From Cystobacter ferrugineus (GTDB lineage: Bacteria > Myxococcota > Myxococcia > Myxococcales > Myxococcaceae): a DNA stretch of 64,000 nt. Shown here piece after piece: positions 1 to 64,000 of the stretch; within the stretch, counting starts at the first letter, position 1; the number at the start of each line of letters is the position of its first letter. The stretch is from positions 845,733-909,732 of the forward strand of contig NZ_MPIN01000004.1 of NCBI RefSeq assembly GCF_001887355.1, given 5' to 3'. Under the pieces are notes generated by a model. The model was not told where the DNA came from. It saw only the letters and a list, made by a program, of their open reading frames with translations, and made no database searches. A program made the translations under genes and the position numbers.

Positions 1-939
<939 letters not shown>

Positions 940-1169
940 CCCGCGGCCGGGTGGGAACCATTCTTCCAGGAAGTGGAGTCAAGCCATGAAACCACAACTC
1001 CCGGAAACACGCGACTTGGGAGCGGGTGCTTGCTCGGCTCCCATCCTGGGGGTGCTCGCCGAGGGACCAGGGGACGAGTGGGATGCGCGGCCCGCATTGA
1101 CGGGTTCGGCGTGATCGGACTACCGTTCCATCCCTCCCCCTCCCGCGGACACGTTCAGGCGGGCCCGCC

Positions 1170-1733
1170 ATGGTCGACTTTCCTCCAATGACGGCTGATG
1201 CCCAGGCGAGACGTGCGTCGGTCCAGAAGCGCTTGCTGGTGCTGGAGGAGGAGATCGTCCGGCTGCGGCGGGAGCTGGGCACGCTGGGCGTGGATCAGCG
1301 CCTGCCGGGACTCTACCTCACCGTGGAGGTGGCGGGCTCCACCGCCCTCTTGCCCGTGGAGGCGGTCCTGGAGGTGGTGCGGCTGGTGGCCATCGAGCCC
1401 CTGCCGGCGGCCCTGCCCCATGTGCGCGGCACCATGCTCTACCGGGGGACTCCCGCGGTGGTGGTGGACCTGGCGGCGATGCTGGGCGTGCGGCGGGAGC
1501 CGGAGCTGGACGCGCATCTGGTCATCTGTGGCGGCGCGCGCATGGTGGCCGTGCTGGTGGACCGGGTGCGCGACCTCGTCGAGTCGCCCGTGCTGGTGGA
1601 GGGGTCCCTCGAGGAGGGGGTCCCCACCGCGTGGGACAGGACGGGGCTGATGGCGGGCCTGTGCCGCACGCCCGAGGGCATCCGTCCGCTGCTGCGCGCC
1701 TCGGCCATCCTGAACGTTCCGGAGGGCGCGTGA
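1170..1733 (+). CDS. cheW: CheW-like coupling protein
   Basis: This 187-residue protein has a short N-terminal helix rich in Glu/Arg (about residues 10-40) followed by a CheW domain. Recognisable pieces are the beta-strand LYLTVEVAGSTALLPVEAV, the RGTMLYRGTPAVVVDL segment and a VLVDRVRDLVE strand. CheW adaptors bridge methyl-accepting chemoreceptors to the P5 domain of CheA. It is the first gene of a tightly packed chemosensory operon; its stop codon overlaps the start of cheR (GTGA). It is one of two CheW proteins in the operon and is diverged from the second one at 5169, so the two may load different receptors or occupy different array positions. An ATG start at 1170 is used; a second in-frame ATG is six codons downstream. 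Confidence 0.88.
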   Translation: MVDFPPMTADAQARRASVQKRLLVLEEEIVRLRRELGTLGVDQRLPGLYLTVEVAGSTALLPVEAVLEVVRLVAIEPLPAALPHVRGTMLYRGTPAVVVDLAAMLGVRREPELDAHLVICGGARMVAVLVDRVRDLVESPVLVEGSLEEGVPTAWDRTGLMAGLCRTPEGIRPLLRASAILNVPEGA

Positions 1734-3109
1734 AGGAGCCGGGGAAGGTGGAACGGCTCGATGAAGCGGCGCTCGGAGGTCTGGAGTCCGTCCTGCGCGC
1801 CGAGTGCGGCATGGTGCTGGCCCCCAGCGTGCGCCGCTCCCTGGGCACCGCCCTCACGCGCGCGGCCGAGGCCCATGGCCTGCCTCCGCGCGACTTCCTC
1901 CACCGGCTGCTGGCGCGCGACACCGGGGCGGTGGAGTCCTTCATCGGCTACGCGGTCATCGGCGAGACGTACTTCTTCCGCCACCCCGAGCAGCTCCGTG
2001 AGCTGGCGCGCGTGGCCTCCGTGCATGTCGGGCCCTTCCTCGTCTGGAGCGCCGGGTGCGCGAGCGGCGAGGAGCCCTACAGCATCGCCATGGCCCTGCT
2101 GACCGCGGGCCTCGTGCCCGAGCACATCCGCGTGGTGGGCACGGACGTGTCCGGCCGCGCCCTGGAGCGGGCCCGGCAGGGCATCTACTCGCCCTGGTCC
2201 GTGCGGCGCATGGAGCTGGCGCTGGAGCGGCGCTACCTCTCCCTGCGGCCCGACTCCGTCACCGTGCCGCCCGAGGTGCGTGCCCGGGTGGAGTTCCGGC
2301 GGCACAACCTCGTGACGGATCCTCCGCCCCTGTCCGGGGCCCAGGCCATCTTCTGCCGCAACGTCCTCATCTACTTCCCCCCCGAGACCATCCCCCTCGT
2401 GCTCAAGCGGCTGCTCTCGGCGCTCGCTCCTGGCGGGTGGCTCTTCCTCGCGCCCGCCGAGCTGCCCTTCACCCGGGGGCTGGGGCTGGAGGAGCAGGTG
2501 GTCGAGGGACTGCCCGTGCTGCGCAAGCCCCTGGCGAAGGAGCCCCCCGCGGTGCCCCCCTCCGAGCCCGTCCCCCTCCGGGGTCCGTCCCGGGCGCCAG
2601 GCTCACCGTTGCAGGCGCTCCCGGTGGTTCGCCCTCCGCCCACCGTGACGCCCCTGGCTGCCTCCCTGCCCGAGACGCTCGCCCCCGCGGCCCCCTCGGG
2701 TCCCCTGGTGCGCGACACCCTGGAGCAGGCGCGGGCCGCGGCGCGCGCCGGACACTTCGAGCAGGCCGAGGCCTTCGCCCGTCTGGCGGCGCGCGAGCTG
2801 TCACCCGAGGCCTACCTGCTGCTGGCCATGGTGTCCGAGGAGCGAGGAGACGTGCGCGAGGCCGTGGCCTCCGTGCGCAAGGCGCTCTATCTGGAGCCGC
2901 AACTGGCCATCGGGCATGCCATGCTCGTGGCGTTGTATGGACAGCTCGGTCAGGCCGATGAGGCGGAGCGGGCGCGGCGCAACGCGCTCCGGGCGCTGGA
3001 AGGTCTGGATGACGAACTCGTGCTGCGCGGGGTGGAGGAGATGACGGTGGGTGGGTTGCGGCGCGCGCTCGTGCCGGGAGTGAAGATGGGAAAGTCGGGT
3101 GCGCGATGA
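1730..3109 (+). CDS. cheR: CheR-type chemoreceptor methyltransferase with C-terminal TPR repeats
   Basis: The product (459 aa from GTG 1730, overlapping the cheW stop by four bases) methylates receptor glutamates using S-adenosylmethionine. The N-terminal helical CheR domain precedes a SAM-binding fold with [16 protein letters not shown], an acidic GTDVSG motif and the FCRNVLIYF motif. A proline-rich linker (about residues 270-330) leads to a C-terminal region of TPR-like helices (for example [16 protein letters not shown] and [18 protein letters not shown]). CheR-TPR fusions are known, as in FrzF of Myxococcus xanthus, where the TPR part affects receptor-site specificity. A longer open frame begins at ATG 1631 inside cheW, but its first 33 residues do not resemble CheR and the GTGA coupling fits better. 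No cheB methylesterase is encoded nearby. Confidence 0.9.
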
Positions 3110-3137
3110 GCGCCGCTCGTTGTTCTGGGGAGGTCCC

Positions 3138-4751
3138 ATGGACGGCAATGGCATGAGACCACTGACGATCCAGCGGCTGGACATGCGGCGGCTCAGTCTG
3201 CGCACGCGGATCGTGGCCATCACCGCGGTGTCGGGCGCGCTGGTCATCGCCCTGCTCGTGGCCGCCTTCTCGCTGCAGATGCGCGAGGCGCTCAAGGCGG
3301 AGTTCGCCAAGCGCGCCGCGGCGGCGAGTCTGGCGTTGGCCAATCACCTGTCGACCGCGGCCGGCGCACAGGACGCGCAGTCGCTGCAGCGCGCCGCGAC
3401 CGCCACGCTGCACGACCATCCCGACATGGCCTATGTGGTGGTGCGTGGCCCCGGGGGCGACATGCTCGCCCACGACAAGGTGGAGCGCCTGGTGAGCCCG
3501 GCCCTGCTCCCGCCGGTGTCCCCGAGCACGGCGCCTCGTGAGCTGTACGTGGGCGGCCGGCCGGTGTTGGAGACCTCCGCGCCCATCGTCGCCTCGCGGC
3601 CCGGTGCCTCGCCGGACTCCACCGAGCGGGTGGGCTCGGTGCAGGTGGGTCTGGAGCTGAGCGTGCTGGAGGGGGCCGTGTCGCGCATGGTCGTGCACGT
3701 GCTCGGACTGGGCGTGCTGACGCTCGCCGGCTGCCTGGTGGTGGTGTCCGTGCTCTGCCGCATGCTCATCATCCCGCTGGAGCGCCTGGCGCGCGCGGCG
3801 GCCGGACTCGCCGCGGGGGACCTGCGCCAGCAGATCGAATCGAGCGGCATCGACGAGGTGGGCGACCTGGCGCGCAGCTTCGCCACCATGGCGGAGATGC
3901 TCACCAACCTGCTCAAGGACCTGCGCAGCGCCGCGGCGGACATGGAGCGCGAGGCCACCAACGTGCTGGCCACCTCCTCGCAGCAGTCCGCCATGGCCAA
4001 CGAGCAGGCGTCCGCCATCCACGAGACGGGCGCCACCGTGGCGGAGATCGCCCAGACGTCCCGGCAGGCCACGTCCTTCGCGGACACCGTCATCTCGGGC
4101 GCCAGCCGCTCGGACTCGCTGAGCGCCGAGGGCCAGAAGGTCGTCGACGAGAGCGTGGCCGCCATGGAGAAGCTCAGCGAGCAGGTCAAGGCCATTGCCC
4201 TGGCCATCACCGACCTCAACGAGCAGACGCTGCAGATCGGCGACATCATCACCACGGTGAAGGACGTGGCCGAGCAGTCCAACCTGCTCGCGCTCAACGC
4301 CTCCATCGAGGCGGCCAAGGCGGGCGACCAGGGCCGCGGCTTCGCGGTGGTCGCCATGGAGATGCGCACGCTGGCCGAGCAGTCGAAGATGGCCGCCAAC
4401 CAGGTGCGCGCCCTGCTCGGCGAGGTGCAGAAGGGCACCCGCGCCGCGGTGATGGCCACCGAGGAGGGCAGCCGCCGCGCCCTGGCCGCCATGGAGCTCG
4501 CCCAGAGCGCCGGCGCCGCCATCAAGGGCCTGTCCGACCTCATCCGCGACTCGTCGTCGGCCGCCCGGCAGATCGCCGGCAATACGCGCCAGCAGACCAT
4601 CGGCGTCGAGCAGATCGCCGTCGCCATGAACGAATTGACCATTGCCATGCAGGACAACGTGGAGGGGACCAAACGCATCGAACAGGTGGCGGGCAATCTC
4701 TCCAACCTGTCCAGACGCTTCTCCGACCTCGTCGGGAAGTACCAACTATGA
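3138..4751 (+). CDS. Methyl-accepting chemotaxis protein (transmembrane)
   Basis: The receptor of this Che operon is 537 aa from ATG 3138, which has a strong GGGGAGG four bases upstream; a GTG at 3099 would add 13 residues of non-homologous sequence. It has transmembrane helix 1 at about residues 25-47, a periplasmic sensor region of about 130 residues with a short PAS/Cache-like strand ([13 protein letters not shown]), TM2 at about 188-210, a HAMP linker ([17 protein letters not shown]), and a long helical signalling domain. The conserved hairpin tip ([20 protein letters not shown]) lies near residue 380. The C-terminus ends DLVGKYQL, with no NWETF-type tether for CheR. The ligand cannot be deduced. 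It sits between cheR and cheY, consistent with a dedicated receptor for this pathway. Confidence 0.93.
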
Positions 4752-4782
4752 CCGGGGGGCTGCTCGTGGAGGACGTGGAAGA

Positions 4783-5160
4783 ATGAAGGTGCTTATCGTC
4801 GAGGACACGAAGACCATCACCAACCTCATCCAGGTCTACCTGATGGGGTGGGGGCTGGAGTTCTTCGAAGCGGGTAATGGCGTCCAGGGGCTGGCCCGCG
4901 CCCGGGAGGTGAAGCCGGATCTGATCATCTCCGATGTGCAGATGCCGGAGATGGATGGTTTCGCGCTGTGCGCGGCGGTGAGGGCGGATCCCATCCTCTT
5001 CTCCACGCCCTTCGTGATGCTCACGTCGCTCAAGGACGACGCGAGCCGGCAGCGGGGCCGGCTCGTGGGCGCGAGCGCCTTTCTCAACAAGCCCGTGGCG
5101 GTGGATGACCTGCGCGAGAAGGTGCGCAGCATCCTGAAGTTGCCCGCCAGCAAGTACTGA
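4783..5160 (+). CDS. cheY: CheY-like single-domain response regulator
   Basis: A 125-residue stand-alone receiver domain. The acidic pocket is VEDTK near residue 7, the phosphoacceptor is D51 in IISDVQMPEMDG, the switch Thr is in VMLTS and the conserved Lys is in LNKPV. It has no output domain, so it should act through protein partners after phosphorylation by the operon's CheA hybrid. The start at ATG 4783 follows a GGAGGACGTGGAAG stretch and is 31 bases after the mcp stop. Upstream in-frame sequence is out-of-frame receptor sequence and not part of the protein. Because the CheA carries its own receiver, this CheY may be the diffusible output while the fused one acts as a phosphate sink or modulator; that division of labour is inference. 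Confidence 0.9.
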   Translation: MKVLIVEDTKTITNLIQVYLMGWGLEFFEAGNGVQGLARAREVKPDLIISDVQMPEMDGFALCAAVRADPILFSTPFVMLTSLKDDASRQRGRLVGASAFLNKPVAVDDLREKVRSILKLPASKY

Positions 5161-5168
5161 GAGGCGTC

Positions 5169-5747
5169 ATGGTCGGCGACGAGTCACGCGGGAAGATCGA
5201 CTACACGGCGCTGCGCCGCAAGCTGGACGAGGCGCAGGCGGTGCTCGAGGGCGCCCAGGTGCTCAGTCCGGAGCGCCGCCGTGAGGTGCTCGCCGAGCGC
5301 GCGCGCATCCTGGCCGAGTCACGCCAGGAGGAGCGCCGCGAGACGTTATCGGTGCTCGCCTTCCGCGTGGGCGGCGAGCGCTATGCCGTACCCATCGAAG
5401 CGGTGGATCACGTGCTGGAGGCCCGGGGCCTGTGTCCCTTGCCAGGGGCTCCGCGCCACGTGCTCGGAGCGCTGGTGTCTCGCTCGCGCGTGGTGCCGGT
5501 GCTGGACTTGCGGCAGGTGCTGGGTCTGGAAGGGGGCGGCATGTCGGACCTGGCGCGCGTGGTGGTGGTGGAAGTGGCCGAGGAGTTCTTCGGAATGGCG
5601 GTGGAGGAGGTGGATGGACGGCAGGAACTGCCCCGCGTGGACCTGTCCCAGCCGCCGCCGGGTCCCTTCACCTGGCTCACGCGCAACCGGTTGATGGTGC
5701 TCGATCTCGTGCAACTGAGCGATCCGTCCGTGGCGGGCCGGGGATAG
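5169..5747 (+). CDS. cheW: CheW-like coupling protein with N-terminal helical extension
   Basis: This 192-residue protein begins with about 55 residues of charged, probably helical sequence (LRRKLDEAQAVLEGAQ and RARILAESRQEERRE). A CheW domain follows from about residue 58, with LAFRVGGERYAVPIEAVDHV, a GALVSRSRVVPVLDLRQVLG segment and FFGMAVEEVDG. It should link the receptor to CheA, alongside the first CheW at 1170. It lies 8 bases after cheY and 12 bases before cheA, so all are co-transcribed. The N-terminal extension resembles that of adaptors with an added dimerising or receptor-binding helix; no catalytic motif is present. Confidence 0.88.
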   Translation: MVGDESRGKIDYTALRRKLDEAQAVLEGAQVLSPERRREVLAERARILAESRQEERRETLSVLAFRVGGERYAVPIEAVDHVLEARGLCPLPGAPRHVLGALVSRSRVVPVLDLRQVLGLEGGGMSDLARVVVVEVAEEFFGMAVEEVDGRQELPRVDLSQPPPGPFTWLTRNRLMVLDLVQLSDPSVAGRG

Positions 5748-5759
5748 GACGAAGGACGC

Positions 5760-8285
5760 ATGGACCCCCGGGTACTGCGCAGTCTCTGGCCCATCTTCGC
5801 CGCGGAAACGCGCGAACAGCTCCAGACCATCGGCACGGCGGTGCTCGGGCTGGAGCAGGGCACGGCCGAACAGGCCGCCGAGCAGCTCACCGCCCTCAAG
5901 CGGGAGGTGCACAGCCTGAAGGGGTCCGCGGCCAGCCTGGGCCTGTCGGACATCGAGCAGTTGGTGCACGCCATCGAGGACGGGCTGGCGCGCTGCTCTC
6001 CGGGCCACGTGCCGCCGCCGGGCCTAGTGGACTCCACCCTGCGCAGCCTGTCGGCCATCGAGGCCGCGCTCAACCGGGGCGACGCGGGCGAGCCGCCCAC
6101 CATCGAGGGGCTCGCCGGGCTCCTGGCGGGGCTCGGCCGGGGTGGCTTCGTGCCGCCCACGGAGACGAAGACGCGGGTGTCGGCGCACTTCCGGCGTGAC
6201 GGGCTGCAGACGCTCGAGAAGCTGGAGTCGGCGCTGGGCCGGCTGTGCTCGCCCGGGCTGGAGGATCGTCCCGGCGCCGTCTGGGAGGCGGTGGGGCTCG
6301 CCGAGCTGCTCAAGGCCGCGGCCAACACCGCCGGCATCACCGCCGTGGAGTCCCTGGCGAGCTCCATCCGCGCCGGCTTCGCGCGCATGGAGGAGGCGGG
6401 AGTCGGCGCCAGCGTGGCGGCCTCGGACATCGCCGGGGCGCTGGTGCAGTTGCGCGGCTCGCTGGAGGCGCTCGCGGAGGAGGCGGCCCCCGAGCCCGCC
6501 TCGGTCCCGGTGGAGCCCGAGGTGACGGCGCGCTCGGCGGCCGGCCGGCGCCAGCCGGACATGGACCGGGCGGTGCGCGTGTCGGTGCGCACGCTCGACT
6601 CGCTGGCCCTACAGGTGGAGCAGCTCGCGGCGGGCCGCGCCCAGCAGTTGCGCCGCGCGGAGGCCCACCGCGAGCTGATGGAACAGACCAACCACGCCCT
6701 GCTGCAACTGGAGCGCGCGGCTCAGCAGCTCGCGCTGTCCGGCAACGGGGGTGGGGCGCTGGAGTCGCTGCGCGCCGGCGTGGGCCAGGTGCGTGGGGTG
6801 CAGAAGCGCCTGTTGCAGCTCTCCAAGGACACGCACCGCGAGGGCGAGCAGCTCGCGCTGGTGGCCCAGGTGGTGCGTGATGACCTGAGGGATCTGCGCA
6901 TGGTGCCCGCGTCGCAGATGATCGAGCCGCTCAAGCGCACGGTGCGCGAGCTGGCCACGCGGCTGGGCAAGGACGTGGAGCTGGTGCTCGCCGGAGGGGA
7001 CGTGCGCATCGACCGGCGCATCGTGGACGTGCTGAAGGATCCCCTCCAGCACCTGGTGCGCAACGCCCTGGACCACGGCCTGGAGTCCACCTCCGAGCGC
7101 GTGGCCGCGGGCAAGTCTCCCCGCGGCATGCTGTCCGTCCGGGTGGAGCCGCGGGGCACGCGCCTGGCGGTGGTGGTGGAGGATGACGGCGCGGGCCTGT
7201 CCCCGGAGAACGTGCGTGCCACGGCGGTGCGGCGCGGGCTGCTCAGCGAGGCCGAGGCCGCCAAGCTCACCGACATGCAGGCCGCGCGGCTCATCTTCGA
7301 GCCGGGTTTCTCCACCCGAGAGCAGGTGACGGAGACGTCGGGCCGGGGCGTGGGCCTGGACGTGGTGCAGAGCACGGCCACGCGGCTGCAGGGCGCGGTG
7401 GACGTCTCCTTTGCCCCGGGAGAGGGCACGCGCTTCACCATCGATCTGCCCCTCATCCTCGCGGGCGCGCTGGGGCTGCTGGTGCGTGCCGGCACGTCGG
7501 TGGTGGCCATTCCCTCGGATGCGGTGGAGCGCGTCCTGCGGTTGATGCCCGCGGACGTGGGCACGGTGGCCGGACACGTGGTGGCGCGAGTGGAGGACGA
7601 GCAGTTGCCCTTCCACGCGCTCTCCACGTCCATCCACATGCCGCGGCTGCCCCTGGCCATCGAGTCCGGCAAGCCGCAGACGGCGATGGTGCTGGCGCTC
7701 GGCGGGGTGCGCGCGGTGTTCGCCATCGACGCGGTGGTGGGCCAACAGGAGATCGTGGTGCGCTCGCTGGGTCCGCACCTGCGCGGCGTGGCGCACCTGG
7801 CCGGAGCGGCCGTGCTGGACGACGGCAGCGTGGTGCCCGTGCTCAACGCGCCCGAGTTGTTGCGCGTCGCCGCCGCGCCCGTGGTGCTGCGCGCCGCCAC
7901 CGAGACGCGCCGCCCGCACATCCTCGTGTGCGACGACGCGCTCACCACGCGCTTCGCCATCAAGTCGCTCCTGGAGATCGCCGGCTACTCGGTGGTGACG
8001 GCTGGCGACGGACAGGAGGCGCTGGGCATTCTCGAGCGCACGCCCTGCCAGCTCGTGGTGAGTGACTGGCAGATGCCCCGGTTGGACGGCATCGGCCTCA
8101 CCCGGCGCATCCGCGCCCATCCCAAGCTGTCCAACATCCCCGTCATCCTGTGCACCTCCCTGGACAGTCCCCAGGAGCGTGCCGCCGGCCTGGAGGCGGG
8201 CGCGGACGGCTACCTCGTCAAGCGCGAGGTGGAACGTGGCAAGCTGTTGGACCTGGTGCGCCAGCTCCTGCCTACGAGCGTGTAG
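5760..8285 (+). CDS. cheA: Hybrid chemotaxis histidine kinase CheA-CheY
   Basis: This 841-residue cytoplasmic kinase is the centre of the operon. An N-terminal Hpt (P1) domain carries the phosphorylatable H51 in EVHSLKGSAASLG. A second four-helix region at about residues 140-245 has an Hpt-like LLKAAANTAG but has E182 where the His should be. Dimerisation helices are at about 260-390. The catalytic ATPase has an N box (HLVRNALDHGLE), G1 (DDGAGL) and G2 (GRGVGLDVV). A CheW-like P5 domain spans about 560-705, and a C-terminal receiver (about 720-835) has phosphoacceptor D769 in VVSDWQMPRLDG and a Lys in YLVKRE. The architecture matches FrzE-type CheA-CheY hybrids of myxobacteria. A GAAGG lies five bases before the ATG. 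No CheB or CheZ is adjacent. Confidence 0.94.
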   Translation: MDPRVLRSLWPIFAAETREQLQTIGTAVLGLEQGTAEQAAEQLTALKREVHSLKGSAASLGLSDIEQLVHAIEDGLARCSPGHVPPPGLVDSTLRSLSAIEAALNRGDAGEPPTIEGLAGLLAGLGRGGFVPPTETKTRVSAHFRRDGLQTLEKLESALGRLCSPGLEDRPGAVWEAVGLAELLKAAANTAGITAVESLASSIRAGFARMEEAGVGASVAASDIAGALVQLRGSLEALAEEAAPEPASVPVEPEVTARSAAGRRQPDMDRAVRVSVRTLDSLALQVEQLAAGRAQQLRRAEAHRELMEQTNHALLQLERAAQQLALSGNGGGALESLRAGVGQVRGVQKRLLQLSKDTHREGEQLALVAQVVRDDLRDLRMVPASQMIEPLKRTVRELATRLGKDVELVLAGGDVRIDRRIVDVLKDPLQHLVRNALDHGLESTSERVAAGKSPRGMLSVRVEPRGTRLAVVVEDDGAGLSPENVRATAVRRGLLSEAEAAKLTDMQAARLIFEPGFSTREQVTETSGRGVGLDVVQSTATRLQGAVDVSFAPGEGTRFTIDLPLILAGALGLLVRAGTSVVAIPSDAVERVLRLMPADVGTVAGHVVARVEDEQLPFHALSTSIHMPRLPLAIESGKPQTAMVLALGGVRAVFAIDAVVGQQEIVVRSLGPHLRGVAHLAGAAVLDDGSVVPVLNAPELLRVAAAPVVLRAATETRRPHILVCDDALTTRFAIKSLLEIAGYSVVTAGDGQEALGILERTPCQLVVSDWQMPRLDGIGLTRRIRAHPKLSNIPVILCTSLDSPQERAAGLEAGADGYLVKREVERGKLLDLVRQLLPTSV

Positions 8286-8343
8286 GCGGGCAAGTCGACG
8301 TTCTCCTCGGTGGGGGGTGGCCGCGCGCGGCTACCGGATCGAA

Positions 8344-8859
8344 ATGAAAAAACACAACCCGCGGCACGGGCACCTGGCCGAGGTCTGGGGCGATACGGTC
8401 GATCTGCGGCACCTGGCGTGGTCCATCGGGATTGGACTCGGGGTCAGCCTGAGCTGCTTCCTTCTGGCCAGCCATCTCCTGGCGGACCGGGTCGGCAGTG
8501 CCGCGCTCGCGCGTGCCTACGCGATGCTGGCGGGTCTGGTCGGCTGCGTCCTGTCCGGCGTCATCTGCGGGGCACTGTTTCCTCCCAAGCGCGAGGTGGT
8601 GGAGGACGGGGGGGCCGATCCGTCGTGGCGTCAGGAGGTGCTCAACGAGCTTGCCTCGCAGTCCGGCGGACTCGGAGCCGTTTCCGAGCTGCCGCCTCCG
8701 GTGGTGAGCGAGATGAAGGCGCTGCACCTCTACGAGTTGTTCGCGAACGTCCAGCCGGTCGTGCCCGGCGCCGCCGAGGCCTCTTCCGGGACCGCCCCCT
8801 CGGCGCAATCCGAGGAGCCGATGCCCCGGGTGCTCCCCTCGGCGACGGAGGAGCGCTAG
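8344..8859 (+). CDS. Small membrane protein coupled to TctA-like permease
   Basis: The gene encodes 171 residues. Two hydrophobic segments (about residues 25-45 and 55-78, the second near LAGLVGCVLSGVICGALF) are followed by a hydrophilic tail of about 90 residues that is Pro/Glu/Ser-rich towards its C-terminus. It has no signal peptide and no recognisable catalytic motif. Its TAG stop overlaps the GTG of the next gene (TAGTG), so the two are translationally coupled and probably form one transporter or complex. By position it could replace the small TctB subunit of a tripartite tricarboxylate transporter, but TctB normally has four helices and I see no sequence match. It begins 58 bases after cheA and could still be read from the Che operon promoter. 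Confidence 0.72.
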   Translation: MKKHNPRHGHLAEVWGDTVDLRHLAWSIGIGLGVSLSCFLLASHLLADRVGSAALARAYAMLAGLVGCVLSGVICGALFPPKREVVEDGGADPSWRQEVLNELASQSGGLGAVSELPPPVVSEMKALHLYELFANVQPVVPGAAEASSGTAPSAQSEEPMPRVLPSATEER

Positions 8860-10244
8860 TGCAAGCAGACCTCCTGAATCAGCTCCTGGTCGCCGCGGGC
8901 ATGGGGCTGCTCGGTGCGGTGGTGTTCGCCGCCATCGGATTGATCTCCGGTACCGACGAGACGACGACGCTCGCGCCGCCGACCCTGCTGGTCGCGCTGC
9001 TGGGCGTGCCGCCCGTGGGCGTCTTCACCTTCTTCCTCGCCGGAGCGGTCGCCAAGCACATGACGCATGCGGTCCCCACCGCACTGCTCGGCATTCCCGG
9101 CGACACCACCGCCATTCCCCTGCTGCAGGACGCCAACACCCTGCGCAACCTCGGCGTGCCGCACATCGCGCTGCGCAAGATGGTGTCTGGCGGCATCCTC
9201 GCCGCGTTCCTGGCGGTGCCGCTGGCGGTGTCGTTCGCCGTTCTGCTCGCGCCCTTCAGCGACATCATCTCGAAGTCGGCGCCGTGGATCTTCGTGACGG
9301 CCGCGGTGCTGATCGCCTACCTGTCTGGTGGCCGTTGGGCCTCCGTGGTCACGCTGGTGCCCTTCGTGCTCGTCATCGTGGCACTGCAAGCCTTCACGGC
9401 CAGCCGCGGCGTCAAGCTCAGCGTGAGCTACTTCCTCGGAATCGCCATCGGCCCGCTGGTGGCCGATCTGTTCTCGGTGCTCTCTCCGCTCGAGGGGCCG
9501 CGCATGCGGCGCGACCGCGTCCGGACGTTCTCGCTGGCGCCGGACGTGAAGAGCTGGTCGGGTTATTTCCCCAACCCGTTCAAGGTGCTCGATGCCACCC
9601 AGGTCCGCTGGACGCTCGCCGCCGCGGCGGTGTCGAGCGCCACGTTCGTGTTCAGCCCGGTGGCCATGACGGTGGTGATGGGCGAGGCCGTGGGCTCGCG
9701 CATCAAGCATGCGTATCACCGGCTGACCACCGTGCTGGCCGCGCGCAATGGGGTGACCGAGGCGACCTACATCGCCGAAGTGCTGATTCCGCTGATCGCT
9801 TTTGGTCTGCCCTTGAGTCCGGTGGCCGCCGGCCCGGCGGCGCCGCTGTTCAACGCGCCTCCGCGTTTCACGGTGGATACCGCCACCGGGCAGACACACA
9901 ACCTGCACGACCTGCTCAGTCACTGGGAGTTTCTTGGCTACGGCATGCTGTCCGTGGTGCTGGCGGCGCTGGTGTCGTACCCGTTCGCCATGAACCATGC
10001 GCGGCGGGCGGCGCTGTTCGTCTCGCGCAAGGTGAGCCACGAGGCCATCATCGCCACCTTCGTCGGTCTGATCATCGTCATCAGCGTCTGGGAAGGTCAG
10101 TTCCTGGGGCTTCTGGTGATCCTGACGATGGGACTGCTCGGCGGGTTGTTGTCGCGCACCCTCGGGTTCAACACGGGCGTGCAGTTCATGGGCTACTACA
10201 CCGCGGTGCTCACCGTGCCCGCGCTGCTCAAGCTGTTCACGTGA
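8859..10244 (+). CDS. TctA-family (tripartite tricarboxylate transporter-like) permease
   Basis: This 461-residue polytopic inner-membrane protein starts at GTG 8859, five bases after a GGAGGAG and overlapping the previous stop. Ten or more hydrophobic segments are visible. The region near residues 65-85 (VPTALLGIPGDTTAIP) resembles the conserved TctA signature in which a Pro-rich loop (IPGTP-like) contacts substrate, and a second internal copy (SPVAAGPAAPLFNAP) lies in the C-terminal half, as expected for the duplicated TctA fold. Classical systems pair TctA with TctB and a periplasmic TctC binding protein that imports citrate or other carboxylates. Here no TctC gene is adjacent, only the small two-helix protein upstream. 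The substrate is therefore unknown. The gene converges with the WD40 gene, 37 bases away. Confidence 0.75.
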   Translation: MQADLLNQLLVAAGMGLLGAVVFAAIGLISGTDETTTLAPPTLLVALLGVPPVGVFTFFLAGAVAKHMTHAVPTALLGIPGDTTAIPLLQDANTLRNLGVPHIALRKMVSGGILAAFLAVPLAVSFAVLLAPFSDIISKSAPWIFVTAAVLIAYLSGGRWASVVTLVPFVLVIVALQAFTASRGVKLSVSYFLGIAIGPLVADLFSVLSPLEGPRMRRDRVRTFSLAPDVKSWSGYFPNPFKVLDATQVRWTLAAAAVSSATFVFSPVAMTVVMGEAVGSRIKHAYHRLTTVLAARNGVTEATYIAEVLIPLIAFGLPLSPVAAGPAAPLFNAPPRFTVDTATGQTHNLHDLLSHWEFLGYGMLSVVLAALVSYPFAMNHARRAALFVSRKVSHEAIIATFVGLIIVISVWEGQFLGLLVILTMGLLGGLLSRTLGFNTGVQFMGYYTAVLTVPALLKLFT

Positions 10245-10281
10245 GGCCCGTAAAGAAACCCCGTCCGCTCAGGTTCCTGAC

Positions 10282-12465
10282 TCAGCGGCTCTCGGGCCGG
10301 AAGCCCCTGGGCCACCGGGTCCTCGCGTCGTGCTTCACCTCCTTCATGTCGATCAGCACCTGCTCCGAGAGCTGCGTGAACGTCGCTCCCTTGGCCTTCA
10401 ATGCGTCCGCCAGCGTGCCCGAGGCCTTCTCGCCCAGCACCAGGTGGGTGACCTGGGCATCGGGCCGGGTCGCGACCGTTCCGCCCAGCGCCTTCACCGT
10501 CTGCTCTCGGAACGTGGGGCTCGTCTGTTTGAAGCGGCCCGCGAAGAGGAAGCGCGCTCCGGCGAGGCGTTTCTCGAACAGCCCCTGGGGCCTGGGCGTC
10601 GCGGCGGGCTTCGCCTCGGCCTCGAGCAGGAAGGGCTCGCCCTTCTCGGCCTTCTTCCTCTTCAGGGACTCCACGACCACGCTGCCGTCCGGGCCCACGT
10701 AGGCCACCCTATCGCCGAGCATCGCGATGGGCCGCGCCTCCTTCTCCAGAGACTGGGGCCGGACGTCTTCCTCCTCTGGCTCGAGCCAGCGCGCCTTCGC
10801 CGGGTTGGCCACGTCCGCGAGGAGCAGCCGCCCCAGCGAGTCGGCCACCGCGACGCGCGTGTCCTCCACGAAGGCCACCTGCCCCAGCCGCACCTCGCGA
10901 CGCTCGAGCCGGCTCATCGTCTCACCGCTGCGTGGATCCACCAGCAGCAGCGCGCTCTCCGCGTCGGTGTTGTGGTCGCTGCTGTCCACGCTGACCGCGA
11001 TCCAGCCGCGCGGGGAGACCGCCAGCCCTCGCACGATGGTGTCCGACTCATCACCATCCAGGGAGATGTCGCGTATGACCTCTGATGACTTTCCCAGCCG
11101 CCACAGGTGCAGTGCGCTGTCCGCGGTGGCCAGCCACGCGTCCTTCGGGCCGAAGGCACACGCCCTCACTGGCTCCTCGTGTGGCAGCTCCTCCCGGAGC
11201 AGGCCACGCTTCAACACCCATACCTGGACGTTTTCCTGAGCCGGCGCGGCGAGCAGCGTCTCGTCCCGGGAGATCGCGAGTGGACCCGAGGCGTAGCTGG
11301 AGAGCTGAAAGGCCTCGCGCGCCTTCGCGTCGAGCGACTTGCCGACGAAGATGGACTCGTAGTCGAGCCGCACCAGCAGGCCCGACGAAAGGCCCTTGGC
11401 GTCCGTGGGAGGGAAACCGGCTGGAATCTCCGTTCGCTTCCCGGTGTCGAGTTCCCAGCGGACGCAGGAGTCGTTCGACGTGGCCACGACCGCGCGCGGG
11501 GTGAGAGCCAGGCCGAGAATCGGCGTGGGCGCGGCGTCCCCTCCTCCGTGCGATGTTCCATCCTTCGTCGACCACACGCTCAGCGCGCCCGAGGTGGAGC
11601 CGGTGGCGAGCCATCGGCCATCGGGAGAGAGCGCGGTGACCGAACCCTGCGCGTGCCGCTTGGGCACGTGGATGACCGGTCCCTCGTCACCGTCCGGGAC
11701 GCTCCACGAGCGCAGCAGGTGCTCGTTGCCAAGCGAGAACGCGCGCTTGCCGTCCGGTGAGAAGGCGACCCAGCGGCAACCGGCGGGGCCTCTCTCCTCG
11801 AACGTGTGATGGGCCACGAAGCGCGATACCGGCTTCAAATCCTCCACGGCCCACAGTCCCACCTTTCCGTTGCCATGACCGACGAGCAGGTGCTTCCCCG
11901 TGGGTGAGAAGGCGAGGGCGAGGACCTTGGTACTGCTCCGTTTCGCCCGCTCCTTGCCGGTGCGCGCGTCGAACAGCCGGACGGTTCCCTTCGACGACCC
12001 GGTCGCCAGCAGCGTCCCATCCGCGCTGAATGCGACGGCGTGGAGGTTCCCGTCCTTCTCGTGGAGGGTGTGGTGCACGGTGGTGCGGCTGGCGTCACGG
12101 ACCAGCGCCTTGGATCCTTCGATGCTGACGAACACGGAGCGGTCCGGGCTCATCGCGGCCAGGTGGAGGTCCTGCGTTCCCTCGAGCGTCCACTTCGCCT
12201 TCCCACGGGAGGAGATCCGGCGGATGTGCCCCCACCATCCGACCAGGACGTCGCCACCGGGTAGCGCGTGGACCACCCGCCAGCGCCCGTTGAGTTCCCG
12301 TTGCTCGGCCACCGTGCCGCGCGCCACATCGAAGGACAACAGCAGGGAGCTGTCCTCGCCGGGGAGGATGGCCCGCAGGAGGCGCGAGTCCGGAGAGAAG
12401 TCGAGCCCAGCGAACTCCCCGGGGGCGTTGAAGGGCGTGGCACCGTAGGCACGTCGAGCGGTCAT
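10282..12465 (-). CDS. WD40-type beta-propeller protein with C-terminal BRCT domain
   Basis: This 727-residue protein lacks a signal peptide. Residues 15 to about 600 carry repeated propeller blades with phrases such as AFSADGTLLATGSSKGTVRLFD, LAFSPTGKHLLVGHGNGKV and VAFSPDGKRAFSLG. The last 100 residues form a BRCT domain (LFAGRF near 643, then FREQTVKALGGTV and VTHLVLGE), most like the C-terminal BRCT of NAD-dependent DNA ligase. WD40 propellers are protein-interaction scaffolds; BRCT domains bind DNA ends, poly-ADP-ribose or phosphopeptides. With many Hanks kinases in such genomes, phosphopeptide recognition is possible but unproven. A Lys/Ala/Pro-rich linker joins the two parts. The gene follows the esterase on the same strand by 36 bases and may share its transcript. 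The start ATG lacks a strong Shine-Dalgarno sequence. Confidence 0.85.
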   Translation of the reverse strand: MTARRAYGATPFNAPGEFAGLDFSPDSRLLRAILPGEDSSLLLSFDVARGTVAEQRELNGRWRVVHALPGGDVLVGWWGHIRRISSRGKAKWTLEGTQDLHLAAMSPDRSVFVSIEGSKALVRDASRTTVHHTLHEKDGNLHAVAFSADGTLLATGSSKGTVRLFDARTGKERAKRSSTKVLALAFSPTGKHLLVGHGNGKVGLWAVEDLKPVSRFVAHHTFEERGPAGCRWVAFSPDGKRAFSLGNEHLLRSWSVPDGDEGPVIHVPKRHAQGSVTALSPDGRWLATGSTSGALSVWSTKDGTSHGGGDAAPTPILGLALTPRAVVATSNDSCVRWELDTGKRTEIPAGFPPTDAKGLSSGLLVRLDYESIFVGKSLDAKAREAFQLSSYASGPLAISRDETLLAAPAQENVQVWVLKRGLLREELPHEEPVRACAFGPKDAWLATADSALHLWRLGKSSEVIRDISLDGDESDTIVRGLAVSPRGWIAVSVDSSDHNTDAESALLLVDPRSGETMSRLERREVRLGQVAFVEDTRVAVADSLGRLLLADVANPAKARWLEPEEEDVRPQSLEKEARPIAMLGDRVAYVGPDGSVVVESLKRKKAEKGEPFLLEAEAKPAATPRPQGLFEKRLAGARFLFAGRFKQTSPTFREQTVKALGGTVATRPDAQVTHLVLGEKASGTLADALKAKGATFTQLSEQVLIDMKEVKHDARTRWPRGFRPESR

Positions 12466-12501
12466 GGCTCAAACGGTGCCAGAGAACTCCAGGAAAGGGT
12501 G

Positions 12502-13494
12502 TCAGCGCGTGTGCTGTTTGAAGAAGTCCCACATGAAGGTGGTGGCATCGGGACCGGAGGGGTCGGAGAACAGATAGGAGGGATCGCCACCGGGCCAGGC
12601 GTGACCCATGCCCTGCAGCTCGTACTTCTGGACCAGCAGACGCCCGCCGTAGACGTAATCCTTGACGGTGTAGCGGCGGCCACCAGGTACGTCGCCATAC
12701 CGGACCTGGGTGGGCCGGTAGGGCACGCTGTCGTTGTCGGCACCGTCATCACCATAGTCATTGGTCTGCAGGAATTGCCGGACCGCCTGCTCACCATTGA
12801 TGGGGTTGACGACATCGTCCTCGCTCCCGTGGAGGACGAGCACGGGGACCTGCCTGCGCGGCTTGCCCGAGCACGCCCAGGCGTCCCGGCCACGATCATC
12901 GGGGTGGTAGATGCTGCCGAAGATCATGGCGTAGGCGCTGCCGGAGGCGGTGGTCGCCGCCTTGTACATCGCTCCCGCTCCCACCATGCCGGCGGCGAAC
13001 ACATCCGAATAGCAGGCGAGCAGGATGCTGCTCATGACCGCGCCGGCGGAGACTCCCCCGACATACACGCGGTGCGCGTCCACCGCGTAATGGCTTTTCA
13101 CCCAATCCACCATGCCCACGATGATGGAGGGCTCGCCCATGCCTCGCTCCATGTTGGTGGCGATCATGAAGTTCCAACATTGTGTGCCATTGGAGATCAT
13201 CGCCTGGTTCGGGTAGAGGACCAGGAACCTCTCCGCGTCCGCCTTCTGGTTCAGACGCGTGAGGCCAGCGAACTGATCGGGATTCTGGAAACATCCATGC
13301 AGTGCCACCACCAGTGGCAGCGCCTCGCCCGGCTGATAGCCGGTGGGGACCCAGAGCTGGAAGCCTCGGGCTCCCCAGGGATTCGTGTAGTAGCCACTCA
13401 CCCAGGAGCCAGCATGGGCCGGGGCTCCGGACAACGCGAAGAGCACGAGCAGCAACGCACCGGTGCGCACGAATGCGCCATGACTCCGCTTCAT
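12502..13494 (-). CDS. Secreted PHB-depolymerase/feruloyl-esterase family hydrolase
   Basis: The product has 330 residues from ATG 13494; another ATG two codons upstream abuts the AAGGAG, so the second gives proper spacing (6 bases). A signal peptide (KR then a hydrophobic run, cleavage near APAHA-GS) indicates export. The alpha/beta-hydrolase core shows an oxyanion segment ALHGCFQNPDQF, nucleophile elbow GGVSAGA, catalytic Asp in LHGSEDDVVN and catalytic His in GMGHAWPGG. This is the pattern of the extracellular PHB depolymerase / LpqC / carbohydrate-esterase 1 group, which hydrolyse poly(3-hydroxybutyrate) or aryl esters of plant polysaccharides. The exact substrate cannot be told. The gene lies 49 bases downstream of the TetR regulator on the same strand, so it is probably in the regulator's autoregulated transcript. 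Confidence 0.86.
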   Translation of the reverse strand: MKRSHGAFVRTGALLLVLFALSGAPAHAGSWVSGYYTNPWGARGFQLWVPTGYQPGEALPLVVALHGCFQNPDQFAGLTRLNQKADAERFLVLYPNQAMISNGTQCWNFMIATNMERGMGEPSIIVGMVDWVKSHYAVDAHRVYVGGVSAGAVMSSILLACYSDVFAAGMVGAGAMYKAATTASGSAYAMIFGSIYHPDDRGRDAWACSGKPRRQVPVLVLHGSEDDVVNPINGEQAVRQFLQTNDYGDDGADNDSVPYRPTQVRYGDVPGGRRYTVKDYVYGGRLLVQKYELQGMGHAWPGGDPSYLFSDPSGPDATTFMWDFFKQHTR

Positions 13495-13543
13495 GGTCAT
13501 CTCCTTGCTTCAGTGTGGGCACTTCATCGGTGCACGCGCTCCT

Positions 13544-14176
13544 TCAGCGTCCTCCCAGCATGCGGAGCGCCAGCTCGGCGTGGACATCGGCGAGGGTGTC
13601 GACATCGAGCGTGCCATCTGGCTCGTACCAGTACGGGATGCGCACCCCCATCGCGGAGATCGCCGCCGCGGTTGCGACCGCGTGGGGAGGTGAGAACCGT
13701 CCCATCGCCACACCCCGTTCGATTACCTCGAGCAGGAAGGCGGCGGATTGGTTTCGCAGCGCCATCGCCGGTGCGGCGAGTTCGGGTGGCAGTGCGTGGC
13801 TCTCCTCATTCACCACGACCGACAACTGCGGGTGGGTCGCATGCATGACGGTGTGGGCCCGGATGAGCGCTCGTACCTGTGCCTCCGGTTCGCTGCCCGC
13901 GCTCAGCAATGCTGTGCGGAGCGCCTGGTGGTGCGCCTCGTGGCCGAGCTGGACGAGTTCCGCGAGGATGTGCTCCTTGGAGGGGAAGTGCGCATAGAGC
14001 GCGCTCGGCTGGAACTCCAGCGCCCTCGCGACATCCCGGATCGACGTGCCATGAAACCCCTGACTCGCGAAGAGCCGGAGGGCCGTCTCCAACACCCGCC
14101 GCCGGGTGCCATCGGGCACCGTCGCGGGCAGGGTCGCCTTCTGGACCTGTAGCCGTGACCGGGGAAGGGAGCGCAT
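13544..14176 (-). CDS. TetR/AcrR-family transcriptional regulator
   Basis: This 210-residue repressor has its DNA-binding domain at about residues 22-70. The helix-turn-helix is visible as LFASQGFHGTSIRDVARAL and the recognition helix ends with the family hallmark ALYAHFPSKEHILAEL. The C-terminal ligand-binding part is helical and unassigned. A perfect palindrome sits just upstream of its ATG, between it and the divergent hydrolase gene at 14300, so it probably represses both itself (with the esterase behind it) and the hydrolase until an inducer, perhaps an ester or fatty acid, binds. TetR proteins next to alpha/beta hydrolases often sense the hydrolase substrate or product; this is inference from position. 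Confidence 0.9.
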   Translation of the reverse strand: MRSLPRSRLQVQKATLPATVPDGTRRRVLETALRLFASQGFHGTSIRDVARALEFQPSALYAHFPSKEHILAELVQLGHEAHHQALRTALLSAGSEPEAQVRALIRAHTVMHATHPQLSVVVNEESHALPPELAAPAMALRNQSAAFLLEVIERGVAMGRFSPPHAVATAAAISAMGVRIPYWYEPDGTLDVDTLADVHAELALRMLGGR

Positions 14177-14187
14177 GATCCGCCTTG

Positions 14188-14207
14188 CTGAACGACTGTT
14201 CGTTCAG
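14188..14207. promoter_or_regulatory. Palindromic operator, probable TetR-family binding site
   Basis: Two perfect 8-base arms, CTGAACGA and TCGTTCAG, are separated by four bases (CTGT). The site starts 12 bases upstream of the TetR-type gene's ATG and lies in the 123-base divergent region shared with the hydrolase gene. A further exact half-site (TCGTTCAG) occurs at 14264-14271 next to a 5-of-8 match to the other arm, close to the hydrolase start. Position and symmetry fit an autoregulatory operator; binding itself is inferred. Confidence 0.75.
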
Positions 14208-14299
14208 TTAGGGTGGATAACACATCCTGCTGGCCCTGTTCAATCGCTCGAATGGGAGATCGATCGTTCAGGAGCCCATTGGAACCCGAGGTTCCGTCC

Positions 14300-15115
14300 A
14301 TGCCCATGATTCGGCTTGATGACCTGTCCCTGCACCTCGAGGAGTCCGGTGCGGGAGAGCCTGTATTGCTCCTCCATGGGCTTGGCTCCTCGGGACGGGA
14401 TTGGGAGTTCGTCGCGCCTGGGCTCGCGACGCACCACCGGGTCCTCGTTCCGGATGTTCGGGGTCACGGGCGCAGCGACAAGCCGGAGGGGCCCTATGGG
14501 GTGCCGCTCTTCGCCCGGGATATGGCCGCCCTCTGCGCGCGCCTGGGCCTTACCCGTGTGCATGTGGTCGGGCTCTCGATGGGAGGAATGATTGGCTTTC
14601 AGCTCGCGGTGGAACGCCCGGCGCTCGTGCGCAGCCTGACCGTCATCAACAGCGGGCCCGACATGGTTGCGCGGACACCAGGCATGCGGCTCATGTTCGC
14701 CACGCGGATGCTGCTGTTGAAGACGCTCGGACCGAGGATGCTGGCCAGGCTGATCGCGCCGAAGCTCTTTCCCAAACCGGAACAGGCGGAGCTCCGGCGG
14801 CGGGTCGAGGAGTCCATTGGAGCAAACGAGCCAGACGCCTACCAGCGTGCGACCCGCGGGCTCGTTGGCTGGAGCGTTCTGGAGCGTCTGAAGGAGATCT
14901 CCTGTCCGGTCCTGGTGCTCGCCTCCGATCACGACTACACGCCGCTGTCCGCGAAGAAGGCGTATGCCAGCCTCCTCGCGGACGCTCGCCTCCTGGAGTT
15001 GAGGGATTCGCGTCACGCGGCGCCGATCGACCAGCCCGGGCAGATCCTCGAGGCGGTGAAGGGCTTCTTCGCCGAGGTCGAGGGACCGGCTCACGGCGAG
15101 CGGGGCGTGGGCTGA
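14300..15115 (+). CDS. Alpha/beta hydrolase
   Basis: The gene encodes 271 residues from ATG 14300; a second ATG lies two codons on, and sequence further upstream is operator-region DNA. The fold is clear: LLLHGLGSSGRDW oxyanion region, DVRGHGRSDKP loop, nucleophile elbow GLSMGG, acid in LASDHDYTP and a catalytic His in SRHAAPIDQP. The lid region (about residues 130-195) is helical. There is no signal peptide, so it is cytoplasmic. The family includes esterases, lactonases, haloperoxidase-like enzymes and C-C hydrolases; the absence of tell-tale residues leaves the substrate open. Its divergent TetR neighbour and the shared palindrome suggest substrate-induced expression. Confidence 0.88.
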   Translation: MPMIRLDDLSLHLEESGAGEPVLLLHGLGSSGRDWEFVAPGLATHHRVLVPDVRGHGRSDKPEGPYGVPLFARDMAALCARLGLTRVHVVGLSMGGMIGFQLAVERPALVRSLTVINSGPDMVARTPGMRLMFATRMLLLKTLGPRMLARLIAPKLFPKPEQAELRRRVEESIGANEPDAYQRATRGLVGWSVLERLKEISCPVLVLASDHDYTPLSAKKAYASLLADARLLELRDSRHAAPIDQPGQILEAVKGFFAEVEGPAHGERGVG

Positions 15116-15497
15116 ACCACAGACGGTTGTGTTCAATGCGCTTTCCTGTTTCCAATTCCCAAGAAACCCAGAATGTCATAGATTGGGATGCTATGCTCTT
15201 CATTGCTCGCATGTTTTCAAGAAGCGAGAGATCTGGGGGTGAGGGTGTGATTGGACCCCGGCCCCTCGGAAATGTCCGAACTCACGACAGTGAATGGGAG
15301 GAAGTGAAACCCGGCGTTTTTTGATGGGTCTGGTTTGTCTTGTGTAATCATTGTTTACATTTTCGTGCGTGGCCGCTACCGCCTTCATGTGCCAGTGAGT
15401 CTTCCGTGGGATGGCGGCATCATTGAAGTTCTGATGAGTTGGAGGTTCGGCATGCATCCTGCTCAGTGCCAGCTCCTGTTTCCCTGAGGAGATGTGC
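15116..15497. other. Non-coding region upstream of the secreted peptidases
   Basis: These 382 bases separate the hydrolase stop from the M28 peptidase start. I see no supportable gene. The stretch is visibly richer in A/T than the flanks (notably about 15320-15370), as expected for a promoter region, but no confident -35/-10 pair or operator was found. Confidence 0.5.
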
Positions 15498-17297
15498 ATG
15501 AGAATGAGCAGGTTGGGGGCGGCTGTCGTATGGCTCGCATGTGCCACGCCCGCGTTCGCGAAGGCTCCACTGGAGAAGGAGGTGTGGATCACCCTCGGCA
15601 CGGACGCGCTGGAGCCGGTGCGCGGTGCCCTCCAGGGCAGGGGCCTGACGCTGGCCGCTCCCACGTACCAGAAGGGTGGGGTGACGGTGCTTCGCGTGAG
15701 CGAGTCACAGGTGGAGCAGCTGGCGCTGGCGATGCACGACAAGCTCAACCGGTGCGCGGGGTTCATCACCCATGAATCCCAGGCGGAGGCGTTCGCGGCG
15801 GTGGAGGCCGACAACGCTTCCCAGTCGGTGGTCGCGCTCATCACCTACGACATCAACAACGCCCCCTCGGTGAATGCGCTGCTGGACGAAGTGCGGGAGA
15901 CGGAAATCCGGAGCACCATCCACGCGCTGTCCACCAACTGGACCAACCGTTACTACAACGTGCAGTCGGGAGCGGATGCGTCCATCTGGCTCGAGAACAA
16001 GTGGACGACGATCGCCGCCGGGCGCTCGGACATCACGGTGGAGCTCTTCCCCCACTCCTGGCGGCAGTCGTCCGTCATCGCCACCATCCAAGGCACCACG
16101 CTGCCCGACGAGGTGGTGGTGATTGGTGGCCACCTGGACTCCATCAACCTGAGCGACCCCGAGACGGGCACGGCGCCGGGCGCGGATGACGACGCGTCGG
16201 GCGTGGCCTCGGTGACCGAGGTGCTGCGCGTGGCGGTGCTCAATGGCTACAAGCCGGCGCGCACGGTGAAGTTCATGGCCTACGCGGGCGAGGAAGTAGG
16301 CCTGTTGGGCTCCAAGGCCATCGCCGACTCGTTCAAGAGCAGCGGCGTGAACGTGGTGGGCGTGCTGCAGTTGGACATGACCAACTACAAGGGCAACACG
16401 TTCGACTTCGGACTCGTGGTGGACAGAACCAACGCGGCGCTCAACACGCAGATCAGGAACCTCGTCGCCACGTACCAGCCGGGGCTGACCGTCGTCAGCG
16501 CCGGGTGCGGCTATGCCTGTTCGGACCATGCCTCGTGGACCAGCGCGGGCTACCCGGCCTCGATGCCCTTCGAGGCGTCACTGAGTACGATGAACCCGAC
16601 CATCCACGGTGAGGGAGACACGCTGGAGTTCATGGGGGGCACGGCGGCCAACTCGGTGAAGTTCGCGAAGCTGGGAGCGTCCTTCCTGGCCGAGGTGGCC
16701 AAGGGCGCCACCGAGGGCAACACTCCTCCTCCGACGAACAGTGGGGGCGAGGATCCAGACGATGGCAGATCGCTCAACACCGCGACCTTCGACGCGACGT
16801 ACATGGCACCCCGCTGCGCCTCGGCGGGCCTGGATTGCGGCTCGGGTTTTCTGCTCGACGGCCGCGCTGGCCTGGGTCCCGAGTCGAACGCGCCCAACAC
16901 GCTCAACGCGGGCTGCGCGGATGGCGCTTCGGGCAGCTACCACGGGGATGAGTCCATCGATCACCTCAAGGTGAGCACCACGGATGGGACGAACCTGGCC
17001 GCGGGCAAGCCGGTGAAGCTCGAGGCCACCGTGTATGCCTACTCCACCACGGCGGACAAGCTGGACCTGTATTACACGGCGGACGCCGCGAATCCCTTGT
17101 GGACGTTCATCGGCACGTACAGCCCGAGCAGCACCGGCACCACCACCATCTCCGCCACGTACACCCTGCCCGCGGGCGATGTGCAGGCCATTCGCGCCAA
17201 CTTCCGCTACATCGGGGGCAACGGCAACAGCACCGCGTCCATTTGCAGCAGTGGCGCCTACGACGACCACGACGACCTGGTCTTCACGGTGCAGTGA
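15498..17297 (+). CDS. Secreted M28-family zinc aminopeptidase
   Basis: The product has 599 residues from the ATG at 15498, which is six bases after GAGGAG; the ATG at 15492 abuts the ribosome site. A signal peptide (VVWLACATPAFA) directs export. After a propeptide-like region of about 90 residues, the M28 catalytic domain (about 175-410) shows all five metal ligands or catalytic positions: H212 and D214 in GGHLDS, D230 in GADDDASG, E265-E266 in GEEVGLLGS, D293 in LDMTNY and H370 in TIHGEGD. Two Cys in GCGYACSD probably form a disulphide. A Pro/Gly-rich linker near 420 leads to a C-terminal domain of about 170 residues with paired Cys and a beta-sandwich look, similar to the pre-peptidase-like C-terminal domains of exported proteases. 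It lies 67 bases before a second exported protease, suggesting a joint role in protein digestion or predation. Confidence 0.92.
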   Translation: MRMSRLGAAVVWLACATPAFAKAPLEKEVWITLGTDALEPVRGALQGRGLTLAAPTYQKGGVTVLRVSESQVEQLALAMHDKLNRCAGFITHESQAEAFAAVEADNASQSVVALITYDINNAPSVNALLDEVRETEIRSTIHALSTNWTNRYYNVQSGADASIWLENKWTTIAAGRSDITVELFPHSWRQSSVIATIQGTTLPDEVVVIGGHLDSINLSDPETGTAPGADDDASGVASVTEVLRVAVLNGYKPARTVKFMAYAGEEVGLLGSKAIADSFKSSGVNVVGVLQLDMTNYKGNTFDFGLVVDRTNAALNTQIRNLVATYQPGLTVVSAGCGYACSDHASWTSAGYPASMPFEASLSTMNPTIHGEGDTLEFMGGTAANSVKFAKLGASFLAEVAKGATEGNTPPPTNSGGEDPDDGRSLNTATFDATYMAPRCASAGLDCGSGFLLDGRAGLGPESNAPNTLNAGCADGASGSYHGDESIDHLKVSTTDGTNLAAGKPVKLEATVYAYSTTADKLDLYYTADAANPLWTFIGTYSPSSTGTTTISATYTLPAGDVQAIRANFRYIGGNGNSTASICSSGAYDDHDDLVFTVQ

Positions 17298-17364
17298 GTC
17301 CCGGTTCCCTGTCCTCGCCAGCTCCACCCTTCGAATGCGTTCTACCGACTTGAAAGGAGTTCCC

Positions 17365-18942
17365 ATGCGACACCCCTTGTTCGCCGTTTGTGTTTCGCTT
17401 TCGCTCAGTGCCTGTGGAGGCACCACGCTCCCCGAGCCCGCTGTGGATGACGCCACGCAAGTCCTTGCCCCGGGCCTTCCTGCGGATGTCCGCTCCGCTC
17501 TCGCCGCGCTGCCCTCCGCACAACTCGTCGGCGCGCACGAGGACGGGGTGCCCTTCATGATTCGGGGCGATTTCGGCAGGGCGAGTGGCTCCGCGCGCGA
17601 GTCCCTGGCCGCCATCGCTCCGGTGTTCCGCCTGCGGGCCTCGGACCTCGTCGTGCGGCGAAGCTCCCGCGACGAGCGGGGCCTCACCCACGTGCGCTAC
17701 TCGCGCACCTTGAATGGGCTGCCCGTGTTCGGCGAGGAGCTCATCCTGCACCTGGATGGGCTTGGGCGCGTCTACGCGGCCAACGGCTCGGCGCGCGGTG
17801 GAGAGGCCGTGGCGCTGCCCGCCCAGGCGAGGTTGTCGCGCGAGGCACTCGCGCACGCCGCGCTCGCGAGCGTCCCGGGAGGTGAGCGGGTGCGGGGCGA
17901 GCCCCGGCTCCAGTACGCCCGTTCCAGCACGGACTCGCGGCTGAAGCTGGCCTACGAGCTGGTGGTGGAGGACGCGTCGGGTGGCGAGCGCGTGCGGGAA
18001 CACGTGTTCATCGATGCCCTGGAGGGCACCCTCGTCCTGCGCTTCCCGGACCACCACGAGGCTCTGGACCGGGTCATCTATTCGCGAGCGAACAGTGGCA
18101 ACGTGCTGGTGCGCCAGGAGGGAGAGGAGCCCACGGGCGACGCGATCGTGGACGCGGCCTACGACAACCTGGGCCGCTTCTACGACTGCTACCAGGGTCT
18201 CTTCTCCCGTGACTCGTATGACAACGCGGGCGCGCCGTTGCAGGCCAGCGTCCACTTCCTGCGCAATTTCGCCAACGCCTACTGGAGCCACTCCCAGATC
18301 ATGTGTGGCGATGGTGATGGGCGCACCCTCGGTGCTCCATGCTCGGACCCGGACATCATCTTCCACGAGATGACCCACGCGGTGACCCAGGTCGAGTCCG
18401 GCCTCGTCTATACGGGCGAGTCCGGTGGCCTCAACGAGTCCATGTCCGATATCGCCGCCGCCTTCTGCTCGAGCTGGGAGACGGGCTGGTCCACCGGGCC
18501 CGACATCTGGAATCTGGCCGAGGCCTCCTGGACGCCGGCCGCCGCGGGGGATGCGCTGCGCTACATGGATGATCCGAGCAACGACGGCGACTCGCTGGAC
18601 TACTACCCCGACTACACCTCGAGCACGAGCGTGCACTACAGCTCGGGCATCAGCAATCTGGCCTTCGCGCTGTTGTCCAAGGGAGGCATGCACCCGCGGG
18701 GCAAGACGAGCGTCACCGTGTCGGGCATCGGCGTGGAGCATGCGGCGCGGATCTTCTACAAGGCGGGCACGGACTACTTCACGGCGAGCACCACGTTCGT
18801 CCAGGCGAAGGCGTACACCGAGCAGGCCGCGCAGGATCTCTCCTACTCCACGGGCTCCGTGACGGCGGCCTGGGAGGCGGTCGGGGTGGGCGTCACACCT
18901 CTTCCCGCCCTCGCGGCGGGTGGTGCACACCGTTCGCTCTAA
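17365..18942 (+). CDS. M4 (thermolysin-like) zinc metalloprotease, lipoprotein
   Basis: The protein has 525 residues from ATG 17365, five bases after AAAGGAG. The N-terminus has a lipobox (SLSLSAC-G), so the precursor is probably lipidated rather than freely secreted. An FTP/PepSY-type propeptide (about 60-230) includes YSRTLNGLPVFGEEL, typical of the inhibitory prodomain. The M4 catalytic domain has H334-E335-x-x-H338 (HEMTH), the third zinc ligand E358 in GGLNESMSD and the proton-donor His H424 in SVHYSSGIS, equivalent to thermolysin His231. All catalytic residues are present. Family members are broad endoproteases activated by autoprocessing. The gene is directly downstream of the M28 exopeptidase; an endo- plus exopeptidase pair would be effective on prey protein. 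Confidence 0.93.
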   Translation: MRHPLFAVCVSLSLSACGGTTLPEPAVDDATQVLAPGLPADVRSALAALPSAQLVGAHEDGVPFMIRGDFGRASGSARESLAAIAPVFRLRASDLVVRRSSRDERGLTHVRYSRTLNGLPVFGEELILHLDGLGRVYAANGSARGGEAVALPAQARLSREALAHAALASVPGGERVRGEPRLQYARSSTDSRLKLAYELVVEDASGGERVREHVFIDALEGTLVLRFPDHHEALDRVIYSRANSGNVLVRQEGEEPTGDAIVDAAYDNLGRFYDCYQGLFSRDSYDNAGAPLQASVHFLRNFANAYWSHSQIMCGDGDGRTLGAPCSDPDIIFHEMTHAVTQVESGLVYTGESGGLNESMSDIAAAFCSSWETGWSTGPDIWNLAEASWTPAAAGDALRYMDDPSNDGDSLDYYPDYTSSTSVHYSSGISNLAFALLSKGGMHPRGKTSVTVSGIGVEHAARIFYKAGTDYFTASTTFVQAKAYTEQAAQDLSYSTGSVTAAWEAVGVGVTPLPALAAGGAHRSL

Positions 18943-18983
18943 ACCGGCTGGTCGCCAACGTCACTGAAGGTGAACTGATCCGC

Positions 18984-20681
18984 TCAGGCCCGGGGCACCC
19001 TCACGAGGAAGGTCGTCCCTTCTTCCTTCGTGGACTTCACATCGACGTGGCCACCGTGCGCCATGACGATGTGCTTCACGATGAAGAGCCCCAGGCCGAT
19101 GCTTCGGCTGCTCCTGTCCTTGAGGAAGGCGCCTCGCTGCATGGGCTCGAAGAGCCGTGAACGCAGTTCGGGGGGGATGGGCTCCCCCAGGTTGTGGATG
19201 GTGAGCACCGGGTCGCCGCTGCTTCCGTGTACCGCCACCTGCACCGGGGTGTTCGGGGGGCTATAGGCCAGAGCGTTACACAGCAGGTTGGTGAGGACCT
19301 GGGCGAGCCGGTCTCCATCCCACTGGCCCCACCCGTCTCCCTCGAGGCTCAACTCCACCGTCCTGTCCGGATGCGCCAGCCGCACCTCCTCCACCGCATG
19401 GTGCGCCAGCTCGTGGAGGTTCACCCGCCTGCGGTCGATGGGAATGCGGCCCAGCCGGGCCTGCGTGAAGTCGAGCAGGTCTCGAATCATCCGGCTGGCG
19501 CGCTCGGCGACGGAGTGGATGCGGACGACCGCCGTCGTCGTCTTCTCGTCCAGCTCGCGGCGCAGCAACGACGCCGTGGAGAGGAGGATGGCGTTGAGGG
19601 GGGTCCGCAGGTCGTGCGACACGATGCCGACGACCTGCTGCGCGAAGTCCGCACGCTGCCGCTCCTCCTCCTGTTGGCGCGCGAACCGGGTCACATCCCA
19701 GCTGATGCTCAACACGGAAACCACCTGGCCGCGTGCGTCGCGCTCGGGAACGAAGCGTGTCTGGAAACAACGATTTCCGAGCGCATCCTTGGCGGGGACG
19801 ACCATGGTCACGTCCTCGCCCGCGAAGGCCTTGTCCAGTGTCGCCGCACAGAGTGCCTCCGCCGCGGAAGACAGTCCCAGCTCATGGGGGGTCCGACCCA
19901 GGAGCTCATCGGGCCCACACCCCATGGCGTGGCAGGCGGCCGGGTTGACATAGATGAGCCGGCGCCGCGGGTCGAATCGCGAGACGATGTCCGGGCTGTT
20001 CTCGGTGAGACGGCGGAAGCTTTCCTCGCTCTCTCGCAGCGCCGCATCCGTCATGAACTGCCGGCGGTAGCCCGCCCAGGCCGAGCCACCGGCCAGGGCC
20101 AGGGCGACGCATGTCGAGAAGATGAAAAGTCGCAACTGGTGCCCGCGGTGTTGCGCCTGCGCCGTCAGCACGGTCAGAAGATGCTGCTCCTCCTGGTTCA
20201 CCTCCTGGAGCACGCCGCGGACCTCGTCCATGGTTCTCTTGCCCAGGTCCGTGCGAACGACGGCCAGGGCTGCTTCCTGGCCTCCCGCTTGCCGCCGGAG
20301 GTGGATGGTGCGTGCGAGCTCCTCCATCTTCATTTCGACCAGGGGCGCCAGCCTCTCGACGCGTTGTTGTTGGGCGGGGCTGTAGGCGGCGAGCTGTTGC
20401 ACCTCCGTGAGAGCTGTCCGGTACCTGCCCAGGGCCTGTCGGTATGGGGTGAGATATGGCTCGTTGCCCGTGACGAGAAAGCCTCGCTGGCCTGTTTCGG
20501 CATCCACGAGGATGCTCTGAAGGCGCTCCGTTGCGAGTTGAATCTCCTGGGTATGCTTCACCCAGGATTCGGCCTCGATGAGACTCTGCCAGGAACGGTT
20601 GGAGGCCCAGAGGAGGAGCGCGAGGAGCAGACTGGCGACAAGGGCCAATCCGGCCGGCTGATGCGGCTGCTTACGTCTCAT
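18984..20681 (-). CDS. CHASE3-PAS sensor histidine kinase
   Basis: A 565-residue membrane kinase. TM1 lies at about residues 10-27, followed by a CHASE3 extracellular sensor (about 40-180) with the diagnostic ETGQRGFLVTGNEPYL, then TM2 at about 183-203 and a PAS domain at about 220-340 (ENSPDIVSRFDPRRRLIYVN). The HisKA phosphoacceptor is H356 in SHDLRTPLNA. The ATPase has an N box with Asn (NLLCNALAYSP), a G1-like region reading HNLGEPI rather than DxGxG, and G2 as SIGLGLFIVK. The G1 Asp is thus replaced, which may lower activity, though kinases with this change exist. No response regulator is adjacent, so its partner is elsewhere (orphan kinase, common in myxobacteria). It converges with the M4 gene 41 bases away. 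Confidence 0.9.
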   Translation of the reverse strand: MRRKQPHQPAGLALVASLLLALLLWASNRSWQSLIEAESWVKHTQEIQLATERLQSILVDAETGQRGFLVTGNEPYLTPYRQALGRYRTALTEVQQLAAYSPAQQQRVERLAPLVEMKMEELARTIHLRRQAGGQEAALAVVRTDLGKRTMDEVRGVLQEVNQEEQHLLTVLTAQAQHRGHQLRLFIFSTCVALALAGGSAWAGYRRQFMTDAALRESEESFRRLTENSPDIVSRFDPRRRLIYVNPAACHAMGCGPDELLGRTPHELGLSSAAEALCAATLDKAFAGEDVTMVVPAKDALGNRCFQTRFVPERDARGQVVSVLSISWDVTRFARQQEEERQRADFAQQVVGIVSHDLRTPLNAILLSTASLLRRELDEKTTTAVVRIHSVAERASRMIRDLLDFTQARLGRIPIDRRRVNLHELAHHAVEEVRLAHPDRTVELSLEGDGWGQWDGDRLAQVLTNLLCNALAYSPPNTPVQVAVHGSSGDPVLTIHNLGEPIPPELRSRLFEPMQRGAFLKDRSSRSIGLGLFIVKHIVMAHGGHVDVKSTKEEGTTFLVRVPRA

Positions 20682-21264
20682 CGAATGAGCCCCCCCAAGG
20701 GCACTGGCACGACAGGCAGGAGGTGTTGGTGCTGCCCTTCGTCATCAGCACCCCACCATGCCCTGGCCTCGACAATGAATTGGCAACACCCTCCTGGCGC
20801 ATCCCTATTCTTGAGGTATCGGGTGGGAAGCCCGGCGGAAGGTGTCAGACGATCCGGCGGCGGGCGAGCAACTGGACGTATCGCAGCCGGGCGACAGCCG
20901 GGCGCTGGCGTGTCCGGTCCGCCTGGATGATAACGCGCGGGGCGCGGCTGCTGTCATCCAGGCGGGTCCACGAGGGAGTGCTTCCTCTCAGGCCACGACG
21001 GGATTCCTGGCGCGCTCGTAGTGGCCGGACAGGATGTCCAGAGAGTTGCCGTGTTCCACCCACTCCAGACGGATACTACCTCCGCGCCAGCCATGGCGCG
21101 CTCGCGCGTGGGCGGCTCGACCCGGCCGGAAATGGCCGAGGGCGCGCCTTGGGCGAAGACGAGTCGGGTGGGGGTTGCTCGATGCAGGCAGGGGAGCGGG
21201 CTTTGGACCTGGTCCCTTCTCGGGCTGACGAGGAATGCGCACCCTGTGGCCGTCAGGAGGCACG
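20682..21264. other. 583-base region without a supportable gene
   Basis: The gap lies between two divergent genes, the sensor kinase and the DedA gene. Open frames here lack a plausible start and family resemblance. On the minus strand, 20988-21110 reads as a short, coding-like tail (ending HYERARNPVVA) but without a start codon or ribosome site, perhaps a gene remnant. A 12-base perfect inverted repeat at 20919-20965 is the only clear structure. Confidence 0.5.
20919..20965. repeat. Inverted repeat / stem-loop, 12-base arms
   Basis: Arms 20919-20930 (CCGCCTGGATGA) and 20954-20965 (TCATCCAGGCGG) are perfectly complementary around a 23-base GC-rich loop. There is no following T-run, so it is not a classical terminator; it may be a protein-binding site, an RNA structure or a small dispersed repeat. 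Confidence 0.6.
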
Positions 21265-21894
21265 GTGGAAGAGCAGATCGCCCTGTGGATCGCAGGTTTC
21301 TCGTATCCCGCCGTCTTCCTGCTGCTCGTGCTGTGCGGAGTGGGTGCTCCGCTGAGCGAGGAGCTGGTCGTCCTCACCGGGGGGCTGGTGGTCGCGCGCA
21401 GCGGCGCGAGCTTTCCCCTCATGGTGCTCGCCGCCTACCTGGGCATTCTCGCCGGAGACAGCGCGCTGTACCGGATCGGCTACGCCCTCGGCCCTCGGGT
21501 CTTCACCCATCCGCGGCTGGCCAGGATGTTGCCCCCCGCCCGCGTGACGCTCCTTCAGGAGATGTACATGAAGCGTGGGCCCATGGCGGTGTGGCTCGCA
21601 CGTTTCCTGCCGGGGTTGCGCGCTCCGGCCTACCTGCTCGCGGGCGCCACGCGGCTGCCCTACCGCCAGTTCCTCCTGGCCGATGGTTCCGCCGCTTGGA
21701 TACCGGCTCTGGGCATGACCTGGCTGGGTGTGCGTTTCGGTCCCCGGGTGCTCGTGGATGTGCAGGGGGGCCTGCGCTGGCTGCTCGCGCTCGTGTTCGC
21801 CGTGGGCGTGGCCGTGCTCGTGCGCCGCTGGTTCCGGCAGCGCGCCGCGCTTCGGGCCTCGCGCATTCTCGGGACTCCCGAACAGGAGGCCTGA
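21265..21894 (+). CDS. DedA-family membrane protein
   Basis: The product has 209 residues from GTG 21265, which follows AGGAGG by four bases; an ATG at 21235 in frame would add ten non-homologous residues. It is an integral inner-membrane protein with hydrophobic segments near the N-terminus (YPAVFLLLVLCGVGAPL), in the centre and at the C-terminus (LRWLLALVFAVGVAVLV). DedA/SNARE-associated hallmarks are present: an acidic pair early in the chain (LSEELVVL), a GDSALYRIGYALGPR segment and the FLPGLRAPAYLLAGATRLPYRQF motif. Members act as lipid flippases or scramblases (undecaprenyl phosphate or phospholipid) and support envelope homeostasis and antibiotic tolerance. The exact lipid cannot be predicted. 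The C-terminal tail is short and basic. Confidence 0.9.
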   Translation: MEEQIALWIAGFSYPAVFLLLVLCGVGAPLSEELVVLTGGLVVARSGASFPLMVLAAYLGILAGDSALYRIGYALGPRVFTHPRLARMLPPARVTLLQEMYMKRGPMAVWLARFLPGLRAPAYLLAGATRLPYRQFLLADGSAAWIPALGMTWLGVRFGPRVLVDVQGGLRWLLALVFAVGVAVLVRRWFRQRAALRASRILGTPEQEA

Positions 21895-21904
21895 GCCTCC
21901 GTCC

Positions 21905-22942
21905 TCACTCCGGCAGGCGTGGCAACAGGACGGTCAGCTCAAGCCCCGTATCCTCCTGTGTCACCGAGACCTGACCCTCCGCCCGGCGCGCGAGCCGCTC
22001 CAGCGAGGCCTGGGCGCGGGACAGGGGAGGGCGGACGACCTGGGCCTGGACGCGCAGCCGCCACTGCTGTGCTCCCTCCGGCTGGTCCACCCGCATCACC
22101 GTCTCCGAGGCGCCCGCTCCCGTCAACAGCCGCTCCAGGGCCCGCACCATCAAGCCCAGGGTCAGGCGGGGGGCCCGCACGCGCATGGGCTCCTCGGGCA
22201 GCTCCAGCCGCGCGGCGCACGGCCGTCCGGGTCCGAAGGCCGCGCTCAGCAGGGGCCGTCCGTCTCCGGCGGGAGCGCCCTCACTCCGGCGCCGCTGCTG
22301 GAGCCGGGTGTTGAGATCCGCTGCCGACTGGCGCATGCGCTCCAGGTAGCGCTTCATGGGTGGGCTGAGCTCCCCGGCCATGCCCTTCATCATCATCTCC
22401 ACGTAGCCCTGGAGCACCAGCAGGGGCGTCCTCAAGTCATGGGCCGCGCGGGCCCAGGCGCGCTCCCGTGAGGCGAGCTGCTCCACGAGCCGCAGCCGCT
22501 CCTGACGCAGCCGTGTCCGCTCGGCCTGGGCCGCGTCCTCACGCGCCAGGGACGCCAGCAGCGCGTCGCCCAGCGCCGTCAGCCGCGTGAGGTGCTGGCG
22601 CAGGAGCGGATCCCGGCAGGGCTCGCCGAGCACCAGCACCGCGCGCCCCTCGTGGAAGCACTGCCAGGGATGGGCCCGGGCCGGCTCCGGAGGCTCCTGG
22701 CCGCGCAGCGCGAGCCGAAGCTTCTGTCCATGCAAGGCGGCCCCGCTCGTCCCCGTGAGGCCCACGGCCGCCTCCATGAGGGCGTTCAAGCCCGCTCTCG
22801 CGCCGTGGTGCAGCGCCTGCTCGGCGATCGCCGACAGCAGCCGCTCCACCCCGGAGGCGCCCACGCCCCTGCCCACCTCTTGCCCGCTCCAAGCACCGTC
22901 CAGCACATCCAGAGGAATGGGCATGGCGCGGGGTGGACGCAA
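21905..22942 (-). CDS. Histidine-kinase-like protein with degenerate ATPase domain
   Basis: The protein has 345 residues from TTG 22942, which has GGAGGAGGAG immediately upstream at good spacing; the alternative ATG at 22924 has no ribosome site. The N-terminal half (about 30-175) resembles a GAF-type sensor region with no transmembrane segment. A coiled-coil (RTRLRQERLRLVEQLASRERAW) leads to a HisKA-type helix with the H box RAAHDLRTPLLVLQGY, so a phosphorylatable His is retained. The ATPase part is aberrant: where the N box should be there is LMVRALERLLTGAG without the key Asn, and no DxGxG or GxGLG motif is visible before the final LELTVLLPRLPE strand. It is probably unable to bind ATP, acting as a pseudokinase, phosphotransfer or dimerisation partner. 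It converges with dedA (10-base gap). Confidence 0.75.
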   Translation of the reverse strand: MRPPRAMPIPLDVLDGAWSGQEVGRGVGASGVERLLSAIAEQALHHGARAGLNALMEAAVGLTGTSGAALHGQKLRLALRGQEPPEPARAHPWQCFHEGRAVLVLGEPCRDPLLRQHLTRLTALGDALLASLAREDAAQAERTRLRQERLRLVEQLASRERAWARAAHDLRTPLLVLQGYVEMMMKGMAGELSPPMKRYLERMRQSAADLNTRLQQRRRSEGAPAGDGRPLLSAAFGPGRPCAARLELPEEPMRVRAPRLTLGLMVRALERLLTGAGASETVMRVDQPEGAQQWRLRVQAQVVRPPLSRAQASLERLARRAEGQVSVTQEDTGLELTVLLPRLPE

Positions 22943-23125
22943 TGCTCCTCCTCCAGGGAACACGGAGCACCAGGGAATGAAAACCTTTCCACCCCGATGG
23001 GCCCCCACTCCCACCTTTTTACCGGCCTCCGGGGCGCGCCCTGGCCCCCGGAGCAGCTCCTCCCCTCGGGAAGACGCGTGGCAGACCAATTGCTACTGGA
23101 GGCGTCCGGCAAGGAACGGAGCGCC

Positions 23126-25201
23126 ATGAGCACGCTGAGCTACTACTCGACGATCGCAAGGCTGGCTCCCGCTGGACTCGCCCGAGGCATGGTGCGCCGG
23201 GTCCACGGGGTGGCGCGGCAGGCGCGCTACAAGAAGCGCGAGCGGCTCGACGAGCGGGGCGTGCTGGCGGCCTTCGGCGTGGACTCGGCGGAGGCGCTGG
23301 CCGACCGGGCCCTGGTGGAGGGGGCGGGGGGCGCCTGGTGTGACGTGGCGCAGCGGGCCTCCGTGTTGGAGGCGCTCGAGCGCATGCCGGGGGCGGCACA
23401 GCGGGCGCTGGCGCGGGCCCGGGCCGCGCTCCGGGGCGAGTTCGACGTCTTTGGCACGCACGTGTGTTTTGGCGAGGGCCAGCCGGTGGACTGGTCCCTG
23501 GACGTGGGCAGCGGCTACCGCTACCCGGTGGTGCCGGTGGAGCGCTTGAAGCTGGCGCGGCCGGGCGTGGATCCGAAGTACCCGTGGGAGCTGGGGCGGC
23601 TGGATTGCCTCGTGGCGCTCGGCCAGGGCTACTGGGTGGAGCGCGAGGAGTCCGCGCGCCGTGCCTTCGCGCGCGACTTCGTGGCGCGCACGCTGGACTT
23701 CCTCCAGGCCAACCCGGTGGGTGAGGGCGTGCACTGGACGTGTGCCATGGAGGTGGCGCTGCGCGGGGCCAACCTGGCGCAGGCGCTGTGGATGTTCGCG
23801 GATGCGCCCGAGGCGCGCCGGCCGGAGTTCCTCGTGCCGGTGCTGCAAGCGCTCGCCGAGCACTCCGCCTGGGTGGAGACGCACCTGGAGGATGGGGGCG
23901 CGGTGCCCAACAACCACCTCGTCTCCAACTACGTGGGCCTGCTCGTGGTGGGGCTGCTCTTTCCCCGGTTGCCGGACGCGCCGAGGCAGGTGGCGCTCGC
24001 GACGGCGGGGCTGCGCGCCCAGGTGGAGGCGCAGGTGCACCCCGACGGCAGCTCCTTCGAGGGCTCCGTGCCCTACCACCGCCTGTCGGCGGAGCTCTTC
24101 ACGCTGGCCTTCGTGGTGGCGCGCTCCCAGGGGGTGGAGCTGGGCGAGGTCTACACGCGGCGCCTGCGCGGCATGTTCGCCGCCTCGCGCGCCTGGTGCT
24201 CCGAGCGCGGCCTCGCGCCGCAGATCGGCGACAACGACTCGGGGCGCGTCTTTCCCTTCCGGGAGCGGGATCCCCGCGAGCAGGGCTACCTCGTGCCGCT
24301 GGGTGCCGCCCTCCTGGGTGACGCGTCCCTGGCCGAGGGCGAGTACCCGGACGAGGCGGCGTGGCTGCTCGGGCAGCCGGGGCTGGCCCTCTTCCAGGCC
24401 CTTCCGGCCGCTCCGCCCGTGGGCTCCACGGGGTTCGCCGCGGGCGGCTTCCACGTGCTGCGCGGCGCGGGCGCGGTGGTGACGGTGAGCGCCGGGGCCC
24501 AGGGGCAGGGCGGGGTGGGCGGGCACAGCCACAACGACAAGCTCTCCTTCGAGCTGCACCTGGATGGGCGCCCCGTCATCGTGGATCCCGGCACGGGCAC
24601 GTATACGCGCGATCCCTCGGTGCGCAATGCCATGCGCTCCACGGCCGCGCACAACACGCCACAGGTGGATGGCGCGGAGCAGGCGCGGCTGGAAGCGCAC
24701 CGGCTGTTCGCGCTGCCCGAGGCGGCGCGGGCGCGCGTCGAGGTGTTCCAGACGGGCGCTGGGTTGGATCGCCTCGTCGCGCGGCATGATGGCTACCGCC
24801 TCCTGTCCTCGCCCGTGGGCGTGGAGCGCACCCTCGTGCTCGACAAGCGCGAGCGTGCGCTGGGCGTCAGTGATTCTTTCGTGGGGGTGGGGCTTCACGA
24901 AGTGGTGAGCCGGATCCACCTTCCGGACCGCGAGGCAAGAGTGCGAGAGCCCACGGCCGGAGAGCTGGCGCGGGCGCTGCGAGTCCCCCAGGCCCCGCGG
25001 ACTTTCGAACCGCTCGCGGTGGAGCTGGGGCCGGAAGGCTCTCCCGTGGCGGTGGTGCTCTTCGAGCGGGGTGTGAGCCCGCGGCTGGAGACGTCCCGGT
25101 ACTCACCGGGCTACGGGCTCCTGGCGGAGTCGCGGGTGGTGGTGTTCGGAGCGCGGTTGTCGCCTCCGGCGTGGCTGCGGTGGGTGGTCGTTTTCGGGTG
25201 A
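23126..25201 (+). CDS. Heparinase II/III-like polysaccharide lyase family protein
   Basis: This 691-residue protein combines an N-terminal alpha/alpha-toroid (about residues 90-400, with motifs such as KYPWELGRLDCLVALGQGYW and VPNNHLVSNYVGLL) and a C-terminal beta-sandwich heparinase II/III domain (about 430-690) containing GGHSHNDKLSFELHLDGRPV, DPGTGTY and a HNTPQVDG motif. The His in GHSHND and HNTP are typical of the lyase active-site face. There is no signal peptide, so it is probably cytoplasmic or part of a polysaccharide assembly system, as for many heparinase-like genes in bacterial exopolysaccharide clusters. It is followed 57 bases later by a UDP-sugar dehydrogenase, which supplies uronic acids, supporting a role in a uronate-containing polymer. 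ATG 23126 is chosen with GGAACGGAG upstream. Confidence 0.88.
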   Translation: MSTLSYYSTIARLAPAGLARGMVRRVHGVARQARYKKRERLDERGVLAAFGVDSAEALADRALVEGAGGAWCDVAQRASVLEALERMPGAAQRALARARAALRGEFDVFGTHVCFGEGQPVDWSLDVGSGYRYPVVPVERLKLARPGVDPKYPWELGRLDCLVALGQGYWVEREESARRAFARDFVARTLDFLQANPVGEGVHWTCAMEVALRGANLAQALWMFADAPEARRPEFLVPVLQALAEHSAWVETHLEDGGAVPNNHLVSNYVGLLVVGLLFPRLPDAPRQVALATAGLRAQVEAQVHPDGSSFEGSVPYHRLSAELFTLAFVVARSQGVELGEVYTRRLRGMFAASRAWCSERGLAPQIGDNDSGRVFPFRERDPREQGYLVPLGAALLGDASLAEGEYPDEAAWLLGQPGLALFQALPAAPPVGSTGFAAGGFHVLRGAGAVVTVSAGAQGQGGVGGHSHNDKLSFELHLDGRPVIVDPGTGTYTRDPSVRNAMRSTAAHNTPQVDGAEQARLEAHRLFALPEAARARVEVFQTGAGLDRLVARHDGYRLLSSPVGVERTLVLDKRERALGVSDSFVGVGLHEVVSRIHLPDREARVREPTAGELARALRVPQAPRTFEPLAVELGPEGSPVAVVLFERGVSPRLETSRYSPGYGLLAESRVVVFGARLSPPAWLRWVVVFG

Positions 25202-25258
25202 TGGTCTTGGATGGGCATGACGGGAAGACCCGCATGCCCTCAGGTGGAGGGTGAGAAG

Positions 25259-26584
25259 ATGCGCGTTATGGTGAGCCCGTTGCTGACTCGGATCCGTCGG
25301 CGTGAGGCGAAGGTGGGCGTGGTGGGAATGGGCTACGTGGGACTCCCGCTGGGCATGGCCTTCGCGGAGGCGGGGTTCCCGGTGACGGGGCTGGATGTGG
25401 ACACCCGCAAGGTGGAGCGCATCGGCCGGGGTGAGAGCTACATCAAGCACATCAAGAGCGAGCCCCTCAAGGAGCTGACCCAGGCGGGCAAGCTCACGGC
25501 CACCACCGACTTCGCCAAGGCGAAGGAGCTCGACTGCATCATCATCTGCGTGCCCACGCCGCTCACCGCGTCGCGTGAGCCGGACATGAGCTACATCATC
25601 AAGACGGGCGAGGCGCTCGCGCCACACGTGCGTGAGGGCCAGCTCTTCATCCTCGAGTCCACCACGTACCCGGGCACCACGGACGAGGTGCTCAAGCCCC
25701 TGCTGGAGAAGGGCGGCCTCAAGGCGGGCGTGGACTTCCACCTGGCCTTCAGCCCCGAGCGCGAGGATCCGGGCAACAAGAACTTCAACACCAAGACGAT
25801 TCCGAAGATCGTCGGTGGTCACACGCCCGCGTGCCTCGAGGTGGCCCAGGCGCTCTACGCGAGCGCCCTCAAGGACACGGTGCCCGTGTCGAGCACCCGC
25901 GTGGCGGAGCTGGCCAAGCTCTTGGAGAACATCTTCCGCTGCGTGAACATCGCCATGGTCAACGAGATGAAGATGCTCTGCGACCGCATGAACATCGACG
26001 TGTGGGAGGTCATCCAGGCCGCCAGCACCAAGCCCTTCGGCTTCATGCCCTTCACGCCGGGCCCGGGCCTGGGCGGGCACTGCATCCCCATCGATCCCTT
26101 CTACCTCACGTGGAAGGCGCGCGAGTACGAGTTCCACACCAAGTTCATCGAGCTGGCGGGCGAGGTGAACCAGCAGATGCCCTACTACGTGGTGCAGCGC
26201 ACCATGGAGGCGCTCAACAAGGTCAAGAAGACGCTCAACGGCTCCAAGGTGCTCTGCCTCGGCGCGGCGTACAAGAAGGACATCGACGACATGCGCGAGA
26301 GCCCCAGCCTGCGCGTCATCACCCTGCTCAAGGGCACGGGCGCCGAGGTGGACTACCACGATCCGTACGTGCCCAGGCTGGAGGAGGGCCACGGCTTCAA
26401 CTTCAGCATGACGTCCGTGCCGCTCACCCCGGAGACGCTCGCCAGTTATGACGCGGTGCTCATCCTCACCGACCACTCGAACATCGACTACGCCGAGGTG
26501 GTCAAGCACTCCAGCGTCATCGTCGACACGCGCAACGCCTGCAAGAACGTGGGTCCCGGGCGTGAGAAGGTGACCAAGGCCTAG
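25259..26584 (+). CDS. UDP-N-acetyl-hexosamine / nucleotide-sugar 6-dehydrogenase
   Basis: The 441-residue enzyme starts at ATG 25259 with GGAGG eight bases upstream. The N-terminal Rossmann fold has VGVVGMGYVGLPLG for NAD binding; the central dimerisation helix carries STRVAELAKLLENIFRCVNIA; the catalytic Cys is C275 in GGHCIPIDPFY; the C-terminal domain has KVLCLGAAYKKDIDDMRESPS. The GGHCIPxDP form and the YKKDxDDxRESP form are typical of the WecC/WbpA group, which oxidises UDP-ManNAc or UDP-GlcNAc to the uronate, rather than of UDP-glucose dehydrogenases. It provides precursors for capsule, O-antigen or exopolysaccharide. It is paired with the heparinase-like gene upstream. A hairpin after the stop ends the unit. 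Confidence 0.94.
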   Translation: MRVMVSPLLTRIRRREAKVGVVGMGYVGLPLGMAFAEAGFPVTGLDVDTRKVERIGRGESYIKHIKSEPLKELTQAGKLTATTDFAKAKELDCIIICVPTPLTASREPDMSYIIKTGEALAPHVREGQLFILESTTYPGTTDEVLKPLLEKGGLKAGVDFHLAFSPEREDPGNKNFNTKTIPKIVGGHTPACLEVAQALYASALKDTVPVSSTRVAELAKLLENIFRCVNIAMVNEMKMLCDRMNIDVWEVIQAASTKPFGFMPFTPGPGLGGHCIPIDPFYLTWKAREYEFHTKFIELAGEVNQQMPYYVVQRTMEALNKVKKTLNGSKVLCLGAAYKKDIDDMRESPSLRVITLLKGTGAEVDYHDPYVPRLEEGHGFNFSMTSVPLTPETLASYDAVLILTDHSNIDYAEVVKHSSVIVDTRNACKNVGPGREKVTKA

Positions 26585-26604
26585 CTTGACGTGAGCGCGC
26601 ATCC

Positions 26605-26629
26605 CCGGACGGCCCCAATGACCGTCCGG
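26605..26629 (+). terminator. Hairpin after the sugar dehydrogenase gene
   Basis: Perfect 8-base arms CCGGACGG (26605-26612) and CCGTCCGG (26622-26629) around a 9-base loop, 20 bases after the stop codon. No T-run follows, so termination would be GC-hairpin or Rho-assisted. Confidence 0.55.
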
Positions 26630-26769
26630 AGGCGCGGACGGCCCCGTGGTGACGCCTCGAGGAGGGGGGTCACGGCGGGGCCTGCTTTATTTCCGGGCGT
26701 AGCAGATGACTTGAGGGGTCATGCGCGCGCGTGCTTGACTGCGCCTTCCCAGTTCTGTGGAGGCACTTC

Positions 26770-27309
26770 ATGGCTCGCGGCAATCCCGCTCCCGGCGTCG
26801 AGGTCCAGGGTCACATCATCCAGGCCTTGATCGCCTCCGTGGAGATCGTGCGGCCCGAGGTGCTGCGCATCCTGGCCTCGCATGGGATTTCGGCCTCCTC
26901 GCCCCGGTCGTGCTACCCCCTCGCGGACGTCTTGCGTTGTCTGGAGGTCATCCAGGAGCGGGTGGGCCGCGTCACCGTGCGGGCCATGGGCCAGCAGGTT
27001 CCCCGGCACACGGCTTTTCCGCCCCACATCACCAGCTTCGCGATGGCCCTGTTCCTGATGAACACGGCCTATCTCGGCAACCACCAGGGCGCGGAGGACA
27101 TCGGCGGCTACCACCACGAACTCGTGGACGGGCAGTCCTCGCGCATGCGGTGTGACAATCCCTATCCCTGTGACTTCAACCAGGGGGTGCTGGAGGGCCT
27201 CCATGCGCGCTTCACGGGCCGGGGGATGCTGGGGCTGCGCATCGAGCACGAGTCCGAGGACTGCCGCGCCCGGGGGGCCACCGCCTGCACCTACCGCCTC
27301 AAGTGGTGA
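26770..27309 (+). CDS. Small cytoplasmic V4R/heme-NO-binding-like protein (tentative)
   Basis: The product has 179 residues from ATG 26770, six bases after GGAGG. It has no signal peptide or membrane segment. The fold looks alpha then beta, ending in LGLRIEHESEDCRARGATACTYRLKW-type sequence, where an acidic/Cys stretch followed by GATACTY and a terminal Trp recalls the last strands of V4R / 4-vinyl-reductase-like small-molecule sensor domains. Central Cys (C49 in SCYPLADVLRC) and several His (for example YHHELV) could bind metal or haem, but none is a proven ligand. I do not recognise it with certainty; related single-domain proteins are abundant in myxobacteria. It stands alone: hairpin upstream, 152 bases to the next gene. 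Confidence 0.55.
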   Translation: MARGNPAPGVEVQGHIIQALIASVEIVRPEVLRILASHGISASSPRSCYPLADVLRCLEVIQERVGRVTVRAMGQQVPRHTAFPPHITSFAMALFLMNTAYLGNHQGAEDIGGYHHELVDGQSSRMRCDNPYPCDFNQGVLEGLHARFTGRGMLGLRIEHESEDCRARGATACTYRLKW

Positions 27310-27461
27310 GCGGGCGCGCTGGCGCCGGATGTTTTGTTCGTATCTGGATGGAGTGTGAGCAAGACAGGGGGAAGCGGTCATCCATGCCGTGAAGCCATTC
27401 GAGTGTGTGCCGTTCCTCGCGTATGCTTTTCACGCACAGTGATGAATGCAAAGGGGTTGGA

Positions 27462-28088
27462 ATGTCGCGAGTCACTCGGCTTCTCCTGGCGATTCTCCTC
27501 CTCGGCACGGGATGCAGACCGGGGGCTCGAGGTGAACCAGGGCCTCAGGGGCCGACGGGGGAGAGAGGACCCATGGGGCCCCAGGGGCCGGCGGGGCCGC
27601 GGGGGCCAGGTGGGGAGAGCGGGCCCATGGGGCCTCGGGGACCGGTGGGCCCCGCCGGGCCTCCCGGCGCCTCCGTGCCGTTCGTCCCGATCCGGACGAT
27701 GCTCGTCTACACGAATCAAATGAAGGACCTGGAACCCTCGGAAACGCCCAAGCTCCTCAGGGAGCTGGGCTCTTTCACCAAGGAATTACCAGACACCGTG
27801 ATTGAGCTCACCTGGCAGTCGCACATCCGGACGGAGGGCAACGGCGGCTTCTGCAGCTTCGACGTGCGGATCGACGGCGAGTCGATGCCCGTGCCGTCCG
27901 GCCTGTGGCTCGGTGCCACGCTCCACGATGCGAATGATGCTCCGGTGAATCTGTACCTGGAGTTCCCTGGCCTCGCACCCGGCCCCCACGCGGTGACGCT
28001 CTGGACTCGTGGTTCGAATGGCGCCACGGCCTGCATCGACAACCACGGGAGCTTCCTGAGGACGGTCCACGTCGTCGAGACGTACTAG
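27462..28088 (+). CDS. Collagen-like lipoprotein
   Basis: The product has 208 residues from ATG 27462, preceded by AAGGGG. The signal sequence ends in a lipobox (LLLGTGC, Cys at residue 18), giving a lipid-anchored protein. Directly after it come about 17 uninterrupted Gly-X-Y triplets (about residues 21-71), very rich in Pro at X or Y (for example [13 protein letters not shown]), the hallmark of a bacterial collagen triple helix. The C-terminal 135 residues form a globular beta-rich domain with two Cys (FCSFDV and TACIDN) that would be held off the membrane as a trimer; the first part ([19 protein letters not shown]) may trimerise. Bacterial collagens mediate adhesion or form surface stalks. 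The function of the head is unknown. Confidence 0.85.
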
Positions 28089-28149
28089 GTCCGCCGGGGC
28101 CTGGGGCGTCCAATGCCCCCGCGGGAGACTCCGGGCGCCTCGTTCGCTC

Positions 28150-28178
28150 TTGACGGAGTGCCTCTCCATCCTGTAATT
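28150..28178 (+). promoter_or_regulatory. Probable promoter of the S4 paralogue
   Basis: A TTGACG -35 element (28150-28155) is followed after 17 bases by GTAATT (28173-28178) as a weak -10 element. The -10 overlaps the left arm of the metal-regulator box, so bound repressor would block polymerase. Confidence 0.5.
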
Positions 28179-28201
28179 GAGAATGATACTGATTCTCAAT
28201 T
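28175..28201. promoter_or_regulatory. Fur/Zur-type operator upstream of the S4 paralogue
   Basis: Perfect 10-base arms AATTGAGAAT and ATTCTCAATT flank GATACTG. Its central 19 bases match the classical Fur consensus (GATAATGATAATCATTATC) at 15 positions by hand alignment. It stands 39 bases before the GTG of the S4-like gene and over its likely -10. Fur and Zur boxes look alike, so the metal cannot be fixed from sequence; the gene behind it favours zinc. Confidence 0.8.
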
Positions 28202-28240
28202 TCAACTTGGCGGGACGCGCCAGGTGAGGAGGAGCGGGAC

Positions 28241-28873
28241 GTGGCACGAGATACGGGACCTCGCGGCAGGGTGTGCCGCCGGCTGGGAGTCGCGCTGTCG
28301 AACATCACCGCGAAGGATCCGGACAAGGATCCGGTGTTGCGTCGGCCGTATCCCCCCGGGCAGCACGGGGCGGTGTCCAAGCCCTCGGTGAGCGATTACG
28401 GGCGGCGGCTGCGCGAGAAGCAGAAGCTCAAGCTGTTCTACGGCCTGTTGGAGAATCAGTGCCGCCGGGCGTTCCTGGAGGCGCGCCGCTCGCCGGGCAA
28501 CACGGGCACGGTGTTGCTGCAACAGCTCGAGAGTCGCCTGGACGTGGTGCTGCTGCGCGCGGGGTTGGCGACGAGCATCCGCCAGGCGCGGCAGTTCGTG
28601 CGCCACGGCTACATCCATGTGGACGGGGTGCGCACGAACATCCCCAGCTTCCGGCTGCGGTCGGGCCATGAGGTGCGCTTCGGCCCGAACCACCGGGAGC
28701 TGCCGGTCGTGCGCAACAGCTTCGAGCGGATGAAGGGCCGGAGCGTTCCGGCGCACCTCGTGGTGGTGGAGGACGGGCGGGGCGTGCGCTACACGCGCGT
28801 GCCCGAGCGCGAGGAGATCCCCGTGGAGGTCAACGTGCCCTTCATCGTCGAGTTCTACGCGCAACGCGCGTGA
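28241..28873 (+). CDS. rpsD: 30S ribosomal protein S4 paralogue lacking the zinc Cys cluster
   Basis: A 210-residue S4 protein from GTG 28241, six bases after AGGAGGAG. It has the S4 N-terminal domain and the RNA-binding S4 fold ([34 protein letters not shown] spans about 99-132). Zinc-binding S4 proteins have four Cys in the N-terminal 35 residues; here only C12 remains ([11 protein letters not shown]), so this is a 'C-minus' form. The gene is not in a ribosomal operon but alone, behind a Fur/Zur box, which is how zinc-sparing ribosomal paralogues are organised in other bacteria. It probably replaces a zinc-containing S4 under metal starvation. Whether the genome has a second, Cys-containing S4 cannot be seen here. 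It converges with the parvulin gene. Confidence 0.92.
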
Positions 28874-28946
28874 GCGCCGGGGGAGGCCACGCACCCGGGA
28901 TGTGGGCTCGTCTTGCTTGCCGGGCGCTGTGGTTTGCCGGTGTGGG

Positions 28947-29906
28947 CTATTTCCGCGCGGGGTTGGCTTCCTGTTGGGCCGGAGCGGCCCCTTCGGCGCT
29001 GGCCTGTTCCAACACCTTGTCGTCGATCTCGATGGGCGTGCTCTTCTTGAGGTTGGCGATGAGATCATCGATCGCCCGGGAACGCCGCTCCATCTGCAGG
29101 CGGGCCTCGATGCGCGGACGGGCCACCTCGAACGATTGCGTGTTGCCGGGCTCGCGGTGGATGAGCTTGATCAGGTGGATGCCTCGCTCCGTCTCCACCT
29201 GCGCCACTGCGTCCTTCGTCTCGAGCGAGAAGGCGGCCTGGGCGAACTCGGGACCCCAGAGCGTGGTCAGCTCCTCACGCGCCTTCAATCCGAGGTCGCC
29301 CTCCTGGGTCTTCGTGGCCGCGTCGTCGGAGCGCTTGCGGACCAGCTCCGCGAAGGAGGCGCCGCTTGCCCCCGGCTGGCCGCGGCTCTGCTCGGTGAGC
29401 AGCCGTGCGGCCTCCTGTTTCACCTGCGCGCGCCTGGCGTCCTGGGGGGCCGCGGCCAGGAAGACGTGGCTGATGCGCACCCGCTCCGGACTCATGAAGT
29501 CCGACGAGTGCTCCCGGTAGTACGTGCGGACGTCCTCCTCGCTCACGGGCTGCTTCTCGAGCGTTGCCGCATGCTTCTGGACGAGCCGTTGGACCATCAA
29601 TTTCTCCAACGTGGCCAGGACATCGGGATCCTTGTCCAGTCCCTGCCGGCGGGCCTCCTGCGCGAGCAACTCGACGCGGACCAGGTTCTCGAGGAACTCC
29701 TTCTTGCGCTCGACGGTGGTGTAGCGCGCGCGAATGAAGGGGGGCTGCTCCTCGAGCCGAGCGCTGAACTCCCGGGCCGTGATGGAGCCGTCGCCCACCC
29801 GGGCGACCACCGGTTCCTGCTTCGTTGTCGCGGTCTGGCCAGGCTCGGACCCCCGGCAGGCGGAAGCCAACAGCAGCAGGGACACGGCCCCTGCGGAGAA
29901 CTTCAT
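28947..29906 (-). CDS. Peptidyl-prolyl isomerase (parvulin/SurA-like), lipoprotein
   Basis: The product has 319 residues from ATG 29906; an in-frame ATG at 29915 would put Met-Glu-Phe before the signal peptide, less typical. The signal sequence ends in a lipobox (LLLLASAC, Cys at residue 17), so the chaperone is membrane-anchored in the periplasm. An N-terminal SurA-like helical chaperone region (about 30-140) has ARVGDGSITAREFSARL. The parvulin domain (about 140-265) has ISHVFLAA, SFAELVRKRSDD, EGDLG, FAQAAFSLE and GIHLIKL, in the normal order. A C-terminal helix is followed by an Ala/Gln/Pro-rich tail. It probably folds exported or outer-membrane proteins. It is divergent from the giant operon across 148 bases, and could assist folding of those large secreted products. 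Confidence 0.9.
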   Translation of the reverse strand: MKFSAGAVSLLLLASACRGSEPGQTATTKQEPVVARVGDGSITAREFSARLEEQPPFIRARYTTVERKKEFLENLVRVELLAQEARRQGLDKDPDVLATLEKLMVQRLVQKHAATLEKQPVSEEDVRTYYREHSSDFMSPERVRISHVFLAAAPQDARRAQVKQEAARLLTEQSRGQPGASGASFAELVRKRSDDAATKTQEGDLGLKAREELTTLWGPEFAQAAFSLETKDAVAQVETERGIHLIKLIHREPGNTQSFEVARPRIEARLQMERRSRAIDDLIANLKKSTPIEIDDKVLEQASAEGAAPAQQEANPARK

Positions 29907-30054
29907 GAATTCCATGATTGATTTCGATGTGGAGCGGCGCCTTCACGTGAACGCGCCGGGGTCTAGCCCCTTGGCGGATTCTGTCATGTCAACGGGCTAC
30001 TTGTCTTGTAGCTGACAGGTCCTTTATACGGACGCTTCACCGATAGAGGGGGTT

Positions 30055-33000
30055 GTGTTGTCCCGACAGCTTGGTAGCGGAGGGTCCTCGCCAGCAGGGC
30101 GCGGTGGCGTGTGGTCTGTCTCGGGGCCGCTGGGCGTCGCCCTGGTGCTGCTGTGGGCGAGCACGTCCTCCCTGGCCTTCGCCGAGGTTCCCGCGGACGT
30201 CACGGTCCTCGAGGTCAACCCCGCCAGTTACACGCAGGGATTGGCCTCGCGTCAGTCGGTGTCTAGAGCATTTCACGAGAGCAACTCGGAAAGCTACGAC
30301 TTCCTGGTGGTCTTTCCGACCTTCGCGACGACCTTCGAGGCAGGCGCCACGGGTTCGGATGCCCTGGGTCTTCATACCCAGGTGAGCAATGACGTCGAGG
30401 GGAGCGGCCATCTCGAGTTCGACAACGGCGCGTTCTTCGGCTCGCGCCGCCTCAAGGGCTACATCGACGTCGGAACGCTCCGGCCGGCTTCGACGGTGCA
30501 CCTGGATGCGGATTCCCTCCAGACCATTGCCCACGAGGTCGCGCACCAGTGGTCGGGGCAGGCGGGTGGAAACCTCGGACTGCTGGGCAGGGACGATGCC
30601 CATTGGAGCTTCTTCCTGAGCTCGAATGCCTCGGTGCTCTACGGTTCGGATTGGCGGAAGCAGGAGGACGGGAAATACCTCGCGTTCGAGTCGCGGCGGC
30701 GCTACTCGCCGCTCGACCTGTACCTGATGGGTTTCATGGCGCCCGAGGAGGTTCCCCCCTTCGAGTTGCTCCAGCCTGTGCCGGAATCTGGTCATTCAAC
30801 CACGGACCTGCCGCCGAACGCGGAGACCCGCATCGAGGTGAGTGGCGTCCGCCAGGTGACGGTGGCGGACATCATCAGAGTGCAGGGCCCGCGCATCCCC
30901 TCCGCGGCGACGTCCCAGCGGGATTTCCGCGCCGCCTTCATCCTGTTGGTTCCCCAGGGGCAGGAGGCGACTCCGGAGCAACTCGCCCATGTGGAGCGGG
31001 TGCGGACGGCCTGGGCCAACGAGTTCTTCTTCCTGACACGCGGCCGGGCCTTCATGCAGACCGAGCGGGTGGACCGGGTCCCGCGCAACACCACCCCGCC
31101 GGGTATCGATGCCGGCCTTGCCTACCTGCGCTCCCGGTTGAGCGAAGGTCACTGGAGCGATCATCCGGAGACGGCCGTCCGTGAGACGGAAGCGGCCCTC
31201 GCCGCGCTGGCGCTCTTCCAGAGCAGGGCCGGGGTCAAGGACGATGTCGACGCCGCCGTGGCCTGGCTCACTCAGTTCGTGCCCGGCGATGGTGACGCGC
31301 GGGCACGCCGGCTGAGGGGTCTCGCGTTCGCTCGCGAGCCGGATACGACGGGCCTCGAGGCCCTCGCGAACGATGCCGACCCCCTCGGGCTTCGCTCCCC
31401 AGGGGGGCGGGGCTATGCGCCTGGCTATGGCGCGACCGTTCTCGACACCGCGCTGGTCGGACTGGCGTTGACCGAGACGAGCGGTGGCGGTGGCGTGCCC
31501 CAGTCCACGCTCGATGGGCTCGTGTCCTACCTGCTTCAGCACCAGAACGCGGATGGAGGTTGGCCGGTCCTGGCTCGAGGACCGAGCCGGGTGGAGACCA
31601 CCGCGCTGGTGCTTCAATTCCTGGCCCGGAATTCCGAGCGGGATGACGTCGCCATGGCCGCGGGGGCGGCGTTCGCCTTCCTGGATGCGCGCAAGGGCCT
31701 CGATGGTCTCTACCGGGATGACCTCGATCTGCCGAGCACGACCGCGGAGGTTATCCTGGCCCTGGAGGCCTGGGACAAGCTTGCCTCCGCGGATGGCGTG
31801 CGTCTCATCGCCGCGTTCCAGGCGCTCCAGCGCGCGGATGGGAGCTGGGAAGGTTCGGTCTATCAGACCGCGCGCGTGCTCCGGGTGCTCCAGCTGTTGA
31901 CGGTGCCCAACCTGGCCGTGACCGGCGTGACCCTCTCCGCCTCCTCGGTGGTGGAGGGAGAGGGCGCCGCCGTGGATGTGCTCGTGTACAACACGGGCTT
32001 TGTTGTCTCGGCGAAGACGTGGGTGCAGGCCTTCGACAGCAATGGTGCTTCCTTTGGCTCTCCGGAGGAGCTTCCTGCTCTGGACCCAGGAGCCTCCACC
32101 ACCGTGCGGCTTCTGCTCGACACCGTCGGGCATGCGAATTCGCAGCAGTTGTTCGTGGTGGTGGACCCCTCGGGCACTCTCGACGAGACGCGTGAGGACG
32201 ACAACCGCGTCGCGGAGGACTTCATCGTCCATCCCGCGACCATCGGCGTGGATGTCTTCGTGTCCTCCGGGAGCGAGACCGTCTCTCCGGCGCGTGTGAC
32301 CCAGGTGCCAGCGACGCACGAGGTGTCCGTCCAGGTGGGCAACGCGGGGCGGACCACGGCGAGCAATGCCGTGGTGTCGCTCTATTCCGGGGGGATGCTG
32401 CTGGCCAGCCAGACCGTGCCGAGCCTGGCCCACCAACAACAGGAGCAGGTGAAGTTGTCGTTTCTCGTCGAGGGCGGCCCGTACCCCATCGACCTGCTGG
32501 TCCGTATCGAGCATCCGGGTGAAGCCGAGGCGAACAAGGACAACAACGCGGTCAGCCTGAGCCTGGGCGCGGATCCCCTCACCGTGGGGCTCGAGGTGGC
32601 CAGCCTCACCGTGAGCCCGGCGACGGTCGAGCAGGAGCAGACCGTGTCCCTCGCGTTCGATGTCTCGAACACGGGGACCGCCAGGGTGGACGGCGCGAAG
32701 GTGGCGGTGAGCGTGGTGGCCGCGGATGGGGTGGTCGTGGCGACGCTTCCGCTGGCGGCCGTGCCGGCGCTCGCTTCCGGTGAGACGAAGTCGGGCTCGG
32801 CGTCCTGGACCGCCACCTACGCGGGTTCCTATAGGGTGGAGGCGCGGGCCTTCTACGAGGGGAAGACCTGGGGCGGTGGCAAGTCGGCCCCGCTGACCGT
32901 CCACGCGCTCTCGACGCCGGATCTCGTGTTGGGGACGGGTGCCCTGTCCACCAATCCCCAGCCTCCGTTGGTGGGGAAGGAGGCGCGGATTTTCGCGAGG

Positions 33001-36000
33001 GTTCGCAACGCGGGAGCCGACGTGGGGCCGTTCAAGGTCGGGTTCTTCCTGGGCGACCCAGACGCGGGAGGCACTCTTCTGGGCCACGCCGACGTGTCGG
33101 AACTGAAGGAGGGTGCGTGGGCGGACGTCTCCATTCCCTACACGTTCACCTCCGCGAACGAGCATGTCCTGGTGGCGCGGGCTGACTTCGACGGAACGGT
33201 GGGCGAACTCAACGAGAAGAACAACTCCTCGACGCTCGCGGTCTCTCCCCGGCCCATCGCCGATCTGGTGCTCTCCGAGGGCGACATCCTCCCGGACAAT
33301 GCCTTCCCCAGGAAGGGGGAGAGCGTCTCCGTCAAGGTCTCCGTCTTCAACCAGGGAGGGCAGTCGTCGCAGGAGGCCCAGGTGAAGCTCTACCTCGGGT
33401 CACCAGAAGCGGCGGGCACGCTGATTGATTCGGCCTCCCTCCCGCCGGTGGAGGCGGGGGACCGCGGTCAGGTCTCCCTGACCTGGTCCACCAGCGGGCT
33501 CTCGGGTCCGCAGACGCTGGTGGCCATCGTGAATGGCGATCACGCCTTTGACGAGCAGAGCTTTGGCAACAACCGCGTCGAGCGCCGGGTGCTCGTTCAG
33601 GATGGCGCGGTTGCACTCACCGAGCCCTTTTTCTCGCCCAATGGCGATGGGGTGAAGGACTCGACCGAGATCTTCTACCGGCTCGCCGAGGCGGGACCCT
33701 CGGAAGTCCGGATCGCCACCCAGGAGGGGGTGCTGCGGCGGACGCTGACCGGGCCCGTGGCGGCCAGCTCGACTTCCGTCTCGGTGATTTGGGATGGACG
33801 GGACGAGAAGGGGCAGGTGGTGAAGGACGGGGCGTATCGTCTTTCCGTGTTCGCCGGTGAGGGCGAGGCGCTGGCTTCAGTCGGAACGGCACAGGTGGTG
33901 GTCGACACCAACGGCGTTCGGATCGAGGAAACCGACCCCTCGCTCACCCGCCATGCCTTCTTCAAGAACATCCTCGGGAAGCCCAAGGCCATGCCAGACG
34001 AAAGCGGCCTTGCCTTTATGTCCAATGGAGGAACTTCTGCTCCGCCCTGTGGCTTCTATTCGCAGCCCCTCCTTGGTGGCGACGCTGAGTTGATCTTCTC
34101 AGCAGGGCCTCGGAGGAGTGATGGGGCTTGTATCGACACAAATCGGCAGGGTGCTCTCGATACGCTGCTGGACTTCGCCATCTCCCCGGATGGTTCCACC
34201 GTGGCGTTCATCCACGTCAATGATTACCAGAGACGGGTGTCTCGTATCTCCCGAGGGCAGACGACTCCCGTACTTCTTCCAGTCGTGGTGGGTGACGAAG
34301 GCCCCCGAAGCCCGATTCTCTTTCAGGAAGGGTCGCAGAGGCTCTGGTTTGGCATTTATAAATTTACTCTTCCTGGGGATATTATTCGAAATGTCGATTT
34401 GTGGAATCCCAGTGATAGGGTGGATGTAATCGACACGAGAGCAGGCTACGTCGATTTCAAACTGTCATCCGATGCGAGCCGGATTGCGATGGAGAGTGGT
34501 ACCTCGTCTGGCTACGGCTCACGGTGCTTGTCGGCTATAGACGTTATGGGGAAGTATGTCTATTCCGATACGTTCAGATGCCAGACTATCAATCATGGGT
34601 TGTCCTTTGGTTGGGGGGCCGGGGGGAAGTACCTGCTCACTGTTCGTGAGAACGGGTTGGAGGGAGAGGGACCGACCACGTATGGTACGCAGTTGGTTTC
34701 CTATGATGTTAGTAGTTACAACCCAGGAGTCCACGAGACGCTTCTTGAACTCCCCTTCAGGACGTCCCAATACTCTAGTTTGAACCATTCGATTTCATTC
34801 GCGCCCAGCGTTCATGGCGATGCGTTGGTGTATAACTTCAATGATGGAGGTGACACCGACAATGCTGCCAGCCTGCCATTGCCGAGTAACGCCATTGGTA
34901 TCATCGCGCCGATTGTCAGTGGAACGCCCAGGCCCTTCGCACGGATTCCTGGAGTCATCCGGGTAAACTCCCTCAACTGGTCCCCCCGTGGCACCTTCCT
35001 CCATGGTGCCGTGAAGACCTCGGAGGGGGATGTGTACTGGGCCATGCACAGTCTGGCCAATCTTTCGGCGCAGATCCGGGCTTCCCGCCCTCCCGGCAGT
35101 TCGTCCATTTCCTTCCGTGGAGTCGCGTCCGATCTGAACTTCGACAGCTACACCGTCTCGGTCCGGCCTCTCGGGTCCACCTCCGCACCGGTGGTGCTCA
35201 CGCGTAGAACAACTCCCGTCATTGATGGAGTGCTCGCCACGTGGAGTCCCCCGGGGCCTGGAACGTATGAGGTGTTCCTCTCCGTCACCGACAAGGCGGG
35301 TAACTCCAGGCGGAGTACCACCAGGACCATCTGGTCCAATGCCGCGCTCGTTTCCAACCTCTCCGTCGACCCGGGTCTGTTTTCGCCCAACGGTGACGGA
35401 AAGCTGGATGCGCTCACGGTGCGGTACGAGCTCTCCAAGCCCATTACCACCGACTTCGTCGTGCTGGATGCGAAGGGTGACACTGTACACACCATCACCC
35501 GGGATCCTTCCGAGGATGAGGGGCGCGAATTCGTCTGGACCGGTTACAACGCGGCCGGGCGCGTCCCGGATGGCGACTACCTTCTCCGGGCGGACCGCGC
35601 AGTCACGGCATTCACGGTGGATACCACGCCTCCCGTCGTGGACCTGGCCTGGGGCAACCAGCTTCCCGATGGCAAGAACTACGCTCGCTTTCTCGATGCA
35701 TATCCGGCGTATGCCTACGACTCTACGGGCCAATCCGTGGCGATTCCCTCGGTGGGGGCCTGGGTCTCGTGGCGGAGTCAGGATTTGCACCCTGGAGAAG
35801 CCCGACTCGAGGCCTGGGTGGGCTCCGAGGCCACCGTGATCCAGGAGATGGGTGGCAAAAACGGTGGGATGGAGCACCGCCCCGTCGAGGAACTCCGGGG
35901 CGCGCGGCTGCGGGTGAGTTCCGTGGACGCGGCCGGAAACGCTCCATCGAGCAATCCGGAGTTGATGATCCCCGAGAAGCTCTTCCTGGTCGGCATTGGA

Positions 36001-39000
36001 GATGCGTCCGTAGTCGATTCCGCCGGCACGCTGCGCTACGGCGGGCGACAGATTCCGCGGATCGATCTGCTCCGCTGGGTGAGCAACGATCTGGAGGTGA
36101 GGCCAGATGGGCAGCCCCAGCCCAACCCGACCATGTCTCCCTCGGGTTTCTCCTTCAAGCCTCAGCGCTACGCCTTCGCGCTCGCCAACACCGTGGGCAA
36201 GCGCATCGTCTCCTACTCCGTGAGATACCCTTCGCCCGTGGGTGGGGGCGTGGTGGTGGAAGACACGCACGTCGCCAAGAACCTGAAGATGCTCGCGGAG
36301 GATGCCATCGTCTGGGATGCCCGGACCCTGCCGGAGCGGGAGTTCATCCTCACGATCGAGGCCCATACTGAAGATGGGACCTTCTCCACGAAGGTTCCCT
36401 TCTACCGGCCCGCCTCCGTGGGTGCTTGTGTCCAACAGGTGGCGGGGACGCCGATGGTCTCGGTCACCACGAGTCTGTCTTACACCGGTTCTAGTGACAG
36501 GCTCGCTCCCGGTGCGACCCTGCGCTTCTTTCCCGAGGGCAGTGCGACCGCGGAGCTGACCGCGGAAATTGAAACGGATGACGCCTTGATCGGTGACGGC
36601 CTCATCCATTACTCGACGCTCATTCCCCGCGGCAGCCTCACTCAGTGCCGGTACCGGATCGAACTCCAGGGGATGCGCGTGGATCGCCGTGATGTGGATG
36701 GGAACAGCTTCCTGAACGCGTGCGGCCTGCTTCCCGAGGTTTATCTCAACGGTTCGGAGCCGAATATCAGCGTTGTCGAGACGTTCGACCGGAAGGTCGA
36801 ATCCGTCGAGGTGTACCAGAGGGATGGCGCTGGCCATTGGAGTTTCGCCACACTGCTTCCCAGCTTCGAGGGCCGGGCCGTGGGGCTCCTTCCGGAGCTG
36901 GTGTGCGGCGCGGACAAATTGCGTCTGGTGGCGCGTCTGGCTGACGGCTCCGTGTTCGACAGCGCCCAGCCTACTGACTTCCGTTCTTGCGCCAAGGAGT
37001 CGGAGTCCAGTTGCGGACTCAACCTCCAGGTCTTTGTCGATCGCCGCGAGGGCCTCTCGGCTTGTGGGGCCCGGGACGCGATCTACGACATCAAGATCGA
37101 AACGGATGTCCAGGCCGGGGCGGGTGAATGGCGCATCGAGGCGTCGCTGGTCGACTCGAGCGCGCGCAGATACCCCGTGGGATTGATGTCCAGGGAGATC
37201 GCCGGGAAGGCCGTCGCCACGGGGGTCGTGGAGACCCACGCGGCCACCTCGCTGCCGGAAGGAGTGCTCAATCTTCATGCCGTCTTCACGGATGCCAAGG
37301 GCAGGAAGCTCGAGAACAAGCTGGCGACGTTGATCGTGGACCGGACGTTGCCCCGGTTGAGCATCGCCACCCCCGCCGAAGGTGCGTTGCTCTGTGCGGT
37401 GGAATCGCCTCTGTCAGACGGAACCCGGGAGAGAGCCTTCAACGTCATGGGAACGCTCTCCGATGAGTATCTGGAGTTCGCCGAGCTGAAGCTCCGGTCG
37501 GTTCAGGGCGCCGTGTCCCTCAATGAGGTTCTCTTCAAGGGTGAAAAGGGAAAGCCAGCACGGATCTCGCGGGTGGGCTCGCTCTGGAAGCTGTCGGTCG
37601 ATGAGCTGAGTCCAGGAGACTACGTGCTCACGGGTCATGCTCGCGATTTCAGTGGCGGAGAGTCCTGCCTGGCTCCTCGCACCTTCCACGTCAGTGATGG
37701 TGTTGCTCTGCAATCCGTGTATGCGACACCACGGGTCTTCGGTGGCCCTGGCGCCAACGTCAGCGAGACCGTGGTTCGCTATGAGTTGGATGGCACCGCG
37801 AAGGTGTCCGTGTCGGCCCTCGACCCGGAGGGGAAGACCGTGGTGCTCCAGTGGTCCACCGAGCAATCGCCAGGGAGCCATGAGTTCGACTGGAGCGGAA
37901 GTCTGGCGGATGGGTCTTCCATCAGCTTGAATGGCCGCTATCTGATCCAGGTGGAAGCTGTTGATGCTTGTGGCCGGACGGCGGTGGGGACCACGGAGGC
38001 TGTTTTCGACACGATCCCGCCCATGGCCACCATCACCGTGCCGGCGTCTGGCTCTTCCGTGGGCGCGGTTGTTGAAGTCAGGGGCACGGCGACGGATGCC
38101 AACTTCAAGAATTACACGCTCGAGTTCGAGGGGAGCACACTCGAGCCGCTGCTCTCGCCAATGCCCATCATGGCGGGGGTCCTTGGGTCGATCAGCACCG
38201 ACACCCTCTCCGCCGGCGACCACACTCTCGTGCTGGAAGTCCAGGATGAAGCGGGGTGGACCACGAAGGTGACGCGCTCGGTTAGCGTGTCGGCTGGCGA
38301 GGTGGTGGCTGGCTTCTCCCTTTCTCCTGGGCTCCTCTCTCCCAACCTGCCGTTGGGCAACAAGCAGGTTCTCGCCAGGATCGCGCTGCGGCAGCGCGCG
38401 GAGGTGATGTTGCAGGCCGAGCCCGCGCGTGGCCCGACCCAGACGCTCTTCACGGGGACGCTCAATCCCGGCGCTCCCGACGTGCGGCTGGCCCCGTCGG
38501 TGTTCGGTGGCCCGGGGTTCGAGGAGGATCGCGAGTACACCGTGAAGCTCATCGCCACCGCGGGGGCGATCACTGAGACGGCCCAGGCCCAACTCGTGCT
38601 GGACCACACTCCTCCCTCGGTCGGTTTTTCGATCTCCCCACAGAAACAGGGCTTCGTGCAGGGTCATGGACAGGTGATCGGCTCCATCTCCGATCCCCAC
38701 CTCACCTCCTGGAGTGTCCTCTTCGGTGCGGAGGGGAAGGAAGTGGAGATCGGCCGTGGCTCCGAATCACGGGAGCAAGAAGAGATCCTGGCCGAATTCG
38801 ATGGGCTGCCGGACGGGCCTCATCGGTTCGTGCTGACCGCCACGGATGGAGCGGGCAACAAGCGGGACCATACGGTGTTCGTCACCTCCGACATGACGTC
38901 TCCCCGCGTGGCGTTCCGCTATCCCCTGTCAGGTGAATACCTCTCCGAGCAAAAAATCCTCGGCCACATGCTTGTCGGTGCCCGTGTGTCCGAGACCCAT

Positions 39001-42000
39001 CCGTCCAGGTTGACGCTCGAGACCAAGCGGGATCTCGGCTCCACGCCGGTTCTGATTGGCTCCGTCGATCCCCTGGTCGAGGGTGATGTGGATGTACCGT
39101 GGGACATCAGCAGTGAGAGCGATGGTCGGGTGACGCTCATCTGGACCGCTTTGGATCTGGCGGGCAACAGCACCAGCACCGAAATCCCGGTGGTGGTGGA
39201 CAATACGTTGCCGCGCGCGGAGCTCACCAAGGTCTCGGTTTCGTCCGGCACCCTCCGGTTCGAGGGGACCGCGAGCGATACCAATCTCGAGTACTACCGC
39301 CTGGAACTCGCCAGCGGTCCTTCGTCGGGTGCCGTGCTCTTCACGGAGGTCGCCAGGGGCCAGGTGTCGACGGACGCGGGCACGCTGGTCGTACTGCCGG
39401 TGCTCCCCGCGGATGGCGTGTACACGGCCCGGCTCACCGTTTTCGATAAGGCAGGGAACGAGGAGACGAGCGAGCCGTACCAATTCGCCATTGACACCCA
39501 TCCGCCGAGGGCCCCGGTTCTCAGCGCGAAGGTGACGTCAGGCCGGAACGTCGCGCTCAACTGGACCCCCAATTCCGCTGACTCCGACATCAAGAGTTAC
39601 CGGCTGGAGCGTGCCACCGGGCAGGGAGCTTTTTCACTGCTGTCGACCGTGGATCATCCGGCCATCTCCAAGACGGATGAGGTCGCGACGAACGGCTCCT
39701 ACCGGTACCGGGTGATCGCGTTCGATGAGACCGGCCTTCAAAGCCAGCCATCCAATGAGGTCAGCATCGATCTCAACCCGCCGGTCGCCATTCTCTTCCG
39801 GCCGGCTCAGAACGGGCTGGTCAGCGGGCTCGTCGAGGTGCAGGGAAGCGCCTACGCAGCCGAGGACTTCAAGGAATACCGCCTCCTGCTCGGCGAGGGG
39901 CCCTCTCCCACGCAATTCACTCGCATCCTGTCGTCCTCGCAGATTGTCTCCTCCGGTCCTCTGGGCACGATCGACTTCTCCAATGAGGAGCAGGATTCGG
40001 TTCGGACGATCCGGCTCGAGGTCGAGGACACCCACGGCAATGTGGCGAAGGCAGAGGTCTCCGTGATGGTGGACAACCTCGCCCCGTTGCCTCCGAAGCT
40101 GCTCTCCGTCTTGCCACCGGATTCGGCCAACGTGACCGTGACCTGGGAGAAGAACAACGAATCCGATCTGGCGGGCTATCTGTTGTTCCGCAACGGTGTC
40201 CTGGTCAATTCGGCTGGAGTGTCTCCCTCCGACCTCACGGCGTATTTGTTGTCCCCGGCGTCGACGAGCTTCCTCGACAAGGATTTGCCGGACGGAGAGC
40301 ACACGTATGTGCTGCGGGCCATGGACAAGGCCGGGAACCTGAGCGAGCCCTCGAATGAGCTGAAGCACTCCCTGAGCCTGAAGCCCGCCGTGGCGAAGCT
40401 CACGTACCCGCCTTCGATGACGCGGCTCTCCGGGCCGGTCTCCCTGGAGGCCACGGCGACCGACCTCGATCTGACCGAGGTCCGTTTCTTGGCACGAGCG
40501 CGAAGCGATGAGGAGTTCCGGCCGATTGGTGTCGTCAAGACGTTCCCGTACACCCTGGATTTCGATCCGGCGAAATTCTTGAACGCCGTCGATCCGGAGG
40601 CCATCGACCCGACGGCCTTGGAAGTGAAGGCCGTGGCGTGTGATCCGTCCTGTGTGGATGACGCGTCCGTGGTCTCCGTCTATTATTTCTGGGACAAGCA
40701 GCCCAAGGCTCCGCTGATCTCCCTCTCGGCCGAGGTCTATACCGTCACGGTGAACTGGACGGATCAGAACCCGGACAGCTCGGTGGGTCATCTCGTTTAC
40801 CGGGGGACTTCGTTGATCGGCGCATCCAGCAGGCCGCGACCGGGTGCGAAGTCGATCCAGGCCATTCCTGCTCAGACGCCCGATACCGCGGCTCGGGCCT
40901 ACGACCAGAACGATTCGACGTACTGGACTTCCACCAGCGATAAACCTCGAACCTGGGAGATGGAGTTCCAACAAAGGATGGTCGTTGACCAGATCCATGC
41001 GGTCAATGCGCCCGGTGTCTCTGGTCAAAGAGCCCATCTGTGGGTGCGTGTGCGCGGACTCTGGGTGAGACTGAACCAGGAGGTGCAGGATCCCTCCGTG
41101 CCGGTGACGATCAATCCTCCGCTCGAGGTTGAGGCTGTCAGGTACGCCTTCCTCCAGCTGTCTTCGGCGCACTCGGTGGGTCTCGCGGAGGTCAAGATCA
41201 ACACCCTCCCGTTCGTCACCGGGCCGCAGCAGGACGTCTCGTGGTCGTACGGGACGACGACTCTCTATTCCGTCACGGCCGTCTCACCACTGGGCCTCAC
41301 CGCCAGGACCGAAGACACCATCACCACCTACAATCCGAGTGTCTATGCCCTCTCCTCGATGGTGGTGACGCCCAGGGTGGTGCTGCAGGGGGCGCTTGCT
41401 TCGTCTGGCATCATTCCCGCGAGTTCCACCATCGAGGTGCTCCGGGGTGATGCGCGAGAGGTCGTGGCGACGGGTACTGCCGGCGCCGATGGCAAGTTCG
41501 TGGTAACGACTCCGCTCGACGAGGGGCTGAACACGCTCTCTGTCCGGGCACGTTACCCGACCAACAATGTCAGCAGCGTTTCCTATCCCACCACCGTGAT
41601 CTACGAGCAGCTGCGCCTCGCACTGTCCTCGCGTGAGGTCACCGACTCCAAGGTGTCCTTCACGATCGATGTCTGTAAGGACACCAGTACGCTGGGTGAA
41701 TGCACTGCCGCGAGCTACGCCGACCGGCTCGATCGTCTCGAGGTGCGGCGTGTGCTCGCCACGGGAGGGACTCCCGTCACCACCACGCTGGGGCCGAGGC
41801 AAACACAGATCTTCTCGGAGACGAAGCCGCCGAACGGTCGCTATCTCTACACCGTGGTGGCGGTGGATCGGAGTGGCTCCGAGACCGCTCCCTCCAACAC
41901 ACTGGAGATCAATGTGGAGGCCACGCCTCCCGAGGCGCCTCAGGACCTCGCGGTGAATGCTCCCTCGGGCGGAGGGGAACTCCAATTGACCTGGAGTGGG

Positions 42001-45000
42001 GTGCCGGGCGCGGAGGGCTACGAACTGCAGCGGGCACTCACCAATATCGAGCCCTTCGGCGTCCAGAAGTCGATCTGGGTTCCCGCCTCCGATTGCACTT
42101 CGGGCGCGCCGGCGACTTCTTGCTTCGTGTCGGACACGGACGTGACGAACGGTGTCACCTATTACTATCGGGTGCTCGCCGTGGACGGATTCGGCAATCA
42201 GAGCATGCCGTCCGATGTGAAGTCGGGGATGCCGGCCCAGACGGGAACGCCCGAGGCGCCACGGCTGTTCGCCCCCACGTGGCCTGGCAGGCCGGTAACC
42301 CTCGCGACCTCGCTCACCTCCGTTTCGGGTATGACGGAACTGGGGATGAGCGTGGAGCTCTTCGTCAATGACGCGCCGGTGGGGATGACCACCCCCACAG
42401 GTGGCTATGCGCTCGTCGAGACGATGCTGCCATTCAAGTATGAGCGCGAGCCGGACACCTCCTATTCGCTGTCGGCCGATGGCAACACCGTGGCCTACCT
42501 CTCGGGAGAAGCGGGCGACGGCTCTGGCAAGGCTATCGTCGTGGAGGACCTGGCGACCCATGAGGTCCAGGTGCTCACCCATCCCAAGGGATTCTTTGGG
42601 CTGGGTTCGCCGTACCTGTCTCCCGACAAGACCCGAGTGGCGGTCTACGGAAGGTGCATCGCCATCGAAGGGGCTTATTGCACGAGCCTGGACTTCGCAC
42701 TGCTCACCGCTCAAGTGGGCTCCAAGGCTTGGACGCGGCTCAATGTCACGAGGCCCGATGCCGTGAACCATCTCGTGTGGTCTCCGGACTCCACCCGTGT
42801 CGCGTACTCCACCCAGGGGCTCAGCGGCGAAATGCTGGCCGTGTCGGCGATGGATGGAGTGGAGAAGATCGTCGACACGCGAAGCTCCTACTCCGCGGGG
42901 CCTTTCGTCGCCGTTTGGACCGGAGCGAAAAGGCTGGCTGCTGTCAGCATGTCTTCGTCCTCGGAGACTGCCTCCCTGGTCGAGTGGGATATAGACAGCC
43001 TTGGTACTCCGCGCTCGCTATTGAGTGGGGCCACGTTCATGGGTTCCGAGAGTCTGGTGCTCTCGCCCTCCGGAGCCAGGCTGCTGGTACGCGCGCAACT
43101 GCCGGATGATTCGAGTTCCTTCCTGTATCTGGTCGATACCAGGACAACCTCGTCTCGGAAGCTGGGCCCCACCGGGTTCAACGTGGTCTTCTCCCATGAC
43201 GAGACCCGGATCGCCTATGAGGCCCTGTCCTCCTCTTCCGAGCTGCAGCTCTGGTTGAGGAGGATTGACTCGGAAGATGCCGGGAACGGTGCTGGAACGC
43301 TGATTGGCAATCTGCGTGCCTTTGACTATTCCTATCGGGATGCCCGTCTGTTGTGGACCCAGGGTGGACTCTTCCAATTCAGTGCTTCGGGCTCGGCTGA
43401 GACCCTTGCGCCGCGACGTCTTGATTGGGGTGTGCCATTCACCTTCCCGGACGTTGCCCTGGCTTCCGGAACCAACCAGATCATGGCGCGCGCGAAGAAC
43501 ACCCTCGGCGTCGTGAGTCCCTACTCGCAGCCCATCGAGGTGATCTTCGACCAGGCGCAAGTGCCCGATCTCACCGTCAGCGCCGCGGTGCAGCCGGCGA
43601 TTCCGCGCAAGAATCAGAGCGCCAACGCGGCCATCACCGTCAAGAACAAGGGCGGTGGGTCCGTGAATGGGGTGAATGTCGCCGTCTCGGTTCTGGGCAG
43701 TGATGGTTCGATCCGCCCCGCAGGCGTGTTCACCCTGTCCGGAACGATCGGTCCTGGCGCCACCTCTTCGGTGCTCGTGCCGCTCGACATCTCCGGGCTG
43801 GTGGGTGGTCAGGAACTGGTGGCGGTGGTTGATCCCGAGTGGGTGGTCCAGGACGCCGAGCGCGGCAACAACCAGGTGACGGTCCCGTTCGACATCGCCG
43901 AGAGCGAGGGGGTCGCCATGGGCATTCAGTTGTCCTCCCGGTCGCTCGCGGCCAATGAGAGCAGCACCGCGACCGTGATGTTGGCCAACGCGGGTCCGGC
44001 CCGTCACCTGTCGGTGGTGGTGGAACTGCGGGACTCCAACGACGCGTGGGTCAGGACGTTGGGAGTGAGCGAGCTGTTCAGCCCCCTAGGCGCGGACTCG
44101 CAGGCCTTCTTCAAGCGCACGATCACGGTCCAGGGGCTGCTCGCCGGCACCTACAAGGTCGTGGCCCGGGCGAAGGAGGCGGGCGTGGAGATCTCCACGG
44201 CCCAGGCGCATCTGGATGTCCTGCCGGACAACAAGGCCGCGCTCGTGCTGTCGGCCTCGAGAATCAAGTACGTCCCGGGCGAGCCGATCGATCTCATGAC
44301 CCGGGTGGAGAACCGTTCGAGCAACACGGTGCTTTCCGGCGCCACCCTCTCGCTCGTGGTCGAGGCCATGAACGGTGACGTCCTCGAGATGCAGAACCTC
44401 GACCTGCCGAACCTCGCTCCGGGGGCCTTCGTCTCGCAGGCCTTCGTGTTGTCGGCGGCCTTGCCGCCGGGCACCTACCGTGCGGTCGCGCGACTGCGGC
44501 TCGAGGATGACACCGTGCTCACCTCCGCCGAGACCTCGCTCGTGGTGGAGGGCCGGCCGAACCTGCAGGGTGTGGTCAGCGTGGTGAATGCGACCGGCTC
44601 GCCGCTGCCCGTCATTCCGCCCGGCGAGAACGTCTCGCTGAAGCTCGAGGTGCTGAATGCCGGCACGGCCCCGGCCGCGGCGGCGGTGGCCCGTGTCCGG
44701 GTGCTGGAGTCGGACAGCCTGGCGGTCGTGTGGAGCCAGGATGTCGCGGCGGGGACCCTCGGGATGGGTGTGCCCTGGACTCATGCGCTGACGGTCCCCA
44801 TCGCGCTCCTGCCACCGCGAAGCTACGTGGTGTCGTTCGCGGCGGTATGGGACGGAGAGCAGGAGAAGAGCCTCTCCACGGCCACCTTCGGCGTGCTCGA
44901 TACCGAGGTTCCGCTCATCACCACCGCGAACCTCGCCGATGGCATGATCGTGAAGGGCCAGGTGGTGGCCAGCCTGGGTGTGATGGACGCGCATTCCAGC

Positions 45001-47514
45001 GTCGAGAGCGTGGTGGCCTCGGTGGTCTCGGCTGCTGGTGTCAAGGAGGTCCGTCTCGCACGGGTTGCTGGGACGGATCCGCGCAATGGCGTCTGGAGCG
45101 CGAGCATCCCGCTCGATGCCGAGGGCTCCAACGTGATCACGTTCTCCGCCCGCGATACGGCGGGAAATGATGGGCGCCTCAAGCCGCGTTCAGGCAATCC
45201 CATCTCGTTCAAGGTGGAGGGCGATGCCCAGAAGCCCGTGATCGTCATCGCGGGTGTGGAGGATGGCGGGTTCTACAAGGGGAGCGTCTCGCCGGTGGTG
45301 ACGGTGAGCGATTCTCATCTGGCGGGCTCGACCGTCACGCTCAATGGCGTGCCGTTCGTCTCGGGCAGACGTGTGGAGGAGGAAGGCAGTTATCAGCTCC
45401 TGGTTCGTGCCCAGGATGCGGCTGGGAACGAGAGCAGCGCGAGTGCCACGTTCGTGGTGGATCTCACCACGCCGGTCATCACCGTGAGCGGTGTGTCCGA
45501 TGGTGAGCTGCTCTCCAGGTCGGTCACGCCCGTGGTGTCGGTGACGGATTCCTACCTCGCGACGAGGAGCATCCTGATCGACGGCCGGCCCTGGTTCCCC
45601 AGGACGACGATCTCGACTGACGGTCCCCACGTCATCGAGGTGAATGCGAGTGACAAGGCTGGCAACACGAAGTTGGTGAAGGTCTCCTTCACCATCGACA
45701 AGACGCCTCCGGACATCGTCATCAGCGGGGTCGAAAGAGGTGGCATCTATGGGAGTGCGGTGACGCCCGTGGTGTCGGTGACGGATCCCCACCTCGCGAC
45801 GAGCAGCATCCGGCTTGATGGCTCGCCCTGGGTGCCCGGGACGGCGATCTCGACCGAGGGACTCCACCTTATCGAGGTCAATGCAAGCGATGGGCTTGGT
45901 AACTCCAGGTCGGAGACTGTCTCCTTCACCATCGACAAAACGCCTCCATCCGTCGTCATTTCTGGAGTCAAACAGGGTGGCATCTATGTAAGTGCGGTGA
46001 CGCCCGTGGTGTCGGTGACGGATCCCCACCTCGCGACGAGCAGCATCCGGCTTGATGGCTCGCCCTGGGTGTCCGGCACGAGCGTCATGACAGACGGTCC
46101 TCATGTCCTCCAGGTGGATGCAACTGACCTTGCCGGTCAAACCACATCAGTGACCGTCTCCTTTACGATCAAGGTCGAGAGCGGTCCTCTGCATATCGAG
46201 GTCAGCGGTGGTTATGAGCCCTATACGCGCCGGGTACTTGCCTTGCTGGGCAATGGACGTTGTACTCCCGAGGCAAGCAAGGTGGCGCGGATCAGTAATT
46301 ATTTCGAGGTCGCGCTGCAGCAGATAGGTGGCTTCCTCCGGGTGACGACCGACCAGAACGAATTCATCGCGCAGATGCGTTCGGGATTGTTCAATACCTT
46401 CATCTTGATGCCAGATCGCAGCCTGGATGAAGGCTGTCTGTGGCCTGCAGTGAGCGTTCCTCAATCGCCTCTTCTGTGTAGGGGCTTGGCGGATCGAGCA
46501 CGCGCTGATCGCGGAGCTTTCATCGTCATCCATCCCGATTCGAGTCATTTCGATATGGCGGCTTGCTCCGAGGTGGTGGGGGGGCCATATCTTCCCTCCG
46601 ATGCGCCCTCATCCCATGTGCTGCCTGGATATTATTTCCAGCTCTATGGGGGAGAAGAGATCACGGTGGGTACTGATGCTTTCCGGCTCAACTCCGCCGT
46701 CAATTCGAACTGGCGGCCCGCGGCTTGGTACGAAATCGATATGGAGGCGCCTGAAAACGATGTGGCTGTCCTAAGCGCGTCCTATCAGAACAGCGGGTTT
46801 TTGAGCAGCACCTTCATTTTGGGTTTTGACCCGAGTAAGGCCTCGACACCCGAGATGTCGAGTAAGTTCTTCCAGAAGCTCCTGGAGCAAGCGTGGTCGG
46901 CCCCTGGCGAGTCGCACATCGGACTTGAAGTGATTCCGATGTCTATCCAATTGAAGAATCTCGATTCCACGTACGTAGATGTCGAGGTCGAGCATCTGCT
47001 TGGTCCAAATCTGCTCGCGCTCGCTGCCACCCCCGCGGCCAACATCTCCGTGGATGGTCATATCATCCAGTGGAGTAGAGTTTCGCTCCCACCCATGTCG
47101 TCAGTTGTTCTCCGCTATTACCAGAGGATTCCTGATGTCTATGGGGAACAAGAGGCCTATACCCGGGTGTATGGATTGCTGGCCAGCGGTCGGCGGCAAC
47201 TCTATAGCGCGCCCGGGGGGGGGTTCTTTGTCGACGGTACGGGCGCGGACCTGCTCATGAACGCCCGGAACACTGTCGCGAATTTTCTACCCGCCACTGG
47301 AGACTTGGGAAGTCTTCGTCACGATATCGAGTCTGTACTCGACAGTATCGAGACTCGGCCAGTCTATACGAAGGCCGATGTCGAGGCCCTGATCCTCGAC
47401 CTTTACGGGGTTGTGCATCAAACCAGAAGCATGAGCTTTCAATACCGGAAATCTGTTGAATTCGATTTGCTTCGGCTCATCTTCTACTGGGAGTCACGGT
47501 GGTCCGCGCTCTAG
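30055..47514 (+). CDS. Giant exported multidomain protein (metallopeptidase-like head, alpha/alpha toroid, CARDB/FlgD/Ig/FN3 repeats)
   Basis: A single uninterrupted frame of 5,819 codons starts at GTG 30055 after AGAGGGGG (a TTG follows directly). A signal peptide ends near LAFA-EV (residue 43). The head domain carries HEVAH (H160, E161, H164), a zinc-peptidase-like motif, with a conserved RYSPLDLYLMGFM later. Residues 346-617 contain toroid repeats with QNADGGW and QRADGSW as in terpene-cyclase/prenyltransferase folds. Then come five CARDB-like domains (618-1180), a FlgD-like SPNGDGVKD domain (near 1190), a beta-propeller region (1300-1680), a second FlgD-like domain (SPNGDGKLD, near 1775), Ig-like and FN3 domains, a discoidin-like segment (3610-3715), a second propeller (4135-4450), four more CARDB-like domains, and four tandem Ig-like repeats (5058-5376). 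The last 440 residues are unassigned. The stop overlaps the RHS gene by 16 bases. It is probably a cell-surface or secreted scaffold; no autotransporter or sortase signal was seen. Confidence 0.9.
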   Translation: MLSRQLGSGGSSPAGRGGVWSVSGPLGVALVLLWASTSSLAFAEVPADVTVLEVNPASYTQGLASRQSVSRAFHESNSESYDFLVVFPTFATTFEAGATGSDALGLHTQVSNDVEGSGHLEFDNGAFFGSRRLKGYIDVGTLRPASTVHLDADSLQTIAHEVAHQWSGQAGGNLGLLGRDDAHWSFFLSSNASVLYGSDWRKQEDGKYLAFESRRRYSPLDLYLMGFMAPEEVPPFELLQPVPESGHSTTDLPPNAETRIEVSGVRQVTVADIIRVQGPRIPSAATSQRDFRAAFILLVPQGQEATPEQLAHVERVRTAWANEFFFLTRGRAFMQTERVDRVPRNTTPPGIDAGLAYLRSRLSEGHWSDHPETAVRETEAALAALALFQSRAGVKDDVDAAVAWLTQFVPGDGDARARRLRGLAFAREPDTTGLEALANDADPLGLRSPGGRGYAPGYGATVLDTALVGLALTETSGGGGVPQSTLDGLVSYLLQHQNADGGWPVLARGPSRVETTALVLQFLARNSERDDVAMAAGAAFAFLDARKGLDGLYRDDLDLPSTTAEVILALEAWDKLASADGVRLIAAFQALQRADGSWEGSVYQTARVLRVLQLLTVPNLAVTGVTLSASSVVEGEGAAVDVLVYNTGFVVSAKTWVQAFDSNGASFGSPEELPALDPGASTTVRLLLDTVGHANSQQLFVVVDPSGTLDETREDDNRVAEDFIVHPATIGVDVFVSSGSETVSPARVTQVPATHEVSVQVGNAGRTTASNAVVSLYSGGMLLASQTVPSLAHQQQEQVKLSFLVEGGPYPIDLLVRIEHPGEAEANKDNNAVSLSLGADPLTVGLEVASLTVSPATVEQEQTVSLAFDVSNTGTARVDGAKVAVSVVAADGVVVATLPLAAVPALASGETKSGSASWTATYAGSYRVEARAFYEGKTWGGGKSAPLTVHALSTPDLVLGTGALSTNPQPPLVGKEARIFARVRNAGADVGPFKVGFFLGDPDAGGTLLGHADVSELKEGAWADVSIPYTFTSANEHVLVARADFDGTVGELNEKNNSSTLAVSPRPIADLVLSEGDILPDNAFPRKGESVSVKVSVFNQGGQSSQEAQVKLYLGSPEAAGTLIDSASLPPVEAGDRGQVSLTWSTSGLSGPQTLVAIVNGDHAFDEQSFGNNRVERRVLVQDGAVALTEPFFSPNGDGVKDSTEIFYRLAEAGPSEVRIATQEGVLRRTLTGPVAASSTSVSVIWDGRDEKGQVVKDGAYRLSVFAGEGEALASVGTAQVVVDTNGVRIEETDPSLTRHAFFKNILGKPKAMPDESGLAFMSNGGTSAPPCGFYSQPLLGGDAELIFSAGPRRSDGACIDTNRQGALDTLLDFAISPDGSTVAFIHVNDYQRRVSRISRGQTTPVLLPVVVGDEGPRSPILFQEGSQRLWFGIYKFTLPGDIIRNVDLWNPSDRVDVIDTRAGYVDFKLSSDASRIAMESGTSSGYGSRCLSAIDVMGKYVYSDTFRCQTINHGLSFGWGAGGKYLLTVRENGLEGEGPTTYGTQLVSYDVSSYNPGVHETLLELPFRTSQYSSLNHSISFAPSVHGDALVYNFNDGGDTDNAASLPLPSNAIGIIAPIVSGTPRPFARIPGVIRVNSLNWSPRGTFLHGAVKTSEGDVYWAMHSLANLSAQIRASRPPGSSSISFRGVASDLNFDSYTVSVRPLGSTSAPVVLTRRTTPVIDGVLATWSPPGPGTYEVFLSVTDKAGNSRRSTTRTIWSNAALVSNLSVDPGLFSPNGDGKLDALTVRYELSKPITTDFVVLDAKGDTVHTITRDPSEDEGREFVWTGYNAAGRVPDGDYLLRADRAVTAFTVDTTPPVVDLAWGNQLPDGKNYARFLDAYPAYAYDSTGQSVAIPSVGAWVSWRSQDLHPGEARLEAWVGSEATVIQEMGGKNGGMEHRPVEELRGARLRVSSVDAAGNAPSSNPELMIPEKLFLVGIGDASVVDSAGTLRYGGRQIPRIDLLRWVSNDLEVRPDGQPQPNPTMSPSGFSFKPQRYAFALANTVGKRIVSYSVRYPSPVGGGVVVEDTHVAKNLKMLAEDAIVWDARTLPEREFILTIEAHTEDGTFSTKVPFYRPASVGACVQQVAGTPMVSVTTSLSYTGSSDRLAPGATLRFFPEGSATAELTAEIETDDALIGDGLIHYSTLIPRGSLTQCRYRIELQGMRVDRRDVDGNSFLNACGLLPEVYLNGSEPNISVVETFDRKVESVEVYQRDGAGHWSFATLLPSFEGRAVGLLPELVCGADKLRLVARLADGSVFDSAQPTDFRSCAKESESSCGLNLQVFVDRREGLSACGARDAIYDIKIETDVQAGAGEWRIEASLVDSSARRYPVGLMSREIAGKAVATGVVETHAATSLPEGVLNLHAVFTDAKGRKLENKLATLIVDRTLPRLSIATPAEGALLCAVESPLSDGTRERAFNVMGTLSDEYLEFAELKLRSVQGAVSLNEVLFKGEKGKPARISRVGSLWKLSVDELSPGDYVLTGHARDFSGGESCLAPRTFHVSDGVALQSVYATPRVFGGPGANVSETVVRYELDGTAKVSVSALDPEGKTVVLQWSTEQSPGSHEFDWSGSLADGSSISLNGRYLIQVEAVDACGRTAVGTTEAVFDTIPPMATITVPASGSSVGAVVEVRGTATDANFKNYTLEFEGSTLEPLLSPMPIMAGVLGSISTDTLSAGDHTLVLEVQDEAGWTTKVTRSVSVSAGEVVAGFSLSPGLLSPNLPLGNKQVLARIALRQRAEVMLQAEPARGPTQTLFTGTLNPGAPDVRLAPSVFGGPGFEEDREYTVKLIATAGAITETAQAQLVLDHTPPSVGFSISPQKQGFVQGHGQVIGSISDPHLTSWSVLFGAEGKEVEIGRGSESREQEEILAEFDGLPDGPHRFVLTATDGAGNKRDHTVFVTSDMTSPRVAFRYPLSGEYLSEQKILGHMLVGARVSETHPSRLTLETKRDLGSTPVLIGSVDPLVEGDVDVPWDISSESDGRVTLIWTALDLAGNSTSTEIPVVVDNTLPRAELTKVSVSSGTLRFEGTASDTNLEYYRLELASGPSSGAVLFTEVARGQVSTDAGTLVVLPVLPADGVYTARLTVFDKAGNEETSEPYQFAIDTHPPRAPVLSAKVTSGRNVALNWTPNSADSDIKSYRLERATGQGAFSLLSTVDHPAISKTDEVATNGSYRYRVIAFDETGLQSQPSNEVSIDLNPPVAILFRPAQNGLVSGLVEVQGSAYAAEDFKEYRLLLGEGPSPTQFTRILSSSQIVSSGPLGTIDFSNEEQDSVRTIRLEVEDTHGNVAKAEVSVMVDNLAPLPPKLLSVLPPDSANVTVTWEKNNESDLAGYLLFRNGVLVNSAGVSPSDLTAYLLSPASTSFLDKDLPDGEHTYVLRAMDKAGNLSEPSNELKHSLSLKPAVAKLTYPPSMTRLSGPVSLEATATDLDLTEVRFLARARSDEEFRPIGVVKTFPYTLDFDPAKFLNAVDPEAIDPTALEVKAVACDPSCVDDASVVSVYYFWDKQPKAPLISLSAEVYTVTVNWTDQNPDSSVGHLVYRGTSLIGASSRPRPGAKSIQAIPAQTPDTAARAYDQNDSTYWTSTSDKPRTWEMEFQQRMVVDQIHAVNAPGVSGQRAHLWVRVRGLWVRLNQEVQDPSVPVTINPPLEVEAVRYAFLQLSSAHSVGLAEVKINTLPFVTGPQQDVSWSYGTTTLYSVTAVSPLGLTARTEDTITTYNPSVYALSSMVVTPRVVLQGALASSGIIPASSTIEVLRGDAREVVATGTAGADGKFVVTTPLDEGLNTLSVRARYPTNNVSSVSYPTTVIYEQLRLALSSREVTDSKVSFTIDVCKDTSTLGECTAASYADRLDRLEVRRVLATGGTPVTTTLGPRQTQIFSETKPPNGRYLYTVVAVDRSGSETAPSNTLEINVEATPPEAPQDLAVNAPSGGGELQLTWSGVPGAEGYELQRALTNIEPFGVQKSIWVPASDCTSGAPATSCFVSDTDVTNGVTYYYRVLAVDGFGNQSMPSDVKSGMPAQTGTPEAPRLFAPTWPGRPVTLATSLTSVSGMTELGMSVELFVNDAPVGMTTPTGGYALVETMLPFKYEREPDTSYSLSADGNTVAYLSGEAGDGSGKAIVVEDLATHEVQVLTHPKGFFGLGSPYLSPDKTRVAVYGRCIAIEGAYCTSLDFALLTAQVGSKAWTRLNVTRPDAVNHLVWSPDSTRVAYSTQGLSGEMLAVSAMDGVEKIVDTRSSYSAGPFVAVWTGAKRLAAVSMSSSSETASLVEWDIDSLGTPRSLLSGATFMGSESLVLSPSGARLLVRAQLPDDSSSFLYLVDTRTTSSRKLGPTGFNVVFSHDETRIAYEALSSSSELQLWLRRIDSEDAGNGAGTLIGNLRAFDYSYRDARLLWTQGGLFQFSASGSAETLAPRRLDWGVPFTFPDVALASGTNQIMARAKNTLGVVSPYSQPIEVIFDQAQVPDLTVSAAVQPAIPRKNQSANAAITVKNKGGGSVNGVNVAVSVLGSDGSIRPAGVFTLSGTIGPGATSSVLVPLDISGLVGGQELVAVVDPEWVVQDAERGNNQVTVPFDIAESEGVAMGIQLSSRSLAANESSTATVMLANAGPARHLSVVVELRDSNDAWVRTLGVSELFSPLGADSQAFFKRTITVQGLLAGTYKVVARAKEAGVEISTAQAHLDVLPDNKAALVLSASRIKYVPGEPIDLMTRVENRSSNTVLSGATLSLVVEAMNGDVLEMQNLDLPNLAPGAFVSQAFVLSAALPPGTYRAVARLRLEDDTVLTSAETSLVVEGRPNLQGVVSVVNATGSPLPVIPPGENVSLKLEVLNAGTAPAAAAVARVRVLESDSLAVVWSQDVAAGTLGMGVPWTHALTVPIALLPPRSYVVSFAAVWDGEQEKSLSTATFGVLDTEVPLITTANLADGMIVKGQVVASLGVMDAHSSVESVVASVVSAAGVKEVRLARVAGTDPRNGVWSASIPLDAEGSNVITFSARDTAGNDGRLKPRSGNPISFKVEGDAQKPVIVIAGVEDGGFYKGSVSPVVTVSDSHLAGSTVTLNGVPFVSGRRVEEEGSYQLLVRAQDAAGNESSASATFVVDLTTPVITVSGVSDGELLSRSVTPVVSVTDSYLATRSILIDGRPWFPRTTISTDGPHVIEVNASDKAGNTKLVKVSFTIDKTPPDIVISGVERGGIYGSAVTPVVSVTDPHLATSSIRLDGSPWVPGTAISTEGLHLIEVNASDGLGNSRSETVSFTIDKTPPSVVISGVKQGGIYVSAVTPVVSVTDPHLATSSIRLDGSPWVSGTSVMTDGPHVLQVDATDLAGQTTSVTVSFTIKVESGPLHIEVSGGYEPYTRRVLALLGNGRCTPEASKVARISNYFEVALQQIGGFLRVTTDQNEFIAQMRSGLFNTFILMPDRSLDEGCLWPAVSVPQSPLLCRGLADRARADRGAFIVIHPDSSHFDMAACSEVVGGPYLPSDAPSSHVLPGYYFQLYGGEEITVGTDAFRLNSAVNSNWRPAAWYEIDMEAPENDVAVLSASYQNSGFLSSTFILGFDPSKASTPEMSSKFFQKLLEQAWSAPGESHIGLEVIPMSIQLKNLDSTYVDVEVEHLLGPNLLALAATPAANISVDGHIIQWSRVSLPPMSSVVLRYYQRIPDVYGEQEAYTRVYGLLASGRRQLYSAPGGGFFVDGTGADLLMNARNTVANFLPATGDLGSLRHDIESVLDSIETRPVYTKADVEALILDLYGVVHQTRSMSFQYRKSVEFDLLRLIFYWESRWSAL
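45754..45834 (+). repeat. 81-base perfect direct repeat, copy 1
   Basis: Identical, base for base, to 45991-46071. The copies are 237 bases (79 codons) apart and lie at the same place in adjacent Ig-like repeats of the giant protein, encoding for example VTDPHLATSSIRLDGSPWV. A third, diverged copy starts near 45520. Confidence 0.9.
45991..46071 (+). repeat. 81-base perfect direct repeat, copy 2
   Basis: Second copy of 45754-45834. Identity at synonymous sites shows recent duplication or gene conversion between Ig-like repeats, and offers a substrate for in-frame expansion or loss of one 79-residue unit. Confidence 0.9.
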
Positions 47515-50500
47515 TTTCAGCCTTCTTCTCGTTCGCGCTCGTCGCCTCCGCGGCGACGCCGCCACATGCCATTCGCCTCGGCCGGTCTTCTCCGGACGTC
47601 GCCGAACTCGAGGCGGCCCGGGCCCGCACCGCGGCGCATGAGGCGAGGTTGCGCCAGCAGCGCGCTTCCACCGTGTCGACGGAGCAGTCGGCGCGAGTGG
47701 CCGTGCTGCTCCAGCAAGCCCAAGCGGCGGCGGGTCAGCCTCCGGCGGGCTGGCGCCGACTCACCTCGTGTGTCCTGGTTCCGGACGAGCATCGTCAGCG
47801 GATGGCCACCGCGAAGGCGCGGTTGGAAGAGGCGCGTGAGGCCGTGAGACAGGGCCTCGCCGAAGCGCGTGTCCACTTCGACGCGGTCGAGGTCTGGCTG
47901 CGGCGCACCGGTGGCGGGCAGAACGCGCTGGCCCGGCTCTCGGACGAGCGCGGCCGGCTCGAGTCGCGGGCAGGGGAGCTGGAGCGCACCATCACCGAGG
48001 TATCCGGTGTCCTGAGCTGTGACACCGGCTCCGTGTGGGATCGGCTCCCAGGTATCTGGCAGTGGAACAGGGGTCTGTTCGCCGTGGACAGGCTGGTGTC
48101 GCTGCGGGCTCGGCTCTCCGAGCTGGGCATGGAGCGAGGCTCCGGTGTCCTCTCCGCCGACCTCACCTACGTGCAGGGGCGGCTCCAGCCCGCGCAACTG
48201 CCCACCCAGGGCATCACTCCGGCCTACCAGTTGGCGGGAACCCCTGGCTACGAGCTGGAGGACACGACCCAGGACCGGGAGGTGGATCTCTCGTCCGAGA
48301 TCACCGACAAGGCCACCGCGCTCGGGAGCGCCAAGGCCGCCCAGGAGTTCGTGAACAACGAGCTGCGGCTCGATTGGTACTACGGCTCGCTCAAGGGGGC
48401 CACGCAGACGCTGCGGCAGAAGCGCGGCAATGATGCGGACCTGGCGGCATTGCTGGTGGCGCTGCTGCGTGCCCAGAAGACTCCCGCGCGTTTCGTGGAG
48501 GGGACCATCGAGCTGCCCATGGGCAAGCTCGCGGATCTGCTCGGCCTGCTCACCGAGGCGGAGTCCCAAGCCTTTTACGCGGCGGCGGCCGGTGGTCCTC
48601 CGTTCGAGTTGCTGGACGCCAAGAACAAGCTGGTGATCGCCGCATTGGGCAACACGGGGATTCCCTACGAGCCCGTGGTGTCTGGCGGGCTGGTGAGGGC
48701 GGTCCGGCTGAGCCACATCTGGGTGGAGGCCTACCTTCCCTATGGAGACTACCGTGGCGAGGGGGCGCGGCGGGATGGGCACCAGTGGGTGCCCATGGAT
48801 CCCTCCATTCCGGGAGGCCCCAAGTATGTCGTGACCGAGCCGGCCCTCGACGTCCTGGCGGAGATGAACGTCAGCGCGGAACTGCTCACCCAGAGGTACC
48901 TCGCCGAGGGGAAGGGGAAGTCACCGCTCCAGTTCTGGAAGGAAGAAGTGACGGAGTTCCTATCCAGCCGCTCCGATGGCCTCTCCTACGAGCAGGTCCT
49001 GCGCCAGGTGGTGCAGAAGAAGCAGACGCTGTCCCTGCTCCCGGGTGCGTTGCCCTATCGCGTCGTCTCGGTGCAGGGGGAGTACAGCTTCCTCCCCGAG
49101 AACCGCAAACACCGGCTGCACATCAGCGCGTGGGACGAGACCGGGGCGAACATCCTCGAGGTCACCCTGCCCACGCACCTCGTCGCGGGCCGGCGCGCCA
49201 TCCTCACCTATGAGCCGGAGGACTCGTCGCTCATTCCCTCGGACGGCATCTACCATGCTCCAGCCGCGCTGGTGCAGCTGCGTGCCGCCCTGCGCCTCGA
49301 TGGGGTGGTGCGGGCCACGGCGACGGGTCTGGTGGGGCTCGGTGTCCGTCACCGCTGGGCGGTGGAAATGCTGTTGCCGGACGGCTCGAAGCGCCAGGTG
49401 GAGAACGAGCTCATCGCCGGCAACACGGTGGCGCTCGGATTGGGCACTCCCTTCAACAATGCCCCGGAGCCCCAGTCACCGTCCGAGAAGGGGGCCGATG
49501 GACAGGCCTCGACCTTCCTCGCCGGGCGCGCTGCGGCCTATGTCAATGAATGGACCAAGGCGGAGGAGGAGCTGGCGCGACTCACCCGGGTGGTGCCGGT
49601 ACGGCCCACGGCGAGTCTCGTGCTCGTGGAGAATCAGCTCCAGGTCAGGGAGGCCTTTGGCGTCCGCGAGCAGGTAGTGTGGAAGGGTCTCGAGGTCGAC
49701 GCGGACCTGCGCAGCCTGGCTCCGCTCGAGCTGGTGACGGGGCGGGGCGGCGCGCTCCTGCGCCTGTCTGGCTACGAGGGCTCCTTCCAGGAGGCGAAGG
49801 TGCTCGCCGACAAGGTCTCCGTGCCCGCGGCCACCATGACGGCGGTGTCGGCCGTGACGCTGCTCCAGGAGGCCCTCTCGCGTGGTGTGCCGGTGGTGCG
49901 GGTTGATTCGTCCAACCTGGACACCGCGCTGGGCTCGGTGGCGGCCCCGCCCGAGGTGCTCGCCGACGTGCGCGAGCTGGTGACTCGCCGGAGGGAGGTG
50001 CTGATTCCGGCCACGCAACTCACCATCGAGAACTGGTCGGGAACGGGCTTCATCGCCCGGGATCCCCAGACGGAGGAGGGTGGCTACTTCCTCTCCGGGC
50101 GCCTGTCCGGCGGCCAGACGGTGGTGTCGCCAGACCGCTGGTCGGACCAGCAACTCGTGGATTGGCTCGAGCGTCCCGATGCGCCTTCTCCCACGGACGA
50201 CCTCACGAAGGTGGCTCGCATCTCCAAGGTTCCGTCCACGGATCTGCAACGCGGTACCGTCGGGCAGGCCCTGCCCCGCACTCTCGAGGTGGTCGTCGTT
50301 ACCGGGGACAACACGCCCGTGCCCGTGCGCGGGGCCCTGGTGACCTTTCGCGGTGACCAGGGCTCCAATGCGAAGTTCAAGGCAGACCTGCGCGAACTGG
50401 CGCCGGCCAGCAGTGTGACCGTGCGCACGGACGCCGCGGGGCGGGCACGCGTTCATGCCTTCCCGGATACCGATATCGGTCATCTCTATGTCCTGGCTTC

Positions 50501-53500
50501 GGGCTCGCCTCAGGATGAGCGTCATGGCCTCAACATGGTGAGAGCGGAAGTCATGGGGCCGCAGGGGCTGCTTCAGATCGATGAGCCCTTCTGGTTCACG
50601 GCGAAGCCGGGGCCCGTGAAGAAGCTCTCGACGAACCTCGCCAACTACCGGACCGTCTATGACGTCGGAGTCGAGCTGGGTCTTCCCATGGAGGTCACGG
50701 CTCAAGACGAATATGACAACTTCATCGCCAACCAGTCCATCACCTGGACGTCGGACAGTCCGGACGCGCGCTTCTTCGTTCCGAAGGCTGGTGGTGGGGC
50801 TCGCGTGCAATTCCTGGGCAGCGACCTGGACCAGACGCCGACGCGTGAAACGAAGAGTTCGACCCTGGGGTACTCGGGGGTGGGCTTCATCCCAGGCATG
50901 ACGCCGGGTCCCTACTCGGTGACCGCGCGGACTTCCATTCCGGGTTGCACGGCGAGTGACGCCTCGAGCTGCACGGTGTCTCGGCTTTTCACGCTCCAGA
51001 CGACGGCCGGGCGGGAGTTCATCTTCCGCGTGGCAACGCCAGACATCGGTATCAGTGACGGCGCGAGGTTCGCTGACATCCCCACGCCCCTCAACGCCGA
51101 GATCCTGCGGCGCAATTCCCAGGACAACAAGTGGACGCCGGTGACTGGCGAGGAGCCCGATATCCAGTCAGCGACCGTCACCATGAAGGTGTTGGATCAC
51201 TCCGAGGTCGTGTTGAGTTCCAGGACGGTCTCTCCGCATGAGCTCGGCGCGACGCCCTCGACCGAGCTCATCGACGGTAAGGACAACGTCGTCTTGTGGC
51301 CGGGCTATGATTTGATGGACGAGTACCAGTGGATCGACTTCACTGCCGCGGTGAAGCTGAAGGTACGTCCCCCGAGCAAGACGCCACCTCCAGATCCGAT
51401 CTTCGACACCTTCTACACGGTCTTCTATTACTCGGGTGTTCCGAAGGTTGCCTTTGGCACGCCGAAGGCGGCCGGAGGCGTGCAGGCCTTGGATGCATGC
51501 GGGCAGGTCAACCCGGATGACAGGAGCCTGTATCTCCAAATCTCCAACCCCGCGACCTTCCCCCTCTACGCGAAGTTGATTCCTCATCCGGATGGGGGCA
51601 TGGGCACGATGTTCCAGGTGTCGGACTCTCTGCCCAAGGATCCCGCCGACCCGACACGCCTGCTCGTTTCCCCGAAGGCCATCAACCACATCCCCCTCGA
51701 GCTGCCTGTCAGCTCGGTTGGTGGCAAGGTGGAGGTGGTGCTCTACGCGCCAGACTTCAAGGGGAGCGCGGCCAGCCGGAAGGAGATCAGCAGGACCTTC
51801 CTTCCGCTGAGCCGGACACGTGGAGGGGCGAAGCCCGCGGAAGCGCAGCTCCATGCGAGCATCGTCCTCTCGGTTCGCAACTTCGCGGCGGCCTGGTCCA
51901 AGCCGCAGGGGTCGGAAGGAGAGCCCATCCGGGTTCCGAAGACCATCCTTCGCCCCGCGACGCTTCCCATCTGCGTCAACGAGTCGGGCACGCTCCAGGT
52001 CATCTCGGGTGGAAATCTCGTCTCGGGAGCCCAGGTGACGCTCTTGTCGGGAGGTGCGCTGAACGTGCAGCCTCTGCCTCCCACGGACGGGCATGAAGTC
52101 CCCGTGCCAGGCGGTGGCTCGGCTGGCGTGCTCACCGCGGTGATTCCCCCTGGGGATCCGAGTGGTCAGGACGTCGTGGTGAAGTTCACTCCGGTGGACC
52201 CTCTCGCCACCATTCCGGACAGTACCGTCCGGCTCCTCACCTCGGTGGAAGACGCGAGCGCCCTGCCCCTGGGGCACACCTTCGTCAAGGATGTCAGCAC
52301 GGTCGACGGGCACCTGGTGAAGCAGTCGGTGGACCTGGAGGTCAAGGGGCGGAGCCCCGGGCTGCAGCTCGTGCGCAGCTATACGAGCCGGGGGCACGAT
52401 GCCAGCCCGCTCGGCGAGGGTTGGTCTCACTCGTACCGCAGCTATGTCCTGCAGTCCTGGAGCCAGGAGGACAACGTCGCCCGCTATATGTTGGTGGGAG
52501 GGGAGGGGACGGGTCAGACCTTCGACTGCAATCCCATTGATGACACCCAGTGCATCAACCAGGAGGGGTTCCATGGGACCTTCCGGAAGGAGAAGGTCAC
52601 CACTCCGGGGTCTGGCACGAAGGAGTTGCTGGTCTTCCGTGCGAAGGACGGAACCGAGTACCGCTACGGTCCCGTTGCCGCTTCGGAGAAGGGTCCGCGC
52701 TATCCACTCGTGTCCATCCGGAGCGCCACGGGCAACACGCTCGAGCTCGAGTACGGTGGGCTCGAGACCGACCAGGAGGTGAGCCGTGTCTTCGAGCCGG
52801 GCCGCCGGCGCTTCCTGCAGTTCTCCTATGAGCGTCCCGCTGGAGCCCCGCGCGCGCGGCTGGCCCGGGTGGACCTCTACCAGAACCCCCAGTCTCCCGA
52901 GCACCTGGGCGTCTGCATCGCCTATCGGTACAACGGCCAGAGCAACCTCTCGGCCGTCCAGCGCTATGACAGCCAGTGCCCTGACACTCCGGGGGCGTTC
53001 GCGGCGCTTCGCGAGGAGTCGTTCACGTACGTGAATAGCAGTGAGGAGGACCTGCGGAACAACCTGGAAAGTTGGACGGATGCCAACGGTCACACCACGA
53101 CCTATGTGTACTACGCGGCCGATGCTTCGCTTCCCGGTGAGAGCGATTACCTGGAGTTCGGGAGAAAGCAGGAGCGCATCCGGTTCGTGAAGGAGCCGGA
53201 AGGGGCCACGACCGAGTTCATCTATTCACTGACTCGGAGCGACGTGACGATCTTCGGCGTGCCCATCAAGGCCTTCGTGACCGAGGTGAGGGGTCCTCGG
53301 CCCGATGTCACCCAGGGCACGCGCTATTACATGGATCTCTATGGAACGGCGGTCCATGTCGAGCGGCCCTTGAGCGAAGGCGTCATGGCGACGACCTCCT
53401 CGGTCTGGTCGCCGGTGCACATGCGTCGGACCGCGGAGAAGGATGCCCGGGGCCGGGAGACGGCATTCTCGTACGACGCCCGCGGCAATCTCATCATGCG

Positions 53501-56500
53501 CCGGATCTCGCTCGCGGCCCTGAGCGCGCCTCCCGAGCAAGGCGGGAATACCCAGACCGTCAGGCTGGCCAGCCCGAATGCCGACCCGAATGCCATCGAG
53601 CAAGAGGTTGGCGAATACGTGGAGAAGTGGAGCTACGATCCCTCCTTCAACCAGCCCGTCTGCACGATGGATGCGGAGGGACGCATCACGACCCTGACAC
53701 TGCACCCCGGGACCGGGCTCGTGCTGGAGTCGCGGCGCTACGCGCAGCCGGTTTCTCGGAGTGACCGGTCGGGCACGATGTCGTGCGAGGAGCTCGCCTC
53801 CTTGCTGCCGACGAGTTCCGCGGACATCGTCCAGAAGAGGGCCTATTGCGGCGTCGCCGGGGGCTCCTGCCCGCAGAATGCCATCACGGGCGATCTGGTG
53901 GCGACCTGGACCGAGGGAGAGCTCAACCGCAACGACATCAAGAGCTATGACCTCTGGGGTCTGCCTTCCGTTCAGGAAGCCACGGTTGGTAGTGGCTCCC
54001 CGCCAATCGTCACCACTCTCGTTCGCGATTCGCATGGGATGGTCGAGCGGCAGGAGGACACCTTCGGACACGTCACGACCTGGGAGTACGATGGTTTGGA
54101 CCGTGTCGTCCGCACAGAGCGCCTCAATGACAAGGTGGCGGACGCCACGCGCCTGCCCACGGCGTCGCCGTCCATGACGCAGACGTTCAGCTACTACCCG
54201 GGAGGGCAGCTCCAGAGCGAAACGAATGGCATCGCCGGCTTCGAGCGCCACTACACGCTCGATGGGCTCAATCGCGTCAAGGAGGTCCGCGAGAAAGGCG
54301 GCCTGCTGACCGGGGAACTGGTCACCGAGTATGGCTATGACGAAACAGGCAATCGTACGCGGGTGACGGACCGCCGTGGGGTGACGACGACCACCCGGTA
54401 TGATTGGGGTGACCGTCCCATCGAGACCTCCGTGCAGGTATTGGATGGAGGGGGCGTGTACGCGAGCCAGGGCGGCGTGAATCCCTCGGGACCCCAGGTG
54501 ACCGCGACGTTCGGTTACGACGCCGTGGGAAACAAGTTCTACGAAACCGACCTCTACGGGCGCCGGACGGAATATGTCTTCAATTCACTCTACCGGAGGG
54601 TGGAGCGCAAATCGCCCACCGTGCCGGGTGCTCGCTTCGGGGATGGCGTCGTCAGTTACGTGACCACGAGCCGTTACGACCTCGTGGGCAACCTCACGAA
54701 GACGACCGACGGCAACGAGCACGCCACGTGGATGTTCCATGACTTCGCCAATCGCCTGGAACTCACGTGGGACGCCGCCGGACGCGCGGAGCACCGTCAG
54801 TACGACCACAATGGGAACCTGCTCGTCCTGAAGCGGAGCAGTGGTGGCTCCGTCAGCAATGGGAGCGTCAGCGGTGGTTCGGTCCACCTGACACAAACGA
54901 CGGAGTACGATGGGCTCAATCGGCCGCTGTTCGTACGGGAGCGGTACCAGCACCCGGATGAGAATGGCTCGCTCAGCTCGCGCGAGCGGAGCACCCAGAC
55001 GCATTACGCGGATGCGCAGAACGCCGTCACGGTCAAGGATGCCCGAGGCTTCTTGAATACGACGGTGAAGGATGACGCCGACCGTGTCATTCGCGTGGTG
55101 GTGGATGCCGCGGCGGGATCGCTGTCGGGACCGCTGACGCGTGATCCGGATGATCGGACGTTGGGCTCGGCCTTGAGCCTGACCACGCTGCATGGGTATG
55201 ATGGCAATGGCAATCTGGCCACCGAGGTGGATCCGCTTGGCCGCAAGACGACGCACTCGTTCGATGGCCTGAACCGGCGCCTGGAAACACATACTCCGAT
55301 GCAGGGGGTGGAGGAGAGCTTCTCCTATGATGGGGAAGGCTCCGTCATCGCCCATGTGGACGCACGGGGTGTGCGGAACGAGTTCAGCTTCGACATGCTC
55401 CGCCGGCCCGTCACCCATTGGCTGGTGGAGAGCCTGACCAAGGGAGGGGCACGGCTGGCCCTGCTGACGCGGACCTACGGCGAGACCTTGGACCGGCTGG
55501 CCTCCGTGAGGGAGGTGGATGCGCGAGGCAACCCCACCACTCGTTACTCGGATGCGCTCCAGCGGGAGATCCGCGTGGTGGACGCCAAGGGAAAGGAGCA
55601 GGCCACGCGCTACGATGCCGTCAACGTGCGCGAGCAGCGTGATCGCAAGAACTACGTCACGCGCAAGGAATACGACGAGGTCAATCGTCTGGTGGGGCAG
55701 CAGGACCTCTTGACGACGGGCGAGGTGAAGTACTCGCAATCCATCGCCTACGATGATGCCCACCAGAGCGAGACGCATACCGACCGCCGTCTCATTCCGC
55801 TGAAGAAGCAGATGGATGGCCTGGGGCGGGTGGTGCGCACCATTCGAGGGACCGCGGCGCCGTTCCAGACGGAGGAGACGGTCTACAACGCCGGGAACCT
55901 GGTGGTCGAAGGGATCGATGCGAACAAGCACCGCAAGGAGTGGCGGTACGACGGCGCTGGACGCAAGGTGTCCGAGACGCTCGGGGCGGGCAGTGCCCTG
56001 GCCGCGACGACGGCCTACCAATACGACGCGGTGGGCAACCTGGTGGAGCGGAAGGGGCCTCGCACGCGGAACATCGCTTTCGACGAGCACAACAGCTTCG
56101 ACTCGCTGAACCGGCTGGTGCGCCGAGAGGACGCGCTGGGCAACGTGTGGCTGACGGCCTACGACGCGGTGGGCAACAAGGTGTGCGAGAACCGTCCGCT
56201 CGGGTCGCCGCCAGCGTTGAGCGACACGCAGATCGCCGGGATGTCCCTGACGGAACTCCAGGACCAGGTGTGCGGTGGCACTCAGGTTACCCGGTACGAG
56301 TACGATGAGCTCGGCAAGCTCACCTCCGTGAAGGATGCGAACGGGGGTCTGCATACCTTCGTCTACGACGCCGCGCGTAACCTGGTGGCGAAACAAGATG
56401 CCCGGCAGAACCTGACGACCTACGAGTACGACGAACTCAATCTTCGTCAGGCCGAGCACCAGCATCTGGATGAGCATGCGCGGCTGGGAATTGGCAGCCG

Positions 56501-59231
56501 TGACAGTGTGCCTGGTGTCGAGGACGGGGTGACGGCTGAGGGTGAAAAGCGTACTCTCACCTGGAAGAGGACGTACGACCCCAATGAGAATCCCGATACC
56601 GAGACAGATTCGAAGGGACAGGTAACGACGTCTGTCCATGGGATTCTCGACAGGCTCGAGTCGCGCACCTTCGCCGTTCCTCTTGGGGCGCCACGGGAAC
56701 TGCCCTATCTGGAGGAACAGGGATTCGAGTACGACCCGAACGGTAATCTGCGGTTCGTTCATGAGACGAAGCAGACGCAGTCTGGCCAGGTGGTGGAGAC
56801 CACCACCCGCACGTATGACAATCTGGATCGCCTGAAGACGCAGTCGCGCACGTATGGGGAAGACTCCAGGGTTGTTGAGTACGAGTATGACGACAAGGGC
56901 AATCGCAGCCAGGTAACGGACCCGGATGGCGTCGTCACCACGTACACCTATGATGCGCTGGATCGGCTGGAGACGGCCGTGTTCGCCTCGCGCACCACGA
57001 CGTACCATTACTGGCCCGACGGATTGCTCAAGAGCATCGATTACCCCAATGGGGTGATGGAAGGCCGCTGCTACGACAATGCAGGTCGGTTGGAGATACA
57101 ACTGACCGCGAAGGGCTCCGTCAGTGAAGACTGCACCCATGGCTCTACCGCGACGCTCGTCCATCGCTCCGCGTATGGTTACGACAAGAATGGTAATCGT
57201 ACCAGCCTGAGGGAGCTGCGGGCCTCGGGGCCCGAGGAGTTGACCGAGTATGGCTACGACAAACTGGATCGGCTGGCCGGGACTCGTACTCCGGAGGGCA
57301 AGGCCATTCTCTATCGGCTGGATGCGGTGGGGAACAGGGAGGGAGAACGGGAGGCTCTCTCGTCCGACGTCGATTCGCTCGGGGCCGAAGCCTATGCGGC
57401 TTTGTCTTCGGACAAGCGGTTGCGCGATCTGACATCTACGTTCAATCGTGCGGACTGGCTGCGCATCATCACGGATGAGAAGGACGCGACTCGTAGCATC
57501 ACCTTCGACTACGACTTCAACGGCAACCTGGTGCTGAAGAAGAAGGGCGAAAGCAGGCGGACGTTCGCGTGGGACGTGCGGAACACGTTGACGGCCGTGT
57601 TCGATAGCGGCACGGAAGTGGGCCGCTATGACTACGATGTCAACCTCCAGCGGGTGAGCCGGAAGACTGCTTCCGAGCAGGTGTCGTATGTACTGGATGA
57701 CGACTTTGTTCTCCAGGAACTGGATGCGGCACAGCCGAGTCAGTCGGCGAAGCGCCGCTACCACTATGCGAAGGGCCCGCTTGCTGTCAGCGAGCTTGCC
57801 GGTAGTACCAGTACCAAACTTCTCCATACGGATGCTCAGGGCAGCGTGACCGATGTCACGTCTGATGTGGGAGCCGTTTCAACCACGCGTAAGTACGACG
57901 CCTGGGGTAATTACCGTGGAGAGACCGCGCCTTCGGCTACGGACTTCAAGCTGGGCTACACCGGGCATCAGTATGATCTGGAGACGGGTCTTACCTATGC
58001 CCGTGCCCGCTACTATGATAGCGACTTGGGTCGCTTTATCAGCCGTGACTCCTACGAGGGGCAACTGGCTGACGCACCCAGCCTTCATCGATACGCCTAC
58101 GCCCAAGGTAATCCACTCCGCTATCGCGACGAAAGCGGGCATTCGGCGACGGCTATCGGGGCAACCACTGGCTTCTTCTGGGGCTTTGGGCAGATGGCCA
58201 CCGCCATGGGCAGAGACCTCATCAACGGTCGTGCCCGCGACACCACCGACTATTTGTCTCTGTGGGGCCAGAATATCATTGGCGGCGCGGAGATTGGCGC
58301 ATCCATCGACTTGGTAATCGCCAGCGGTGGAACGCTCGCTCTGGCAGGGGCCGGCGCGCTGGGGGGCGCTGGCACGAATGCGCTCACCTTCGATGGAGAA
58401 GCGAAGAGTTGGTCCGAGTTCGTGGCCGGGCAGAAACACGGTGCCGCTTGGGGCGCAGCCGGCGGTGTGGTGCTAGGGAAGGCCGCTCCTCTGCTTGCAA
58501 AGGTACCCATCGTCAAGGAGGCTGTCGTAAAGGTCGGCGAGGCGGGCACGAGGCTCATCAGCCGGTATGTTGCTTCTGCGGGCGACGAAATTGTGACTGC
58601 CGCGCCAAACCTCTTCAAAGAGATGGGCTTTGGGTTTGGTGACGACCTTGGGATGACAGTCGCCCAGAGTGTCCAGCAGGGAGTGGCGGAGGTGGTCAAC
58701 GGTGGAGCAGTGACGGCTCCCGAGATTTCTGCAGGAGAATACCTCTCCACCACCGTCAATGGCGAACTGCACGTGACGGAAGAACTCCAGGAATCCTTCC
58801 GGCAAGAAGTCCGCGACCGTGCTGAGTACATGGTCAAGATCCTTTCGAATCAAGAACGAGGGCCCGTTCTGTCGGGAGTCTTGGATGTGCGGACGAAGGA
58901 GGTATTCTTCGGAATCAATCAGGACGGAGTTCCATCTTCCCTGCACCCAATTTTGCGCCAGCGGTTGGAGGAGTATTTGGCGCGAACTGGCGGCCAGACT
59001 CCTGCGAAGGCAGGGGTTCCTGGGGCACATTCTGAGATCGTAGCACTCAGTAAGGCACTACATGCACGAGAGGCTGCATTTGGAAGACCAGTGACCGCAG
59101 ATGATTTGGCGGAGTTCCTCATCCACAATCGCTCGCTGCGCGGTACAACCAAGGTGAACGGAATTCCTCCTCCCTGTGACAACTGCAGTGCGATTCTTCC
59201 TTCGGCTACGACGGTTTTGGGAGGGCAATGA
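47499..59231 (+). CDS. Giant RHS/YD-repeat polymorphic toxin with C-terminal YwqJ-type deaminase
   Basis: This 3,910-residue protein starts at GTG 47499, inside the end of the preceding gene and six bases after GGGAG. A signal peptide (VSAFFSFALVASA) is followed by coiled coil (about 34-170). Residues 220-445 form a transglutaminase-like domain with H406 and D434 but Asp (D312) at the Cys position. Ig-like domains include an invasin-like one (about 925-1145). The RHS N-terminal region (FVKDVSTVDGHLVKQSVDLEV) starts near 1595, and YD repeats fill about 1730-3440. The conserved RHS closing motif (YARARYYDSDLGRFISRD) lies near 3515 and ends the predicted shell. The variable tail (3548-3910) has a Gly/Ala hydrophobic stretch, then a deaminase fold with H3844-S-E3846 and P3892-C3893-x-x-C3896, the zinc site of cytidine-deaminase-like toxins. 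It is closely followed by a YwqK-type gene, the known partner of YwqJ. Confidence 0.92.
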   Translation: MVRALVSAFFSFALVASAATPPHAIRLGRSSPDVAELEAARARTAAHEARLRQQRASTVSTEQSARVAVLLQQAQAAAGQPPAGWRRLTSCVLVPDEHRQRMATAKARLEEAREAVRQGLAEARVHFDAVEVWLRRTGGGQNALARLSDERGRLESRAGELERTITEVSGVLSCDTGSVWDRLPGIWQWNRGLFAVDRLVSLRARLSELGMERGSGVLSADLTYVQGRLQPAQLPTQGITPAYQLAGTPGYELEDTTQDREVDLSSEITDKATALGSAKAAQEFVNNELRLDWYYGSLKGATQTLRQKRGNDADLAALLVALLRAQKTPARFVEGTIELPMGKLADLLGLLTEAESQAFYAAAAGGPPFELLDAKNKLVIAALGNTGIPYEPVVSGGLVRAVRLSHIWVEAYLPYGDYRGEGARRDGHQWVPMDPSIPGGPKYVVTEPALDVLAEMNVSAELLTQRYLAEGKGKSPLQFWKEEVTEFLSSRSDGLSYEQVLRQVVQKKQTLSLLPGALPYRVVSVQGEYSFLPENRKHRLHISAWDETGANILEVTLPTHLVAGRRAILTYEPEDSSLIPSDGIYHAPAALVQLRAALRLDGVVRATATGLVGLGVRHRWAVEMLLPDGSKRQVENELIAGNTVALGLGTPFNNAPEPQSPSEKGADGQASTFLAGRAAAYVNEWTKAEEELARLTRVVPVRPTASLVLVENQLQVREAFGVREQVVWKGLEVDADLRSLAPLELVTGRGGALLRLSGYEGSFQEAKVLADKVSVPAATMTAVSAVTLLQEALSRGVPVVRVDSSNLDTALGSVAAPPEVLADVRELVTRRREVLIPATQLTIENWSGTGFIARDPQTEEGGYFLSGRLSGGQTVVSPDRWSDQQLVDWLERPDAPSPTDDLTKVARISKVPSTDLQRGTVGQALPRTLEVVVVTGDNTPVPVRGALVTFRGDQGSNAKFKADLRELAPASSVTVRTDAAGRARVHAFPDTDIGHLYVLASGSPQDERHGLNMVRAEVMGPQGLLQIDEPFWFTAKPGPVKKLSTNLANYRTVYDVGVELGLPMEVTAQDEYDNFIANQSITWTSDSPDARFFVPKAGGGARVQFLGSDLDQTPTRETKSSTLGYSGVGFIPGMTPGPYSVTARTSIPGCTASDASSCTVSRLFTLQTTAGREFIFRVATPDIGISDGARFADIPTPLNAEILRRNSQDNKWTPVTGEEPDIQSATVTMKVLDHSEVVLSSRTVSPHELGATPSTELIDGKDNVVLWPGYDLMDEYQWIDFTAAVKLKVRPPSKTPPPDPIFDTFYTVFYYSGVPKVAFGTPKAAGGVQALDACGQVNPDDRSLYLQISNPATFPLYAKLIPHPDGGMGTMFQVSDSLPKDPADPTRLLVSPKAINHIPLELPVSSVGGKVEVVLYAPDFKGSAASRKEISRTFLPLSRTRGGAKPAEAQLHASIVLSVRNFAAAWSKPQGSEGEPIRVPKTILRPATLPICVNESGTLQVISGGNLVSGAQVTLLSGGALNVQPLPPTDGHEVPVPGGGSAGVLTAVIPPGDPSGQDVVVKFTPVDPLATIPDSTVRLLTSVEDASALPLGHTFVKDVSTVDGHLVKQSVDLEVKGRSPGLQLVRSYTSRGHDASPLGEGWSHSYRSYVLQSWSQEDNVARYMLVGGEGTGQTFDCNPIDDTQCINQEGFHGTFRKEKVTTPGSGTKELLVFRAKDGTEYRYGPVAASEKGPRYPLVSIRSATGNTLELEYGGLETDQEVSRVFEPGRRRFLQFSYERPAGAPRARLARVDLYQNPQSPEHLGVCIAYRYNGQSNLSAVQRYDSQCPDTPGAFAALREESFTYVNSSEEDLRNNLESWTDANGHTTTYVYYAADASLPGESDYLEFGRKQERIRFVKEPEGATTEFIYSLTRSDVTIFGVPIKAFVTEVRGPRPDVTQGTRYYMDLYGTAVHVERPLSEGVMATTSSVWSPVHMRRTAEKDARGRETAFSYDARGNLIMRRISLAALSAPPEQGGNTQTVRLASPNADPNAIEQEVGEYVEKWSYDPSFNQPVCTMDAEGRITTLTLHPGTGLVLESRRYAQPVSRSDRSGTMSCEELASLLPTSSADIVQKRAYCGVAGGSCPQNAITGDLVATWTEGELNRNDIKSYDLWGLPSVQEATVGSGSPPIVTTLVRDSHGMVERQEDTFGHVTTWEYDGLDRVVRTERLNDKVADATRLPTASPSMTQTFSYYPGGQLQSETNGIAGFERHYTLDGLNRVKEVREKGGLLTGELVTEYGYDETGNRTRVTDRRGVTTTTRYDWGDRPIETSVQVLDGGGVYASQGGVNPSGPQVTATFGYDAVGNKFYETDLYGRRTEYVFNSLYRRVERKSPTVPGARFGDGVVSYVTTSRYDLVGNLTKTTDGNEHATWMFHDFANRLELTWDAAGRAEHRQYDHNGNLLVLKRSSGGSVSNGSVSGGSVHLTQTTEYDGLNRPLFVRERYQHPDENGSLSSRERSTQTHYADAQNAVTVKDARGFLNTTVKDDADRVIRVVVDAAAGSLSGPLTRDPDDRTLGSALSLTTLHGYDGNGNLATEVDPLGRKTTHSFDGLNRRLETHTPMQGVEESFSYDGEGSVIAHVDARGVRNEFSFDMLRRPVTHWLVESLTKGGARLALLTRTYGETLDRLASVREVDARGNPTTRYSDALQREIRVVDAKGKEQATRYDAVNVREQRDRKNYVTRKEYDEVNRLVGQQDLLTTGEVKYSQSIAYDDAHQSETHTDRRLIPLKKQMDGLGRVVRTIRGTAAPFQTEETVYNAGNLVVEGIDANKHRKEWRYDGAGRKVSETLGAGSALAATTAYQYDAVGNLVERKGPRTRNIAFDEHNSFDSLNRLVRREDALGNVWLTAYDAVGNKVCENRPLGSPPALSDTQIAGMSLTELQDQVCGGTQVTRYEYDELGKLTSVKDANGGLHTFVYDAARNLVAKQDARQNLTTYEYDELNLRQAEHQHLDEHARLGIGSRDSVPGVEDGVTAEGEKRTLTWKRTYDPNENPDTETDSKGQVTTSVHGILDRLESRTFAVPLGAPRELPYLEEQGFEYDPNGNLRFVHETKQTQSGQVVETTTRTYDNLDRLKTQSRTYGEDSRVVEYEYDDKGNRSQVTDPDGVVTTYTYDALDRLETAVFASRTTTYHYWPDGLLKSIDYPNGVMEGRCYDNAGRLEIQLTAKGSVSEDCTHGSTATLVHRSAYGYDKNGNRTSLRELRASGPEELTEYGYDKLDRLAGTRTPEGKAILYRLDAVGNREGEREALSSDVDSLGAEAYAALSSDKRLRDLTSTFNRADWLRIITDEKDATRSITFDYDFNGNLVLKKKGESRRTFAWDVRNTLTAVFDSGTEVGRYDYDVNLQRVSRKTASEQVSYVLDDDFVLQELDAAQPSQSAKRRYHYAKGPLAVSELAGSTSTKLLHTDAQGSVTDVTSDVGAVSTTRKYDAWGNYRGETAPSATDFKLGYTGHQYDLETGLTYARARYYDSDLGRFISRDSYEGQLADAPSLHRYAYAQGNPLRYRDESGHSATAIGATTGFFWGFGQMATAMGRDLINGRARDTTDYLSLWGQNIIGGAEIGASIDLVIASGGTLALAGAGALGGAGTNALTFDGEAKSWSEFVAGQKHGAAWGAAGGVVLGKAAPLLAKVPIVKEAVVKVGEAGTRLISRYVASAGDEIVTAAPNLFKEMGFGFGDDLGMTVAQSVQQGVAEVVNGGAVTAPEISAGEYLSTTVNGELHVTEELQESFRQEVRDRAEYMVKILSNQERGPVLSGVLDVRTKEVFFGINQDGVPSSLHPILRQRLEEYLARTGGQTPAKAGVPGAHSEIVALSKALHAREAAFGRPVTADDLAEFLIHNRSLRGTTKVNGIPPPCDNCSAILPSATTVLGGQ

Positions 59232-59647
59232 TGTTGCGTGTACCGTTCGACGACCTGACAGTTGGCGACGATCAGTTGATGCATTTGGAGGATCGTCCAT
59301 TCACCGGTGTGGCGTTCGAAAGTTTCCCCAACGGGGGATTGGCGGGAGAGTCCGAGTACGTTGAAGGTCTAATGCAGGGCCGAAGCCGCACTTGGACTGA
59401 ATCTGGATCGCTCGTAGAGGAGGCGCGTCACTGGAGCGGTGTTCGGCATGGTCTATGTCGCGCTTGGAATGAAGGGGGAAAGCTTCGCTCCGAAGCAATG
59501 TATGAGTACGGAATTCTCGTCTCGGAACAGAGGTGGGACGACAGCGGGGGTCTAGTTCGAGATTGGAGAATCACCCCTGATGACCCCCTCTCCAGGGTGC
59601 TCGAATTGAATCGGGCAAAGTTCGGAGGGCGCGCACCACCGGTTTGA
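59231..59647 (+). CDS. YwqK/MORN-type immunity protein for the RHS deaminase
   Basis: The product has 138 residues from ATG 59231 (TGATG overlap with the RHS stop; GGGAGGG six bases upstream). An ATG directly before it at 59228 would be too close to the ribosome site. The protein is a run of short beta-hairpin repeats of the MORN/YwqK kind, with phrases such as PFTGVAFESFPNGGLAGES, GLMQGRSRTWTESGSL, GVRHGLCRAWNEGGKL and GILVSEQRWDDSGGL. It has no signal peptide, so it protects in the cytoplasm. In Bacillus subtilis YwqK is the antitoxin for the YwqJ deaminase; the gene order here is the same. Base composition is lower in GC than the RHS core, as usual for exchangeable toxin-immunity tails. 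Neutralisation of this toxin is inferred. Confidence 0.88.
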   Translation: MLRVPFDDLTVGDDQLMHLEDRPFTGVAFESFPNGGLAGESEYVEGLMQGRSRTWTESGSLVEEARHWSGVRHGLCRAWNEGGKLRSEAMYEYGILVSEQRWDDSGGLVRDWRITPDDPLSRVLELNRAKFGGRAPPV

Positions 59648-59789
59648 AGTTGGTGCCCATGTGCAGAGATGCACTACCCCACGCGTCAGATGCTGTTCGT
59701 CCGGACGGAAATCTGGGGCGAGAGGAGACCCTGGGTGGGGTGCAGTTCTCCACAACCTATGACTTGTTGTCTCGGTAGTGACCCTGCAC

Positions 59790-59811
59790 GTCTCTATATG
59801 AAAGCAGAGAC
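59790..59811 (+). terminator. Weak hairpin after the toxin-immunity genes
   Basis: Six-base arms GTCTCT (59790-59795) and AGAGAC (59806-59811) with a 10-base loop, followed by TCTTCTT. It could end the giant operon, but the stem is short. The 192 bases between the immunity gene and the SDR gene hold no supportable gene. Confidence 0.3.
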
Positions 59812-59839
59812 TCTTCTTGCGCTCGAATGAGGGCGCGCG

Positions 59840-60598
59840 TCAGGAGTCGTGGGGCGCGCCGGTATCCGGCGAGGCGTAGTACGCGAGGACTTCCCGGACG
59901 TGCTCGGGCCGCGTGTACACGTCGCCGCGGGGCCGCTCGATGAGCTCCTGGATGACGGCGGCGATCTCCTCGGCGCTCTGGGCTCCGGGAATGGCGCGCG
60001 AGTCGGGTCCTCCTCCGAGCGCGTTGTCGCCGAAGTCGGTGGCCACCGGGCCCGGGAGCACGGCGGACACGTGGATGCCGGGGAAGCGCTCGCGCACCTC
60101 CTGCCGGAGGTTGGCCGTGAGCGCGTTGAGGGCATGCTTGGCGGCGTTGTAGGCGGAGCGCTCGGCCACGTGGGGCACGCGCCCGAGCATGGACGAGACG
60201 TTGATGAGGTGCCCCGTGCCGCGCTCCTGGAAGTGCGGCAGCACCGCCTGCATGCCGTAGAGCGCCGACTTGACGTTGACGCGCATCATCTCGTCGAAGT
60301 CCTCGTCGGTGAGCGCGGAGACGGGCCGGGTGATGCCGCGCCCGGCGTTGTTGACCCACACGTCCACGTGTCCGAAGCGCGCGAGCGCCGTGTCCAGCAC
60401 CCGCCGCACGTCCTCGCGCAGGGTGACGTCCGCGGGCACGGCCACTGCCTCGGAGCCCGAGCGGGCGGCCACCCGCCGCAACTCGGACTCCCGCCGCGCG
60501 GCGAGCACTAAGCGGACGCCCCGGGCCCCCAGCGCCTGGGCCAGGGCGGCGCCGATGCCCGCGCTCGCTCCGGTGATGACCACCACCTTCCCGTCCAC
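59840..60598 (-). CDS. Short-chain dehydrogenase/reductase (SDR)
   Basis: A 252-residue classical SDR from GTG 60598, six bases after AAAGGAG. The cofactor motif is TGASAGIG (residues 9-16); an Arg pair (AARRES) after the second strand suggests preference for NADP(H). NNAG is near residue 87, and the catalytic Ser-Tyr-Lys triad is visible as the Ser in INVSSMLG and the Tyr/Lys in YNAAKHALNAL. The substrate loop (PGPVATDF) has the usual form. The C-terminus adds a short region (YTRPEHVREVLAYYA). Many such enzymes act on steroid, fatty or aromatic alcohols and ketones; the substrate is unknown. The gene is divergent from the TldD-like gene across 100 bases. Confidence 0.92.
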   Translation of the reverse strand: MDGKVVVITGASAGIGAALAQALGARGVRLVLAARRESELRRVAARSGSEAVAVPADVTLREDVRRVLDTALARFGHVDVWVNNAGRGITRPVSALTDEDFDEMMRVNVKSALYGMQAVLPHFQERGTGHLINVSSMLGRVPHVAERSAYNAAKHALNALTANLRQEVRERFPGIHVSAVLPGPVATDFGDNALGGGPDSRAIPGAQSAEEIAAVIQELIERPRGDVYTRPEHVREVLAYYASPDTGAPHDS

Positions 60599-60698
60599 GA
60601 AAAGCTCCTTTCCGGAGGACGTCGGCTCTCCGGTTCGTACCTGGCGGGTCCTCTATCGCCTCGACCCCCCAGGGGGCCAGTCGGGATAGAGTCGCGGT

Positions 60699-62432
60699 GT
60701 GAAAACCCGAACCTCATCCATGCTCGTGCTGCTCGCCAGCTCCGCCTTCCTCACCGCCGCCACGCCCGCGCCGGACCCGCGCGTGTCCCTGCTGGACGCG
60801 ATGGAGGAGGAGCTTCAGCGCAACCAGCGCCAGCTCAGGCTGCAGAACCACGAGCCGCCGTACTTCATCAGCTACCAGCTCAAGGACACGGAGCAGACGA
60901 GCCTCGTCGCCCGCTACGGCTCGCTCTTCCTGGACAACACCTCCCGCTACCGCCGGCTGTACGTGGACACGCGCGTGGGCTCGTACGAGTTCGACAACTC
61001 GGGCCCCGAGGAATACACGTACTTCGTCGGGGGTGGACGCGGCACCAGCTACGTCGTCAACAAGGAAGGGCCGCTGGACGACTCGTCGCTGGCGCTGCGC
61101 ACCGCGCTGTGGCTCGCCACGGACGAGAAGTACAAGGCCTCGCTCTCGCAGCTCCTCAAGAAGAAGGGGGAGAACGTCTATGCGGTGGAGGATCCCAAGC
61201 AGCCGCCGTCCTTCTCCAAGGAGAAGCCGGTGCGCTCCATCCAGCCGCCGGTGGCCTTCCCGTTCGATCATGACCGCTGGGCGCGCGTGGCGCGCGCGCT
61301 GTCGGCGCGCTTCAAGGAGCACCCGGAGATCTTCGACTCGGAGGTGCGGGTGACGGCGGACAAGGTGGGCCGCTACTTCGTGTCCACCGAGGGCAGCCGC
61401 ATCCTCTCCGAGGAGGTGATGTACGGCGTGCACGTGACGGCGGTGACGCGCGCCGACGACGGGCAGCTCTTGGACGACTCGCGCAACTACTACGCGCCCA
61501 CGGAGGCGGGGCTGCCGGACGAGAAGACGCTGGAGGCGGCGGCCACGCGCATCGTCGAGGAGCTCAAGGCCCTGCGCAAGGCGCCGGTCATCGATCCATA
61601 CACGGGGCCGGCGATCCTCGCGGCCGAGGCGGCGGGGGTGCTCTTCCACGAGGCGGTAGGGCACCGGCTGGAGGGAGACCGACAGGATGGGGAAGGGGAG
61701 GGCAAGACGTTCCGGGGCCAGGTGGGCCGGCAGGTGCTGCCCACGTTCCTGAGCATCGTGGATGACCCGACGGTGCGCGCGCTCAAGGGCGAGCCCCTCA
61801 ATGGCTTCTACGAGTACGACGAGGAGGGGGTGAAGGGGCAGCGCACGGTGCTGGTGGAGAAGGGCGTGTTGCGCAACTACCTGCTGTCGCGCCGGCCGGT
61901 GGAGGGCTTCCTGCAGTCCAACGGACATGGCCGCAGCCAGGGCACGGCCAAGCCCGTGGCGCGCATGGCCAACCTCATCGTCGAGTCCACGAAGCAACTG
62001 GATGACGGGGAGCTCAAGAAGCAGCTCATCGCGGAGGCGAGGCGGCAGGGCAAGCCGTATGGCCTCATCATCCGGGACATCACCGGGGGCAACACCAACA
62101 CGTCGAGCTATGGCTACCAGGCGTTCAAGGGCGTGCCGCGCATGGTGTTCCGGGTGGATGTGAAGACGGGCGAGGAGATGCTGGTGCGAGGGGTGGAAAT
62201 CGTGGGCACGCCGCTGTCGGCGGTCAATCGCATCATGGCGACGGGCCGCAAGCAGGGGGTGTTCAACGGCTTCTGTGGCGCGGAGAGCGGCAACGTGCCG
62301 GTGTCGACGGTGGCGCCGGCCATGCTGCTGCAGGAGATAGAGCTGCAGCGGGCCGAGGAGGGCAAGGATCGGCCGCCGCTCTTGCCGAGCCCCGCGCGGG
62401 GCGGAGGCACCGCGAGCGGCGCGGCGAAGTAG
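60699..62432 (+). CDS. Exported TldD/PmbA-family metalloprotease
   Basis: The product has 577 residues from GTG 60699. The N-terminus is a cleavable signal peptide (SSMLVLLASSAFLTAATPA), so the protein is periplasmic or secreted, whereas the canonical TldD/TldE pair is cytoplasmic. The TldD fold spans about 230-570. The metal site is HEAVGH (H317, E318, H322), with the third ligand probably C526 in FCGAESGNVPVS. The N-terminal 200 residues (with SYQLKDTEQTSLVARYGSL) are extra to the usual TldD. A Pro/Gly/Ala-rich tail ends the chain. TldD/TldE proteases process peptides such as microcin B17 and CcdA. No PmbA/TldE partner is adjacent, so a single-subunit, exported version is likely. It ends at a hairpin terminator. 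Confidence 0.85.
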   Translation: MKTRTSSMLVLLASSAFLTAATPAPDPRVSLLDAMEEELQRNQRQLRLQNHEPPYFISYQLKDTEQTSLVARYGSLFLDNTSRYRRLYVDTRVGSYEFDNSGPEEYTYFVGGGRGTSYVVNKEGPLDDSSLALRTALWLATDEKYKASLSQLLKKKGENVYAVEDPKQPPSFSKEKPVRSIQPPVAFPFDHDRWARVARALSARFKEHPEIFDSEVRVTADKVGRYFVSTEGSRILSEEVMYGVHVTAVTRADDGQLLDDSRNYYAPTEAGLPDEKTLEAAATRIVEELKALRKAPVIDPYTGPAILAAEAAGVLFHEAVGHRLEGDRQDGEGEGKTFRGQVGRQVLPTFLSIVDDPTVRALKGEPLNGFYEYDEEGVKGQRTVLVEKGVLRNYLLSRRPVEGFLQSNGHGRSQGTAKPVARMANLIVESTKQLDDGELKKQLIAEARRQGKPYGLIIRDITGGNTNTSSYGYQAFKGVPRMVFRVDVKTGEEMLVRGVEIVGTPLSAVNRIMATGRKQGVFNGFCGAESGNVPVSTVAPAMLLQEIELQRAEEGKDRPPLLPSPARGGGTASGAAK

Positions 62433-62438
62433 GACGAG

Positions 62439-62465
62439 GGGAGACAGGTTCAATGCCTGTCTCCC
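62439..62465. terminator. Bidirectional hairpin terminator
   Basis: Perfect 10-base arms (GGGAGACAGG at 62439-62448 and CCTGTCTCCC at 62456-62465) with a 7-base loop TTCAATG. It occupies the 41-base gap between two convergent genes and can serve both. No T-run is present on the plus strand. Confidence 0.75.
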
Positions 62466-62473
62466 GCGGCGGG

Positions 62474-63517
62474 CTACGGGATGGGAGCGGTCACGGTCTC
62501 GAAAGAGGCCCTGAAGCGGCTCAGCGGCATCTCGATGGTTTCGTTCCGGGTGCCCAGAACCGGGTACTGGTCGCCTCCGTGCGGATTGCGCACCTCCACC
62601 ATGTACTCGCCCCTGCTCCGGGAGTACCGGGTGCCCACCACGGTGTAGGCGTGCCGGGGCATGATCCCTGACTTCATCCCTTCGGTATAATCGAAGTTGG
62701 ACCCGGCGAGCACCGCGACGCCCGGAGTGTTTGCCTTGTCGAGGTGACGGAGCAACTCCCTGTCCGACATGTTCCGGATGGGCAAGTAATCCGCTCGCCT
62801 TCCCGTGAAGGATTGCATGGCGCCAATGCCTGTTCCTCCCTCGATGCCCGGGTACCCCGCGGTCTGTCGCTCGCTCGTGTCCCTGTTCTTCCTGACGGAC
62901 TCCCTGGCGTCGTGAAGCTTGACGTAGCCCTGTTCCGCCACATGCGGCCAGACGACCTTCTTGCCTCGGGACCTGTGGAATTCGGGCTCCATGTCCGTGG
63001 GAAGGTGGTCGTCCACATGCACCCGCACGGGACGCATGGTCTCGGGGTCGTGAAGATTGACATGGTACCTGCCGGGCCCCGCTTCCTGCACCATGTTCCT
63101 GATGGCGTCGGGATCGCTGGCCACACCCGCCAGCGAGGCCATCATGTGGCAGTTGCCCAGATTGGACTGCCTGACATGCTTGGGCTCGGGGCCGCGACGC
63201 CCGTACAGCGAGTAGTTCTGGACCTGCGCATAGGGGTTCTCCCCGTAGGTGTTCCACCTGGGGTGCGCGCCGTAGTCGGTCAACCTCTCGCGGTCCTGCG
63301 GCCGGTAGTCGTCATACTGGGCGTGGTCGTCGTACTCGGCCGCATGGCTGGAAGGCTCGGCGACGACATAGGACACCCGAGGGGGAGAGTCCGCGCGGCT
63401 GGCATGCGAAGGAGAGCGGCTCGAAGACCTGGCGTAAGCAGAAGAAGAACCGCTTCCATACCTGTTGGTGTACACGGGGCAGCTCCGGGAGAGGAGTGGG
63501 GGAGATGCCCTGTCCAT
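62474..63517 (-). CDS. Calpain-like cysteine protease
   Basis: The product has 347 residues from ATG 63517; a TTG two codons earlier is also possible and no strong ribosome site is present, so the start is uncertain. Residues 1-90 are low-complexity (Ser/Arg/Tyr/Asp-rich, for example SSSAYARSSSRSPS) with no signal peptide visible. The C2-peptidase (calpain) core follows: C123 in QSNLGNCHMMASLAGVA, where calpains have QGxLGDCWFLAAL; H289 in RHAYTVVGT; and N311 in VRNPHGG. These three residues form the calpain triad, in the right order and spacing. Bacterial calpains are uncommon and often modular. No calcium-binding domain is evident. The substrate is unknown; intracellular processing or effector activity are both possible. 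Confidence 0.78.
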   Translation of the reverse strand: MDRASPPLLSRSCPVYTNRYGSGSSSAYARSSSRSPSHASRADSPPRVSYVVAEPSSHAAEYDDHAQYDDYRPQDRERLTDYGAHPRWNTYGENPYAQVQNYSLYGRRGPEPKHVRQSNLGNCHMMASLAGVASDPDAIRNMVQEAGPGRYHVNLHDPETMRPVRVHVDDHLPTDMEPEFHRSRGKKVVWPHVAEQGYVKLHDARESVRKNRDTSERQTAGYPGIEGGTGIGAMQSFTGRRADYLPIRNMSDRELLRHLDKANTPGVAVLAGSNFDYTEGMKSGIMPRHAYTVVGTRYSRSRGEYMVEVRNPHGGDQYPVLGTRNETIEMPLSRFRASFETVTAPIP

Positions 63518-63674
63518 GAGCAAGGGGTGTGCCAGCCTTCCGTGCAGGGGCGGAGTGGGGGCTTCCCTCGGAGACCTCTCGGAAGCTGCCCCGTTCCCGC
63601 CCTCTGCCCCCCCTCTTCCCCTGGTGACCGAAGTCCCAGGTGGTGACGACTGTCACCACCTTCGTGCACGCCGC

Positions 63675-64000
63675 TTATCTGCCGCCCCCAAGAGGACGCT
63701 TCAGCGGCAGCGCGGCGAACGGAAGGCTGAGGACCGCCTTGAAGTCCTGAACCTTGTCCGGCAGGGCGCGCAGCGTCTCCCGGCTGAGCCCGCGCTCGGC
63801 GAGGATGAGGACGACCGACTCGCCCTTGTAGTTGCCCGCGGCCACGCCCGCGATCCCCTTCATTCCGGCCAGGCGCTGCTGGGCCTCGGACACCGCTCCC
63901 GTGAGCGCCGTCGAGACCGCGGGGTGGTTGGCGGCGTACCCGCTCAGGAACGTCCCCACGGCCTTGCCCGCGCTGAGCACGGTGCGCGCATCCGGCCGGG
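63675..64000 (-). CDS. Uncharacterised protein, 5' end beyond window
   Basis: The frame is open from the window edge to a TAA at 63675, giving 108 codons. A GTG at 63980 is possible as a start but has no ribosome site, and the frame continues upstream, so the gene is probably truncated by the window. The sequence is mostly helical (GKAVGTFLSGYAANHPAVSTALTGAV), with a central stretch GVAAGNYKGESVVLILAERGLSRETL that looks like a strand-helix unit, and ends FAALPLKRPLGGGR. I see no membrane segment, metal site or catalytic motif and do not recognise the family. It is upstream of and co-directional with the calpain-like gene, with 157 bases between. Confidence 0.5.
   Translation of the reverse strand, partial: RPDARTVLSAGKAVGTFLSGYAANHPAVSTALTGAVSEAQQRLAGMKGIAGVAAGNYKGESVVLILAERGLSRETLRALPDKVQDFKAVLSLPFAALPLKRPLGGGR

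Follow-up and report, generated by a model that had tools for sequence, protein, structure and literature searches.

Zhang et al. (2012; PMC3482391) described RHS toxins that combine a signal peptide, an inactive transglutaminase, Ig domains, and a variable C-terminal toxin, and they suggested that this dead domain binds peptides and so serves as the anchor of the toxin. Rhs4 and Rhs5 of Myxococcus xanthus, as presented in the available part of a review (PMC10433427), are proteins of about 4,000 aa with a signal sequence, which are encoded on mobile islands, act independently of type VI secretion (T6SS), and take part in kin discrimination. Bacterial teneurin-like proteins are exported YD-shell polymorphic toxins with an autoproteolysis motif and an immunity gene, and are enriched in Myxococcota; teneurins are repurposed YD-shell toxins (PMC13018210). 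For the class of very large Rhs proteins in myxobacteria, a 2023 review (PMC10047993) lists recognition as unknown. The problem addressed here is how the very large, signal-peptide-bearing Rhs toxins of Gram-negative bacteria reach the cell surface and stay on it without a T6SS.

The window analyzed was a stretch of 64,000 nucleotides from Cystobacter ferrugineus (contig NZ_MPIN01000004.1, forward-strand positions 845,733 to 909,732), and coordinates are those of the window unless another locus is named. Three genes follow one another on the + strand, encoding a giant scaffold (gene 1, 30055-47514, GTG start, 5,819 aa), an exported RHS protein (gene 2, 47499-59231, GTG start, 3,910 aa), and a predicted immunity protein that Pfam identifies as MORN_2 (YwqK-type; gene 3, 59228-59647, 139 aa). 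Genes 1 and 2 overlap by 16 bases. The overlap of genes 2 and 3 is 4 bases if the first ATG is used (59228, in the context ATGA) and 1 base if the second is used (59231), so that the single base given by the first-pass annotation holds for the second start only. The N-termini of both giants are signal-peptide-like, as judged by eye. The three-gene arrangement, two overlaps, and signal peptides of that annotation could all be read directly from the frames. Separate promoters or terminators had been named as an observation that would speak against a single unit; no sigma-70-like promoter or intrinsic-terminator-like site was seen at either junction, in a scan that is weakly informative in a high-GC myxobacterium. 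GC at the three codon positions was 63/49/78% for gene 1 and 65/48/80% for gene 2, and homologues of both giants occur as frames of the same length in over a dozen genera (5,466-6,375 aa for gene 1, and about 3,800-4,070 aa for gene 2 when complete). Codon-position GC and these homologues with matching frame lengths indicate that both giants are real genes. The unit had no match in a library of defense systems.

Comparison by blastn with three congeneric genomes revealed that the three genes are part of a larger block of ~30.95 kb (28881-59830, assigned to no strand). In G092 the sequences corresponding to 21229-28880 and 59831-62466 are adjacent, with about 8 bases between them, and the same is true of G091 and G093. 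The empty site (28,880|59,831) is thus found in two close congeners, whose TldD neighbor is 97% identical, and in one more distant, with about 8-22 bases between the flanks. Since the congeners have an empty site, the block is an insertion of about 30.95 kb. Neither direct repeats nor an integrase were found at its ends. The extent of 30055-59647 proposed earlier is correct for the three genes and too small for the unit, which includes a SurA/parvulin-type peptidyl-prolyl isomerase (PPIase)-like gene (28947-29915, - strand, Pfam Rotamase/SurA_N) divergent from the scaffold gene. In G066 this site is without the block, a separate copy of which, again with the PPIase gene, is found elsewhere in the genome; homologues at 73% lie beside the scaffold gene in both G063 and G066. 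The PPIase travels with the block in two genera and could be a chaperone for the giants; it was rejected as a third conserved component, being found beside the scaffold in genera g1 and g3 only. The window also holds a gene for a Calpain-family (Peptidase_C2) cysteine protease (62477-63523, - strand) and one for a 727-aa WD40-repeat protein (10285-12465, - strand).

Gene 2 encodes, in order, a signal peptide, a helical stretch, a pseudo-transglutaminase (pseudo-TGL) platform, Ig-like stretches, DUF6531, an RHS/YD cage, a pair of Asp residues, and a YwqJ tail, with Pfam matches to Transglut_core, DUF6531, RHS repeats, and YwqJ-deaminase. The platform (48171-50228, + strand, about aa 225-910) is supported by the Transglut_core match and by an AF2 model having a pLDDT of 88 and a pTM of 0.87. 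When the model was subjected to a fold search, its first half matched the transglutaminase fold (3isr, Z 11.5, 156 residues, 4.4 A); the match covers about residues 22-341, and the second half gave no clear match in that search. The catalytic Cys, which occupies the fourth column of GND[C/A]D, is replaced by Ala. DUF6531 and the RHS/YD repeat cage extend over 52293-58127 (+ strand, about aa 1599-3543, Pfam and profile matches). At the end of the cage is an aspartyl autoproteolysis-like motif (58047-58139, + strand) of two Asp 27 apart, a spacing that exceeds that of the canonical DPxG-x18-DPxG-like motif; both Asp are kept in 11 of 11 complete relatives. Of T6SS-type features, gene 2 has no PAAR match and its N-terminus is Sec-type, and Pfam detected neither a TPS domain nor an Omp85-type transporter in either giant.

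We then examined 195 Myxococcota genomes for co-occurrence of scaffold and platform. Of these, 18 have a scaffold N-terminus of the full type and 17 a strong platform match; both were present in 16, the scaffold only in 2, the platform only in 1, and neither in 176 (Fisher p about 2e-20, uncorrected for phylogeny). Pairwise distances of the N-terminal parts of the two proteins were correlated (r=0.93), a value reached in 0 of 5,000 permutations. The first-pass annotation had held that scaffold homologues usually unlinked to RHS genes would count against the pairing; instead, at 11 of the 18 scaffold loci the platform gene overlaps, abuts, or lies within 9 nt (G000, G063, G066, G053, G126, G131, G119, G034, G147, G013, and G069). 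Two unrelated genes (2.6 kb) separate the pair in G101; contig ends cut the locus in G028, compatible with adjacency, and the loci in G003 and G005 run off their contigs. The true exceptions lie in genus g7 (the Hyalangium group, which includes Hyalangium versicolor; loci L103/L104): in G099 and G100 the two genes are present at separate loci, and G098 carries a scaffold and no platform, also at the profile level. The upstream neighbors of the pair vary from genus to genus, and the adjacency is therefore not inherited synteny; ordinary synteny was ruled out by these genus-specific neighbors together with the empty site in congeners. At one of these loci (start of L069; G126:C134, near 239 kb), in Myxococcus sp. 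RHSTA-1-4, the gene just upstream of the scaffold gene resembles that of a phage tail sheath, hinting at a prophage or eCIS neighbor.

When the Ig-like region encoded by gene 2 was used as the query, a shorter class of RHS proteins (about 3,083-3,202 aa) emerged from genomes of g6 and g19, in which profile positions 4-90 are joined directly to positions ~843-948, such that only the ~750-aa platform is missing. The 12 genomes with the short class only have neither a scaffold HExxH domain nor a platform by profile searches, and short RHS toxins evidently manage without the scaffold. G119 has one RHS protein of each class, and it is the long one that adjoins the scaffold. At two loci (G126a and G013) RHS is replaced by a metzincin-like end (HExxHxxGxx[H/N]) that follows the platform in the same protein; these proteins of about 2,000 aa are encoded directly after the scaffold (L101:2813-8818 in G126; L079/L080 in G013). 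Because genomes with only short RHS proteins are scaffold-free and metzincin-like platform proteins are paired, the scaffold goes with the platform and not with the cage. The contrast presented by the short class could stem from few evolutionary events. The earlier proposal that the scaffold is a dedicated partner of the RHS toxin was therefore kept as to the conserved pairing, sharpened in that the scaffold tracks the pseudo-TGL platform, and abandoned as to the RHS cage as such.

In a wider scan of about 85,000 genomes, relatives of the platform were found beyond Myxococcota in Nitrospirota, Desulfuromonadales/Geobacteraceae, and Desulfobulbaceae (Desulfobacterota). A scaffold homologue neighbors the platform at L111 and L112 (Nitrospirota), L113, and L114. 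The order is RHS, a small SUKH-looking gene, and scaffold at L113 (Geobacteraceae), and scaffold then RHS at L114 (Desulfobulbaceae). Several RHS-less platform proteins of Nitrospirota/Desulfuromonadales (L109, L115, L117, L122, and L124) showed no scaffold within the flank examined, indicating that the platform can exist alone. In the A4 alignment, the transglutaminase Cys (GNDCD) is kept in six RHS-less relatives (L111, L112, L115, L116, L121, and L134) and lost in all RHS-fused platforms. This pattern gives the appearance of a transition from enzyme to dock, and suggests that docking arose in a partner pair whose transglutaminase was once active. Possible, though somewhat short of probable, is a general two-protein system for extracellular display in at least three phyla, composed of an HExxH-headed multi-Ig scaffold and a transglutaminase-derived dock with interchangeable effectors, either RHS cages or metzincin-like proteases. 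A stand-alone 210-aa frame on a Nitrospirota contig (L133:16495-17127) matches only the last ~190 scaffold residues, ending ESWESRWYSY; a transposase-like gene and the remains of a platform gene lie near it.

The reading we favor, with a probability of about 0.6, is that the locus is a mobile polymorphic toxin-immunity unit in which the pseudo-TGL platform has a dedicated partner in the giant scaffold, which would serve display outside type VI secretion. The two genes might instead have been transferred together with no physical partnership, the scaffold being a surface adhesin or protease in its own right that shares a mobile island and transcription with the toxin. The block does move as a unit, the PPIase gene accompanies it in some genera, and Hyalangium-group genomes tolerate separation of scaffold and platform. 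Yet where a single internal module is missing from the RHS protein the scaffold is missing too, G099 and G100 retain both genes after their separation, the scaffold is also paired with the non-RHS platform proteins of G126a and G013, and outside Myxococcota the pairing recurs with the genes in either order. We consider simple co-transfer unlikely for these reasons.

The label of scaffold given to gene 1 in the first-pass annotation proved incomplete, as the protein begins with an invariant HExxH domain that is metallopeptidase-like in look. After the signal peptide come the HExxH domain, an alpha/alpha toroid, CARDB, FlgD_ig, Big, and fn3 domains, beta-propeller-like stretches, and a C-terminal ...YWESRW, with Pfam matches to CARDB, FlgD_ig, Big_13, and fn3. 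The HExxH domain (30232-31074, + strand, about aa 60-340, alignment A2) contains H160, E161, and H164 as well as H183-W184-S185, all invariant in 18 homologues, and no Pfam peptidase family matched the scaffold, the HExxH motif notwithstanding. The toroid (31102-31929, + strand, about aa 350-625) is of the terpene cyclase/complement TED-like type by profile search, with squalene-hopene cyclase and the C4/C5 TED chains as matches. Most homologues have a YWESRW-like C-terminus, and three g19 (Myxococcus) genomes, G147, and G013 have an unrelated ending. An AlphaFold model of the scaffold N-terminus, computed with a four-sequence alignment, had a pLDDT of 42.

These features bear on a second alternative, that the giant is an export or maturation factor, either a two-partner-like secretion protein or a processing partner whose HExxH protease releases or activates the RHS cage. 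Such a role would agree with the invariance of HExxH across the 18 homologues, with its retention in the Nitrospirota and Geobacteraceae scaffolds, and with the conservation of the HExxH segment, which ranks with the highest in the protein. However, Pfam found no outer-membrane beta-barrel or POTRA domain in the scaffold, and about 5,000 aa of Ig, CARDB, and fn3 modules would be unusual in a processing enzyme, making this role quite unlikely.

The variable tail of gene 2 (58128-59228, + strand, aa 3544-3910) carries a YwqJ-like deaminase (aa 3778-3902; PF14431, 51 bits) with intact HSE and PCxxC (PCDNC) motifs. RHS cores of relatives are 35-80% identical to the window protein to about aa 3540, after which identity falls to background, even in the closest relatives G063 and G066. 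Among 11 complete RHS proteins there are about ten unrelated terminal domains, with only the tails of G066 and G100c alike. A small ORF is located 3' of most RHS genes, at -63 to +32 nt, with lower third-position GC, and differs from locus to locus; apart from MORN, downstream immunity assignments were based on position, size, and low third-position GC. A Pfam search of the ten other tails and ten downstream genes gave nothing above cut-off except TPR in one. The protein therefore joins a constant delivery part to a variable C-terminal toxin, and the MORN gene that overlaps it directly downstream is assigned to immunity by gene context. The first-pass annotation had called an RHS protein with a C-terminal deaminase a polymorphic toxin, which the intact motifs, variable tails, and MORN gene bear out, and had proposed to test whether tail and immunity gene vary while scaffold and RHS core stay together; the pair does stay together across relatives in which tails and downstream genes change. 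In G053, an incomplete RHS frame that has a signal-like start of its own lies directly 3' of the immunity gene (L106:21504-22727) and is probably a displaced toxin cassette.

The toxin domain itself has a sole other carrier, G063, among the 58 other genomes searched, as G121 matches the pre-toxin stretch only. The strongest support for the window's toxin-immunity pair comes from an unrelated locus of G063, where the same deaminase (60%) forms the end of a lipoprotein-like protein and a MORN homologue (47%) is encoded by the adjacent downstream gene. The gene annotated earlier as YwqK-type is MORN_2 by Pfam, and the toxin-immunity pair recurs at this second locus. The G063 frame (L150/L138; G063:C9, about 147.6-148.5 kb) encodes 394 aa with a lipoprotein-like signal, MRYLGLLLCGLLTACAG, and is SitA-like in its arrangement. 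Because this lipoprotein carries the same pair, the YwqJ/MORN cargo is probably common to several delivery routes. That the unit instead forms a teneurin-like apparatus for cell-cell adhesion or kin recognition and not for killing, the tail being a signal or a relic, is very improbable: the repurposing of YD-shell toxins as teneurins (PMC13018210) and the adhesive look of a multi-Ig partner would fit it, but tails are swapped wholesale along with the small downstream gene, the tail of gene 2 retains its deaminase motifs, and an unrelated lipoprotein bears the same toxin next to a MORN gene.

For the favored reading, display of a caged toxin by its scaffold, we propose the following course of events. 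The unit was acquired horizontally, as a block inserted at a site that is empty in congeners. The RHS protein would be exported by Sec and then fold its YD-repeat cage, which may cut itself at the aspartyl motif and would hold the YwqJ-type deaminase tail, with the MORN protein shielding the producer cell. We infer that the scaffold, most likely extracellular or outer-membrane-associated and with a putatively active HExxH domain, binds the catalytically dead transglutaminase domain; on sequence grounds, we nominate the giant protein as the binding target of this domain. Docked in this manner, the caged toxin, or the metzincin-like protease in variants, would be presented and delivered to neighboring cells, presumably bacterial targets, with no need for type VI secretion. 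Kin discrimination would be the likeliest use, if Rhs4/Rhs5, which act independently of T6SS (PMC10433427), are taken as the analogy. With a giant partner that tracks one defined module, the question of Rhs surface display becomes testable.

SitA proteins are lipoprotein toxins of outer membrane exchange. The G063 lipoprotein with the same YwqJ toxin and MORN immunity gene resembles this type, whereas the toxin in the window sits in an RHS cage and not on a lipoprotein. With bacterial teneurin-like proteins (PMC13018210), gene 2 shares export, a YD-shell that matches the structures 9pt5 and 9ifo, an autoproteolysis-like motif, and an immunity gene. It differs from them in having the pseudo-TGL platform and a partner gene, with no lipobox seen and no NHL (Pfam) or FN-plug match and no PDB match ahead of the shell in a sequence-level search, at which remote similarity is possible. 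Compared by description only, it resembles Rhs4/Rhs5 in size, signal sequence, T6SS independence, and location on a mobile island; the available part of the review (PMC10433427) mentions no partner, and the window RHS protein has one. A literature search reaching few subscription journals returned no description of the giant partner, of its co-absence with one module, or of the metzincin swap. Within that search, the earlier statement that no described system has this exact pairing stands for the giant partner but not for the RHS half, which has the layout of the class in the accessible text of PMC3482391: a signal peptide (by eye), then a transglutaminase minus its catalytic residue, then bacterial Ig domains and an RHS array, with a variable toxin. 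That text names no partner, whereas here there is a giant partner gene and a metzincin-like alternative to RHS. The RHS toxin class, the toxin, and the immunity protein are already known, and the unit as a whole is conserved and partly new; the pairing of its giant partner with the platform suggests a purpose for the dead transglutaminase noted there in 2012.
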